From Akebia trifoliata (taxonomy: Eukaryota > Streptophyta > Magnoliopsida > Ranunculales > Lardizabalaceae), in NCBI GenBank assembly GCA_017979445.1, contig CM030706.1:33125330-33189329 (forward strand): a stretch of 64,000 bases of DNA. The letters run 5' to 3'. Within the stretch, counting starts at the first letter, position 1. Each line of letters begins with the position of its first letter. Shown piece after piece: positions 1-64,000 of the stretch. The notes under the pieces are model-generated. The model did not search any database, was not told the origin of the DNA, and saw only the letters and a program-made list of their open reading frames with translations. The translations under genes were made by a program, and so were the position numbers.

Positions 1-303
1 TTAATTTTAAAATTATAAAAATAACCTTTTTATTTTATAATATTAAAAAATTCTTATCATCAATGTTTTAAGTGACATATAACCTTTTTTGATACAAGTG
101 CCTTTGCACATGTAACATTCTAATTTTTTTTAAAATATTTTTTTAATACGGTAGTTAATTTCAAAATTACAAAAAATAACCTTTTTATTTTATAATATTA
201 AAAAATTCTTATCATCAATGTTTTAAGTGACATACAACCTCTTTTGATACAAGTGCATTTGCACATGTTACATTCTAATTTTTTTTAAAATATTTTTTTA
301 ATA
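1..303. repeat. Tandem duplication, unit about 154 bp
   Basis: Two adjacent copies of an AT-rich unit start at 1 and about 155. Both contain CTTATCATCAATGTTTTAAG and GATACAAGTGC; they differ by a few substitutions. The first copy may continue left of the window. The bases from 304 to about 480 are AT-rich with nothing recognisable. Confidence 0.8.
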
Positions 304-485
304 ATTCAAATATTTATTAATATGATCTTATAACTTAAAGTATCCTCTAATCATGATTTTAGATCTTTATTGAGACCTATTCATCTCAGTATCGTCTACC
401 AATGATGCCAAAATGAGTTTTAAAACCATGAGTCTAACCCATCTTATTTTGTAAAGGTTAGAATTGTTTGATTATTAATAAGAAT

Positions 486-640
486 CGTGTTGGAGTAATG
501 TCAGATATGTCCCTCACGATGTATATTTCAATGTTATTGATATCTTGATAAAAAACATATATGATTCTAACACACATCCACGTCAGAAATATAACACACA
601 CACAGACGATGTACATTTCAACGTTACTTCAACATTATCC
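486..640. repeat. Short foldback/MITE-like segment
   Basis: GTTGGAGTAATG at about 489 is matched in inverted form by CGTTACTTCAACATTA at about 621. Between them the phrase ACGATGTAYATTTCAAYGTTA occurs twice in direct orientation (about 517 and 607). It is short and diverged, probably a decayed foldback element. Confidence 0.4.
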
Positions 641-655
641 TATTAATAATGGAAA

Positions 656-826
656 GTGTTAAAATGACACAAGGTGTTTACTGCGATTCTCACAAGTTTG
701 ACGTGAGATGTGCACATAACCATATATGTATTTTTTTGCGATACGAGTAAAAATCATTTACGATTATGTGCGCATCTCCACGTTAGAATTGTGAGAATCA
801 TAGTAAATCCTGTGTCACCCCAGCAC
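656..826. mobile_element. Foldback MITE-like element, copy A
   Basis: About 170 bp whose two halves are near inverted repeats: TTTACTGCGATTCTCACAAG on the left, and its mirror ending GAGAATCATAGTAAA on the right. The centre contains GCGATACGAGTAAAAATCAT. The element at 867-1040 is an inverted copy of it. No coding capacity. Confidence 0.7.
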
Positions 827-866
827 AACTCATTAATAATTCATGACCTAGTTAGGTTAAAGAGCC

Positions 867-1040
867 GTGCTAGGGTGATACAAGATTTACTATGATTCTC
901 ACAATTCTGATGTGGAGATGTGCATGTAACCATAAATGATTTTTACTCGTATCGCAAGAAAATACATCTATGGTTACGTGCACATCCCATGTCAGACTTG
1001 TGAGAATCGCAGTAAATAATTTTTGTCATTTCAGCATTTT
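867..1040. mobile_element. Foldback MITE-like element, copy B (inverted relative to copy A)
   Basis: Reverse-complement counterpart of the element at 656-826, about 85-90% alike by eye, with the same hairpin design and the core ACTCGTATCGCAAG followed by ATCTATGGTTACGTGCAC. It ends about 43 bp before the GT51 start codon, so the 5' UTR or promoter of that gene is partly transposon-derived. Confidence 0.7.
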
Positions 1041-1082
1041 CCTAGGTTAAATGGCTTCTCTCTTACCAACACTCACAAAATC

Positions 1083-1610
1083 ATGAACAAAGTTGCGCCC
1101 TATCGTCGTCTCCTCCTAACCAACTTTCACACCACAAACCATTCCCATAGAGAGTCGAAGACCATTACATTTCGATCAACCAAATTCTCATTCCCTCTCT
1201 TCACTTCCAAACCTCTCCACACTTCAATCTTCAAACACAAAGAAATTCTTCTTCTTCACTCACTCCATCCATCAAACTCTCCTCACAAACCCTTAAAACC
1301 CTTCTCCTTCTTCTTCTTCTTATTCTCCCCTGAATCAATCCTTCTCTTTGCCTACTTCTCCATCTTTCTCTCTCTTCGTCTTCTCTCCTCTCTCCTCCCT
1401 CCCAATTTTCCTCAACAATGGCATCGTTTCATGGTTTCTTCTTCTGAAGCAGATGCGAGATCATCCAATTTTCCTCCGCATTTGTGGAAAGTTGTTGTGG
1501 CTTACGAAGATCGTCGATTCTTCAAACATTGTGGAATCGATCCGATTGGGATCGCTCGTGCTTTGTTATTGTTTCCTGGTGGAGGAGGCGGAAGTACCAT
1601 AACACAACAG
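1083..1610 (+). CDS. GT51 gene exon 1: transit-like region, membrane anchor, first catalytic motif
   Basis: Codes for residues 1-176. The frame is open upstream of 1083 without another ATG, so 1083 is the first usable start. The C-terminal 40 residues carry the first two GT51 motifs. The exon ends exactly at CAG followed by the donor GTTAAT, phase 0. The serine- and phenylalanine-rich first half is weakly constrained, as expected of a targeting peptide and anchor. Confidence 0.88.
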
Positions 1611-4098
1611 GTTAATTAATTATGGATTTTTTTTAAATTTTTTTTTATTTTGTTGTCAAGTTGTTGGAAATTGGAATTTAGTTTTCAAATGTGCTGTTGA
1701 GCTGCAAATAATTGCTTTACTCTATGATTTGTCATTTGCAAAAATCATGTTAAAACTAGAAAGTGTTTGATGATTGTTCGCAGTGAGGTGTCACAACATG
1801 GTAACCAAATTGGAATTTGGTAGTTGTTTGGTGGGATCACTTCGATTAATCTGGATAAATTTGGGTAAGTTTAAGAAAAAATTCATGGAAATTTTGGGTG
1901 GATGGGTAGACCAAATAACAAAATTGGGGTGGTGCTATTTGCACGCACCTAAAATACTCAACCTACCCACTTAATGTCAAAGGTTGGTGTTAAGGGGCGC
2001 CCATATATTTAGCTTGGGTGTCCATTTTCATAATGGGCACCCACGTCTTATTTCCGACTTAATGAGTTTAGCAGGGGCACCCACAATTACACGGGCACCC
2101 TAACATTTTCAACGATTCTTCATCTTCTTCACCTCTTACACCACCACAACCACAACCACTGTGGGAGAGCACCGACATTGTTGCACCGTTGCACTTTCGA
2201 CAGCCTTCAAAACCATCAGTGAACACCCAAATCTTCAACTTTTTCACCTTCTTGACCCCATTTAATCAGCACTGCCATATCCATTGCACCACCCACGACC
2301 TGTAACCACCATTGGGTTAATTCGTTCATTGTTTTCTCTCTTTTGAATCCAAGATGAAATCCATTTGATTTCTAGTCTCTATAATTTTAGTTCTTTAATC
2401 ATCATCGGCCTAATCAATGAGGTTTGATTTCTAGGGTTTCAAAACCTATTGAAAAAATGATGTAGGACGTCTACGATTGTAGTTGGAGAGCCTTGAGTAA
2501 TTTCCTAATTGTAATAGGATTTATTTCTATTTTCTAGTTCTAGTAGGATTTCTATTTAACTTTAAGAAGTTTATATTTTCTCTAGTTTCTAATTTGTTTT
2601 CAAATTTTTATTTTTGTTTAAATTTGTTTTTGTTTTTTTAGGATATAATTAAAAGTGCATAGTAAGTGTCCAAATTAAGTTCTAATAGGATTAGAGAAAC
2701 AGTATCATATTATAGATAAATTAGAAAGTTATTTTTTAGTATTTTAGAAGGTTTCTAAGTTGTTAGGATAAAATTATCTATATAAGGAGCTTCAAAAATG
2801 AAATTTAATAAAATTCAAATATTTTCATACAATTTTCTTTTATCTCTTAGTTACTTTCTAATTCTTTGCTTTATCTTCTTTAAGTTATTGTTTGTTTATC
2901 AATTGAATCTATTGATTCAAATTGATTTTGTGTTCTATTGAATATAATCTCTTAATTCCTTTCGAATCTATTGATTCACATGCTTTTGCTACGTCAAAAT
3001 CCCTCTTTTTGTTCCCAAATTTCTACTTTTTTGGGACAAAAATGTGTTTGAGATCGATGGTCTAGGATTTCTAAGTTTCACCATCATCGAAATGGTGAAG
3101 CTTTTCACCGGAGAATGACGATTTTCAGTGGAAGTTATTAGAGTTTGGCAGCCGTCGAGGAAGAGAAGCACCGGATTTCGGTATGGGTGGAGGAAGGAAA
3201 GGGAGAAGAGAGTAGAATGCATAAAGTGTGGGTGCTCACATTTGGCCCCCAACAAAAATTAGGTATTTAAAAAAATAGTACATTTTACAATTACTCTTTG
3301 CACTCTCCATAACCCACCGATCAAAAAACCCATTATTTGATTAGTTGAATCAATGGAGATTAGGTTTTTTTTTTTCCAAGTTATCTTATTGGGCTGCTCT
3401 TCTTGCGCACACCTAAACGTCTCATTGTATCCACTTACTCGCTATACCCACCTAAAAAATTAAAGTTCTCAATGCACACACCTAATTCACTTAATTTTAA
3501 TTGGTTTTCATTGCACCACTTAATAGCCTACCGAACCCATTTATTCTTCTTTCTATATCTCATTTCTTCTTTTTCTTTACTTCTAAAAAGGTTTCAATGA
3601 GGATTTTAAGCTTTGATCTTAATTATTTTTTTAACTCTTAATACCTCCAATCGAGTCGAAGCCATTCATATGAGAAATTTTGTTTAAAACTTTCAGTTCG
3701 GTATGTTAGTACCGAATCATTTTTGCTACGTTCGGTAGGTACCTACCTACCAATCCTATAAGTAGAGATTCAGGATTGACATATCGAACTAAAGATTCAA
3801 ATGAGAAGGTTCTGTTCAGTAGGTACCTACCGAGTCTGTTTTGTATTGTTCGGTAGGCACCAACTGAATTTGCTAAAACAAGTTCAGTCTAAACCTACCG
3901 AACAAAATCTGTCAAAAATCTTTGAATTTTTTAATTCAAAATCACCGTTTTGGAGGTTTTAATAATGATTTTTCCATCTTCCTTGGTGACTAAATGCAAA
4001 ATAAATAAGATAACTTGAAAAAAAACCTAAAACCTAAAACCTAATCTCTATCGATTCAACTTCTCACAAAATTCAAAAGGAGATAAACATGGAGAGAG

Positions 4099-4149
<51 letters not shown>

Positions 4150-5478
4150 AAAAGAAGAAGAAGAAGAACAAGATTATGGTGGGTGCAATGAGCACATAGA
4201 AAAGGGTAAAATTGTAAATTACCCTTTTAAAATATTTTTCACTTAAAATGGGTACAATCAGCCACTTTGGTGTGTGCAATAGTACGTCCTTATCTTATTT
4301 CATTGTAATTTCTCTTATTTTTTTGCATTTAATCACCAAGGAAGATGGAAAAACACTATTAAAACCTCCAAAATGACTATTTTAGATCGAATAACTCGAA
4401 GATTTTTGACAGATTTTGTTAAGTAGGTTAAGACTGAATATGTCTTAGTTGATTCAGTATATACTTACCGAACATTACAAAATAGATTTGGTAGGTACCT
4501 ACCAAACAGTACAAATTTTATTTGATGAGTACCTACCCAACGTTACAAAATCGATTCAGTAGGTACCTATCAAACAGTACAAAACAGATTCGGCAGATAT
4601 CTAACGAACAAAACTTTCTCATGTAACTCTTTGAGTTTAGTATGCCAGTACTGAATCTCTTTGTATGAGATCGGTAGGCACCCACCAAATATTGCAAAAA
4701 TGATTCAATATTGGTATTATATCATACCGAAAATTTTGCACATTATTGATCTCATATGAATGACTTCATTCGATTAAATTTTGAGGTGTTAGGGTAAAAA
4801 AGGTGTAAGATCCAAGCTTAAAATCCTCGTTGAAACTTTTTTAGATGTAAAGAAGAAAAAAAAGAATGTGAGAGAAAGACAAAGAAGCAAATGGTGAAGA
4901 AGGAGAAAAAAAGAGGGAAATATACATGCATACATATACATATATGTATATATACGTGCGGACTACACATACTAACCATCCTACACGTGTACAACAGTTA
5001 AATATAGCCACTTTATGTGGAGGGGCATATAGAGACACCTTCGAATCTCTATATACCCCTCCACATAAAATGGCTATATTTAACTGTTGTACACGTGCAG
5101 GGTGGCTGTATATATATATATATATATATAGGGGAATGCTAACGTCCAAGACCTCATAAGGACGTTAGTATTGTCCGTCACATTTTATTTCTAGTAATAC
5201 CACTATCTTTTTGTCTTTTAATGAAAAAGATAGGGGTATGTTGGTATAATAAATGCTTGTTTGCATTAATTGCCAAAATATTTATTGCAAACAAAACATT
5301 AAATCTAAGGAATAAATTCCCTTAGCATTTATTATGTAAAAGATAAGCATTTATTATGCAAAAAAACTAATATACCCTTGTATTTTCACTAAAAGACAAA
5401 ATAGATAAGGTTATTATAGAAAAAAATGTGATGGAGAATGCTAACGTCCCCATTAGGTTTTGGACATTATCATTCCCC

Positions 5479-5520
<42 letters not shown>

Positions 5521-8500
5521 GAGGTTCGGTAGGTTCTTGGGTGAATGCATGAGAACACAAAAAAAAAATGTTAGATTAGGAGTGTGTAAAGAGAACCAAT
5601 TTTTTAGGTGTGTGCAATGAGTAAGTGGGTACATTGAGCATTTTAGGTGTGCAAATAGTGCCACCCAAAAACTTGAAGGGGATATATGAATTCAAAAAAT
5701 TGTCGATTTTTTGAAATATTCTTTTTGGCTCATCTGATTGATTGCCTATTTTTTGTTTGGCCCCTTTAAGGCGATTCCGCCCCCCCCTCGAAATTTGGTG
5801 AATTTTTTGATGGGGGGTCACATCAGTAGGTTCCACTGTTATAGAGTTTTTGTTGTTGTTGTGAAGCTTTCAAACACCTGCGCCAATGTCCACTGGAACA
5901 CTATTGATCTTCTTTTCCATATTCCACATGGTTGCATATTTTACTTCAATGATTTATATGTGCATTTTCATGTTTACTTTATCATATCTTATAGTTTCAA
6001 AGAAAATTTCCTTTATATTTCTATTATTTCCACATATTTTCAGATTGGCCGAAATTAAAAATGAAACCAAGATTTACTACCTTGCTTAAGGGAAATTGTC
6101 GAAAACCCTGTTTGAATGATGGTGAAGAAGTTGTTATCAGTGATAGTTTTAGTTATTTGTTTATTTTTCTGTCATGTCCTTTTTCGTCTTTTCCTATTTA
6201 TCATGTAATATATAAATAGGAATGAAGAAATAATAAACATACTTTCCTGGAATTTCTTCTTTTCTTGTCTAAATCCTAGATCAAATTCTACATGGTATCA
6301 GAGTTCTGGTGACGACCGGAAGATCGAAGAGAGTTCCGAAGCAGGTAGAGTGTTCAATCTCCAACCTTTTGCAGCCCTAGGGCTGTCGCTAGCCACACAA
6401 CAACCTTCTAGGTGTTGCTACAAGTCAGTAGCCATCACCTAGGGTTGCCATTAGCCACTTCTCCTAAGGGCTATTGCACCATTTCAACCACCTCCTAGGG
6501 TTGTCTCTAGTCACCTAAGGTTGCCTCCAGTCACCTAGGGTTTTGTAGATCTCCATCGGGTCATTCTTCAAACTTGATTGGCTATTACAACCTATGTCAT
6601 GGTTGTAATAGCCTTCAAGGTAAGTCACATGTTTTTTTTTTCCTTTCATCAAGAATGCAGAAATAGATTCTAATCTTATGTTATACGTGTTTCGTTAGTG
6701 TTTCTGAGTAATCTGGATTTTCTATGAGTAGTTTATTCCTCTAAAGTCATGTCAGAAGTAACTTCAGGATAGTCTACCAATAGTAGGTTTGGATCCTCGC
6801 AAATCAGAGATGAAAATCCAAATCTCCAAATCACCATAGTCAAACTCAATGGTACAAACTACTTGGAGTGGGCTCAGTTTGCAAAATAGCCATCCATGGA
6901 AGATGGAAGGCGGGCTATTTGAATGGGAAAGAGAAACAACTTAATATCTCAGATCCTAAGTACGAACAATGAGACGTTGAGAACATTTTGGTTATGTCTT
7001 GATTGTTGCATTCAATGCAACCTCATATTAGTAGAGAATATCTTTTCTCGGAGACGACACAAAAAATTTGGGAATCAGTGACTTAAATTTATTCTCAGGA
7101 TTAGAATAGTGCTAGAATCTATCATTTGGAACATAATATTTTACATCTCAAACAGTGGGAAAAGACATTGTTAGGCTATTTTTTTTAATTGCGCAGCATG
7201 TGGGAAGAGTTCAATCACTATTTACCATTCAATTAGGAAAGTCTTAAAGATTGTGCACAACTAACATGTTGAGACATGTACATTTCAGTTTCTCGCCGGT
7301 TTGAATCCCAAGTATGAGATGGTTAGAGTTCAAATTTTGAACATAGATCCTTTACCTCCTTTGAATATTATGTACTTTGATGTTCAAAGTGAGGAGAGTC
7401 AACGCTTGATTATGGGATATCTGGATATTCTTGTGAGTGATAAATCTATAATGGCAGTTAGTAGACATGGAGAAGGACACACTTCAAGAGTAAAGAAGTT
7501 TGATAAATCCACCAGGGCACCCAATAGTAGAGAGAAGCTGAAGTGTGACAATTGTGGCAAATTTGGACATATTTGAGCAAAGTGTTGGGACTTGATAGGT
7601 CGTCTTGATTCATTTCAGCCTAAGTATTGATCTTCCTCAGCTCATCATCCTTCTAATGCTGACATACTAGATGATTCCCCGAGTTCTAAGATACCACCTT
7701 CTACGGTACATGCATCATTCTCCCAGGAAGATATTATTCGTCTGAGAGCTCTATTGGATGGTTCCATTGCGACCTCTTCCTTTGCACACATAGGTACTCT
7801 TACCATTGTTCATTATGTTTCCTCATCTCAATCCAACTCTTGGATTCTTGATTTAGGAGCTTTAGACAACATGACAGGTATGTCTTCTTTCTTTCAGTCC
7901 TATAACCCTTGTTCAGGCAAAGACAAAGTTTGTCTAACTGATAGTTCCTTATCATCCATAGCCGGTAAAGGAACCATCAAGGTTCTTCATAGTTTCTCTT
8001 TGTCTAATGTGTTATATGTTCCTAATCTCATTACTAATCTTGTGTCTGTTAGTTGTATTACAAAATATCTAAATTGTAGTGTTACCTTTTTTTCTTTTCA
8101 TTGTGTCTTTCAGGATTTGGCAACAAAGAGGATGATTGGTAGTGATCGTGAAACAAATGGTTTGTACCTTCTCAACATCCCAATGTCTTAGCACATTCCA
8201 CATGCTCATGCTTCTTAGAGTAATATTAGGGTAGTCAATAAATCCCAAATAATGACATATTCGATTGGGTTATGTTTCTTTTTAGTAGCGTGTGTTTTCT
8301 TCTTTGTTTCAGTCTATGTCATTGTTAGAGTTACAATGTGAAGTTTGTCAATTGTCCAAGCACTGTTGTTTTTATCCAATAAGTTTAAATAAAAAAAGTT
8401 CATCTTTATTTTCTCTTGTGCATTCTGATGTTTGGAGTCTATCCCATGTTACTTCTTTATTGAGTTTTTGCTATTTTGTTACCTTTGTGGATGACTATAG

Positions 8501-11500
8501 CAGACGTACGTGGGTTTACTTAATGAAAACAAAAGTTGATCTCTGTTCCATATTCCAAGATTTTCATGCGATGGTTCTAAATCAATTTAGAGTGAAGATC
8601 AAAATCCTTCGCTTAGATGAGGGATGAGAGTATTCCTATGGGGGCTTGAAATAATTATGTGCTACTCAAGGGATAAAACAACAAACTTCACGTGTTTCCA
8701 CACCCCAACAAAATGGTAATGCCGAAATAAAAATTCGTCATTTGTTGGAATTAGGAAGAGCTTTGTTGATTGGGATGAACGTTCCTAAGCATTTCTGGTC
8801 TGAAGTCATTTTTACTGCATGTTACATTATCAATCGAACTCCCTCTAGTGTCTTGAACTTCCAACCTTCTCTGTTGTTTCTTTCTCCTGATCGTCATTTA
8901 TTTTATGTGATTCTACGAATCTTTGGGTGTGTCTGTTTTATTCATATCTTCAGTCATGTTTATACTAACCTTTGACCCTAAGGCATTGAAGTGTGTGTTT
9001 CTTGGTTATTCTAATTCTCAGAAGGGTTATAAATGTTATCATCCACCTATCCGTCGTCGATTTGTCACAATGGACATCATATTCTTTGAAAATCAGTGTT
9101 ACTTTCCTAGCCTTGATCGATAATCTCTTTAGGGGAGTTGTTCCTTCCATCCACTAATCATTAGTCCCTTTTGGAGTCATTTTTTCCAGTTTCACTACCT
9201 ATGGCAATTATTTCAGAATTTGTTGTGGAAGTTATGCAACCAACCAAGTCAGTGCCTACTCTTTTTGGACACACTTACACCAAAAAGGGAAAACAAGCCA
9301 TTGTTGATTGATCATGTCACACCACTAAGGAGCCAAATCATGTTCTCATGACCACTTTACATCGTTTCTTCATATTCTAATATTCCCATTGCTCATTGGA
9401 AAGGTAAATGTACTTGTACTTCGCATCCTATTTCTCAGTTTGTTTCCTATTATAACGTGTTTCCATCTTATTGCTCTTTTGTTGTTTTTATGTTTTCTGT
9501 TTCCATCCCATCCAGTGTGAGAGAAGTTCTTTTCAATCCCAAGTAGAAACATGCTATGTGCGAAGAATCGAGAGCTTTAGCAAAGAATGATACTTGGGAG
9601 TTACCACAGGGGAAGAAATTTGTTGGCTGCAAGTGGGTGTTCACAGTGAAGTACAAGTCAGATGGATCAATTGACAGGCACAAGGCTAGGTTGGTTGACA
9701 AGGGATATGCCCAAACTTACGATATCGACTATCAAGAAATCTTTGTCTTGGTAGCTAAATGAATTCTATTTGTGTCCTCTCCTTGGCAGCAAATTTCTCT
9801 TGGGAGCTTCACCAACTAGATATGAAGAACACCTTCTTACATAGTGATTTGCAAGAAGAAGTATACATAGATACTCTCCCAGGAGTTCTTTTTTCCAATG
9901 TTGATGGGAAAATGTGTCGTCTAAAGAAGTTTTTATATGGTCTCAAATAATCCTGCCAGCGTGGTTTGAGCGGTTCCACTCTGTTTTGCAGGATGTGAGT
10001 TGCAAACAATGTTAGGTTGATCACACACTGTTTGTCAAACATAGTGAACCTCAGACTACAATTCTTATTGTGTATGATGATGATATTGTCATTATAGAAA
10101 ATTGTTCTACTGAGATTCAAATTTTGAAGCGTCTTCTTGGAAATCTCTTTGAAGTAAAAGACCTTGGACTTTTGAAATATATTTTGGGTATTGGGATAAC
10201 TTGATCGAAGACATGCATTTTTATCTCACAGCACAAGTATGTGTTAGATTTGCTCTAGGAGGTTGGTAAACTTAGGACTAAATCAGTTGATACTCCAATT
10301 AAGCCAAATTACCGATTGAGTGAAAGTGATGGTGAAGCTCTTGAAGATATCTGTCATTATCCACATTTGATTGGTAAACTCATCTACTTATCTCTTACGT
10401 GACCAAATATTGACTATGCAGTAAGTGTTGTTAGCCAATTCATGCATGCCCCTCGTACAACACATTTTGATGCTGCCCTACACATCCCTCGGTATTTGAA
10501 AGGATGCCCGGGGAAAGGTTTATTATTCCGTTCACATGGTCACATGCTTGTGGAAGCATGGACAGATTTTGATTGGGCGGGTTCTATTACCAATCATTGT
10601 TCGACTTCTGGGTATTGCATTGTGGTGGGTGGTAATTTGGTAACTTGACACAGTAAGAAATTGTTTGTGGTTGCTCTCTTTATGTTGAAGCTGAGTTCAG
10701 AGCCATGACTTTTGGCAAATGTGTATTCTTTTGGTTACGACTATTACTTCTTGAGCCAAGTTGTTCACCTCCTACTCATTTTCAATTGTACTATGATAAC
10801 AAGGTTGCCATTAACATAACTCATAATCGAGTTCAACATGATTGCGCCAGCACATTGAGGTTGACTGACAATTTCATCATGAAGAAAGTTACTTCCGGTG
10901 ACATCTGCACCATCTTTGTTCTTACAACACAGCAGTTAGCCGATGTCCTCACTAAAGCCTTGGGTCATGCCAGTTTTGATAATCTTATAAGCAAGCTGGG
11001 CATGTGTGATATTTTTGTACTAGCTTGAAGGGGAGTGTTATCAGTGATAGTTATTTTTTATTTATGTTTATGTCACGTCCGTTTTCATTTTTTCCTATTT
11101 ATCATGTAACTTATAAATAGGAATGAAGAAAGAATAAACACAACTTTTTTGGAATTTATTCTTATCTTCTCTAAATCTTAGATCAATTTCTACATAGTAT
11201 CCTATCCTTTCCATCCTAAGATCTGGTACTTGATTGCAAGTTCAATAGTCAATAGTAGGCTTCAATTTAGTGACTTCAATGGTACAATAGCATAAACCAC
11301 AAGCGGAGTCCATCAATATCAATAAGTTGAGTTCATGCTGAGCCATGGTTAGTTGTGCCCGTCCCTATCCAAAATAGGTTTGATAATTCTGATTTAAGCC
11401 TGAGCTGATTGATATTTAGAACAGTCTCGGGTTAGTTATCTCAACTCAATTTTATTTTTTTCAATATTCAATTCTAGGATTGGTCCTAAAGTAAGATATT

Positions 11501-14500
11501 TTGAAAATAAATATTCGAGCTCTTCTACAGTCCATAGTTGGAGTTAATTCCAATCCTGAATGGCTGATGTAAGGTAAAGAAGAATAATGTCAGGTCTCTT
11601 TGTGAGAGCTTGACAAGAATTTATATTAACTAAAAAGGTCAAATTACAGAAAAGTCCTTACAAATAAGAATTAAATAAAAGACTATTAGTACTAAGTAAT
11701 TATGATTAAAATAACAACTAACTAAATTATTTTCAATACTTCCCCTCAATCTGGGGAGAATATATCAACTAAACCCAACTTGACAAGGCGAGAATTAGTA
11801 ATGGACGGACCAACAGACTTCGTAAGCATATCGGCAAACTGATATGAAAAATGAACAAAGACTGTTTGAAGGTCACTAGATCGAACTTTCTCTTTGAGAA
11901 AGTGAATATCAACTTTAATATGCTTAGTTCTTTCATGAAGAATGGAGTCAGAAGCAAGCATAATAGCCAACTTGTTATCATAAAACAGAGTAGAAGAACC
12001 AGAAATAGGAAAATCTAATTATGTTAGTAAAGATCGAAGCCAAATTAGTTCACATGTACCAAAGGCCATAGCATGATACTCAGTTTCAGTAAAACAACGA
12101 GATATCACATTATGTTTCTTACTTTTCCACGAGATAAGATTATTACCATAAGAGGTACAAAAATTAGAGGTAGATCTCCTATCTGTAATAGAGCTAGTAT
12201 AATCAGCATCTATAAAACAAGACATGCGGTTGAGTAGTAGAAGAGTAAAAAAGCCTAAGACCAGGACGTCACTTCAAATAGTGAAGAAAGAGATAAACTG
12301 TACCAAGATGAGATGTACGTAGAGTATGTATGAACTGACTGACCATACTGACCGCAAAGGATTAGTCCGGTCTAGTGTTAGTCAGATAATCAGACGGCCT
12401 ACAAGTTTCTGATAAAAAGAGGGGTCTGATATAAGATTGCCAGAATCAGTTTGAAGATGATGATTCTGATCCATAGGAGAGGAAATAGGACGATAACCAA
12501 ACATCCCAGTATCTTGAAGAAGATCCAATGTGTATTTACGCTGAGATAGTGATATACCACGGCGAGAGCGGGCCACTTTTATCCCCAAGAAGTATTTGAG
12601 TGAACTCAAGTCCTTGACCTCAAAAACACGACTCAATAGTGTCTTAACCTTATCAATCCACCATGTATCATCTTCAGTCACAATGATGTCATCCACATAG
12701 ACCAAAACAGTGGTAAAACGACCATCCACTCCTCAACGAACAAAACAAGTATGATCTAAATGACATCTAAAAAATTTCATAAAAACAATAACCTTAGAAA
12801 ACCGTTGAAACCAGGCTCGCGAGTACTGCTTCAGACTATACAAAGATTTAAGAAAGCGGCATACCTTCTCAGAATATTCCCCCTGAAGACAAGACCTTGG
12901 AGGAAGGTCCATATATGACGTAGCAGAAGCGTGTGAATCAATAGATTCGATAGATCGTGTTCAATGGAACACTCAAAATCAATTTGAATCAATAGATTCA
13001 ATTGATAAACAAGCAATAGCTTGAAAGAAAATAACATATAAAGCTAAAAAAAGTAATTAAAAGAGAAAAGATAATTGAATTGATTATTTGATTGATTGAT
13101 TTTCTAATTTTCGGATTTGGAGCTCCTTATACAAATAACTCCATCATAACAACTTGTAATCCTACTAAAATACTAAAAATTAATATTCCTAATCTATCTA
13201 TAACATAATACTAATTTTCTAATCCTATTAGAACTCAAATTGGAGACTTTTAAGTACTTCTAATTATAATCTAAATAATAAAAACGAATTTAAAACAAAT
13301 TAGAAACTAACAAGGAATTGTACTCTTAATATAACTATGAAATAGAAATCTTACTAGAAGTAGAGATATAAATCCTACTAGAAATAGAAATAGAAATCTA
13401 ATAGAATTAGAAAACTACTTAGAGCTGTAGATGTCCTACATCAGGCCCCTTTTCTTTGAAAAAACTTGTCCTCGAGTTGATCTTGAAGGCATTTGTTTTT
13501 TTTTTTTTTTGCCTTTTTCATTCATCCTTCGCTCTAATCCACTTCCAGTGATATCCGTTCTTTAGACTTAGATTAGAGAATATAATTGACCATAGCTTAT
13601 GATCAGGCAAAATCTTCACATAAACATTATTGTTTATCTTCTTCAAGAGATGAAGAGGTTCAATTTTCTTCAACTTGGTTTTCTTGTAAATTCTGACGGG
13701 AAAACGATATTTACTAGGATAAACCATGACCAAGTCTCCTTTTTCATACTTATTGAATCTTCTATCGACACCAATTTTGTACTTGTTAGTAGAGGTTTCA
13801 AGGTTCCTTTTCACTTGTTTCTTCAATGTGTTATGCTCTTTCAGACTCATCATATAATGATGCAATTTTGGGAATCTTGCACCGGATACCCAAATTGATG
13901 TGGTGTTGGATATTTTCCATTGGAGGCAATGAATCCGACAATTTTGAAGGAAGAACACGAGAAAATTCCTCTAGGGGTTGCATCTGATGGGAACTTGAGT
14001 AGGAGGGTCTTAGTTGGAAGATTGCACTACCATCGGAAACACTTTCCTTGCTTCCTTTAAGTCCTCGTTGATGTTGGTAGAAACAAAACATGTTTCATTC
14101 TCCTTGGCTGGTTGGGTAGCCTTGAGTTTTGAATGGGAAGGGTGTAAGATCACTTTGACACCATTGTGCATGAAAGAATAGGTGTTGGCTTTGCCTCGGT
14201 AGGTGACATCATTATCATGAAGCCAAGGCCTTCCTAAGAGGATGTGGCATACTCTCAGTGGGACGATGTCACAAATAATATCATCCTTATATTACCCAAT
14301 GTTAAAAGAAAGATAGCATTGGCTTGTTACATTCTTCTTGCATTCATCGTCCACCCAACCTATAAAATAAGGTGTAGGGTGTTGCGTAGTGGATAGCTTG
14401 AGTGCATTGACCATGTAATTATATTTTCCGAACTTTCATTATCTATAATTAATTTGCACAACTTACCTTGAACCTTACATGTAGTCCAGAAAAGACTGTC

Positions 14501-17500
14501 AAGTTGAAGGATCAATATGTTGCACTGGCAAGAAGTTGCGGATAATACAACTAAGATGTTCACCTTCTTCAAACTTCTCGAATTGGGCTTCCAATTCAGT
14601 TTTAGTGATGAATTCTCCTTCACCAACTATGAATGTGGATCGTAGCAAGAGCTCTGATACCACTTGACGTAGCGGAAGCGTGTGAATCAATAGATTCAAT
14701 AGATCGTGTTCAATGGAACACTCAAAATCAATTTGAATCAATAGATTCAATTGATAAACAAGCAATAGCTTGAAAGAAAATAACATATAAAGCTAAAAAA
14801 AGTAATTAAAAGAGAAAAGATAATTGAATTGATTATTGATTGATTGATTTTTTAATTTTCGGATTTGGAGCTCCTTATATAGATAACTCCATCATAACAA
14901 CTTGTAATCATACTAAAATACTAAAAATTAATATTCCTAACCTATCTATAACATAATACTAATTTTCTAATCCTATTAGAACTCAAATTGGAGACTTCTA
15001 AGTACTTCTAATTATAGTCTAAATAATAAAAACGAATTTAAAACAAATTAGAAACTAACAAGGAATTGTACTCCTAATATAATTATGAAATAGAAATCCT
15101 ACTAGAAGTAGAAATATAAATCCTACTAGAAATAGAAATAGAAATCTAATAGAATTAGAAAACTACTTAGAGCTGTAGATGTTCTACATCAATATAAATA
15201 ACTTCAGTCAAATCACCATTCAGAAAGGCATTCTTCACATCAAGTTGGTGAAGTGGCCAAGAGTTACACGCAGCTAGGGAGATAAGAAGGCGAATAGTGG
15301 AGAGTTTGGCGACAAGAGCAAACGTGGCACCAAAATCTTTCCTCGGGGTCTGTGTAAATCCCTTAGTAATTAGGCGTGCCTTATAACAATCAACAATACC
15401 ATCTGTGACATTTCACATTGAAGACCCATTTACAACCAACGGTCCGCTCTCTAGATGGAAAAGGAATAAGTTCTTAGGTATTATTATTTTGCAAAGCATT
15501 TATTTCAGCAATCATAGCTTTTGTCCACTGAGGGTTTCTCAAAGCCTCTGATACAGACCAAGGAACTCGAATAGAATTAGTGGCGGCAAGGTAGGCCTAA
15601 TAAGAGGAAGAAAAATCCTGATAGGAAATAAACTGGGCAATAGGATGATCAGTAACACACCCCCGCTTACCTTTGCGAAGGGTAATAAGTAAGTGAGAGT
15701 TAGAAATAGAAGGGATAAGAGTAGGTATATGTCTGGAGGTAGAAGAGGTTATACCTGAATCCAATGAGGAGGTTGGCAAGGGTGTAGAGGGGTGAGTACG
15801 ATGAGTGTAGACCTGAAGCGGTGGCGAAGATGGAGGAAAAATTGGAGAAAATAGCACGATAGGAGACGAGTCATGCAAAGTCGATGCAGAATGAAAATAT
15901 GAAACATTTTCAAAGAAAGTAACATCAAGAATGTGGATGGCACGATGAGAAACTGGATCATAACACCGATATCCCTTGGACATAGAGGAGTAATCCAATA
16001 AAACGCATTAAATGACTTTGTCATCTAATTTTGTACGATTGGGTATTTTGTCCTAAACAAAGCACGTGCACCCAAAGACTCGAGGTGTAATAGGGAAGAG
16101 AATGCTATGAGGTTGAAGGACATCAAGAGGCACTTGTCCCTCTAAGGTGCGACTCGGAACATGGTTAAGAAGAAAAGCCACAGTAAGGATTGCCATATTC
16201 CAAAATGCCTTTGGAACATGCATTCCGCGAAGAAGACAACAGACAATGTTCATGAGGTGGCGATTCTTGCGTTCCGCCACCTCGTTTTGTTCAGGAGTAT
16301 AAAAACAAGTTAACTGGTGATGCATACCATTCTCATGAAGATGGGACCGAATCCCATCAAATATATATTCCTTTCCATTATTAGATCTAAGGGATTTAAC
16401 AGTGATATTGTATTGAGTCTGAATCATTTTAAGAAAATTTACAAAAATTTGGAGTACCTTAGAACGTGAACGCATCAGATAAACCCAAGTTTAACAAGAG
16501 TAATCATCTATAAATGTAATATAATATCGATGACCGTTAAAGGTAGTAACAGGGGAAAATCTCCACACATCAGAATGAATTAAATCATATATTGCATTAA
16601 ATCGATGCATGCGAAGAATATAAGAAGTACGTGTCTTTAGAAAGTTCACATACAAAGCACTGAAATTTATGTCCACTACAGGCAGTTTTTAAAGTAGGAA
16701 ATAAAAAACGTAAGTGTTGAAAATTAGCATGTCTTAAGCAAGCATGCCATAAATCTAGAGTCTGAGATGAAAAAATGTGGCTACCAGATGATGGAAGCAC
16801 AAAAGCTGGAGCAGCAGTAGGGTGAGATCCAAACAAGTATAGCCCATCCCTCTCATACCCTTTGCCAAAAATCCTCTTCGAAGTCAGGTCTTGAAAAATA
16901 CAGTGATTAGGAAAAAAGGTAACTAAGTAATTATGAGATTTAGTAATACTACTGACAGACAAAAGATTAAGAGATAGGTGAGGGATATGAAGCACAGAAT
17001 CTAGAGAAATCCCTGAAGATAAAGAGATGATACCCTTGCTTTGGATAGGTGTAAGAGATCTGTAAGCAAGGCGAACCTCCCTATGGGTGGTGGAAAACAT
17101 AGAAGAAGTAAAGTGGCTAGACTCACCAGTCATGTGATCAGAGGCATCAGAATCAATAACTCATGTCAGAGGAGTAGAGCTAGACTGAGTGACATTGAAT
17201 GCAGAGGATGTACCTGGAGGTGTAATACCTGAGGTCGTAGTCGAAGAGGTTTGAGTGTGAGTTTGAATCTAATCCCGGACAATATTGGCAATTTGAGTTT
17301 GTAGTTGTTGGAAGTCAATCGTGCCAAGTGAAGGAGGATCAGTGAGAGGAATAGACGAGGACTCCACTGTGGCAGCACGAGGAGCAGTCTGTCCCAAAGA
17401 TGAAATGGAGGAAGATCGTGGTATCATATAAGAATAGAGCTGAAAGCAACGAGCCTTCTCATGACCAGTCTTTCCACAATGACTGTAAGTAAAATTATTC

Positions 17501-20500
17501 CCTTTACCACAACCACGGCTACGATTCCCTGATCCAAGGGCACGGGAGTCGGAGGAACTCGAGTTGGCAGCTAAAGCCATCTGATCTGTAGCTGGAGCAG
17601 AAAGAATGTCAGGGACCTGAGTCTAAGGAGGAGCAATACGGCGACGACGTTCATCACTGTCAATGGTTGCAAATATCTCAAATATAGAAGGTAAAGGAGT
17701 GGTGTTGAGGATATGTGTTCGAAGTACCTTAAACTCTGGATGTAGTCCCATAAGAAATTGGTAAGTTTGACATCGAAAATCCGTTTAACAACATAATCGA
17801 CTGTATCTGAAGACAATTCAGCCATAAACTCAGTGAGAAAGTTCTTTCCAACGTGACTGAAGGTATCCAAAGTAATTGACTACACTTTAAGTCCCTTGGG
17901 TAGCCTGGGCAATGTCTCGATAAAGTTCATTAATCCTCGAGTCATTCCTGGAATGTGCGTATGTTTGAGTAAGCTCTGACCATAAAGATGGAATTGTCTC
18001 ATGGTACATGAACGTGGTATAGATGCGTTGTTCCATGGAGTTAAACAACCACCCAAGGACAGTGCAGTTGTCAATCTACCATGATTCAAATTTAGGATCA
18101 GTTAGAGGTGGTTTAGTAACAGTCTCGAAGAGCCATCCAGATTTTTCTCTATTCCCTAGATAGAGACGCAGAGATCGGGACAATGACTGAAAGTTCTGAC
18201 CATCGAGAAGAGCAGTGGTAATACGTTGATCTGAGTTAGACCCAAGGACTGTAGCGGAAGTTGTAATTCCTTGTTTCGAAGACATTGCTTTTGTTTGAAG
18301 GGATACCTGAAGAAGAAATTGTTTAATTTTTTTTTAGGGCACCCTTGGTGCAATCGCAAAGTTGTTACAATACAAAGACAATAGTTTTACTGTTGTTGGT
18401 AACCTACACAATAAATAGAAGCAGCCCAAATAGTAGGGCAATGTCCAAACTGCTATCGAACTCTGTTAACAACCTGCTGTTATAATCGCAAGACTCAAAG
18501 AATGGTCCTACTTGTGTTGTACTCCTTCACAAGGTCCAACAGACCTATCGTAGGATCAAAATGAGACAGCTACTGCTGTTGCCTGGTTCCAGTGATGTCG
18601 CAGGGCTCACAAGCAGATACTGATGTCGCAGGGTCAATCAAAGGCTCAAGCGTTATTGCAGGACCAAAATGAGGTAGCCACTCCTGTCGTCTGGTTGCAG
18701 TGATGTCGCAGGGTTCCTTCACAAGTAGATACTACTATTGATGGGTGCAAACAAACGGTACAGTGCTGTCACAAGGTCAATCAGAAGCTCTAGTTTGTTG
18801 CAGGGTTCAATAATAGGGGCTGCAGCACCAAAAACAGCCACTATTGTGGCTCAAGTGCTATCTTACACCAAAAAAAGAGCAACTGCTGTTACGTAGAGAC
18901 AAACCTTAGCATAGGGTAGAAGTAGAAGTAGAAGCACATCGCATTATTGCAGCATGTGATAAAACGAAAAAAGAAAATTGAAAGACCCCCCCCAAAGATT
19001 GAATGAGATTGACTTTAAGTTAGGGTTTAGTGAGTAAAGAGAATAAGTAGAGGGAGGAAAAAATTCATTAGCTTGATACTAAGAAGAATTTGAGAAGAAT
19101 AATGTCTAGTCTCTTTGTGAGAGTTTGACAGGAATTTATATTAATTAAAAAAGTCAAATTATAGAAAAGCCCTTACAAATAAGAATTAAATAAAAGACTA
19201 TCACTACTAAGTAATTATGACTAAAATAACAACTAACTAAATTATTTCCAATAGGTAGAACACACAAACCTGGAGTTTATATTAAAAATTTGGTTCTAGG
19301 GTGAAATCCTAAGAACTAAGAGTAATGAAGAATCTCTATGTCGAGTAAAACAGACTAAAAACTTCAACCTAGGTTTGAGATGGATGGAAATCAATTGCAA
19401 GCACTAAAATTAAGAACCAATATCGGGCTCTTATGCTCAAAAAAACAAAGAAAGGGAAGAAAAGTCTCTTCTTTTATTAATCAATCTTCAAAAAAACTTA
19501 CTTTACTGAATTTGTTTATTGGAGCCCTTGATATAGGTAACTCCTTCATAACAACTTAGAAACCTTTTAAAACATTAAAAAGTAACTTCTTAATCTATCT
19601 ATAACATATTACTAACCTTCTAATCCTATTAGAACTCAATTTGGACAACTAAAAGAACTTCTAATTGTAACCTAAAGAATAAAAACGAATTTTAAACATA
19701 AAATAAATTAGAAACTAACTAGGAAAAGAAACTTTCTAAAATTGAAATAGAATCTAACTAGGACTACTTAAGCAACTTAGAAAATGGAAACTTAATAAAA
19801 GAAAGAGTCCTAAGAGAAGTTGGACAATGTCTTGTGGGCTGGTCAAAGATTGGATTGAGTTGACTCGGTCAAACAAATTTGACTCGGTCAATGTTGTGGA
19901 TTTCTTTCTTCGATGCTTCTTAACTAGATCATAAGCATTGAGATCAGTGTCGACAAACTTATTTGCATGAAAGATCACTAAGCTGGCTTGGAAAATGATG
20001 GCTCTATGTGTTAGGTTATTAATGAACTCTAAATCTTTCTTTAACATGATTTGTTCATCAGGTATAGCGTGGTTTGGTGCTCAGATATCTGTTCGGTTCA
20101 ACAATAAATAGAGTATGCAAAGAAGAAGACGACGAAAGGGAAGATTGAGAAATGTTAGCATTGGGAAATGTCATTTATATCTTCTTGCACCCCTTCTCAA
20201 TTAAATTAAAAAATATAGTTGAGGAATATTATTTAGATCCTCTTGTATCCCCTTTAAACTTTTGTCAAATAAAGTAAGAGGGGTTTAGGGTCACAATAAG
20301 AAGTTATGCACATTCTTATTGAAAGTCGTCCCCATATGTTCATATACTACGATATATTGTTGAAGCTGCTTACACCTTCCAAAATTTTGGAAGAACACAA
20401 GAGCATGGAAGAGCGCATGAAGTATCATGGGCCGACAAACATGTCAAGATCCACAAGAACACTGGAGCATGGAAGAGCGCATAAAGTACCATGGGCCAAC

Positions 20501-22490
20501 AAACATGTCAAGATCCACAATACATGAGGTTACAATTCCATCACTTGTGGTGATATTCATTTAGCGTTATGCGATTCCGATATGATTCAACATTTGAGTA
20601 GGTTGTGAACCAAATTACGATCTTCTCATGGGATTACTGTATTAGGAAATTCCAACAAGTATTAAGTTTCATATTTGAGTTTAGGTTTCCGTCATAAGTG
20701 CTTTTTGCATTGCATTGCTGGTCCCAAGATCTCTGGGATGAGGATTCATTTCATTTAAGAATTGAATGGATGAACAAGATTTGTTCAAGTCCAGCTTGCC
20801 CGTCAAAAGAGAATGATTTTTTCAGCTGACCCTAGATATTTGGGTTAAGCCTTTGCTTGTGATGATTATTTGAGTTTTAATTTTGGAAGTTGAGTCCTTC
20901 ATTTGTCAGTTTCCTAACATCAGTTGTATTGTTAGTTTAGTTACTTTTTGTAGAGTCCATATTAGGTTTAGAAGGTTTAAATCTATTCTTTAAAAAATAG
21001 CATGGCATTCTAGTTGTAGATGCTCACCTTTTTTTCTTATTTCATTTTGTTGGCTTGTTTGATGATCCTTTATCAATACTGAAATATAACCGCAGTATTG
21101 GCTTTCTAATTACATTTGGCAGCTTGTGAAGAACACCTTTTTAAAGAGTGAGCAAACCTTCTCAAGAAAAGCTGTTGAGATGGTATTGGCGTTGATATTG
21201 GAGAGGACAATGACTAAAAGGAAAATTATAAATTCCTATTTGAGTAAGGTAAGTGATGTTTTTTCTCTCTTTCTTGATAAGTATCAATAATATGCTGTAT
21301 TAAAATATGAATGACACAAGCATAGGGAAAAACCGTTTCCCAGGAAAAGTAATTAGACATTGTAAGATGCCTATCCAATAGTACCACAACTATTGGCTAA
21401 ATCTTCGATAGGACATACTCTCGCTAATAATCTTCCTTCTTGGTATATTTTAATTCTTTCAAATTAGACGACCATTCTATCAAATGAAATCTGATAATCT
21501 TACAAACATTTGTTAACATCTACTTATAAAAATATAAAAATAAAAACCTTTGTTAACATCTGACTAGGTCATCAAAGATCAATTTGTTGTACCCTTTGAA
21601 AACATCCCTACAAAGAGCATGAGGAGAATGTACCAAAGGATTTGCCCTAATGCCGAACAGCTTGTTTGACCTAAAAGAGAGAATATTTTCAATATCTCTA
21701 GGAAATATACATTAATGTTGAACAATGATTTAAAAAAGCTCCACATCTCTATAACAAACTTACAGTGAACAAAGCTCCACACATTCAAAACATCCATTCC
21801 AACATAAGTTATTTTTTTTCTCTAGACTTTTTAGATTGGCAACGCAAGCTATGTTCTTTGCATTCTATAAGTGCATTCAATGCTCTTCTTTGTTTTACAT
21901 TTTGCTTTCTATTTTTTTATCCCTCAATGGAATGAATATTTAATCAATGAGTCGTGTGTCTTTACCTTCATTTTTTTCTAACTGGTTTGAAGATCAGTTA
22001 GTTAACAGGCTCACTTAGGCACTGAATAGGAAACATTGCAAGACATTCTAAGCCAGCTGACCATGGTTGATATTTATGCACCTGTCTTAGGTTTAGGGGG
22101 GAGTATCATAATATAAGTTTTCTATTTAAATATATAAGTTGGTGAGGGTAACATAGTTATTTTCTCTTTTTTCCCCATACATACACCTTCACTTAAGTTG
22201 ATTGGGGTTAATTTTAGTAATGCTTCTGTTTTCTACTCTTAATTGGAGTGAAGTGGAGAGGGAAATGATTGACAGCTCTCTTCTCTTTCCCAGAATCTCT
22301 CTTTCTCTTCTTTTTCATTGGGAGTTTGCCTAACGAGAAATTGGAAATCCATGGCCTTAACTGATAGAGAGAGGATTCTGTGGAAGCTTGTTCCCTTTGC
22401 TGTTTGCTGGGGCTTATGTAAGGAAAGGACCGGGAGAATCTTCTATGGGAAGGAGTAGTCCTTGTAGGAAGTTATCTTTTGTATTTTGGG

Positions 22491-22533
<43 letters not shown>

Positions 22534-25500
22534 TGGACTAGACAATTTTTTGACTTTAGAGGAATCTTTTTTGAGGATCTTCCCTTTAGATGAGCTTTGG
22601 TTTGTAAAGAGAGAAGGTAACTTTTGTTTTGTCCTTTTGAGGATATCTCAGCCTCTTGTCAATAAATTTGATTTTATTTATAAAAAAAAATAAAAAATTG
22701 CCTTGATACTGTATCAGTTATGTCTTTTTTGTTGAATGGATTTTTATTGAAAATGTCTTAGTTTATAGAAATTTAAAAATCTTGGAACTTTCAAATGGGC
22801 ATATTATTCAATTTGATCCAAACATAGTATGGTTTTACCTTTTCAATTTTCTTGACCAAGTTCTTTCCTGAACTAGTACTAAATTTAGGGGGTAGGCTGA
22901 CACCATTTATGGGGATGTCTAACAGGAAATATTGTGATACAGATTTATTGGGGACATGGTATCTATGGAATTGAGTCAGCATCCGAATTCTATTTTGGCA
23001 AGCATCCTTCACTTCTTAGTTTGGGAGAATGTGCAATGCTTGCTGGGATCATACCTGCTCCCGAGCTTCGGTCACCATTTAGGGACCCAAGCAGGTCTGT
23101 ATGATTTACTGAAAGAATTTTATTTTGGAGCTTTCTATGGTTTCTGCAAACGGGTTTCCTCCTAAAAAATCTTACTTTTGACTTTCTTAAAGAGGGAAGA
23201 CCTCCCAAGCAAGAGCATTGAGGAGAATGGTGGATGCTGGGCTTCTTGATAGCGAGACAGCAGTTTTGATTGTGAATCAGCCTCTTCGTTTACGTGTTGA
23301 TGGTCCAGAACACCCAAATAGACTGTTATACTCTTCGTATTTCTCGGTGGAGGTATACTAAAGTCCTTTCTTCTTGATGTTTGACATTTGCAAATGTCAT
23401 TGTTAGTGCTTGAAAAGTATTTTGGAGTTCATTATCTTGCATGGCTTAATATTAATATATCTAGCCTTTTCCTTTTTTCTGGGTTTAATTACCTTTTTTG
23501 TATGGCTATAAGTGTCTGTTTGAGTACAGTGAGATGAATCTTCAGGGTAAGCCATCTAAACTGGATTTTTATTTGTGTGCTTGTGGCACTCTCCTCTCCC
23601 CAGAAGTACATTATAAGCATACTTATGAGTTTGATGACATCTACAATCTGATGGTAGTGGGCACACCCCTAACCAAAAGCAATAGTGAACATAGAGATAA
23701 GTTGGAGACTCCTTAACCGTGGATGATCACTAATGCAACGAATAGCTTTAGAACTGTGGAGAGGTTTTTGGGCTTTCCACTCCTCGAGATGTGTATCATT
23801 CTTTGATGTTTGAGCTCAGTCTTTTCTTTCAAGTGGACGAACTTCAACTTTCTTCCGCTCCCCTGATGCCTCCTTGGTTGGTAGAGAACACTAAGATGGG
23901 AAAGGTGGTCGACCTTGGTCCTTAACCTTTTCAGTTAATGGTGGCCGTTTGACTTCCTCAACCTAGGACCTCTGCCTACTGCTCCAGACATGCTCGAAAG
24001 CCTTTTGGTCTTCCACATCTCGGGTTGCGAATTGCTGTCTATTTCGGTTGATGACCCAAGGTGTCTCTTCTCTCATGTTTTGGCGTTATGACCAACCTCT
24101 CTGGCTAAAGGCTTCGACTTTCACTCTTGGTCTTTGACTTTTCTCTCAAGTTGTGTCTTGATTCACTTCTAGCTTGCTGTTGGAGTTACTAGGACTCTCC
24201 TTCTGCTGGACGACTCGGTTCTCTTTCTTTGCTGGTGTTAGGTCAGACGTCTCCCTATATTAGAAGACTCGGCTTTGACCTATGTTCTTCTGCCTCCTCC
24301 TTTGGCTTGTTGATCCCTTTTCATTTCTTGCTGACTTGATTGTTCCCTTTTTTTGGTCGGCCTACTAACCTGGTTGAATCATTCTAATATCAGGCTTTAT
24401 TTCTTCTTCAAGATGGCGGTTTGGGATCTCCCTGCTCTTTTATGGCTTCTTGAATGATAGATGGCAAGAAGGTTGAAGGATGGGGCCCTGGTGTGGTGCC
24501 TGCCAATGTTCTTCCAACGATTTTGTTAGTACACAGATAAAAAATGATGAATGGGGAATAAGGTGTTGCAGAATGGTCTCTCTCACATCAAGCCTTTCTC
24601 TTCCTTTTTGTTTCTGCCAATTAGTTTTTTTTCACCCATCGACCTCCTCCTTTGCTGATGTTTTTTTTCGTTTTTATAGATGAGTCCTTTTGGACAGATG
24701 TCACCACACAACTGACTTAGATAATCTACTTGTTGGGAATGCACTTGAGTGCTTTGGGAGATGAACTTATCACTTGTCAAAGATTTTTTGCTTGATATGT
24801 AAGTGTTGCAGGTTACTTAAATGTGAGAAAATATCTCTTAACACATGGTGCCCCATCTGTATGATTTAGATCTTTTTTGTACTTATCTTGGATGTGCTCG
24901 GTGTTTCATGTTAACTTGGGATTGTTTCCCGTGCTGTGGGTCTAGTTGAGTGTGAGTTTGTATCTTGAGATCGGTTATGTGTTTATGAATGAAATGATTT
25001 ACTTTTAAGAAGGAACTCTTAATTCTCTCTGGTTTTGTTTTGAACTGACTCAGTTGGTTCCTTTTAGCTCGACTATAGCTTGTTGTTCTATTCTTATCTA
25101 CTTAAAAGCTCTTTCTTGCTTTGCTATCTGGATGGTCTCTATTAGAACCGTGCTCTGTACTCCTATGTGTTTTTGCTTTTTTAAGAATCGATCTGAAATT
25201 TGAAGTGGGCCCCTCTTATTTTTACTATGACATGTGTCTCTATTGTGTGGTGTGACAAATATCGACTTCACAAGAACCATGGATTTACACCCAACAGAGA
25301 ACGATTACTCCATTAGACTCTCCAACGGGTGCTAAAACCTAGCTCACTACAATTCCTCAAGTAATGGTCAGGAAGACGTATATCCCCCATCTTACTAAGG
25401 GTTTAAATGATAAACCCTAAAACTCTAGGGCAATCCTTTGTAGTAGATTGTCGACAGTCTTCCCAATCATCTAATCTCTTAAGACTCAACAAAGTATCCC

Positions 25501-27125
25501 CATGACAAAGAAATCCTAGGAAAATGATCCTTTAAAAGTCTTCATTTCCAGATCAACTTGACAGGCCTTCAAATGATGGATAGTGCGTCATTTCTATGTG
25601 GGATGAGGCTTTGATGATGATGATGACGATGATGATTCCTCTGTTGTTACTCATAAAAAAAAATGATGATGATTTCTCTATAGGGTCTTGGTCAGGAATC
25701 AGGATGTAGATGATGGGTCGAAGTTCTACCTGTGTGAGACCTTCCCACGTCTTATACTTTATTTAGCTAATGTGACAATATTTGGTGTGTGCATTAGCAT
25801 GTAAGAGAGTGCCATGAATTTCCTTGTCCACATTACATTCTACTCGTAATGTTACTATTTTTGTATACTGACTTATGGGTTGTGATTTTAGGTTTGTTTT
25901 ACCATTCTCCTAAAGTTTCAACAATGTCTCCATAATTTGTATGAAAAATATATGATCTACACATCATCATCATCAAAGCCCACCCAAACTTCTAAGTGAT
26001 CCAAGTATTTCCACCAAATATTCTGTTTTGGGGTGACCAAAATGGACAACAAAATTGAAAGCTAATACCTTGAATGACCTCTTGTATAGGATTTCGAGTT
26101 TCATCATTCTTTTGGTAATCACCAATCATGGTACAAATTTTCACTCTTACAGTCATTTTTTTTATGGTTTGATGCACTATTTCCTAAGTAGGTCTTTTTT
26201 TCTACTTTTTTTTTTAAGATATTTGATTGATTTCATCATTTATCTATTAATGCACATGCATATCCTATTAGCTAGCAATGTTATTACTTAAAACTTTTTT
26301 TTTTGTGGATAAATATACTTAAAAAACTATCTGCCAAAAAGCATTAATCTCTTCACTGGCTTCACATTGAGTATGCTTAATAACTGAGGGCATTCGTGGG
26401 TAAGTACATGTGCATCAAAATCACGAGGATTCAGGCCTCATGTGGGTGAGATCTAGCAGTTATGCTTATTTTCCATATTATTGAGAGCATGGTTAGAAAT
26501 CCCATACCATACTTTACTAGTATGTAATGTATCGTGACTTCAAAATATGATTTAATTAATTTTGTTATGGTAAATCTATTATAATAGGTAATATAATTGT
26601 ATTAAAAATCATATTTTTTATGTTATTTATGTATCAAACATAGTATACCAATTTTAAACTTCAGTAGGTAAAGTATATGATTATATTAGAATAATTTCCT
26701 CCTTATTTATAATGTGAGTAGTGGCTTCTATACTTCTAAGTTGTAACTGGAAATTTTTTGGTGATGTAAATGACAAATATACTTGAGTGGATGATTTTAA
26801 CTGCGGTATTGGTAACTTGACTTCCTTCAATTTAGTTTAAAAGTGAGACATCTTTATGAGTGGAAGTGATTTCCAGGAATCACATAATAACTCATACTTG
26901 TTATTAGAATCCCAGATTTGAATGTTCCTCAGCAATATGGTTAATTTGGTTTTGTAGGAACTAAGGGATTCTCGCAAACAAGGTTGCTGGAACTCGACTG
27001 TCGTGGATATATGGGACTGGGAAAGGGAAAGTAAAATATGGGAAGTAAGAGAAAACATGGAAAGATGGGCACAAAGGGTTCAGAAAAGCTCTGTTGCGGT
27101 CAATTCTTTGATAAAATCAACTTGA
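1083..27125 (+). CDS. Plant peptidoglycan glycosyltransferase (GT51, monofunctional), five exons
   Basis: Predicted exons are 1083-1610, 21123-21248, 22943-23094, 23193-23352 and 26958-27125, giving a 377-residue protein. All introns are GT-AG, with phases 0, 0, 2 and 0 that keep the frame. GT51 enzymes polymerise lipid II into glycan strands. All family motifs are visible: EDRRFFKHCGIDPIGIARA with catalytic Glu142, GGSTITQQ joined across intron 1 to LVKN, RKAVE with the second catalytic Glu195, GHGIYGIESASEFYFGK, and a LGECAMLAGIIPAP segment. The N-terminus (about residues 1-70) is rich in Ser, Thr and basic residues, like a plastid transit peptide. A hydrophobic anchor follows at about 75-107. 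There is no transpeptidase domain, so it resembles bacterial MtgA in layout; the plastid location is inferred. ATG 1083 is the first in-frame Met. Exons 1-4 are firm; exon 5 and the C-terminal 55 residues are a prediction from frame and splice signal only. Confidence 0.88.
1611..2457. other. Start of GT51 intron 1, no gene seen
   Basis: Intronic AT-rich sequence. 1980-2110 contains several GGGCACCC and GGGCGCCC phrases in opposite orientations, suggesting a decayed foldback element. No frame carries recognisable coding motifs. Confidence 0.5.
2458..2996 (+). mobile_element. Solo LTR, same family as the nested gypsy-derived element at 12916-15191
   Basis: It starts TGATGTAGGAC and ends GCTACGTCA, the same termini as the LTRs at 12916-13443 and 14665-15191 read on the minus strand. 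It shares CTATATAAGGAGCT and the repeated ATTGAATCTATTGATTCA phrases. Flanks are AAAAA and AAAAT, a near 5-bp target duplication. No internal region is attached, so the rest was probably lost by LTR-LTR recombination. It lies in GT51 intron 1. Confidence 0.8.
3555..4865. repeat. Large inverted repeat (hairpin) with palindromic tandem repeats
   Basis: The left arm (about 3555-4012) and right arm (about 4287-4865) are inverted copies. For example, GAGGATTTTAAGCTT at 3599 mirrors AAGCTTAAAATCCTC at 4814, and CCATCTTCCTTGGTGA at 3973 mirrors TCACCAAGGAAGATGG at 4331. Both arms carry the palindrome GGTAGGTACCTACC several times; in the right arm it sits in a 34-bp tandem unit (starts at 4470, 4504, 4538, 4572, 4606). 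The spacer holds a (GA)n microsatellite at about 4091-4146. It could be one long foldback transposon or two inverted copies of a smaller one. Confidence 0.75.
4975..5106. repeat. Near-perfect hairpin, stem about 60 bp, loop about 10 bp
   Basis: The left arm from CCTACACGTG to CATATAGAGA pairs with TCTCTATATACC through CACGTGCAGG with about three mismatches over 56 positions. It is flanked by TA-rich runs, including a (TA)n tract at 5109-5130. It explains the mirrored ORFs seen on both strands here. It is a MITE or a small-RNA-producing inverted repeat. Confidence 0.8.
5131..5478. mobile_element. MITE with GGGGAATG termini
   Basis: A 348-bp element starting GGGGAATGCTAACGTCC and ending GGACATTATCATTCCCC, inserted in TA-rich DNA (flanks TATATA and ATATAT). 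No coding capacity. A partial relative is found at about 53886-54016. Confidence 0.75.
5479..6131. other. Spacer with GATA/GA microsatellite
   Basis: (GATA)n followed by (GA)n lies at about 5484-5521. The phrase GGTGTGTGCAATGAG at about 5607 recurs in inverted form near 3470, so this looks like repeat debris. No coding motif is visible up to the LTR at 6132. Confidence 0.5.
6132..6292 (+). repeat. 5' LTR of the + strand copia element
   Basis: Begins TGTTATCAG and ends TTCTACA, with a TATA-like TATAAATAGG at about 6211. The PBS matching initiator-Met tRNA starts at 6293. Confidence 0.88.
6760..11028 (+). pseudogene. Broken copia gag-pol
   Basis: Coding relic split by stops and frameshifts. 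The gag CCHC knuckle CDNCGKFGHI is at 7544-7573, followed at once by a stop. A protease remnant WILDLGALDNMTG (normally DSGA..H) is at 7839-7877, with both Gly/His-type positions altered. The integrase core with FVDDYSRRTWVY is at 8300-8975. RT segments with KARLVDKGYAQ and the YGLK-type region lie at 9556-10200, and the RNase H/C-terminal part with ADVLTKAL at 10440-11028. The polyprotein cannot be translated through, so the element cannot move by itself. Confidence 0.88.
11036..11194 (+). repeat. 3' LTR of the + strand copia element
   Basis: Same termini as the 5' copy, with about 24 differences and indels over 160 bp. It is preceded by a polypurine tract. Confidence 0.88.
11195..11577. other. 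Spacer between the two copia elements
   Basis: Single-copy-looking intronic DNA. Nothing recognisable in any frame. Confidence 0.5.
11578..11738 (-). repeat. 3' LTR of the minus-strand copia element
   Basis: On + it runs AGAAGAATAATGTC to TTTTCAATA and pairs with the copy at 19093-19253, with about 12 differences. Confidence 0.85.
12916..13443 (-). repeat. 3' LTR of the nested gypsy-derived element
   Basis: Starts (on -) TGATGTAGGAC and ends CTACGTCA; 528 bp. Confidence 0.9.
13518..14626 (-). pseudogene. Gypsy polyprotein remnants inside the nested element
   Basis: At 14360-14626 a protease-type region reads IIDNESSEN, where active gypsy proteases have a DSG-like triad. At 13518-13800 there is the integrase C-terminal signature RRFNKYEKGDLVMVYPSKYR followed by LKKINNNVYVKILP. 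The RT, RNase H and integrase catalytic regions expected between these are absent, so this is an internally deleted, non-autonomous copy. Confidence 0.75.
14665..15191 (-). repeat. 5' LTR of the nested gypsy-derived element
   Basis: Same termini as the partner LTR; 527 bp. The PBS lies directly next to it at 14651-14664. Confidence 0.9.
19093..19253 (-). repeat. 5' LTR of the minus-strand copia element
   Basis: Runs AGAAGAATAATGTC to TTTCCAATA. An extra GAAGAATTTGAG stretch separates it from the primer-binding site, so the exact inner edge is uncertain by about 12 bp. Confidence 0.85.
19525..19795 (-). repeat. Diverged LTR fragment related to the nested gypsy-derived family
   Basis: It shares ordered phrases with the LTR at 12916-13443: GGTAACTCCTTCATAACAACTT, CTAATCCTATTAGAACTCAA and AAATTAGAAACTAAC. 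It is clearly older and truncated, and lies in GT51 intron 1. Confidence 0.6.
19796..21122. other. Rest of GT51 intron 1, with a 64-bp tandem duplication
   Basis: GAGCATGGAAGAGCGCAT starts at 20401 and again at 20465, giving two 64-bp units that differ at a few positions. They produce an open frame at 20306-20527 without family resemblance. Nothing else is recognisable before exon 2. Confidence 0.5.
21123..21248 (+). CDS. GT51 gene exon 2: motif 3
   Basis: Forty-two codons between acceptor TTTGGCAG and the consensus donor AAG/GTAAGT. It carries LVKN, completing the QQLVKN motif begun in exon 1, and RKAVEMVLALILERTMTKRK, which contains the second catalytic Glu and the helix usual in GT51 enzymes. 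It ends in SYLSK, which joins directly to IYWGHG of exon 3. It is too short and internal to be seen as a free-standing ORF. Confidence 0.88.
21560..21800 (-). mobile_element. L1-type LINE fragment
   Basis: The minus-strand frame from 21797 reads NVWSFVHCKFVIEMWSFFKS and continues into ALGQILWYILL. This pattern resembles the zinc-finger/RT tail (zf-RVT region) of plant L1 polyproteins. Truncated and with no flanking duplication found. It lies in GT51 intron 2. Confidence 0.45.
22330..22695 (+). mobile_element. L1-type LINE 3' fragment with A-rich tail
   Basis: Frame fragments such as LFPFAVCWGL and the following Lys/Arg-rich phrase resemble the C-terminal end of plant L1 ORF2. The sequence ends in an A-rich tail at 22678-22695. 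A (TA)n microsatellite (22496-22527) interrupts it. It lies in GT51 intron 2. Confidence 0.5.
22943..23094 (+). CDS. GT51 gene exon 3: motifs 4 and 5
   Basis: Starts after acceptor GATACAG with IYWGHGIYGIESASEFYFGK (motif 4) and runs into LLSLGECAMLAGIIPAP (motif 5), ending in phase 2 before donor GTCTGT. Reading frame, motif spacing and splice sites all agree with the bacterial family. The downstream intron is only 98 bp. Confidence 0.88.
23193..23352 (+). CDS. GT51 gene exon 4: end of glycosyltransferase domain
   Basis: Begins after TTCTTAAAG. One base completes the Arg codon of exon 3, giving DPSRGKTSQARALRRMVDAG, the Arg-rich helix that commonly closes the GT51 fold. It continues with a plant-specific stretch ending YSSYFSVE before donor GTATAC (phase 0). 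Confidence 0.8.
23353..26957. other. GT51 intron 4
   Basis: 3.6 kb, with an unusually C/T-rich stretch at 23750-24400. (GAT)n tails of RTE/SINE type occur at about 25610-25640 and, in inverse orientation, at about 25962-25980. No frame gives a recognisable product; the frame at 23498-23716 has no flanking splice context that fits the GT51 protein. Confidence 0.4.
26958..27125 (+). CDS. GT51 gene exon 5 (predicted terminal exon)
   Basis: After acceptor TTTTGTAG the phase-0 frame is open for 55 codons and ends at TGA. It is Trp/Glu-rich (DIWDWERESKIWEVRENMER). The phase matches exon 4 exactly. No motif of known function is visible, and an additional small exon between 23352 and 26958 cannot be excluded. 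Confidence 0.55.
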   Translation, partial: ELRDSRKQGCWNSTVVDIWDWERESKIWEVRENMERWAQRVQKSSVAVNSLIKST

Positions 27126-27852
27126 ATATTTTTCTTCCTGGGAACTGGCTGGTAAGGCATTTTCAATCTCTTGGTCTCAAAAAGAAGTTTCTTGAATTAA
27201 GCTCTCTCTGTTCCTTATATGCAATTTCCTACAAGGATGATTGCTAACTCTAGCATGTGTTGCTTCTTTCCTCACCATTTGGTTGGGGGCTTGTGCAGCA
27301 GACATTCAAAAATGGACCTATGCTTCTCTTACAATAAATTTAACAAGCTGTACTTCACTATGATTCTTCTTGTGTGCATAGAATCTTAATGGTTTTTCTT
27401 ATGATGGCATAACAAAGGGTCTTCTCTACAATTTCCTCCATGAGATCAAATAGCCCACTCTTTACTTATTTAAAAAAAAAAATGATCAAATAGCCCTACA
27501 CTTGACCAACCAAGAAACACTTTCTTGTCTCTTTGGAATACCCTTGATGTCCAAAAGATAGCAAGTAGAACTTCCAAAAATTCTTTTGCAAGTGATAGTA
27601 TAAATAGGTGATCAATGCACTCCTGGTTCTTCATAGGAAGCTTTTTTTTTTTTTGTGGTGATGTAAATGACCAAGTGGTGTTTTAAATAAGTTTTAGGAC
27701 AGCTTGGGTGAAAGAAACACAGACCAAAATTTGCTTTTCACATGCTCAACTTTGTTTAGCAATTAAGCATTGCAACAGAGGAAAATAGAAAGTATCTTCT
27801 AAGATTCAAATGCTACTTGGTACTTTGTCATGAGGTCTTTCAAGTGTTTCAG

Positions 27853-28246
27853 GAGTATGCTTGATATGTTTTCTGTGAATGAGGTGAGTCAGGTAAACAA
27901 AGAGCAAGAATTTGAATGTAAAGGAACTTTGAGGCATGTTAAGTCGATTAGCAAACCGGAATCAAGAGGGAATTTAAGGTTAAGCATTACTAATATAATT
28001 TCTATTGGAAAATCAATTTCCTTAGAGGAACTGGTAAAGAATGCTTTTTTATTTCACTCTAGCTAAAATTTTCTTGAATTGATCTTGTTATATGCCTTAT
28101 TTTCTACTTGGTTTAAGGGTACAGTGGCCAACCTTGTTATTTGATTTTCTTTTTCTCTCCTTTTTAAGGAATGTAATGGCATGGGCAGAATGTTCAACCT
28201 GAGGTTTGTCCCCTTTACCACTCCTGAAGAAGCTCGAAAAATTCAG
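27853..28246 (+). other. Exon-like segments of an unidentified gene or relic
   Basis: 27853-28033 is open, starts after TGTTTCAG and ends at a donor-like CTG/GTAAAG in phase 0. 28169-28246 follows an excellent acceptor (pyrimidine run then TTTTTAAG) and continues in the same phase as FNLRFVPFTTPEEARKIQ before a stop. A second frame just after gives SEARKALE, suggesting a frameshift. No family is recognised. Codon-like constraint is suggestive only. These could be the end of a gene with other exons not detected, or a decayed copy. Confidence 0.3.
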
Positions 28247-28923
28247 TGAGGCTAGGAAAGCTCTAGAATGAACCATCTCTATATGGACAATTCTATAGAG
28301 TTTTGTTGTTGTATGGTTTTGCCATAGTTTATGATGTATAATCATGTACTAAAAGATTCTAAAGTAGGTCTAATTCTAGAGATATATTGTGTTGCAGAGA
28401 CTTTGGGCAGGTTTCAATGCTGTTAGATCATCGCCTTTTAGCTCGATCCTAACTGTTTGTATCACCTCCCCACACCTACTCAAGGGGGAGAAGCCCGTCC
28501 CTCATTCACAATCATTCATAGAGTGTTGAGCAAAGAAGTTCCCTTTACAACTATTGTCATGATGAGTATCTTGTGAATTAGGAGAGAACTACTTGGAGAA
28601 GGCTGACTTGTGATATATCTAAGCTTGGGATAAGCTAGGTTCATGACATTATAGTAATTATCATGATGTCCGCAACAATAGCTGGGCTGGGGCATTGCAA
28701 ATTATGGATGATGATGATGATGAACTGAAGAACTTCCTCATCAAACAATATGATATTTTTTAAGCAAGGAACCTTGATTTCTTGAAGGATGTTGTACTAA
28801 TTAATGTTGCCATGCATTTCATATTGGTATGAAGCATTTTGTCATGTAATTATTCTGGTTTACTCGATTCTAGAATTATCTTGTGCATGAAGCCTTTTTG
28901 GGGAATTTGATGACATTTTGTAG

Positions 28924-29279
28924 CTGAGAGAGGAGATATCATCAGATACGTTTGATATAAACGCCCGAGTAAAACACAAGGGCAGTACTTTATGGTATAA
29001 AAATTGCATTTTTCGGTCATCCCATTATTTCATTATTTTTTTTTTTTTACTATCATTGCAGCTGCTGCTAAAAAAGATTGTTAGACTGACGAGCACCACA
29101 CAACCATCATGGGGGAAGCCATTAAGCGCATGGTAAGAGGATTCAACCGTCATAAAGAATTTCACGAGTTTAAATTCCTCGGCAAATTCAATTCCATGTG
29201 AAGAGACCAACACTGTAAAGGATTCACTTATCGATGAAAACCCATTACATGATTTGATTTCTCAACAGGAAGAGCTGTA
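28924..29279 (+). pseudogene. Further exon-like segments with an in-frame stop
   Basis: 28924-28993 (after TTTTGTAG) encodes LREEISSDTFDINARVKHKG and ends at a possible donor. 29062-29279 (after CATTGCAG) encodes LLLKKIVRLTSTTQPSWGKP, meets a TAA, then stays open in the same frame for about 45 codons, ending in QQEEL and a stop. The in-frame TAA points to a pseudogene or a missed splice. Family unknown. Confidence 0.3.
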
Positions 29280-29669
29280 AATACATGAAAAACATGTCTT
29301 ATCATTTGGTAGTTTAGATCTTTTTAAAACTGTAAAGAAAGAGAAATTCGTTGACAAAATGACCCAAGCCATTCTAGTATCAGAAGCTTGTCCAAAGTTT
29401 CCTAGCTGTATATTTTCCTTACTGTGGGAGCTTATTGAATTTAGGTTTTGGTGGAATATTTGGACAGGTTCTGATCGCACTCGCAAGTGCGGTGGTGTTC
29501 CAAACGCATACCATATCATACCATACATGCACTTTTTCTCCTTGCACACCAAGCTCTCATATAGAACTCCCCATTGCCCAGTACCTGAATTGCAATAAAG
29601 GGTAACGTTTAATAACTGCGATTATCTTGATTAGTAGAAAGAAGAAAAAAGTGTGATAATCTTGTTTTG

Positions 29670-29834
29670 AGCCGTTCTATACTGACTTCCTAAAACACTG
29701 TGCTCATGTGGTGTGTTTACAAAACCATAGATGTTATTCACTCATGCCCCGAGGAAAATCATCTATGGTTCTGTACACAATGGCACATCTGCACAGTGTT
29801 GAATGCAGTGTTGTAGTAAGTCAGTTTAGCATTT
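29670..29834. mobile_element. Foldback element, copy C
   Basis: Inverted halves: AACACTGTGCTCATGTGG and ACCATAGATG on the left; CATCTATGGT and CACATCTGCACAGTGTT on the right. Central CCCCGAGGAAAATC. Same core as the elements at 867-1040 and 62540-62710. Confidence 0.65.
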
Positions 29835-29869
29835 TTCGTTTGGTTAATATAGTTTTATGTTTTAGGAAA

Positions 29870-30032
29870 ATGCTGAACTGACTTCGGTGGACATTACACT
29901 AACGTGGCAGTGTGCAGAGAATCATAGATTTTTTTATTCCTTGTATCTCGAGGAAAAATATCTATGGTTCTCTACCTACTACCACATCAGCACAGTCTTG
30001 AGTGCAGTGTCTAAAGAAGTCGGTTTAGAACG
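29870..30032. mobile_element. Foldback element, copy D
   Basis: Adjacent to copy C and similar: GAATCATAGAT on the left arm, ATATCTATGGTTCTCTACC on the right, centre TATCTCGAGGAAAAA. The outer arms repeat AACTGACTTC and GAAGTCGGTTTAG. Confidence 0.65.
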
Positions 30033-30960
30033 ACTATATTTTATCTTTAGCCTCGCAAAAGATATACACCATCAATTCGACGTTTACTGGGTAAATAACT
30101 AAATATACCCTTGTTACTAATCTCCCGTTTAATTCTTGAAAAATTTATGAAGTTTTCATTTTTTTCAATGAAAGTATTATTTTTCGGATTATTGAACTAT
30201 TTTGAATAATTCACATATTTTAAGATAAAAAATAAAAAAATGTGATTTTTTATGAATTTTTATAAAACTCAATCGGAAAAAAAATGCTAATGTAACTCCT
30301 TGTATGTTGCAAATTGTAAATTTGTAAGTTGTGACGTTTAACACAAATTGACTTTGAAGCAATCATGCCAAAATTTTGGAGGAATCCACCTTTTTATCGT
30401 TAAAAAGAATAATGACATGGCCCCCTCTACATTTATTTGAGATTACACCTTTATTTTCCAAATTGATTTGTCCATTGACTTTAGTCTTCTTTTATAAACC
30501 AATGGAACAATAACTTCAATGCCCTCAATATCACAACCATCATTATTACCATCACCTTCATCATCACCATTAATATCACCGATTTCATCATCACCATCAC
30601 TATTAACATCACTATCATATTTTCAATTTTTTTTAAATGAGACGAATAATACATGTATGGTGCACATGCCGCATATTTTTCATTTATCGAAATTTGATTG
30701 AATTTTTGCAATCCAAAATCAAATAGAACCTGAATTTTTCACCCATCGAATTTTTGACCTATCGAATTTTTATTAAGATCTAGACAAATATAGGGATGGT
30801 TCCTATCAAATCTATGTTGGCGAAATCGGTTTTGACCTATCGAACGAAGGTTCATTTGATTTTTTTTTTTTCATTGTTGAGATTTTCTAACAACTACTAA
30901 ATAAGGAGTTGGAGTTTTCATAATCATTGTTAACCTATTTTGCAAGCTTTAAGGGTATTG
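30033..30960. other. Intergenic, AT-rich, with ATC/ATT trinucleotide tract
   Basis: About 30536-30620 is an imperfect (ATCATCACC/ATT) repeat that gives repetitive open frames on both strands. 30740-30850 contains repeated ACCTATCGAA phrases. No gene seen. Confidence 0.5.
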
Positions 30961-30964
30961 TTTC

Positions 30965-31975
30965 TTATTAGGGCTTAAAATGGGATGAATTTTATCTGAA
31001 ATTCGAGTGCGTCGAATCCAAATTTAGCGGATTTGGTTCCATCAAGTATATCCAAATTAAAATATGGTTCTGATATGGCTTGATATTCCTTGATTCGAGT
31101 CGGATACGAATTCATTCCTATATCTGTTAAGATCCGAATGATATATTACTTTGCAAGTTGTATTTTTATATTTTTCAAGATATCTTCCATCAACCAACAA
31201 TAGTTGGGTGTATTGGTTGAGACTTCTCTTTAAAATTGAGAGGTTTTGCGTTTAAATCACCATTTGACCACATTTTTATAAATAACCGTAAATGGTTTAA
31301 CATTATCCGATCTGAATCAATTAATTCGATCGGATCAAATCCGGATATGGATTTGATAAAAGTAAAATAGTTCGGATATGGTTTTAGCTATTAGGATCCA
31401 AGTCGGATATGAACATACTCTTATCCAACCCGTTTTAAGCCTTATTTCTTGTACCATGAAACTGGAGCATAAAATGGATCAGATTTTATCTGAAATCTAA
31501 GTGATTCAAATCTGAATGTATTGGGTTTGGATCCATCGAGTATATTCGAATAAAAAAATGATTTGTTGTCCTTTGACGTGAGTCGGATACAAATCCATCC
31601 CATATTCATCTAGATCTGAATGATATATTACTTTGAAAATTATATTTATACGTTTTTCAAGCAACAAGTGTTGGATGTAGTGGCTAAGGTCTTCTTCTCG
31701 GAGAGATCTTGAGTTTAAGCCTCCTTTTGGCAATTTATAGGGATTTTTCTTGAAATAACTTGGTACGCATGGAGGAAGGGTAATTCAAAACTATTCAACT
31801 TGACTAGTGCGAATCAATTAATTTGATCAGGTCAGATCCGAAATACAAATTTAGTGAAAGCAAAATGGTTCTGATATGATTTTAATTAGCTTAATAAGAT
31901 TTAAGTTGGATTCGAATAAAAACATTCAAGTATGGATATACTCATATCCGGACTGAACCCGACCCATTTTAATCC
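30965..31975. repeat. Diverged tandem duplication (two units of about 500 bp) with tRNA-like boxes
   Basis: Units 30965-31440 and about 31463-31975 share the ordered phrases TTTTATCTGAAAT, GAGTCGGATAC, GAATGATATATTACTTTG, AATCAATTAATT and ATCCAA/CCC ends. Inside the second, TAGTGGCTAAGG and GATCTTGAGTTTAAGCC resemble pol III A and B boxes, so a SINE may be embedded. A partial relative lies at about 53475-53640. Confidence 0.55.
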
Positions 31976-32480
31976 CTATATGAAACCCTAGTTGAAACTT
32001 ATGTAAATTCAAAGAAGAAGAATGAGAAAGAGGAACAGGCGAATGAGAGAGAGGGGGAGGAGGAGACATAATCAGATTCGGTAGAGGGTGAAAATAGTAA
32101 AATTAAAATTATTGTCTTTCACCACTTTTAGGTTGGTGATAGCAGTAAAGTGGATGGAGATAGCACCCCCTTCAATTAATTCTAAGAAAGGGGAAAAGCC
32201 AATAAATCCTAATCCTAGTCACCATTCCAACTTTATTTATTTATTTATTTATTTTGTTTATCTCTCTACTTTGTACTCTTTTTAAGTAATGAAGAAGAGA
32301 GAGTGGTAATGAAAATTTCTTAAAATAAGGAGAGTAGAGAGTAAGTTGGTGGCAAGTGCATATACACATATTACAAATATTATGATTTATGCATGATTAA
32401 TTCTTTTATAATTTTAAATAGACAATCTAAAATATTACTTTTAAAATATGAAAAAATGATTTTATAAGTAATATAATAAA

Positions 32481-34722
32481 GGGAACTGTTCAGCACCCTA
32501 AGCTTTACCTACACTTTAACAAATGTGTTTTGTTCTACATGGGTTATGTAGACGCGTGATTTCGTCATTATGATGACTACATCTACAATGATTTGGAGTC
32601 GCCACCATTCAAGTTGGAAGTGGGTGTGAATGGTCACCCGGGGTACATTTTCCAAAAGATGAGATTTTTGGCATTTTAGTGACTCACAATGGATAAGGGG
32701 TAGTCAAACCTCGAGATTTGGGTAAGCGGCTCGGTTGGAGAAAAGGGAAGGTGTTAGGCACCCTTTCCTCCCCGCCACGTGGCGGTAACCTCAAATAACT
32801 CGATCATTTTTTATTTTTAAAAGAAGGTGAAAAAAATGTGCCACGTGGGTGCATATGTTCCCTAAGTAGGGATTCATTTTCGGCTTGATCATAGGGTCAT
32901 TTCATTAATGGAAATGACCCTTATGAACCTTAGCCTTGGGGCCCAATCATCTAAAGGGGTAAAATAAAATAGAAGAAGGGGGTGTTAGAAGAGGGAAAGA
33001 GTAGAAGGTTAGAGAAAGAGAGGGGGTGTGCTTCAAACCCACCTTGTATCTTGTTTCTTCTTTTCTTCTTCTTGCTTGAGTCTTCTTGAGTCCTTAGTAT
33101 AATATGAGAGTATGAGAATGGGAAGAGGTGATTAGAGAGAGTAGGGATTTCTTTTGTTTTAGTGAGACTTGTAGAGGATTTGTGTGAAAGAGTTGGTAAA
33201 CTTAGTGAGAATTGATGATGGTTGTTAGTAGAGAGAGTGTTGGGGAGAAGTTTTGTAATGAGAAGTTGGGGGCCATTTTTGGGAAGAGGATGAGGGTATT
33301 TATAGATGTTTAGGAGTTATTTTAGGGATATAATGGGGTGAAGTGAAGAAAATGGGTAGAATGGTTATGAGTTTGAGAGAGAAGTGGGTGCAATTTAGAG
33401 GAGATTGGAGGGTATTTAGGTAAGGAGGGTTAAATGGGTGAGTTTTGACCCAAATGGTTTGGATCCTACCCAACCCATTTGGGTGGAGTGTTTGGTGAGG
33501 TGAATTTAAGATGGTGGTTGTGATTTGATTTAAGAGCATGAAGGATTTAAATGGTGGTTGATGATATTTTGGGAGGGTGAGGGAGATGATGCCATGTGTT
33601 AAGGTGGGTGGAAATGAAGGGTTGGGATAGGTTGATGGGAGAGGTTGAGTGTTTGACTTGAGAGGATGGTGTAGGTTTAGGTTGTAGATGTAGGTTTTGT
33701 AGGGAATGATGAGAGTAGATTAGGGGAGGTATAGGTTAGGGGTGTGGGTAGATGTGTTTGATTTGAGAGAAAAGGTGATGGGTTGATGTGTGGGTAGATG
33801 GGATTTAAAGCAAATTAATGGGGTAGGTGGTTGGGTGAGGGAGGTGAGATGGGGTGATGACATGTGTCATCTCTTGATGATAAAAGAGTGATTGGTTGAT
33901 GTGGGTTGTGGTTTATGGGTTAGGGTTGTGGGTTGGATAATGAATTGGATATGATTAATGATTTGTGGGCTTTTGTAGTGTTGGGCTTGGGTTTTAGAAG
34001 TGATTTTTACGAATACGGAGGCGGAGCGGTGATAGTAGAAGAGGGGTAGGCATCTCAAGTCTCACCTTTTTAATTTTAAAATTTTTTTAGATTTTTGCAA
34101 TCATTAATTTGATAAAAAATGCCACGTGTTGGCGAATCGGGCTTTTTAGGCCCGTTGGTGAAATTTATCGAAAATTTGACGTTTTTTATTTTGGAAGCGG
34201 AGCGGTGAATGTTGGGAAGTCGTAAGGTAGGCCGAGTCCTTTTGGCGGCCTCCTAAACCATTGAGAGGTCTTAGGGGCCTCGGTTTGGTAAAAATGTCCC
34301 TTTTCAATGAGTTGGGCCCTTAAGGCCCGTTGGCCCATTTATTTGGAAAATCGATATTTTTGGGCCCTTTCGAGAAGTGGCCCGTTCAAATTGAGGTGTC
34401 TACAGGTTAGAAGTTTTGGAATGGACTGATTTTTAGTGAAGATGATCTTTATGATTAGAAGATTATCCTCACCAAAAATCAGCCCATTCCAAAAATTTCA
34501 GCCCCATGTTTACAAGTGAAAAAATTGTGGACCGTCCATTTTTTGTAAACCATTTTTGATGTGGTTAGAAGTTTTAGAATGAGCTGATTTTTGGTGATGA
34601 TGATCTCCTCGTCATAGAGATCATTCTCACCAAATATCAGTCTATTTCAAAACTTCTAACCCATGTAGGACAAAACACGTTTGTTAAAGTGTAGGGTATA
34701 GCTTAGGGCGGGAACGGGATCC
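32481..34722. mobile_element. Mutator-type MITE, split by a solo LTR
   Basis: Flanked on both sides by TATAATAAA, a 9-bp duplication typical of Mutator-like elements. Terminal inverted repeats of about 65 bp include CCCTAAGCTTTACC on the left and GGGTATAGCTTAGGG on the right, and CACTTTAACAAATGTGTTTT against AAAACACGTTTGTTAAAGTG. Without the 1.86-kb solo LTR and its duplicated target the element is about 380 bp, itself strongly palindromic (TTAGAAGTTTTGGAATG mirrored near 34640). Confidence 0.85.
32547..34404. mobile_element. Solo LTR (1858 bp) with GGTTA target duplication
   Basis: Begins TGTAGACGCG, ends GTGTCTACA, and is flanked by GGTTA on both sides (32542-32546 and 34405-34409). TG...CA ends plus a perfect 5-bp duplication and no coding sequence indicate a solo LTR. 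Length and the phrases GATTTGGAGTCGCCAC and GTGTTAGGCACCC suggest a Ty3/gypsy LTR, but the lineage is not certain. The small open frames inside are not genes. Confidence 0.8.
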
Positions 34723-34731
34723 TATAATAAA

Positions 34732-35068
34732 ATAATATTTTTATAACTTTTCAAGAAGAAGAATGAGAGAGAAAAGTGGACGATAGAGGGAAGAAGAGAT
34801 TAGATACTGAATATAGTGAGATGGTTAAAGGCTTTCTATTTGGTGAGAATAGGTAGCGAAGATGTATTAAAAACAATATGAAAAGGGTATTTTAGTCTTT
34901 TACTTTTTTTCTTTTCTAAAAAACCATCATGTGTGGGTGTCAAGAGAGGAAATGGTGGGTGCTACTAGGACGACTCTGAACCATAATTACCGACCAATGA
35001 AAAATGGGAGAACACGTAATAGTGGAGCCCATGCCCACCTGTCACAGATGATTCTGGATTTCGTCCAT
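34732..35068. other. Upstream region of the SELENOK-like gene
   Basis: Intergenic sequence with no gene. The last 100 bp become less AT-rich towards the TATA box at about 35069. Confidence 0.5.
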
Positions 35069-35078
35069 CTATAAATAC
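35069..35078 (+). promoter_or_regulatory. TATA box of the SELENOK-like gene
   Basis: CTATAAATAC lies 57 bp upstream of ATG 35126 and is followed by a CT-rich leader (CTCTCTCTCTAC), a common plant initiator context. It implies a 5' UTR of about 25-30 nt. Confidence 0.65.
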
Positions 35079-35125
35079 CTTCAAATCTCTCTCTCTCTAC
35101 AAAGAAGAAAACCGTAGAGAAGACC

Positions 35126-37918
35126 ATGGCTTACGTCGAGAGAGGTACGGACTCTTTTTTTTTTTTTTTTTATTTAAATTCGAATTTAGGGTTCCATTAA
35201 GATCTTTGCTTAGATGAATCTTGATTCATGCTTGAATTAGGATTAAAACTTGTTTTTTATATTATATTTTAAAAGCAATAATATTGTTTGTGTGATTGTC
35301 TTTTTTATTTTTTATTTTTTAAAGTAAGCTTAATGAAGCATTAAAATAGCTAGATTGGGATTTTTAGATCTAGCCTAGTTTCATGACCACCTCTAGGTGT
35401 ATGGGTAAAGCTTGATTTGGTTTTTCAAAGTTTTCAAATTAAAAAAAAAATGTTATTTTTTCATTGATGGAGGGAGGAAGATTGCCTTAATGTCATATAA
35501 TAGCCAATAAGATAGAATAGTAACTTATTAGGCATGGTGTTTTTTAACTTTTCACCAGCATTTTTGTATTATTCTCACATGTTGTTCTATTTTCTTGCAA
35601 AGTAACGTGTACATAGACATCATACACATGGGTTAAAATATCGAAATGTTTCAGTATCGGCTCAGACCGATATGAGATATTCACTGTTTCAAGAATGTAT
35701 GGGTTTGTATTGAATGTATCGGACGATACGGTATTGGGTTTTTCATTAACCGAAACATTCAATTGATATGATATTTTAAACCATGATCATACATGTGTAT
35801 AATGTGTTGGAAAAATTCTATGATTTATGGTTTGAATCTTATGATTCAAATATGATCTTTAAGTCTTAATTCAAATGATTTGATTCTTGTATATGAATTC
35901 ATTAAAATAAAAGTATGGTTGACAATTCAATTTTTACATCATCAAAACCTAATCTAAAAAAATTGTAGTAGGCTGAACTAATGTTGTTCGTTGGTTTCAT
36001 TTAATTCTAATGGAAAGCCATTCCTTTTTGTTAATTATAGCATTTCGTATCACCTATCACTACCTCAATCCATATTTTGTTTGGTTTTCCTCCCTCCCCC
36101 TCTTTTTTCTGATCAATAAAAGAAAATATGTTAAATAGGGAAAACAATACAAGGGAGGTTGAGAAGAAAAATAAAAGCAGAGATGGAAAAATTAACTAGC
36201 TTTGTTGGTGAAGTCTTTGGGTGATGATACTAGAGATCTGGGTTCAAATCCCGTCAGCATCGAGTTACTAAACTCATTAAAAACAGGCTTACTAATGAAA
36301 AAGAAAGAAAGAAAGAAAGACGTTATAATTATAAAGACTACCATGTAGTGATTCTTCACGTATAAAGTTAAAAAAGAAAAAAAAAAGAGAGAAAATGCAA
36401 CACATCCCTAAAACGTGCACGCCTCAGTCAAAAGTTGCTCTTCTCCCCAAAGATGTAAGCCTTTTAAACACCATTTTGAGTAATCCTTTGTGGGGAAAAA
36501 GAACCTTTCCTTAAAGCATCAATGTGTTTTATGAGAGCCTCACCTTGAGGTGAGCCTCAAGGCATAAAACTCTTTAACATATTTGAATCCATTTGGTTTG
36601 CATTGTTGCCATCATTAGTCTTGTCAACTAATATAGTAATACTAGACATATACAAATAACATACACCAAGGGACTTTGCATATTTTCAGGCTAAAAAATG
36701 ACTTGTTACATTTGTATTATTTGTATCTAGAATCCTTAAACACTACAAAGTAGAATGTTAATGATTTCAATCAAGAACTGCATTACCACATACCTAAATT
36801 GCAAAATTAAGACTTGAAATTGTTTATGAGAGATGGGAATTTGTTTAATGTTGTTGCAATGCATGAGTTCTATTTTTCTTTTTGAGAAAAGGTACTTTGC
36901 AGTCATAAATGATGCGTTTAGAACAATGTTTCCATTGCGTGTGCCGGGATTTCCACTGAAATAATTTGATTTGTATATCTATATATAAGTCTTCCAAGAA
37001 ATCACTTCTAAGCTAATTAAAATATACTCTGGAATCAAAATTTTAAAGCTTCAACAAAATTCCCTCTAAACAGAAGATAACCCTGAGTTCCATAGATATT
37101 CAAGGATAGCTGCTCTAATTTTCTAGTCTGTATTGTGATATTTAGTTGGATCAGCAGACCATGTAGAGCCTGGACCAAGGCCCTTGGGCCATTTGGACTG
37201 CCATCTGTTTGGCGGTTCAATTACCCATTTGACCTCCACATACTTGTACTAAACCAACGAAAGGTGTCACCTTCGATTTAGATGAGCAAATATTGCTGAC
37301 CCCAATATTTTGGGACGAGGCATGGATGATGATGATGATGATTAATTGAGGGGAGCAAACAAAAGTTTTTTGGATACTTTTATGTCTGGTCTTCTCGATC
37401 CATATTCAGAAGTTTAATGATTAATTGTTTTGGCTCTTTGTTTCCTCTCAGGTGTTGTAAAATCCAAACGATCGTTATGGAGATTGAGTACAATTATTGA
37501 TTTCTTTTGGGCCATTATTAACTTCGTTGGCGTGTTTTTCACGACAATGTTTTCGGTATATTTGAGATTCCCTATTCTGCCCTTCCATTTTAAAGAGGCT
37601 TGATGGTATTGGAAACTTATTTCATTCCTTATATCTGCCTTGTTTTAGATGGAAAAATCAGATGCTTATAAGAAAAGCTCTGGTTCTAGCAAGAAATGGG
37701 ATGGGGGTGGTCCTGGTGGCCCTGGAAGAGGTCCATATGGAGGTGGGCCTCGTGGACCTCCACGTGGATTAGATAATGTCCGAGGAATTGATCATAGTAA
37801 GTCTACGCTTTTCAAACTTGTGCTTAGTGATTTTTTATTTAATTTCCATTTAACAAAGGATCCGTTTTTATAATTTCCAGGTTCTCTTCCTGCATGTGGT
37901 TCCTGTTGTGGAGGTTAA
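35126..37918 (+). CDS. SELENOK: Selenoprotein-K-like ER membrane protein (Cys form), four exons
   Basis: Exons 35126-35144, 37452-37555, 37649-37796 and 37881-37918 join into a 102-residue protein through GT-AG introns of consistent phase. It starts MAYVERGVVKSKRS, followed by the family signature SLWRLSTIIDFFWAI and one membrane segment at about 20-40. A Gly/Pro/Arg-rich tail follows, with LDNVRGIDH and the end PACGSCCGG. In vertebrates SELENOK is an ER protein linked to protein degradation and palmitoylation, with Sec near its C-terminus. Here Cys (C96, C99, C100) occupies that region and no UGA is present, as expected for land plants, which lack the Sec system. Intron 1 is 2.3 kb. The ATG sits in a good context (ACCATGG) just after the TATA box. 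Confidence 0.9.
36196..36320 (+). mobile_element. Possible tRNA-derived SINE in SELENOK intron 1
   Basis: TTGGTGAAGTCTTTGGG resembles an A box, and GGGTTCAAATCCCGTCAGC is a good B box 45 bp later. A (GAAA)n tail lies at about 36296-36318. No target duplication identified. Confidence 0.4.
37270..37345 (+). repeat. RTE/SINE-type 3' end with (GAT)n tail
   Basis: ATATTTTGGGACGAGGCATG followed by (GAT)n. The same ending recurs inverted at about 63041-63075 and around 50935, and a (GAT)n tail lies near 25610. Probably the truncated 3' end of a non-LTR element. Confidence 0.4.
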
Positions 37919-37982
37919 GGTGCCAGAGGAGGTACTCATGTTTCAACAACTGTGCACGCTTGTCATTATATATGTCTAATGT

Positions 37983-40900
37983 CTATACTCTTATTCGAAA
38001 AAAGAAGAAAAAATATTATCTATGTTCCAAATGCTTGCTTTTGAGAAAACTACCTGACTTGATGTAGAAATACACCTTTCATTCTTTTTTATAATGAAAT
38101 TGCTTCTTTTTTTTAACTCGTCTCTCTAGCAAGGCGTGCATATTTTTCTGTTATTTGGCCTTTAATCTATTTGAACATTTTCTGAAATTTGCATCAGTTA
38201 AATGACGGAGATTGGAGGTGCTGCCGCCACCTTGATCCCGCATTTTTTTTTTTGTTAGAAAGAAAAAAAAAGCCATGATCCAGAACGGTGTTCCACTCCT
38301 ATAACAATGTTAGGTGTCAACATGGCACATTTTTGTTGGAGTTCAAACACATTGGGATTGGTTTAGAGCCTCAGTTTTCAAACTCAAATAAAAGCGTGTC
38401 ATGTAGTAGACACCTGACATTTACTATAGGAACAAGACAATGTATTGGATCCTCAGTCAAGAAAAAAAAAATTCATATTTTTAAGTCTGTATTGTAAGGA
38501 TGGGTTTTTTTTTTTTTTTTTTTACCCTGATAATTTGCATTGTATGCATGATTTGGGATGAACAAACTTAAGGCCAAGAATAGGAGCTATGTCTAGTTCT
38601 TGAAATCAAACAACAGTGTTCCCAAACTTAAATCTATCGACACAAACAAAGCAATCCTGCGGGATTATCACCAATTTTTTTTTTTTTGTTAGAAAGAAAA
38701 AAAAAGCCATGATCCAGAACGGTGTTCCACTCCTATAACAATGTTAGGTGTCAACATGGCACATTTTTGTTGGAGTTCAAACACATTGGGATTGGTTTAG
38801 AGCCTCAGTTTTCAAACTCAAATAAAAGCGTGTCATGTAGTAGACACCTGACATTTACTATAGGAACAAGACAATGTATTGGATCCTCAGTCAAGAAAAA
38901 AAAAATTCATATTTTTAAGTCTGTATTGTTAGGATGGGTTTTTTTTTTTTTTTTTTTACCCTGATAATTTGCATTGTATGCATGATTTGGGATGAACAAA
39001 CTTAAGGCCAAGAATAGGAGCTATGTCTAGTTCTTGAAATCAAACAACAGTGTTCCCAAACTTAAATCTATCGACACAAACACAAACAAAGCAATCCTGC
39101 GGGATTATCACCAATTTTTTTTTTTTTGTTTGATGGGTGAACTGGACTTCAATCTTCCCATGTAAATCACTCTTTTCTTAACATGTTCCCTTCATCTCTA
39201 AATATACATTTTTTTCCATGATTTTTGGAAAATGGGTACTTATATTTCAATTGTTTTGGTTTATAATCTGGATTAGTATACATTACAATAAAAAAATATA
39301 ATTTTATAGTAATCATAAACATTTAAAATCTTTAACTTTGATTTTGTATATATATATTATAATAATATAATAATAAAATTGATATCGATTCAAGTCGACG
39401 AACTTGGCTGATTTGAAAAAATGAGATGGAAAAGTCTGTTACAACTCGCCAAAAGTCTAATCCAGAAAGTCCAAAAAGTTTTAGAACCATGGTCTCAATT
39501 GCAAAGGGTGTGTTCTAACGGCCAAACGGTGTACTAATCTTGTAGATGTGTAAGGGACTTGAGACCCTCAAGTCTCCTTTGAAACGGTAAAAGTAAGAAG
39601 AAAAAAAGGGTTAAAATATAATCCGAAAATTGAATTTTAGAAATGTTCCATCTTTACTTAATAGACACAAAATTCTTTAAAAAAAATTCAAAGATTTCTC
39701 TGAATATGAGACATGGCAATTAAATTCGAATCAATGAATTAATTGGTGATTTATCGATTAGTCAAAAAATATAGTAACCTTCTTACCCTTCACTCCTGGA
39801 ATTTTATATTATCCCAACATTCAGATGTCAAGAACAAGAATAATATAGGATTTTTAGGGGGTTGACGATATTTTTTTTTACGAAATAATAATAACATGCA
39901 CACGAAATTATGAAAATAACCCTGTAGATACTCCATTTTTCGTACTCGCTTGATCTAACAATTCGTCATTCTGTTATAGGAGATTCCCGATGATCGATTG
40001 TGTTCTAAAAGCAATATTCGTTATTTTAAATATTTTTTAAAACTTTAAAATCATTTTCATGTGAAATTTCACAGAAAACATTCATTTTTCAAAATGATTA
40101 AAATACCCTTCATACATTTTGCCCCCACTTTTTAACTCTTAAATATTATAAAATAATTTTTCAAGACTGGAAAACAACATTTAATTCAAAGTGCACCTCT
40201 TAAAATGGGTGGGTTTGTGATTGATGGAATAAATTGATTCCTACCTCTATACTCTTATTCGAAAAAAGAAGAAAAAATATTATCTATGTTTCAAATGCTT
40301 GCTTTTGAGAAAATTACCTGACTTGATGTAGAAATACACCTTTCATTCTTTTTTATAATGAAATTGCTTCCTTTTTTTAACTCGTCTCTCTAGCAAGGCG
40401 TGCATATTTTTCTGTTATTTGGCCTTTAATCTATTTGAACATTTTCTGAAATTTGCATCAGTTAAATGACGGAGATTGGAGGTGCTGCCGCCACCTTGAT
40501 CCCTCAATTTTTTTTTTTTTTTTGTGGAAAGAAAAAAAAAGCCACGATCCAGAACGGTGTTCCGGTCCTATAACAATGTTAGGTGTCAACATGGCACATT
40601 TTTGTTGGAGTTCAAACACATTGGGCTTGGTTTAGAGCCTCTGTTTTCAAACTCCAATAAAAGCGTGTCATGTAGACACCCGACCTTTACTATAGGAACG
40701 AGACACTGTATTGGATCCTCAGTCAAGAAAAAAAATTCATATTTTGAAGTCCGCATTGTAAGGATGGTTTTTTTTTTTTTAACCCTGATAATTTGCATTG
40801 TATGCATGATTTGGGATGAACAAACTTAAGTCCAAGAATAGGAGTTATGTCTAGTTCTTGAAATCAAACAACAGTGTTCCCAAACTTAAATCTATCGACA

Positions 40901-42030
40901 CAAGCAAAGCAATTCTGCGGGATTATCGTCAATTTTTTTTTTTTTTTTTTTGTTGATGGGTGAACTGGACTTCAATCTTCACATGTTCCCTCCATCTCTA
41001 AATATACATTTTTTTCCATGATTTTTGGAAAATGGATACTCATATTTCAATTTTTTTTGGGTTATAATCTGGATTAGAAGACATTACAATTAAAAATATA
41101 ATTTTATAGTAATCACAAACATTTCAAATCTTTAACTTTGATTTTGTATATATATATATATAAAACATTGATATCGATTCAAGTCGACGAACTTGGCTGA
41201 TTTGAAAAAATGAGATGGAAAAGTCTGTTACGACTTGCCAAAGTCTAATCCAAAAAGTCCAAAAGTTTTAAAACCATGGTCTCAATTGCAAAGGGTGTGT
41301 TCAAATGGCCAAACGGTGTACTAATCTTGTAGATGTGTAAGGGACTTGAGACCCTCAAGGCTCCTTTGAAACAGTAAAAGTAAGAAGAAAAGGGTTTTTA
41401 TAACCTGAAATTTGAATTTTAGAAATGTTCCATCTTTACTTAATAGACACAAAATTCCTTTAAAAAAAATTCAAAGATTTCTCTGAATATGAGGCATGGC
41501 GATTAAATTCGAATCAATGAATTAATTGGTGATTTATCAATTAGTCAAAACATATAGTAATCTTCTTACCCTTCACTCCTGGAATTTTATATTATCCCAG
41601 CATTCAGATGTCAAGAACAAGAATAATATAAGATTTTTAGGGAGGTTGAAGATATTTTTTTTACGAAATAATAATAACATGCACACGAAATTATGAAAAT
41701 AACCCTGTAGATACTCCATTTTTCGTACTCGCTTGATCCAACAATTCATCATTCTATTATAGAAGATTCCCGATGATCGATTGTGTTCTAAAAGCAATAT
41801 TCGATATTTTAAATATTTTTTAAAACTCTAAAATCATTTTCATGTGAAATTTCACAGAAAACATTCATTTTTCAAAATGATTAAAATACCTTTCATACAT
41901 TTTGCCCCCACTTTTTAACTCTTAAATATTATAAAATAATTTTTCAAGACTGGAAAACAACATTTAATTCAAAGTGCACCTCTTAAAATGGGTGGGTTTG
42001 TGATTGATGGAATAAATTGATTCCTACCTC
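37983..42030. repeat. Nested tandem duplication downstream of the SELENOK-like gene
   Basis: Unit A (37983-40246) and unit B (40247-42030) are direct copies, both starting CTATACTCTTATTCGAAAAA and ending AAATTGATTCCTACCTC. Unit A contains an additional internal tandem copy of about 434 bp (38255-38690 and 38689-39120), which starts with GTTAGAAAGAAAAAAAAAGC and is almost identical in both copies. Unit B has one copy. Long poly-T runs occur at each junction. The open frames at 38288, 38722 and 40524 are the same non-genic sequence repeated. Confidence 0.9.
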
Positions 42031-42317
42031 ATCATGGCTCAAAGATATATGCTTTTCTTTAGAAGACTTATTCCAAATAGAGGTGATTCCATGGCCACTC
42101 TTTTTAATCTACTTTATATCTTTTTAATATTCTATGTTTCTCCTCCGTTAATGTCTCCTTCTAATAATTCCATCTTTAAATATACCATATTTATTCCACC
42201 TATATATATGATATAATATATTTACAGGTATATTTTTTTTTGTCTCTAGCATTTGTTTCATATTTCCATTTTTCACTCAAGTTCATGTGCATTCTATTAA
42301 GAGTATTAATTTTCTAA

Positions 42318-42478
42318 CTAGAAAAATTTTCACTCAATGTGAACACGGCTGAGGTGGCAAGGACACAAAATTATAGATCTTTTTCTTTGGGATACACAAG
42401 GAAAATGATCGACGGTTATGTACTCTTGCCACATCAGCTGAGTACGGATTGAGTGAAAATTTTTGAGTTAGAAAATCA
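42318..42478. mobile_element. Foldback element, copy E
   Basis: Ends AAAATTTTCACTCAATGTG and ATTGAGTGAAAATTTTTGAG are inverted. Inner arms GGTGGCAAGGACAC and TCTTGCCACATCAGC. Core GGATACACAAGGAAAATGATC resembles that of the other foldbacks. Confidence 0.65.
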
Positions 42479-42576
42479 TTAATGTTCTATTAATCACTTA
42501 TTAAAATTATCTATCACCTACCAAAGAAATATGGAGCTAAATAATACATTTAGACAATTCTATAGATGACCATTAA

Positions 42577-42806
42577 AAAAAGAGTCCTGATAATATGACT
42601 AGCCCATGTGGCACACTCAATCGACTCTCCTGACGTGACAAGTTCACGAATCGTAGATCTGTATGTCTTAGGAAACACATTTTTATGGGAAGTACAATTT
42701 TTGTATCCCGATATATACAAATCTACGATTCTCAAACTTGTCACGTCATGAGAGTCGATTGAGTGTGCCATGTGGGCTAGATAGATTATCACAATTCTTA
42801 AAAATA
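42577..42806. mobile_element. Foldback element, copy F
   Basis: Long inverted arms: GCCCATGTGGCACACTCAAT mirrors ATTGAGTGTGCCATGTGGGC, and ACGTGACAAGTTCACGAATC mirrors the right arm. The loop holds GTATCCCGATATATAC. Arms are more than 80 bp. Confidence 0.7.
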
Positions 42807-43231
42807 ATAAAACCCACAAATTACAACCCAATATTCATTTTCCGAAGCAATTTGATTATTTGAATTTCATGTAAGAGGTGAGAGATCTTGTCATTGGTAA
42901 AGAGGTTAAAGAGAATTTGAGGGTATTTTAATCATTTTACTAGTCTTTGAAAGAAGACCATAGTCAATTTGGAGGTATGTGAAATATTTTTCAAAATTCA
43001 GGGGTATATTGAAATTATACCACAGAAGATCCTCCGTATTTTAAGGATGTATAGTACAGAAGAAGTAACTTCCGTATAAAACGCTCCAAAACCAACCGTT
43101 TTAAATTCCAAGGAAACCTGAACTGAAGGAGAACAACCAACAACTCTCTTCCTTCCTTCCTTTCTTTCTTACAGATCCATTTAAATCACTTTTTCTTTCT
43201 TCCAAATTAATAAACTTTTTCAATTTCAGGG
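42807..43231. other. Upstream region and 5' UTR of the cold-shock-domain gene
   Basis: Intergenic AT-rich sequence. From about 43140 it is CT-rich (TTCCTTCCTTCCTTTCTTTC), typical of a plant 5' UTR. Confidence 0.5.
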
Positions 43232-43240
43232 TTAGGGTTT
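43232..43240 (-). promoter_or_regulatory. Telo-box next to the CSD gene start
   Basis: AAACCCTAA on the minus strand, about 8 bp before ATG 43248. Telo-boxes are frequent near the 5' ends of plant translation and RNA-processing genes, which fits an RNA chaperone. Function here is inferred. Confidence 0.5.
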
Positions 43241-43247
43241 TTGGGTA

Positions 43248-43904
43248 ATGGCGCAAGTGAAGAGATCTACTGGAGTAGTGAAATGGTTCAATGGGCTGAA
43301 GGGTTTCGGATTCATCACTCCAGACGATGGTACCGAAGATCTCTTCGTCCATCAGACTTCCATACGATCAGATGGTTTCAGAACCCTTTCGGAGGGTGAA
43401 CCAGTAGAATTCGAGACCGACCATGGTGATGATGGTCGGACGAAAGCCGTCGATGTGGTCGGACAGAATGGATCATACATGTCCGGCGGTGGTAGTGGTG
43501 GTGGTGGTCGTAGAGGATTCTCCGGTGGAAGAGGCAGAGGTGGCGGTTACGGCAGTTATGACAGTTATGGTAGAGGAGGTAGGAGTGGTGGAGGGAGGAT
43601 TGGTGGCAGCGGAGGTTATGGTGGTGGTGGTGGTGGCGGCGCTTGTTATAATTGTGGAAAAAGTGGTCATTTAGCGAGGGATTGCTACCAAGGAAGTGGT
43701 GGTGGGGGTGAAGGGAGATTTAGTGGTGGTGGGGGTGGAGGGAGATTTAGTGGTGGTGGTGGGGGTGAAGGGAGATTTAGTGGTGGTGGTGGTAGGGGTG
43801 GAGGGAGATTTGGTGCTAGTGGTGGTGGTGGTGGTGGTGGTTGTTATAATTGTGGAGAACAGGGGCATTTTGCGAGGGAATGTCCGAATAGCGATCAGAA
43901 ATGA
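43248..43904 (+). CDS. GRP2: Glycine-rich cold-shock-domain protein with two CCHC zinc knuckles
   Basis: An intronless 218-residue protein. Residues about 6-72 form a cold-shock domain with the RNP1 motif KGFGFI (18-23) and RNP2-type DLFVHQ (31-36). A Gly/Arg/Tyr-rich linker follows, then CCHC knuckle 1 (C133, C136, H141, C146), a repeated [10 protein letters not shown] stretch, and knuckle 2 (C199, C202, H207, C212). This is the layout of the Arabidopsis GRP2/CSP family: nucleic-acid chaperones that melt RNA structure and support cold and stress responses in nucleus and cytoplasm. ATG 43248 (GGGTAATGGCG) begins the canonical N-terminus before STGVVKWFN. The Gly-rich part is encoded by a short tandem repeat, so its length may vary between alleles. 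Confidence 0.95.
43690..43845 (+). repeat. Coding minisatellite (GGRFSGGGG units)
   Basis: GGGAGATTTAGTGGTGGTGG recurs three times in frame, plus a variant GGGAGATTTGG, between the two zinc knuckles. Each unit encodes G-R-F-S/G-G-rich repeats. Confidence 0.75.
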
Positions 43905-44937
43905 GAATGAGAATGAGATCTTTATTTTATTTCTGAATTTGGGTTCTGAGACAATTACTATTGTTTGGCTGGAATTATAGTGTTTATTTGATTTACGTGT
44001 TGTTTCTCTTTCTTCGAGTGGTGGGTTGGGGGGAGAGAATGTTCCGGGAAGAAGGAGATGGCTTGCAATTCGGTGATTTTCGCATCAACAGTTGGGTTTC
44101 GGTTGAAGGTTGGATTCGCTTGCCTGATTTGGGTAAATTGGTATTATTATGAGTAATTGTTAATAGAAAATATGGTTTTACATGTCTTTTGATATGGACT
44201 TAATGGAGATCGTTTTCATTGATTATTTGTTTGTTATTATTGTCTGCTTTGGGTTCTGCCTAATCAATTCGTTTATTTATTTTATTTTATTTTTACGTAT
44301 TTGTCGTTTGAGCATTTTTAGTGTTTGAAAGAGTAAGATTTATGTATTGTATATTTCTTGTAGTACTTGCTCTGAAGCGCATGAAGTTAGTTTGCTTTCA
44401 TCCAATTAATTTCGATGTTTGTGTGAAGGGTGTGTCGTTTCTATCATCAAAATTCTACTAAGCTATCATGGTATTTTTATGTGGATCAAATTCTTTTCTA
44501 GCATGATTTTCATCTGAAAGCAATGATATATATATATATATATGTTAGTTTTATAAGGTATTTACATCATTAGATTGAATTTGTACGGGCCAGAAGGCTA
44601 TAATTAAAAGTTTTTCTTGTCTATTATTATAGATAAAGCTGCATGTTATTGCTATCGCCATTATGATAGTTGTCTGCTAGTCTTGATTTATTTTTATGTT
44701 TTTTGAGCAAGAATATGTTTACAGATCTGGTGGGGCTTGAACCACATATGCATTATCCTTATAACGATAAAAGACTTGTACATGAATAATGATATCCATT
44801 GAGAGGTCGGTGTTTAAGGGGTTATCCGTTAAGGGGTGGATCAGATAATTTTTTCCTATATGACATGAACTCTTGACTCTTTCTTTTGTCTTGAGATTGG
44901 GGGACCTTTTCTTGTAACACCCCCCCACCCCCCTCTG
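43905..44937. other. 3' region of the CSD gene and intergenic DNA
   Basis: Probable 3' UTR, then AT-rich DNA with a (TA)n tract at about 44528-44543. The frame at 43961-44152 has no family resemblance. Confidence 0.5.
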
Positions 44938-45245
44938 TTTTTTTTTTTTTTTCCTAATAGGAAGAAATTTTTATTCAGAAGAAAAAAAAGGATGGTCGAG
45001 ATGACAAAACCCAAAACAAGATAGAGAAGAGCTCAAGAAAAAAACAACTCAAAAATCACACGAAGCCCAGTTAGAACCCAATTTTACAAACCCGAACCCA
45101 TCTCCCTGTGAAATCCTCGAAAAACACCCCTTTTGATTCCTCGAACAATTGACTCCAAAGGAAGAGATAAACAAACCATGAATTGAGCACTCCTTAGTTT
45201 CGAAGACTCTCGCATTCCGCTACTTCCAGATGCCCCACAAGCCCG
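44938..45245 (-). mobile_element. L1-type LINE 3' fragment
   Basis: On the minus strand a broken frame reads IWK-stop-RNARVFETKECS, like the IWKWRN.RVF region at the end of plant L1 ORF2. It is followed by about 200 bp of 3' UTR and a poly-A tail (poly-T on + at 44938-44953). Confidence 0.55.
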
Positions 45246-46640
45246 CCCCATCAGTTTTTTCTTCTGTTCTTGTTGACCATGTTTATTGTTTCCTCTCTTT
45301 GAATAAAAATGTTTCCTTTTTTACTTATAGGAGAAGTGTTAATGTTAATAATATTTATGTTAGCGTGGGAGGGCAAAAGAAGTTCCCTCTTCTGTGAACC
45401 ATACAGAACTTCTCAGTCAAACTACAATTTGATCAGATGATGGTGTTATTCTTGATGCAAACAGTATTTATGAGCAAGGAAGCATCAACTAGAACACAAT
45501 ACAAGTGAACTATTTGATTATATACAACCTCAATTAAACTCCAATTTCAATTGTGGAGATAAACCCAGCAGAAACAACAGATCATAGCTTTCCAATCTCC
45601 AAAATGCGATATGTCAAACCTAAACCCAAAACAGTAAGAATGAAACTACTAGTAGAACCTAAAGGGTGATTAAATTATATAAAATAGGATAAAATTTTAA
45701 AAAGAAAATCCAACCATTTAGTAGCCTGAGTTGCAATGTTGTGCGCAACGTGGAAGAAGATTGTGGCCTTTCTCCAGTTGGTAAGTTCCAAAGGATTTAA
45801 AGGGATGTATGAAAACACAGTGGATAAGACAGATGGTAATTCTCACATAGAGATCACCAGAAAGGGGGTTGAACATGGTTGGAGCTCTGGTCATGCACAA
45901 ATGGGTTACAAATACAACCACTAGTACATGAACTGATTATTGGACCTTGGATTGGTCAAGGTCGGACAAAGAGGCATCCTTTGTTATGTTGGACCTTCTC
46001 TTTGATTTGTCTCATGGATAGAGTTGGCTTTGATGGAAAGGAATCCGAGAGTTGATCTCTTAGATTGGATATGTGGGGTTTGTCTACAACATAATTTATA
46101 TAGTTATTCTGTGGATGTTCATAATATTCTTTTTGGCTGGCCAAATGATCTGATTGTTCAGACCATCCCATTACCTTATTTTTTCATTAGGGATTTCTTT
46201 GGATAGGACCCACATACTTTTGGTTGATAAACCTTCTAAATGTGCAACTTGTAAAACATAAGTAAAGAGAATGGCTGCTTCATGAAAAAGTCTTGTTGTC
46301 GCGTTTTCTGAAGATCTCAAGCCCATAGAAGAGAAAACCAGTGAACGTCTCTTGATCTTTTTTGTTCACTAAGGAAGCCATTGGTAGGTGGTTTTCAAAT
46401 TGGTAAGAATTGAGGAAGTTATGTTTTCTTTTTCTTCATTTTGTGTGTAATCGTGCAACCCTTGTTTGCTGAAATCAGTCATAGTTTTGACATTTGAGGC
46501 TAATTTGATACTTTAACATGGCTTTGGGTTATTTTAGTCTCACTTGATGTCTTCGTTTGCCTTGGAGAGTTTCATGGTTCTCTAGGCTATTAATATCCTT
46601 GTTTTTTGAGTTTCTTTGTGATTGGGATTGTGTGTGTGTT
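45246..46640. other. Intergenic, no recognisable gene
   Basis: Contains short open frames at 45736-45924 and 46024-46206 without family resemblance. Given the copia gag relic that follows, it may be the LTR and leader of that element, but no LTR pair was found. Confidence 0.4.
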
Positions 46641-46699
46641 GGTCCATTCTCCTTGTGATTGAGTTATGGACTTCAAATATCTTTCCTCTCTCTACTCTC

Positions 46700-47520
46700 T
46701 AATAATGTGACCCAACCTATCACTAGCATCAAGTTTAATGCTGATAGTTTTTCGACATGGTTTCACTTGTTTCCTCTTTATATTGGAGGTCGATTTAAGT
46801 TGAAATATCTTATTGGGGCTATTCTTAGGCCTCTTAATGGACCTCCTAAATCAGACAAATGGGAGGTTGAGAATTGCACTATTTTTGGATGACTTCTTAA
46901 CTCTATGATCCACAGTTTGCTATCAATTACATTGTCTAATAGACTGTTTATGAGCTTTAGGAATCCCTAACTAAGACCCATGATCTAGCTGAGTACGATA
47001 CTTGCATCTATCAGATAATCTGTGAGATTGCTTGATATTAGTAGGGGGATAGTCTGTTTACAAAATATTTTGGAGCCATTCAGTATCATATCGCTTGATA
47101 ACTTATGAGCCATTTTTTATGCTTTGTCCCAAGGCAACCAAAATTATCAATCATGTGAGGGACATCAATTTTATGCATTTTTAGGAGAACTCCAACCCAA
47201 GTATGAGCAGTTTTGCACCCAAAGCCTTGCAATGAACCCATTTCCTTCTCGTAGAATCTGTTAATGAAACGATATTCAGCCAAAAGCATTGTTGTGTGGT
47301 CTTGTTGTATCCAAGCCCTACCATTCATGAAATATCTGCTATTGCTTCTCTCTCTAGCCTTTTGATACTCATGGTAGGGGAGTGATAGAAATTGGGGCCG
47401 TGGACGTAATGGACCTTTTGGTACCAGATATGACCATCTGTTTTGCACTGTTTGCAACAAACCTGGTCATGATCATGAGCACTGCTGTAAGTTTTGTAAT
47501 TTTTCTCCCCACATGACTCC
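46700..47520 (+). pseudogene. Ty1/copia gag relic
   Basis: SIKFNADSFSTWFHLFPLYI followed by KLKYLIGAI and DKWEVEN is the copia gag N-terminal pattern. Further on, in shifted frames, come ESLTKTHDLAEYDTCIYQI and KYFGAI, then a zinc-knuckle region CTVCNKPGHDHEHC preceded by RNWGRGRNG. Stops and frameshifts are present, and the pol region is missing. Confidence 0.7.
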
Positions 47521-47579
47521 TCCCTCGTCAACCTACATATGCTTTGTTTGTTTTTGCTGTGGGAGGGTGCTGATCGTGC

Positions 47580-48400
47580 AAATTGCGGACATCCAACATG
47601 TTCAGCCTGTTTGGCTCATTGCACTCGTTGTCGGGTGTTGAGAATGTTCGACTAAATTTCTGCCGAATCAGTTGACTATCAACTTGTAATCGAGCCACAA
47701 CAGGGTAGGTTTCCGTGTCCTTTCCAACTTAAGACAAGGGCTTATCTAAAAGAGAAAATTGATTTTCTTACTAACTTAGTAAGTTTCAAAGATTACTAAG
47801 GTCCTTAGGCCCACATTGATTATCACATTGGCATCCAATCCAACACTACGACATTTTCGAATTCATGAAAAAACTCAGATTCAAATAAATAAATAAATGT
47901 TTTGCACCTCATCCAAGGTGTAGAAAATGGGCTACTGAACTTCCAAATTTAAAATTAAAATCCAACAGTGAAAGATAATCTTTTTTATTTTTTTGGAATT
48001 TTTTTCCCAAGTTCTTAAAATTGTATCCTCCACATAACTGTTGCATTGTTCAATGTTTTTGGATGATACATTGTGAGCTAACAACCCTTAGTAAAATTGA
48101 AGTCTTACTAAGTTAGTCATGCTAGTCTCACTCATGAAAAAAGACTTAAGTTTTGGCCTATTCCTCTCAAAAATATTTATTTTAAATATATATTTTATTT
48201 GTCTAATTTTAGAAGCAAAAACTTCAACTAAACAACTTAATTTCAAGAAACTCTTATGGATGGTTTTTAGCATAACTTTAAAACAAGTTAACTTCAAATA
48301 CGACTTGACTTGTTACAATTCTGGACAATAAATTAAGATAATCTTGATTGAAGCATTCTCAAAATATGGGACAACAACTATTATCTTGTAAAGTTATTGA
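47580..48400. other. Intergenic, nothing recognised
   Basis: AT-rich sequence with no coding motif or clear repeat structure. Confidence 0.4.
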
Positions 48401-48404
48401 GTGT

Positions 48405-48725
48405 GTTGTCTTGGAAAGTACTGTGATTCATATTAATAGAAGGTCTCACTTTTGTGTACCGCACAAGGTCTACAACAATATGATATTATTTACTTTGAAT
48501 CGAATTTCGTATGACTTTAAAACGTGTTGTATTATGTAGGGTCTAGTTTGTTCTTATAGCCTAGGTTCTAAACGTTCACTTGTTCAAAATGAGACTAATC
48601 ACACTCTTCTCTACTATTTCACCTTACAATATAACGATTTCATTTCAACCCCTAGGTCTCTACAACCCTTTCCATGTCTAATCAATGGTGCATTGGTGAG
48701 GGTGTGACAACCTCCCCACCAATTA
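48405..48725 (+). repeat. LTR-like dispersed repeat, fuller copy
   Basis: Contains CACAAGGTCTACAACAATATGATATTATTTAC, CTTTAAAACGTGTTGTATTATGTAGG, TTCTTATAGCC, and the end ACAACCCTTTCCATGTC...GAGGGTGTGACA. The same ordered phrases appear split between 48748-48842 and 50640-50825. Confidence 0.45.
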
Positions 48726-48747
48726 GGAAAATTCATCCTCAACTCTA

Positions 48748-48842
48748 TACCATTTGTAATACCCTAAGCCCACAATATTATAATATTGTTCGCTTTAGAC
48801 TGAAGCTTGCACAGCTTTAAAATGCATTGTACAATGTCGTAG
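48748..48842 (+). repeat. Left half of a second copy of the LTR-like repeat
   Basis: CCCACAATATTATAATATTGTTCGCTTTAG then CTTTAAAATGCATTGTACAATGTCGTAGG matches the first part of the copy at 48405-48725 and stops abruptly. Confidence 0.4.
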
Positions 48843-49632
48843 GACTACAACTTGGATAGGTCTACCCAAGTGGTAGAACCCCCAACCCAAGCTCAACTCA
48901 AATTGACCATTGGTTGGGACTTCCTAACCCAAGCTTGATCTTCAAAAATCAAGTTGAGCTAGGGTTAGCCCGAGTTACATAATTTTGGGAGGGTTGGGCT
49001 TATTGAATAACACTAATTTCATTTTGATCAGTGTGGGAGTCAAAAACTTGCATACATTGTCCATCGTCCATGTGCCATCTTTTGTGTCATCCTCTTCTCA
49101 TGAAACTACTCGCTCAATATCGAAGTGAAATTCTTCGAAGAATATTAAAAAGATATTCTTCAAATAATTATAAGTGTATTTGGAGAATTTAAGAAATTGT
49201 GCTTACAAATTCCAAAAGGCTTTGGAAGACACCATGTTGTAAATTTATAAATAGACATCTTATCCTTAAAGGAGGGGGAGAAAGGGTAATGATTTGTAGT
49301 ATAGGGGACAACCAATAGTGGAGGGGATTTATTGTATTGTCTTCATGGATTTTTATAGTGAAATGACTTTATGAACCCATGGACGTACCTAACAATTTTT
49401 GGGGAACCTTGTCAAGAAATCATCGTCTCATATTCTTTTCTTTCTTGATTATTCTTGTGTCCAATTTTATTTTTTTGTAATGCATTGTACAAGGTATCAA
49501 CGACAACCCGAAAAATGCACTTACAATCAATAATTAAATTTTATATCTAAATACATTCAACATCAAAAATAAAATCACATACAACCACCAAATCCATCAT
49601 TGAGAGAATATTTAAACAAACCATACTAAACA
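48843..49632. other. Intergenic repeat debris
   Basis: Contains CCCAAGCTCAACTC and CCCAACCCAAGCTTGATC phrases echoed at 50490-50600, suggesting that 48843-50639 was inserted as a block into the LTR-like repeat. No gene. Confidence 0.35.
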
Positions 49633-50261
49633 TGTTGAGTTTAGTCACACATCGGACACTCATTGTCTTGTCTCTCTCCTTATAAGTTGTTGGGCCTCTC
49701 CACTCATTGCCAATTAGTTTTGAGTTGGGTCCTCAAACTTATCATAGTATCAGAGCGCTAGGTTCTTATAAGTCATGGGTTCAAATCTTTTCACCCTTAT
49801 GTGCGAGGGAGAGCGTTGAGTGTATATTTTCCTCTACGCTCAGGTGTGTCATATCCCAACCAAGTCCTGTGACCCTCTTAGATTCATTGCTCTCCCCTTC
49901 TCCTACAGATCGATTTTTTGGAGTAGTTGATTGGTTAACATGGTATCTGTTGAGTTTAGTCTCACATCGGACACAAATTGCCTTGTCTCTCTCCTTATAA
50001 GCTCCTAGGCCTCTCCACTCATTGCCCATTGGTTTTGATTTGGACCCCTAAATTTAACATGGTATTAGAGTGAGATTTTCTCTCCTCCACATCACCCAAA
50101 TCATATCTCCACGTGCTTCGGCCAAGTCTAGCCCACGCATGCAAGGGGGTGTTAAGTTTAATCCCACATCAGACACAAATTGCATTGTTTCTCTCTTTTT
50201 AAGCTCATGGGCCTCTCCACTCATTGCAAATAGGCTTTGAGTTGGACCCTCAAATTTATCA
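49633..50261 (+). mobile_element. TRIM-type array: three 112-bp LTRs
   Basis: LTRs at 49633-49744, 49948-50059 and 50150-50261 all start TGTTRAGTTTA, share CACATCGGACAC-like and GGGCCTCTCCACTCATTGC phrases, and are the same length. PBS-like TAGTATCAGAGC and TGGTATTAGAG follow the first and second LTR. A purine tract GCAAGGGGG precedes the third. The internal regions are only 203 and 90 bp. This is the layout of terminal-repeat retrotransposons in miniature, joined as LTR-internal-LTR-internal-LTR. Confidence 0.8.
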
Positions 50262-50385
50262 ACCAACTACCCCAAAAGACCAATCTATTGGAAAAGGGGA
50301 GAACAATGAATATAAGAAGGTCACAAGGCTTGACAAGGCAATGACACACTCGAAAGTGGAGGAAAATATACACTCAACAATACCA
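50260..50385 (-). repeat. Inverted copy of the first TRIM internal region
   Basis: Directly after the third LTR, about 125 bp mirror 49815-49939: CAACTACCCCAAAAGACC against the complement of TTTTTTGGAGTAGTTG, and GAGGAAAATATACACTCAAC against GTTGAGTGTATATTTTCCTC. Confidence 0.75.
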
Positions 50386-50639
50386 GAACCCACATTAATA
50401 ATATATAATTGTCTTCAAGCCATAATAATAAGGTGGAATAAAAAATAATTAATATAAATTTTTTTATATATTAGTATATTGGCATCGAGTTGAGTTAGGT
50501 TGCCCGGTCCCTCAACCCGAATAGAGTTCATGTTGAGATATTCTAACCCAGACTCAATTCATCTTCTACATTACTTGACCCAGGCTCACCCATCAATCAG
50601 ATCTAGTTTGGGCCAGAACCCCCCCCCCCCCCAAGTTAC

Positions 50640-50825
50640 AACCGTACCATGTAGGATATAGTATGTCTTCATAGCCCATGTTTTGAACATTCTCATATTC
50701 GATGTGGGACTCGTTGCACTCCTCTTTGTCATTCCATTCCACAATGTGATGGATCCATTTTGACCCCTCGATCATCGCAACCCTTTCCACTTCCAGAGCA
50801 CATTGACGAGATTGTGACATTCTAT
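50640..50825 (+). repeat. Right half of the LTR-like repeat
   Basis: ACCATGTAGGATATAG...TTCATAGCCCATGTTTTGAACATTC through CAACCCTTTCCACTTCC...GAGATTGTGACA matches the second part of 48405-48725. A run of 14 C lies just left of it (about 50620-50633). Confidence 0.4.
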
Positions 50826-50919
50826 GATTTCATTAAGTCTTTGTGTGGTAAATATATACATAGGATAAAAGGAAAAATGGTTTGCATGACTTTGTATTGA
50901 GCTTGTAGAAAGGTTCTCT

Positions 50920-51960
50920 CTAATTTGGGGTCATCATCATCATCATTGAAGATTTATTCCAAAGACTTGGGGTCATAAACAAACCATGTTATTCCATTCA
51001 ATTTTATATATAGTCATGTCTTTTGTTATTAAAAGTAAGTTTATATCATTTTCAGTATCCTGATCCACATTGGGCACTTTTTATTAGAATCTTGTTTTTA
51101 ATGAGATTGGTAACTTGTTGCAGGCAAGACTTGAACCCAATATTGTGGAATCATCAATGTAGACTTTACCAACTAAGTTAGTTGGCACCTACTCGTTCTT
51201 TAGGATCTTCCTCTCATTCTTTTAGAATCTTTAACTTGTATGTTCCTTCTAAGGTTATATCGACCTCCTTTGAATGTACTCAAACCATTTCAATATTTCC
51301 TGCTCTTTCCACATATTAATCTCAAAACCATTAAATTAACATGACATTTTTAGATCGTCCAACATTCATCTTCATAAAGTATAATTAGTCTTAGTAATGT
51401 CATATAGAATTTTTCTTTTAATTTGATTGGTATAAATCGGTAGCATGGCACTCTAAAACCATACCTCCACTTTAACCATTCAACTTTGATTCAATGAGCA
51501 ACATCTTCCTCAATCTATCCATCTTTATGTATAATAAATCCAAAAATAACAAAATTGGTTACGAAAATGATTATCTACAAATAACATGCATCAATGTATG
51601 TGGTATTGAATATGAACAATTACTTCATCTATAAGTAGTAGAAGCAAATAGGGCTCCAAGTCAATTTTTTATGTAAATCAATTGTACTTGGAAACTCATT
51701 TGTCTCTTCTACATTTACTCCCAAATTAGTCACAAACATTTCATACACATCTTTAATTATGTCTATATATCAATTAAGAACTCTTTTCTTTACTAATAGC
51801 CTTCAAATTAAATTACTGTTCTGGTACATCATATGCTTTATCTCTATCAATATAAATTATAAGAGATGTTTCGCTTTTCTCTATACTTCTCTATCATTTG
51901 TTTAAATGGATAAATATGCCAATGATTTATTCATCCGACATAAAATCAAATTGATTCATC
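50920..51960 (-). mobile_element. RTE-type LINE remnant
   Basis: On the minus strand, near 51825-51900, a frame reads MIEKYREKRN then YIDRDKAYD, matching the RTE RT motif F/YIDLEKAYDRVP in degenerate form. Near 51460-51560 it reads LGFIIHKDGEIEED-like and IKA/WLKWRYG, the RTE C-terminal signature. The 3' end is at the left with a (GAT)n tail (about 50935-50947). Several stops; not functional. Confidence 0.65.
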
Positions 51961-52112
51961 ATATGCATTTTTTTTAACTTCGTTAAATCACACTTGTGCA
52001 AGTTATTAAAAGAATTCAAAAAATTTATTTTGAAGATTTTATTTTTAAGATGCTTTGTAAGAATTTACATTTTTATTTTTTCTTATTGTTTAGATCAGAT
52101 TTCTTGTCTTTG

Positions 52113-52366
52113 TTTTTTTTTTTTTTTTTTTGATAACCAGGTATCCCTATAGACAACGGACCAACCTGTATTTGAGTTTTGCCTAATCCATAAACCATGG
52201 TCTTGTCCAAGGATCAGTCCCGGGGCACGTGCAACGTTCCCACATCACATGCACTAGATAAGTGAGGGTGTGCCTTCACAAGTGCCCTTAAAGAATTTAT
52301 TAAACTCATGACCTATGGGCATTAACCACTTATCAGTCCAAAATTACCATTGAGCCAACCCCTTGG
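52113..52366 (-). mobile_element. tRNA-derived SINE with poly-A tail
   Basis: On the minus strand it starts GGGGTTGGCTCAATGGTAAT (A box TGGCTCAATGG). It has a B-box-like GGTCATGAGTTTAAT about 45 bp later and a unique body with GTGCCCCGGGACTGATCC, and ends in a poly-A tail (19 T on + at 52113-52131). Length about 250 bp. Flanking duplication not resolved. Confidence 0.6.
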
Positions 52367-53106
52367 GGTTATGCCCTTTTTGGTCTTCTCCTTTAGCTTA
52401 GATGATATTACACTCATCTAAAAAAAGGGGTTGAGATATGATCAATCATAAAAAAAAAAAAAACATGAAATCCTAATCATTAAAACATAATATCTAATAT
52501 TAGATGAGATTTACACTAGGGACATGTAATGTACCCTCGGGATACATATTTTATCTTGATTGTTAGATTTCGTATTTTTTCACGAGTCCCTTGAAGTTGA
52601 TCCAAAAAAACTTATACGTTTATTCAAGATATATACTATCGAATCATGATCTTATAAGATCTGAAAACCTTGACCAATATCCTAGATTATATGATTAAAT
52701 GACATATCAATCAATCGACGGTAATGTAGTATCAGGCCCACTCTTGATCATTTCAAACCAGAATTATTTTCTCGTGATTTGGACCCAAAAAAAGGATGTG
52801 AGGAATCTCAAAAACTACAGATATGTTCAGTTTCCATGAACTAGTGTCCCCCACTTTCCTGGTACCATCATTTTCAGAAAAGGACAGTATTGAACGCAAA
52901 TTATATTATAGCTTTCCCCATCACTTCCCGACAATCATCACAGATAACCACACAATAATATGCTCTATTTTTCACTAAAAAATGCTTTTTAAAGTCTCTA
53001 AATAGTTTTAATTTAATTATTAAGAAGAAAGTTCGTTTCATGGGTTTTTAATATTCCCGCCAAAATAATTACCTGGGAAAAATTAAAAATATATGTATAT
53101 CACTCT
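52367..53106. other. Intergenic, nothing recognised
   Basis: AT-rich with no coding motif; a few short T and A runs. Confidence 0.4.
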
Positions 53107-53115
53107 TATTATTAA

Positions 53116-53467
53116 GGGTAAATTACACTTTGCCCCCCCCCCCCCCCTGTGGTTTGGCATAATTTCTTGTTGACCCCCTAACATTTTGACAATTGCACTT
53201 ACCTTCCCTTTCATATACTGTGTTAAAATTGAGATGTTATTTTACTATTTTATACTCTCATTTTATCTTTGTTTTATTAAAAAATGAAATTTTAAAATTA
53301 TAAAAATATCGATGGCTAAGCATTCATAAGTAAATTCATTTTTCACTGAGGTATTTTTGTTTATAAAAAAGAATAATATTTTAAAAAGGGTAAAATGGTC
53401 TTTATAAAATGTAGGGGGTCGAAATTGAATTTTGTCAAATCATAGGGGGTGAAAGTGTAATTTACCC
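53116..53467. mobile_element. Mutator-type MITE with 9-bp duplication TATTATTAA
   Basis: 352 bp, starting GGGTAAATTACACTTTG and ending AAAGTGTAATTTACCC, with TATTATTAA on both sides (53107-53115 and 53468-53476). A run of about 14 C lies at 53135-53148. No coding capacity. Confidence 0.88.
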
Positions 53468-53885
53468 TATTATTAAGGCATAAATTGGGTTGGTCTTGAT
53501 GCAAAATCGAAGTGATCCGAAAATTAAATTTGGTGGGTTTGGATCTTTAGAGTAATATGATCCAAGTTAGATTTGGATTCAAGGTCGTATTTTTATCTGG
53601 ATCTTAACATGGATATACTTAAATTCAACTAGACTCATTTTATTATCATAAAGTTATAAATTATTTATGTATAATTTTGACTTACCCCTCTGTTTTTTTT
53701 TTTTCAAATAAGAGGTACTTCATGGGCTTTCAAGCTGATGACACAACCCTTGACCATGTCTTCTACGAGAGACAAACAAAGAATGGTTGGAATTCATCTT
53801 CAACTTCTTGCCAAAACCCGTAATTATTTTCGGGAAATATAATTCCCTTTCAACCTCGATTAATTATTTTTTTTTTTTCTTTTAT

Positions 53886-54016
53886 TGTGTAAAAAACTAA
53901 TATAACATTTTCTTTTCACTAAAAGACAAAATGAAGAGGATTATTATTGAAAAAAAAAAAAAAGTGTTAGACAATGCTAATATCCCCACGAAGTATTGGA
54001 TGTTAGCTTTCCCCAA
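53886..54016. mobile_element. Partial copy of the 5131-5478 MITE
   Basis: Matches the right third of that element: ACTAATATA, TTTTCACTAAAAGACAAAAT, and the end AATGCTAATATCCCCACGAA...TTGGATGTTAGCTTTCCCC. The left part is missing. Confidence 0.65.
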
Positions 54017-54142
54017 TATATATATTGATATGCTATTGGATTGGATTCCAAATCTTTGATCCAAACCCTAAGTTATATGATTGTGTTTGAGTGATTTATG
54101 GTATGATTCAATCCATTAATGGTTTAAAGTGAGAGGATAAGT

Positions 54143-54767
54143 AGGAAAATTACTTAAAGGACCTTCGTAGAAGGGTTTCTTTCTAAATAATCCCTAAGTT
54201 TTGCATGGTAGTTTGATGGGACATTTAGTAAAAAAAATTTCTTTCTTAGTGATCCCTCGTCGAATTCGCAATTTTTACTATCAAACTCAATGCTTTTTTA
54301 TTTAGTGTTGAGTTAACAATTTTTATTGTCAAACTCACCACTTTTTATTGGTACAATTTTCAAGTTTTCTGAACTAAAATACATGGAAAGTTTGACTAAA
54401 AACTTGAGATAGCAACTTGTTTAAATGATTTCAATCCAAAAGAATCATTCTTGATCAATTTTCATCCAAAAACTATGGGAAAAAAAGTGAAAAAAAAAAA
54501 CCCTTAGAAATAGTTTCTTCTTCTTTCTTAAATCCTTTATGACAAAATGGAGTCTCCAAAACTCAATTAAGATGTCAAAAATCCAATTTTTGGATAAAAA
54601 CGATGAGTTCTAACAATTAAAACATTCAATCATGAGAAATGTAAGAGAGGAGGTCCAAGGACCATTAGAAAGAAAAAGTTTACTAAATGTCCTACCAAGT
54701 AACCGTTGAAACTTAGGGACTATTTAGAAAGAGACCTTTCCGTAAGGGTCCTTTAAGTAATTTTTCC
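54143..54767. mobile_element. Long-TIR MITE, copy 1
   Basis: Starts GGAAAATTACTTAAAGGACC and ends in its complement TCCTTTAAGTAATTTTTCC, with terminal inverted repeats of about 100 bp (TAAATAATCCCTAAGTTT against AACTTAGGGACTATTTA). No coding capacity and no clear flanking duplication. Same family as 56750-57489. Confidence 0.75.
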
Positions 54768-55189
54768 CAAAATAAATTCTACATTAAACCGTATTTATTG
54801 CAATATTTAGCCTTTTAAACCGTTCAAAATTATTCAAATAGAAATTTGAAAATCAAAAGCCAAAAGTAAATAAATAATTATCATTAAGAGAATCTAATTA
54901 AAGCTGCTTACTTTGCCTTAAACTATCTTCGGCAAAGAGAATCAAATCAGGCTTTAATTTTCTCGTACTAGTGGTGTATACATATTGTACTAAGCACAAA
55001 CCATCTAGATGATGTGCCAACCTTCTGAAGGGGGGATTCAATGGATCTTAACCGTCCGATCATGAGATAAAACTTCTGGACCCGCCTATCCGTCGATTCT
55101 GAGAAGGTTTGAAAAAAGGATTATATTTCACTGATTTTGATTATTTTTTACTACTCTTTATAGCTTTAAATTTGACAAAGATCATCAAG

Positions 55190-55350
55190 AACATCTTTCA
55201 ACTTAGACAAATGATTTGGATTTAAAGAAAAGGAAGGTGGTTTATGACTTCATTTACTTAGAAAAAATATATGACAAAGTAACTTATAAGTAAAAATATG
55301 CACTCCATCAGATTTGTATATTTACCGTCTCGAGATTTGTATTAGATCAA
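55190..55350 (+). mobile_element. Short RTE-like LINE fragment
   Basis: Around 55240 a frame reads VVYDFIYLEKIYDKV, similar to the RTE RT motif VFIDLEKAYDRV, then decays. Confidence 0.35.
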
Positions 55351-55514
55351 CCAAGATGAAATCCCACGAAAAAGGGTATGAAAATGCAAGAACTGTGGTA
55401 ATGCGACGGTATCATTCAATCCTATTTGTGGAAATGGTTTTGAGACAACTATCATAATAATTCGGAAAATGATGGACTACTTGCGTTGGGCATTGAGTTA
55501 GACCGTCCAACCAT

Positions 55515-55600
55515 TGATTTTAACTTGTATCTTGCAAAAAATGGTTATCTGTGCACTACCACATCAATTCAATGTTGAACGTAGTGTCCAAGACAGGCAA
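55515..55600. mobile_element. Half of a foldback element (copy I)
   Basis: TTGTATCTTGCAAAAAATGG...CTACCACATCAATTCAATG...GTAGTGTCCAAGACAG matches the right arm of the element at 29870-30032; the left arm is absent. Confidence 0.4.
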
Positions 55601-56740
55601 TGTAGCATAACTCATCAAAGTTAGGGAAATGTATACTCTAATAAGAAAGAAATTTCTGGTGGAGAGGAATATGTATGTGTGAGTTATTTCTTTTTTTCTT
55701 CTTCCAACTTATATATAAGAGTCTCTTTGACAAATATCACAACAACGTCTACAATTCAGGCAGATTGACTGGATTGGAGATCAATTTGCTCCCAACTCAC
55801 ATTTGACAAACACCAACCCGTGCCCAAGCCCAACCCAAGTTAGGTTGGCTCATTCCTCATTAATACTAGATAATTTAATAATAATAATAATGATCAATGG
55901 TATGTAAAAAATATATATATAATTTACAATTATATAAAGATAAATGGTATGTTAAAAAAAGCATGCTTGCAACTTCTTTTAAAAGAGGATGATGATTAAC
56001 TAAAGTGTGAAGTATGCATTGTGAATGAGAAATTATCTAGTATAAGAAAATATTAAAAATATTTTATAATTATTTGTCATAAAAAAGATGATGATGATTA
56101 ATTAAAGTATGAATTGTGAATGAGAAAGAAGCAAAGATATTTAAAAAATATTTTTAAACTATAATCATATTAAGTTCGGGTTCAAGTATGGATAGGTATG
56201 GACAATCCGATGTCTATGCCTACAAGGGAGGATTTACAAGGACGATAATTGGGGTAGTTGTCCCCACAAGATTTTTCAAAGTCTTTAATGATTTATTAGT
56301 TATAATGACAGATAACAACGACAGATAAAAAAAAATATGCTGCTATTATCTCCATATAAAAAAAATTCACTATTATTTGCCTTCACAAAAAATAATTTAC
56401 TCTTGATTGTCCCCCTGTGGGCAAAATCCTAGCTCTGCCCCTATATGCCCGAACCCAACTAGAATTGATTCGATAATAAAATATTTTAGAAAACCCTAAA
56501 GGAGAAAATATGGGAGAAAAAAACAAGTAGTTAAAGAAATTCCTAGATGTTTAGATATTTTATCATGTTTAAGATGTAAGACTATTTTAACTATAGTATG
56601 CATATATTATTAACTGTAAATATAGATTTAAGATTCAAGGTTATTTTTGTAATTTTAAAATTATTTAATGTCAAATTATAACAATAATTCTCACCTTTCT
56701 CTCTTCAGGTAAAGATATGTTGAATATGACATCTATGCTA
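55601..56740. other. Intergenic with local duplication
   Basis: At 55985-56050 and 56085-56135 GATGATGATTAAYTAAAGT and TTGTGAATGAGAAA recur. AT-rich; no gene. Confidence 0.4.
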
Positions 56741-56749
56741 TAAATTTAA

Positions 56750-57489
56750 GGAAAATTATTCATAGGACCTTGGCGGAGGGATTTTTTTTAAATAGTTCCT
56801 AAGTTTTGGACTATTTCTTAATAGTTCATTTAGTAAAAAAAAAAATTTCTTATTGATCCCTCATAATTGGCGAGCTCACCAATTTTAATTTATTGTCGAG
56901 GTCAATATTTTTATTGTCGAACTCACAATTTTCATTTATTGTCGAGCTCACCACTTTTATTTATTGTCAAGCTCACCACTTTTTATTGTCTAGCTCACCA
57001 ATTTTTATTGTTAAATTCAAAATTTTTTTTAAATGTCAAACTCGACAGTAAAAAGTGATGAACTTGACGCTAGTAAAACCTATCTATATTTATTTTTCGA
57101 GTTCTTTCAAACTAAAATACATGAAAATTTGAATAAAAACTAGATTTGTCTTAGATGATTTCAAACCAAAAGAACCACCCTTGATCAATTTTTATCCTAA
57201 AACGAAGAAAAAAAATTGAAACAATCCTAGTTTTTTTACATACGTCATAAAAAAGTTTTGACGAAATAGTCTTTGAAACTCGATTTAAATGCCGAAAATA
57301 TATATTTTTTTTTTTACGAAAAATAATGAGTTCGAACAATTAGGACATTCAATCGTGAGAAATGTGATGAATGGGATTCAGGGACTGATTAGAAAAAAAA
57401 TTTTTACTAAATGGACTATTAAGAGAAACCCTAAAACTTAGGGATTAATTAAAAAATTCTTTCGTGAGGGTCCTTTAAGTAACTTTTCC
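56750..57489. mobile_element. Long-TIR MITE, copy 2, with 9-bp duplication TAAATTTAA
   Basis: Starts GGAAAATTATTCATAGGACC, ends GGGTCCTTTAAGTAACTTTTCC, and is flanked by TAAATTTAA on both sides (56741-56749 and 57490-57498), as expected for Mutator-like transposition. The interior has a tandem array of CTCACCACTTTTTATTGTC-like units (56870-57010). 740 bp, non-coding. Confidence 0.85.
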
Positions 57490-57498
57490 TAAATTTAA

Positions 57499-59107
57499 AA
57501 ACCCAAGTTGACTAAAATACCCATCGAATCGAGTCAAGTTGACAACCCAGAATTGATCAACATGTCAACAAAAAAAAAAAGTGTAGAGAGTAAAATCGGT
57601 ACTAGACCCTTACATGTATCCCTATGAATGCATAAATTAAATAGAAGAATAATAATTAAAAAGGAGAAGTGGAACTCGAAGCAGGTCAATAACTCAGCTC
57701 TACCTAGCAGTAGAGCAGTACATAGATATAGATCTGCCCTACTGGTAGGGAAGACTAAATCAGAATATTCGCACATAACATGCATATCAAGCTCTAAGAT
57801 TCTAGGAGAAATCCCAAGAATCTTGGAGCATGGATAAAAAAAGATTCCAATTCGATTTGAAATTACTTCAATAACGGGATTGCCCATGATCAAATCCCAA
57901 ATGAACGGGAAACCCTAATTCGGGGGAGACCTTGTATATCCAAGGGATGACTAAGAGCAAAAAGGGGCTTTTTTGGATCGTTGAATTGAATATTGAAACG
58001 AACACTTACAAAACCTTCTCTGTAATTCTAACTTGATCGTTAGAAGATTATTGGCAGGTACCGTACATGTGCTATCAAAGAGGAGCAAGGAGCATATTCT
58101 CATAACTAAGTAGAGTTATTCGAGGCAAAACTCCGATCTACCTCTAAAGAAAGTATATTATATTTATAAATATTTTAAAATAATAATAATAATATTTATA
58201 TTCTCTCTCCCTAAAAATATTAAATATAGAAACCAAAATTCAATTTATTTATGGTCTGACTCAATACATTTTCATTTTTTTATTTTCTCTACCAAGTTGA
58301 TGAACTGAATCCATGATTTCCCTAACCAACTTGATGAGCTGGTGCAATCGAATTTTAAAAGATGAGTCACCTCAAAATCTAGTTGAGTCAAGTCAAATTG
58401 ACTCGGCCGAGTTCGAGTCAAGCTTTAATACTATGAGTCTATCTGTGCATCTCCCCCGGTAAGGGATCCGCAATCTGTCCATATATTTAAGCCTGACATC
58501 TCGGAGGTTTCCAACTCCACGTGCACTGGTCCAGATTACACAATAGAAAATCATTTTTGCTGACAACTTGTGCATCAAAAGTTTGATGTGGCCCAACTCA
58601 AAAACATATCAAAACCGTCTTTCTATTTTGCCAACTTATCATAGATATTTGTCTCATTTCTTGGTGGACCTACACAAGTAAGTCACACTGTTTTGTGGGC
58701 TTTAAAATATACATGGGCCTATTCATGAAAAGCCCAAATCAAACGGATACAAATGTCCAAATAGGATTTGATGTAAATGTTAACTATAAAATAAAAATAT
58801 ATATATTAAAAGTGACACGTGGCATATGGATATCTCATGATTACTTAATTGCTAGATTCTTGGGAAGCATCACATGATTTCTTTGTGATTAGCTACTAAT
58901 TAGGGCCTGTAATTAATGAAATTTTAAATACCCAAAACGCCCATCATATTTCCCAAAAACCAAATCTGTCCACAGTCCACAACAGAAGCTCCTTCTCTGC
59001 TCTGCAACCTTTCTTTCTCACTCCATGGTTCCTCATCAACCCATTTGAAATAAACACAAACCCATTAAAATTTCAATCTCAAAAACCATCTTCAAATCTC
59101 TTCATCA
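57499..59107. other. Intergenic and upstream region of the zinc-finger gene
   Basis: 57534-57893 is open on the minus strand (119 codons), starting near an AGGGTTTCCC-containing leader. It has no recognisable domain, so a gene fragment is possible but unproven. The last 150 bp before 59108 are C/T-rich with CAACCTTTCTTTCTCACTCC and are the likely 5' UTR. Confidence 0.35.
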
Positions 59108-61127
59108 ATGGAAGAAACAAGAAATCCCAAAAAACCCATCAAGAAAAACCACCAAAACCAGACCCATAAACCAAAAAATACAGAGAAACCACCTTCATGG
59201 GCAGTTGTGAGGAGCCTCTTAACTTGTAAACATCTCCAAACAGAACAACAACAACAACAACAAAAACAAAAAGAACCCATTGAAGGAAACAGTAAGAAAT
59301 GCAAGAAAATGAGATGTTCTGGTTCTCTATGTAACAACACAAAGGTGATGCACAGACCTGATCAAACATGTTCTCCTGAAGAAAACAAGAAATGTGCTTC
59401 TTCTAATGTTAATGGTTCTACTTCTAGCAGATCTATTAAAGCTCCTTTAAATGAGATCAATGGAGTTGTTTCTATGTCTTCATCTTCTTCATCAATGTCT
59501 TTGTCTTCTCGTTCTTCTGTTAGTGGATCATTTAGAGGAATGCAACTAAGGAGATTCTCAGGATGTTATGAGTGTAGAATGGTTGTTGATCCATCTCATG
59601 GGGTATCTAGAGATTCTTCTTCTCTAAGGTCTACTCTCTGTCCCTGTCCTGAATGTGGAGAGGTTTTCATGAAACCTGAGAATTTGGAGCTTCACCAATC
59701 TGTTAGACATGCAGGTATCCTTCAAATATTCTTCCTTTTCTTTACTTTTCATATAAAAGAAAAATTGTTTGGGTCTGTTGTATTTTTTGTTGGTGTTACA
59801 TTTTTTTTTTTTATCCTTCAAAATTTATTCCTTTTCTCTATTTTTTAGAATTTGTTTTGTATGGGTCAGTCACATTTTTTCTTGGTGTTACATTTGATTT
59901 AATCCTTCAAAATTTCTTCCTTTTCTTTACTATTTATAATTTGTTTTGTTTGGGTCTGTTATATTTTTTCTTGGTGTTACATTTGTTTTTATCCTTCAAA
60001 ATTTCTTCCTTTATTTGCTTTTTATAACTTTTTTTGTTTGGGTCTGTTACATTTTTTGTTGGTGTCACATTTGTTTTAATCCTTCAAAATTTCTTCCTTT
60101 TCTTTACTTTTTATAATTTGTTTTGTTTGGGTCTGTTACATTTTTTTTTTTTTTTGATGTTACATTCGTTTTTATCCTTCAAAATTTCTTCCTTTTTCTT
60201 GACTTTTTTATACTTTGTTTTGTTTGGGTTTGTTTCATTTTTTCCTGGTGTTACATTTGGTTTTATATAAATTTCCTTTTCAATCTGTTACTGTTATGTT
60301 ATTCCAGTTTCAGTGAACTATTTTCGGCAGAGAATACTAGACTTGGAATTATAATTTTAATTGTATTTTACTCCTTTTGAATTAGAATTCAATAATGGCA
60401 TCTAGTTGTTATAATTCTTATACCCAAAAATCTGATTTCAGTTGAATTTTAATACCCATTTCACTAATTTAATTCCTCCATTTTTTATTTATTTTTGTTG
60501 TAAAATTTCACAGTATCTGAATTGGGTCCTGAAGATACAAGTAGGAACATAGTAGAGATCATATTTCAATCAAGTTGGTTGAAGAAACAAGCACCAATAT
60601 GCAAGATTGACAGGATCCTCAAAGTCCAAAACAGTCAGAAAACCATTACTAGATTTGAAGATTATAGGGACTCTATCAAAGCAAAAGCAAGCAAACATGC
60701 AAAGAAGTATCCAAGATGTGTAGCGGACGGTAACGAGCTACTGAGGTTCCATTGCACAACCTTTGTTTGCTCTATTGGCATGAATGGGTCTTCAAATCTT
60801 TGCAATTTGATCCCCCAATGTAATGTTTGTAGCATTATAAGGAATGGGTTCAAGAACGATGGAGTCATTGTTGAAGGAGGGATCTGCACGACAGCTACTA
60901 GTGGGAAAGCCCATGACATTGCTCGAATTTCATCCGAAGACGATAAACGGGCAATGTTGGTTTGTAGAGTGATCGCTGGAAGGGTGAAAAGAAATCAAGA
61001 TTCTAGTGTAGAAGAGTTTGATTCGGTTGCTGGTGCTGCTGGGATGTACTCGGATTTAGATGAATTATTTGTGTCCAATCCCAAGGCTATATTGCCTTGT
61101 TTTGTTGTGATCTATAGAGGCTTTTAG
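59108..61127 (+). CDS. C2H2 zinc-finger protein with PARP-like C-terminal domain, two exons
   Basis: Exons 59108-59714 and 60514-61127 (GT-AG, phase 1) give 406 residues. The N-terminus is Lys/Asn/Gln/Ser-rich and likely disordered, with polyGln at about 48-53 and a Ser-rich tract. One C2H2 finger follows (C180, C183, H196, H201: CPECGEVFMKPENLELHQSVRH). Exon 2 encodes a domain with EIIFQSSWLK, the LLRFHCT segment (H282), GGICTTATSGKAHDIA and the end DELFVSNPKAILPCFVVIY. This layout matches the plant family of C2H2 proteins whose C-terminus has a PARP/ADP-ribosyltransferase-like fold (for example Arabidopsis At1g75710 and At4g27240). Their biochemical role is poorly known, and enzymatic activity should not be assumed. 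ATG 59108 is the first Met after a CT-rich leader. Confidence 0.92.
59717..60262 (+). repeat. Intronic minisatellite, about six units of 88-96 bp
   Basis: ATCCTTCAAA recurs at 59717, 59813, 59902, 59991, 60079 and 60173. Each is followed by TTCTTCCTTTTCTTTAC and TTGTTTGGGTCTGTTACATT. It fills most of the 799-bp intron of the zinc-finger gene, is T-rich on the coding strand, and produces the spurious frames at 60034 and 60123. Confidence 0.88.
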
Positions 61128-61627
61128 TGATTTAGTTCATCTATGGTTTCATGTTTTGGTTATGTTACATAAACATTTGGTTATGTAATCTTTGCTTTGA
61201 TGTTGTTAAAATACCTTTTAATTCAACATGTTTTACATGTTTCTGTGTTCTTGCTTTCTTGCATGTTTTATCTCAAAGCCATGTAATAGGTTTTGGGTCA
61301 GACTCTAAACCATACACTTTGATCGAATGGTTGTCGTTGTCCCATCAATTCTGTTTATTTGATACATCAGATCTCCTAGCTGGGTCTCTATTATTTTGTC
61401 TTCCCTTGCCTTACATGTGCATTGTTATCTACATGATAGGGACCTTTGATGCCTCAAAAATAATTCACTTGTGTTTGGATTATGTGAAAAGGCTACATCG
61501 TGATTCGTACACTCGTATACAATTGTGCATCTAGGATTTAGAAATAGCCATTGTTTGGTATACACACTCTACATAAAATTTTTCCCTCTTTTGGTTGTAT
61601 GGGCCTTATGATGTATAATATTTTGCT
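61128..61627. other. 3' region of the zinc-finger gene
   Basis: Probable 3' UTR and flank. The 127-codon frame at 61151-61534 has no recognisable domain and is not called as a gene. Confidence 0.45.
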
Positions 61628-62086
61628 AAGGACCTATTTGGCGCAGCTTTACTTTCAACCAAAGTTCTTCTATGGAATCACTTTCTTAAAATAAGCTTTT
61701 TGAGTTCTAGAAGCACTTGCATAAGCTGTGGGATGTTTGACGAAATCAACTAAAAAACAGTTTCCAGTATCCGACGAGGAGACGAGATAACTTTATAAAT
61801 AGTATTGAATTTTTTTTTTAAATATTTAATAAGACAAATGGGGACATATTTGTTGCAAAATCGTAAAATCCCATAATTTTAATCTCATCCTGCTTCCATA
61901 AAAAATGAGAAGCCAAAAGTGGGTTCAGGCAGCTTCAGCTTCTAGACCCTTTTTCGGATTTCGGCTTATGGCTTTTTCAGAAATTCCAAAGTAGAGTACA
62001 TACTTTTGATTTTGGGAAGTATTTTTTGGTGGACGAAAGCTAAAAGTCGCACCTCAAATTCTGCTCCAAACACAACCTAACTAATT
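61628..62086. mobile_element. hAT-like MITE
   Basis: Left end GGACCTATTTGGCGCAGCTTT and right end AAATTCTGCTCCAAACACAACC resemble the imperfect inverted termini of plant hAT MITEs (GCCTGTTTGG-type). Subterminal AAGCTTTTTGAG, GAAGCCAAAAGT and GCAGCTTCAGCTTC are typical. The 8-bp duplication is not clear. Confidence 0.5.
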
Positions 62087-62539
62087 AATTGGTTTATGCT
62101 TATCTGATTTTACTAGTGAGTTCCTTATGATTTTAATCTTGTTTAATTTCTAGCCTTTACTTTACAGTGTTTTTCACTGATAAGAAACAGTTAAAAGAAG
62201 AACCCATCTCTGAAAAAAGCTTAAGAGAACAAATTCATTGTTTTCTAGGAAGAGAACAAATTCATTGTTTTCTAGGAAGAAAAAAATTAAAGCAGATAGG
62301 TTCCTTAGAATAAGTGGTTGCCTTTCAAGTGAAGATGTTGAAAGCAATACAGCATTAGAAATAGCCCAAGAGTCAGTTGCCTTTTTCCATGTGGGGGAAG
62401 GGAGGGACCCTTAAACTTAAGGGTCTGGTCAGCTTTTTACTCATTAGGGACCATTGGGGTTAGGGTTCAACCCCTTAGTTTGTGGGACCCACCCATGTCT
62501 GTGCCAGGTCAGACGCAAATGGATGGACCACTTGGTTGG

Positions 62540-62710
62540 CCTAAGATATTTTTTTCCGACTCGGTTTTTTTACTCGAATGACATGGTAAGGGCACAGACC
62601 TGTAAATCTTTTTTTGCTTTTGTATCCCCAAAAAAACAATCTATGGTTCTGTGCCCTTGCCACGTCATTCTAGTACAGACCAAGTAAAAAAAAACAAGTC
62701 CGAAAATCAC
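62540..62710. mobile_element. Foldback element, copy G
   Basis: GACTCGGTTTTTTTACTCGAATGACATGG on the left mirrors the right arm around CACGTCATTCTAGTACAGACC. The inner AAGGGCACAGACC mirrors GGTTCTGTGCCCTT. Core TTTTGTATCCCCAAAAAAAC followed by AATCTATGG. Confidence 0.65.
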
Positions 62711-63117
62711 GACTCTTTTTTTTTTTTTTAAGGGTTAGGGTTTAAATGATATGGGACCAAGGGACCCTTAGCACTCTATATTTGCGTTTCTTCCAAGTTT
62801 ATTCAGAAGGATGGTTAATGTTTGACCAAATAGAGACATTTTGGTAGATAGGATTATTCATGATTTAATAGAGTTGGAATTTAAGACCCATTTCTAATAA
62901 ACAATTAAGCACAGTACTTTGGGCCCACTGACCTTATAAATTTTGGCCCATCATTAACTTTGGGCCATCACTTGGTTGTCCAACACATAAAAAAAATCAA
63001 GAGAGTGTTTATTGCTTCACCAACTTTCTTTTATAGAACATGATCATCATCAAAGCCTTATCCCAAGCAATGAAATTAAATTTGGTTTTTTGGTGCAGAT
63101 AACCATTATATTTAGAG
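62711..63117. other. Intergenic; inverted RTE/SINE-type tail at 63041-63075
   Basis: ATCATCATCAAAGCCTTATC followed by CCAAGCAATG is the complement of the TTGGGATAAGGCTTTGATGATG ending found elsewhere in the window. Otherwise nothing recognised. Confidence 0.4.
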
Positions 63118-63283
63118 TCGTGCTGAGGTGACACAAAAAGAGACACAAGGGTGACAAAAAGTTGTGGTGTCATGCACATTTCCGTGAGATACGAGTAAAA
63201 AGCATCTATGCTTATGTGCACGCCACCACATCATATTTGTCACTTTTGTGTCTCCGTTTGTGTCATTCCAGCATTTTCCTTTT
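63118..63283. mobile_element. Foldback element, copy H (close to copies A/B)
   Basis: GTGCTGAGGTGACACAAA on the left and TTTGTGTCATTCCAGCAT on the right are inverted. The core GAGATACGAGTAAAAAGCATC with ATGCTTATGTGCACG matches copies A and B at 656-1040. Confidence 0.65.
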
Positions 63284-64000
63284 ATTTATAATGACCATAC
63301 TCATTTTTTGCCATTTCTCTTTTTTGAATAAGCTCTATGATTTCGATTTTTATTTTATTTTGATTAGAAAATTTCTTCGGAACTCTTGGGATACTAGTTA
63401 TAAGAGTGTGAGTGATCGAGGAAAAAAATCAAAGGTTAGCTGTCATCGGATTGATTTCACAACGACTTCCTTGTTGCTATCTTCTTTTTTTCCTCCAAAC
63501 TCCGTCATGTGTCCACATATGGTCTTTGGTGTGTTATATGTAATTTCCTTAATTGATGTGCTATGAAAACAAGTAATTGAGGAAATTTGATAGTTTCAAA
63601 CTGATGAATTGGTGGGTTTTTAATTTTTTTCTTTTTTATTTTTTTTATTAGAGCTTTTATTTTGAGAACTCAAATTAATGAGGAAATCAATCATTCATCA
63701 ATCTGGCTGATTTCTCTGATTGGGTAGAAAGAGAGAAAAAAGAAGTTAAAGGCTTGATTGGAAGACGGAGTCAACGATGCAAATCTCAAGATTTAAAAAC
63801 AAAACATGGCATGAGTCAAGATAATCAAGATCTGGGCAATAAAGAAATAACATTTAAATAGTTTGAACTATTTTTTGAAATAAATATATTAAAAAAAAAA
63901 AAAAACTTAAGAAAAATAAAGCTAAAAAAAATAAATAAAAAAGCATCCATGTCCAATAGGTGATAGAGTAAGGCAAAATTAATTTGTTAGGAGCTTAATC
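63284..64000. other. Intergenic right end, nothing recognised
   Basis: AT-rich with A and T runs. The open frame at 63162-63566 begins inside the foldback and has no domain. Confidence 0.4.

What the first reader, a model, noticed from the sequence alone, without database searches (positions are those of the whole stretch)
1083..27125. A seed-plant-style peptidoglycan glycosyltransferase (GT51) gene
Five exons join in phase into a 377-residue protein containing every GT51 motif, both catalytic Glu residues (142 and 195), a transit-like N-terminus and a hydrophobic anchor, but no transpeptidase. Peptidoglycan in plastids is established for mosses and glaucophytes. An intact lipid-II polymerase in a plant nuclear genome that keeps Ser/Thr-rich targeting sequence suggests residual plastid cell-wall synthesis, or reuse of the enzyme.
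Basis: partly seen in the sequence, partly recalled or inferred. Interest (0 to 1): 0.9.

Follow-up and report, generated by a model that had tools for sequence, protein, structure and literature searches.

The report
Plastid-wall polymerase that lost its crosslinker
A flowering-plant nuclear genome carries an intact five-exon gene for a bacterial-type enzyme that is predicted to string together peptidoglycan (bacterial-wall) sugars at the chloroplast; by sequence comparison it comes from a two-headed enzyme whose crosslinking half was cut out of the middle while both ends were kept, and this type of flowering-plant gene was already known in print.

Summary
In detail: five GT-AG exons (1083-27125, +) join into 377 aa with both GT51 Glu (142, 195), a membrane helix and no transpeptidase (TP). 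It is a plant gene: the tree puts it with Ranunculales, in one angiosperm clade nested among land-plant class A PBPs. It is not a first: transglycosylase-only angiosperm genes were reported in 2023 and 2025.

Not found in my paper searches is how it arose. The protein is no truncation: its last exon encodes a Trp-rich helix (WDWE..S..WE..E.M..W) that is the end of streptophyte class A PBPs, after the TP. The hairpin before the GT domain is gone too (0 of 92 GT-only rows, 20 of 20 class A rows). So two inner pieces were lost while anchor, GT and tail stayed. Ginkgo class A PBP against the whole 652-Mb genome hits these five exons and nothing else. Monocots have a second paralog that keeps both Glu but shows no tail, so tail and GT look separable.

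MurB, C, D, E (with DNPR) and F are in the genome; MurA, MurJ (server silent), MraY, MurG and Ddl were not tested. Likely function: making uncrosslinked glycan strands in the plastid envelope; the tail's role is inferred.

The parts
1083..1610 (+). Exon 1: transit-like N-terminus, membrane helix (about aa 78-98, nt 1314-1376), first GT51 motif with E142 (nt 1506-1508), up to STITQQ
   Evidence: PF00912
21123..21248 (+). Exon 2: LVKN to YLSK, with RKAVE and second catalytic E195 (nt 21177-21179)
22943..23094 (+). Exon 3: IYWGHG to DPSR, GT51 core
23193..23352 (+). Exon 4: end of GT domain and start of linker (..YFSVE), aligned to Ginkgo class A PBP up to residue 382-383
23353..26957 (+). Intron 4: the place where the transpeptidase part would be encoded; no remnant seen
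   Evidence: tblastn of ten class A PBPs
26958..27125 (+). Exon 5: old class A C-terminus; Trp-rich tail helix aa 339-366 (nt 27006-27089) and stop
1611..21122 (+). Intron 1, 19.5 kb, with retroelement fragments inside; position after STITQQ shared with Closterium

Best explanation
The gene encodes an intact single-headed peptidoglycan glycosyltransferase of the flowering-plant type, descended from the two-headed class A penicillin-binding protein of other land plants by loss of two inner pieces, and its product is predicted to enter plastids and would there polymerise lipid II into glycan strands that it cannot crosslink. Shown by sequence: gene structure, GT51 domain and both active-site Glu, descent, no transpeptidase (TP) found in the searched genome, no hairpin before the GT domain, and retention of the class A C-terminal tail. 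Inferred: plastid import; GT domain in the envelope space; catalysis; that the two lost pieces went together because the hairpin serves the GT-TP junction; that the tail is a docking helix. The first candidate partner is the plastid-division protein PDV2, because the moss PBP binds it according to a paper that I saw only as cited. Uncrosslinked strands would make a thin, permeable wall or a scaffold at division sites rather than a sacculus.
Against: No transcript, no localisation, no enzyme assay. MurA, MurJ, MraY, MurG and Ddl were not tested in this genome. In moss both PBP activities are said to be needed (Takahashi 2016, seen only as cited in PMC12681378), so a TP-less protein cannot do the moss job. 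The tail is absent from 27 of 92 GT-only rows, some of them broken models, some not. The tail helix is not simply amphipathic: 3423 of 5000 shuffles as high. The published click-labelling of Arabidopsis plastids, which lacks this gene set, suggests that labelling alone does not need this enzyme.
Confidence: 0.72

Rival explanations
1. Exapted enzyme: the gene is intact, but its product now acts on another lipid-linked sugar or serves as a non-catalytic envelope scaffold, as angiosperm MurE was repurposed for plastid transcription.
For: MurE exaptation is published (passages); transpeptidase lost; moss phenotype needs both activities (as cited).
Against: Both catalytic Glu and the S-T-I-T-Q-Q and R-K motifs are kept in 30 or more of 32-33 rows; the genome keeps MurB, C, D, F, which many angiosperms have lost; its MurE keeps DNPR.
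Confidence: 0.2
2. Relic on its way to a pseudogene: expressed weakly or not at all.
For: No transcript available; a 19.5-kb first intron with retroelement pieces; orchids and others show cut forms.
Against: No stop or frame break in 377 codons and all borders GT-AG; strong conservation of GT and tail against linker and N-terminus (0.713 and 0.559 against 0.248 and 0.203, in 33 rows picked for carrying the tail).
Confidence: 0.06
3. The plant does have a transpeptidase, in exons or an assembly gap that the searches missed.
For: Genome searches go exon by exon; the database search admitted only proteins of about 453-1440 aa and lists 120 rows, many unnamed; van Baren 2016 mentions one Phytozome family with PF00905 but no PF00912.
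Against: The same Ginkgo query found even the short tail exon, yet nothing of Ginkgo residues 383-843 at E <= 10; PF00905 none at E <= 1; none in window; published surveys found none in angiosperms.
Confidence: 0.05
4. Bacterial contamination or recent transfer from a bacterium.
For: GT51 is a bacterial family.
Against: Four introns, a 59.6-Mb contig, retroelements around, tree inside angiosperms, shared intron positions.
Confidence: 0.01

Closest known systems
Angiosperm transglycosylase-only genes (Tran 2023 PMC9954125; MacLeod 2023 PMC10784329; Sugita 2025 PMC12681378; examples Citrus sinensis, Asparagus officinalis)
   Same: GT51 domain without transpeptidase, nuclear gene, homologs in the same clade
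   Different: Another species, probably of Ranunculales; the kept class A tail and the lost hairpin are not mentioned in the passages that I read
Land-plant class A PBP (Physcomitrium PBP1A, Picea PBP)
   Same: Membrane anchor, GT domain, C-terminal Trp-rich tail
   Different: Transpeptidase (Ginkgo residues about 384-848) and pre-GT hairpin absent here
Bacterial monofunctional glycosyltransferases (S. aureus MGT, TIGR02070 MtgA)
   Different: Tree shows separate origin from a class A PBP; extra C-terminal tail; TIGR02070 score 119.2 below its cut-off 182.65

Membership tests
GT51 peptidoglycan glycosyltransferase (PF00912) | PF00912 over curated cut-off | tested here: met
   176.8 bits, cut-off 27
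GT51 peptidoglycan glycosyltransferase (PF00912) | Two catalytic Glu in motifs 1 and 3 | tested here: met
   E142 and E195; motif assignment recalled
GT51 peptidoglycan glycosyltransferase (PF00912) | Polymerises lipid II | not testable with these tools
   needs an enzyme assay
Class A PBP | Transpeptidase domain PF00905 in the same protein | tested here: not met
   so it is a derivative, not a class A PBP
Bacterial MtgA (TIGR02070) | Score over the equivalog cut-off | tested here: not met
   119.2 against 182.65
Angiosperm transglycosylase-only PBP derivative | GT domain inside the angiosperm clade | tested here: met
   98/90*
Angiosperm transglycosylase-only PBP derivative | No transpeptidase in the genome | tested here: met
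   with the limits of exon-wise search
Plastid protein | Transit peptide that works | not testable with these tools
   only composition: 1 acidic and 12 Ser/Thr in the first 45 aa; medians 1 and 9 in 77 relatives

The most novel reading that the evidence does not exclude
The Trp-rich C-terminal helix is an independent docking module, born in streptophytes (seen in Klebsormidium, Spirogloea and land plants; not seen in the Mesostigma, Chlorokybus, Micromonas and Cyanophora rows), that ties the peptidoglycan polymerase to the plastid-division or envelope machinery. Flowering plants threw away crosslinking but kept polymerase plus dock, and monocots later split the two roles between a docked and an undocked polymerase. 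Angiosperm plastid peptidoglycan would then be uncrosslinked strands laid at a chosen place.
Probability: 0.3. Interest if true: 0.8.

Novelty: new member of a known kind. Interest (0 to 1): 0.5.

Why it matters
Whether flowering-plant plastids make peptidoglycan is disputed. The excised-middle architecture suggests that crosslinking, and the hairpin with it, was given up while polymerase and a streptophyte-specific tail were kept from water lilies to eudicots. That predicts uncrosslinked strands and a tail-binding partner, both directly testable; the tail-less monocot paralog offers a natural control.

Tried and rejected
Bacterial origin: rejected by tree and introns. My first thought that the tail was an angiosperm invention was rejected when it turned up after the TP in class A PBPs. 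TP remnant in intron 4 or elsewhere in the window: none (best match that is neither GT nor tail has E 0.23). Tail as a simple amphipathic helix: not supported. Closterium P0132 cannot date the tail, because its model ends in a repeat run. VIA-align left the tail untested: rows cover model residues 88-307. A first tree script built its tree after dropping 9 rows whose motif my pattern missed, and then stopped on an error; the tree was redone with BLAST-cropped rows, none missing. Another script stopped on an error and was completed in the next. In the script locus L012 was read in a wrong frame, so its stops mean nothing (one search gives it an open frame). Paper searches for a plant PBP tail or excision gave nothing of that kind; they cover only open-licence PMC papers. 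Chang 2024, Takahashi 2016 and Dowson 2024 are not held: I know them only as cited in PMC12681378. Papers seen, passages only: PMC4815162, PMC12681378, PMC9954125, PMC10784329, PMC9434261.

Full report
WHAT IS THERE. The only Pfam domain is PF00912, residues 122-281, 176.8 bits. E142 and E195 are the two GT51 glutamates; a hydrophobic stretch lies within 73-106; there is no transpeptidase. The best sequence match among solved structures is the A. aeolicus PBP1A GT domain (E 2.9e-39).

THE GENE IS A PLANT GENE. The window lies on a 59.6-Mb contig of a 652.5-Mb genome. Of the first 95 listed homologs 84 are named as angiosperms, 9 have no name, and 2 are Ceratopteris and Closterium. In a GT-domain tree of 53 rows the 27 angiosperm rows (window included) form one side of a branch (98/90*); the window sits with Stephania, Coptis and Aquilegia (95/90*), so the plant is probably of the order Ranunculales, although Papaver, of the same order, falls elsewhere on a longer branch. 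The angiosperms are nested among land-plant class A PBPs (that group with Closterium 100/99*), and the 11 bacteria are apart (99/93*). Two relatives with unremoved introns confirm window introns 1 to 3 (Closterium P0087, Tetracentron P0026).

IT IS NOT A FIRST. [quoted passage not shown] PMC10784329, which counts it as a PBP ortholog; PMC12681378). This locus adds one species.

WHAT THOSE PASSAGES DO NOT SAY: THE MIDDLE WAS CUT OUT. BLAST of the window protein on Ginkgo class A PBP (924 aa) gives two collinear pieces: 87-324 on 103-383, and 323-373 on 849-899. The second piece, encoded by exon 5, is a Trp-rich tail (W-DWE..S..WE..E.M..W). A profile built from 43 tails of GT-only proteins (picked by the pattern) finds 18 of 220 proteins outside the training set with E 4e-7 to 0.033, better than the best of 2200 shuffled proteins (0.37). 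All 18 are class A PBPs of streptophyte type: 13 named (among them Ginkgo, Cryptomeria, Selaginella, Diphasiastrum, Marchantia, Riccia, Ceratodon, Calypogeia, Adiantum, Klebsormidium and two rows that I take, from recall of their locus prefix, as Spirogloea) and 5 without source name. The tail is not seen in the Mesostigma, Chlorokybus, Micromonas (partial) and Cyanophora rows. Of 16 land-plant-type class A rows 15 have it; the exception is a partial Taxus model.

A SECOND PIECE WENT TOO. Class A PBPs have a hairpin-like motif ([IVL][YF]D..G.[VIL][IVL]) 37-55 residues before the catalytic ED: 20 of 20 plant and algal class A rows examined have it, 0 of 92 GT-only rows do (P0048, P0076 and P0087 set aside because they are not of the angiosperm GT-only kind or are unnamed). 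The spacing from the juxtamembrane RW to the ED is 27-30 residues in 64 of 64 GT-only rows that could be measured (28 of the 95 rows gave no measure, 3 are the rows set aside) and 67-79 in 15 of 15 measured class A rows (5 of 20 gave none). That the hairpin serves the GT-TP junction is my inference.

NO TRANSPEPTIDASE FOUND. PF00905 gives no match in the whole genome at E <= 1. Ginkgo class A PBP against the whole genome at E <= 10 gives exactly five matches, which are the five exons of this gene in order, tail included (E 0.0012), and nothing for the stretch in between. Ten class A PBPs against the window show no remnant in intron 4. A database search with the Taxus TP region names no angiosperm among its best 120, many of which are unnamed. 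Limits: genome searches go exon by exon; admits only a range of lengths.

CONSTRAINT AND SEPARABILITY. Mean pairwise identity in 33 angiosperm rows, all picked because they carry the tail, is 0.713 in GT, 0.559 in the tail, 0.248 in the linker and 0.203 in the N-terminus. Over the 92 GT-only rows the loose tail pattern is met by 65, the strict one by 46; many of the others are cut or misjoined models, not all. Monocots after Anthurium carry two paralogs: in the second (8 rows: two Dioscorea, Typha, Phoenix, Elaeis, Asparagus, Dendrobium, Vanilla; support 93/89, not starred) none shows the tail, yet 8 of 8 keep both Glu motifs. Some of these models are short (236-283 aa), so part of the absence may be annotation; the palm ones (345 and 347 aa) share a tail-less end. 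The tail is thus probably not needed to keep a GT domain, which speaks for a separate job. AlphaFold2 makes the tail one helix (329-357 in Nelumbo, block pLDDT 91-96 from residue 331) after a disordered linker; in the Ginkgo model the tail helix is less sure (44-78). It is not simply amphipathic.

PATHWAY. In the same genome: MurE on C12 (TIGR01085, 353 bits, cut-off 257) with a DNPR motif in a later open frame; MurF on C7 (first exon, TIGR01143 best, below the whole-protein cut-off); MurD on C6 (several exons with TGTNGK, EVSSFQL, DSKATN; the match runs over stops, as across an intron); MurB C-domain on C3 twice and on the small contig C556; MurC as three collinear pieces on C10, none over the whole-protein cut-off, one running over stops. 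MurA and MurJ searches did not complete; MraY, MurG and Ddl were not tried. PF00912 occurs only here.

MECHANISM. Shown: intact gene, descent, two excisions, retained tail, five precursor enzymes. Inferred: plastid import, envelope-space GT domain, lipid II polymerisation into uncrosslinked strands, tail as docking helix (PDV2 is the lead, because the moss PBP is said to bind it; seen only as cited in PMC12681378). Main rival: exaptation to another substrate or a scaffold role.

Noticed in passing
window 7754-8191 (+), 13518-13958 (-), 15597-17133 (-): Retroelement fragments (Pol_BBD, SH3_Tf2-1 below cut-off, SH3_retrovirus, gag_pre-integrs) inside the 19.5-kb first intron. Described only.
   Followed up: partly
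window 43248-43904 (+): Intact 218-aa open frame with a cold-shock domain and CCHC zinc knuckles, glycine-rich: a plant cold-shock protein.
   Followed up: partly
window 59108-60266 (+): 246-aa open frame with a weak C2H2 zinc finger (below cut-off), overlapping an 89-bp tandem array of 6 copies.
   Followed up: no
window 33000-34000: Strongly G-rich strand (GC skew 0.52 over 32001-34000) in a low-complexity, G-rich and C-poor stretch; not identified.
   Followed up: no
Ginkgo P0128 residues 408-534: The class A PBP model has two very long helices (408-476, 483-534), coiled-coil-like, inserted at the start of the transpeptidase part; not pursued.
   Followed up: no
L010, L011, L012 (C3 and C556 of the window's genome): MurB C-domain occurs three times with nearly equal scores, twice on C3 about 0.48 Mb apart on opposite strands: recent duplication or assembly artefact.
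   Followed up: no
monocot relatives P0057, P0064, P0066, P0067, P0071, P0082, P0083, P0086: A monocot GT51 duplication after Anthurium, one copy of which shows no C-terminal tail; the orchid rows lack it in both copies.
   Followed up: partly
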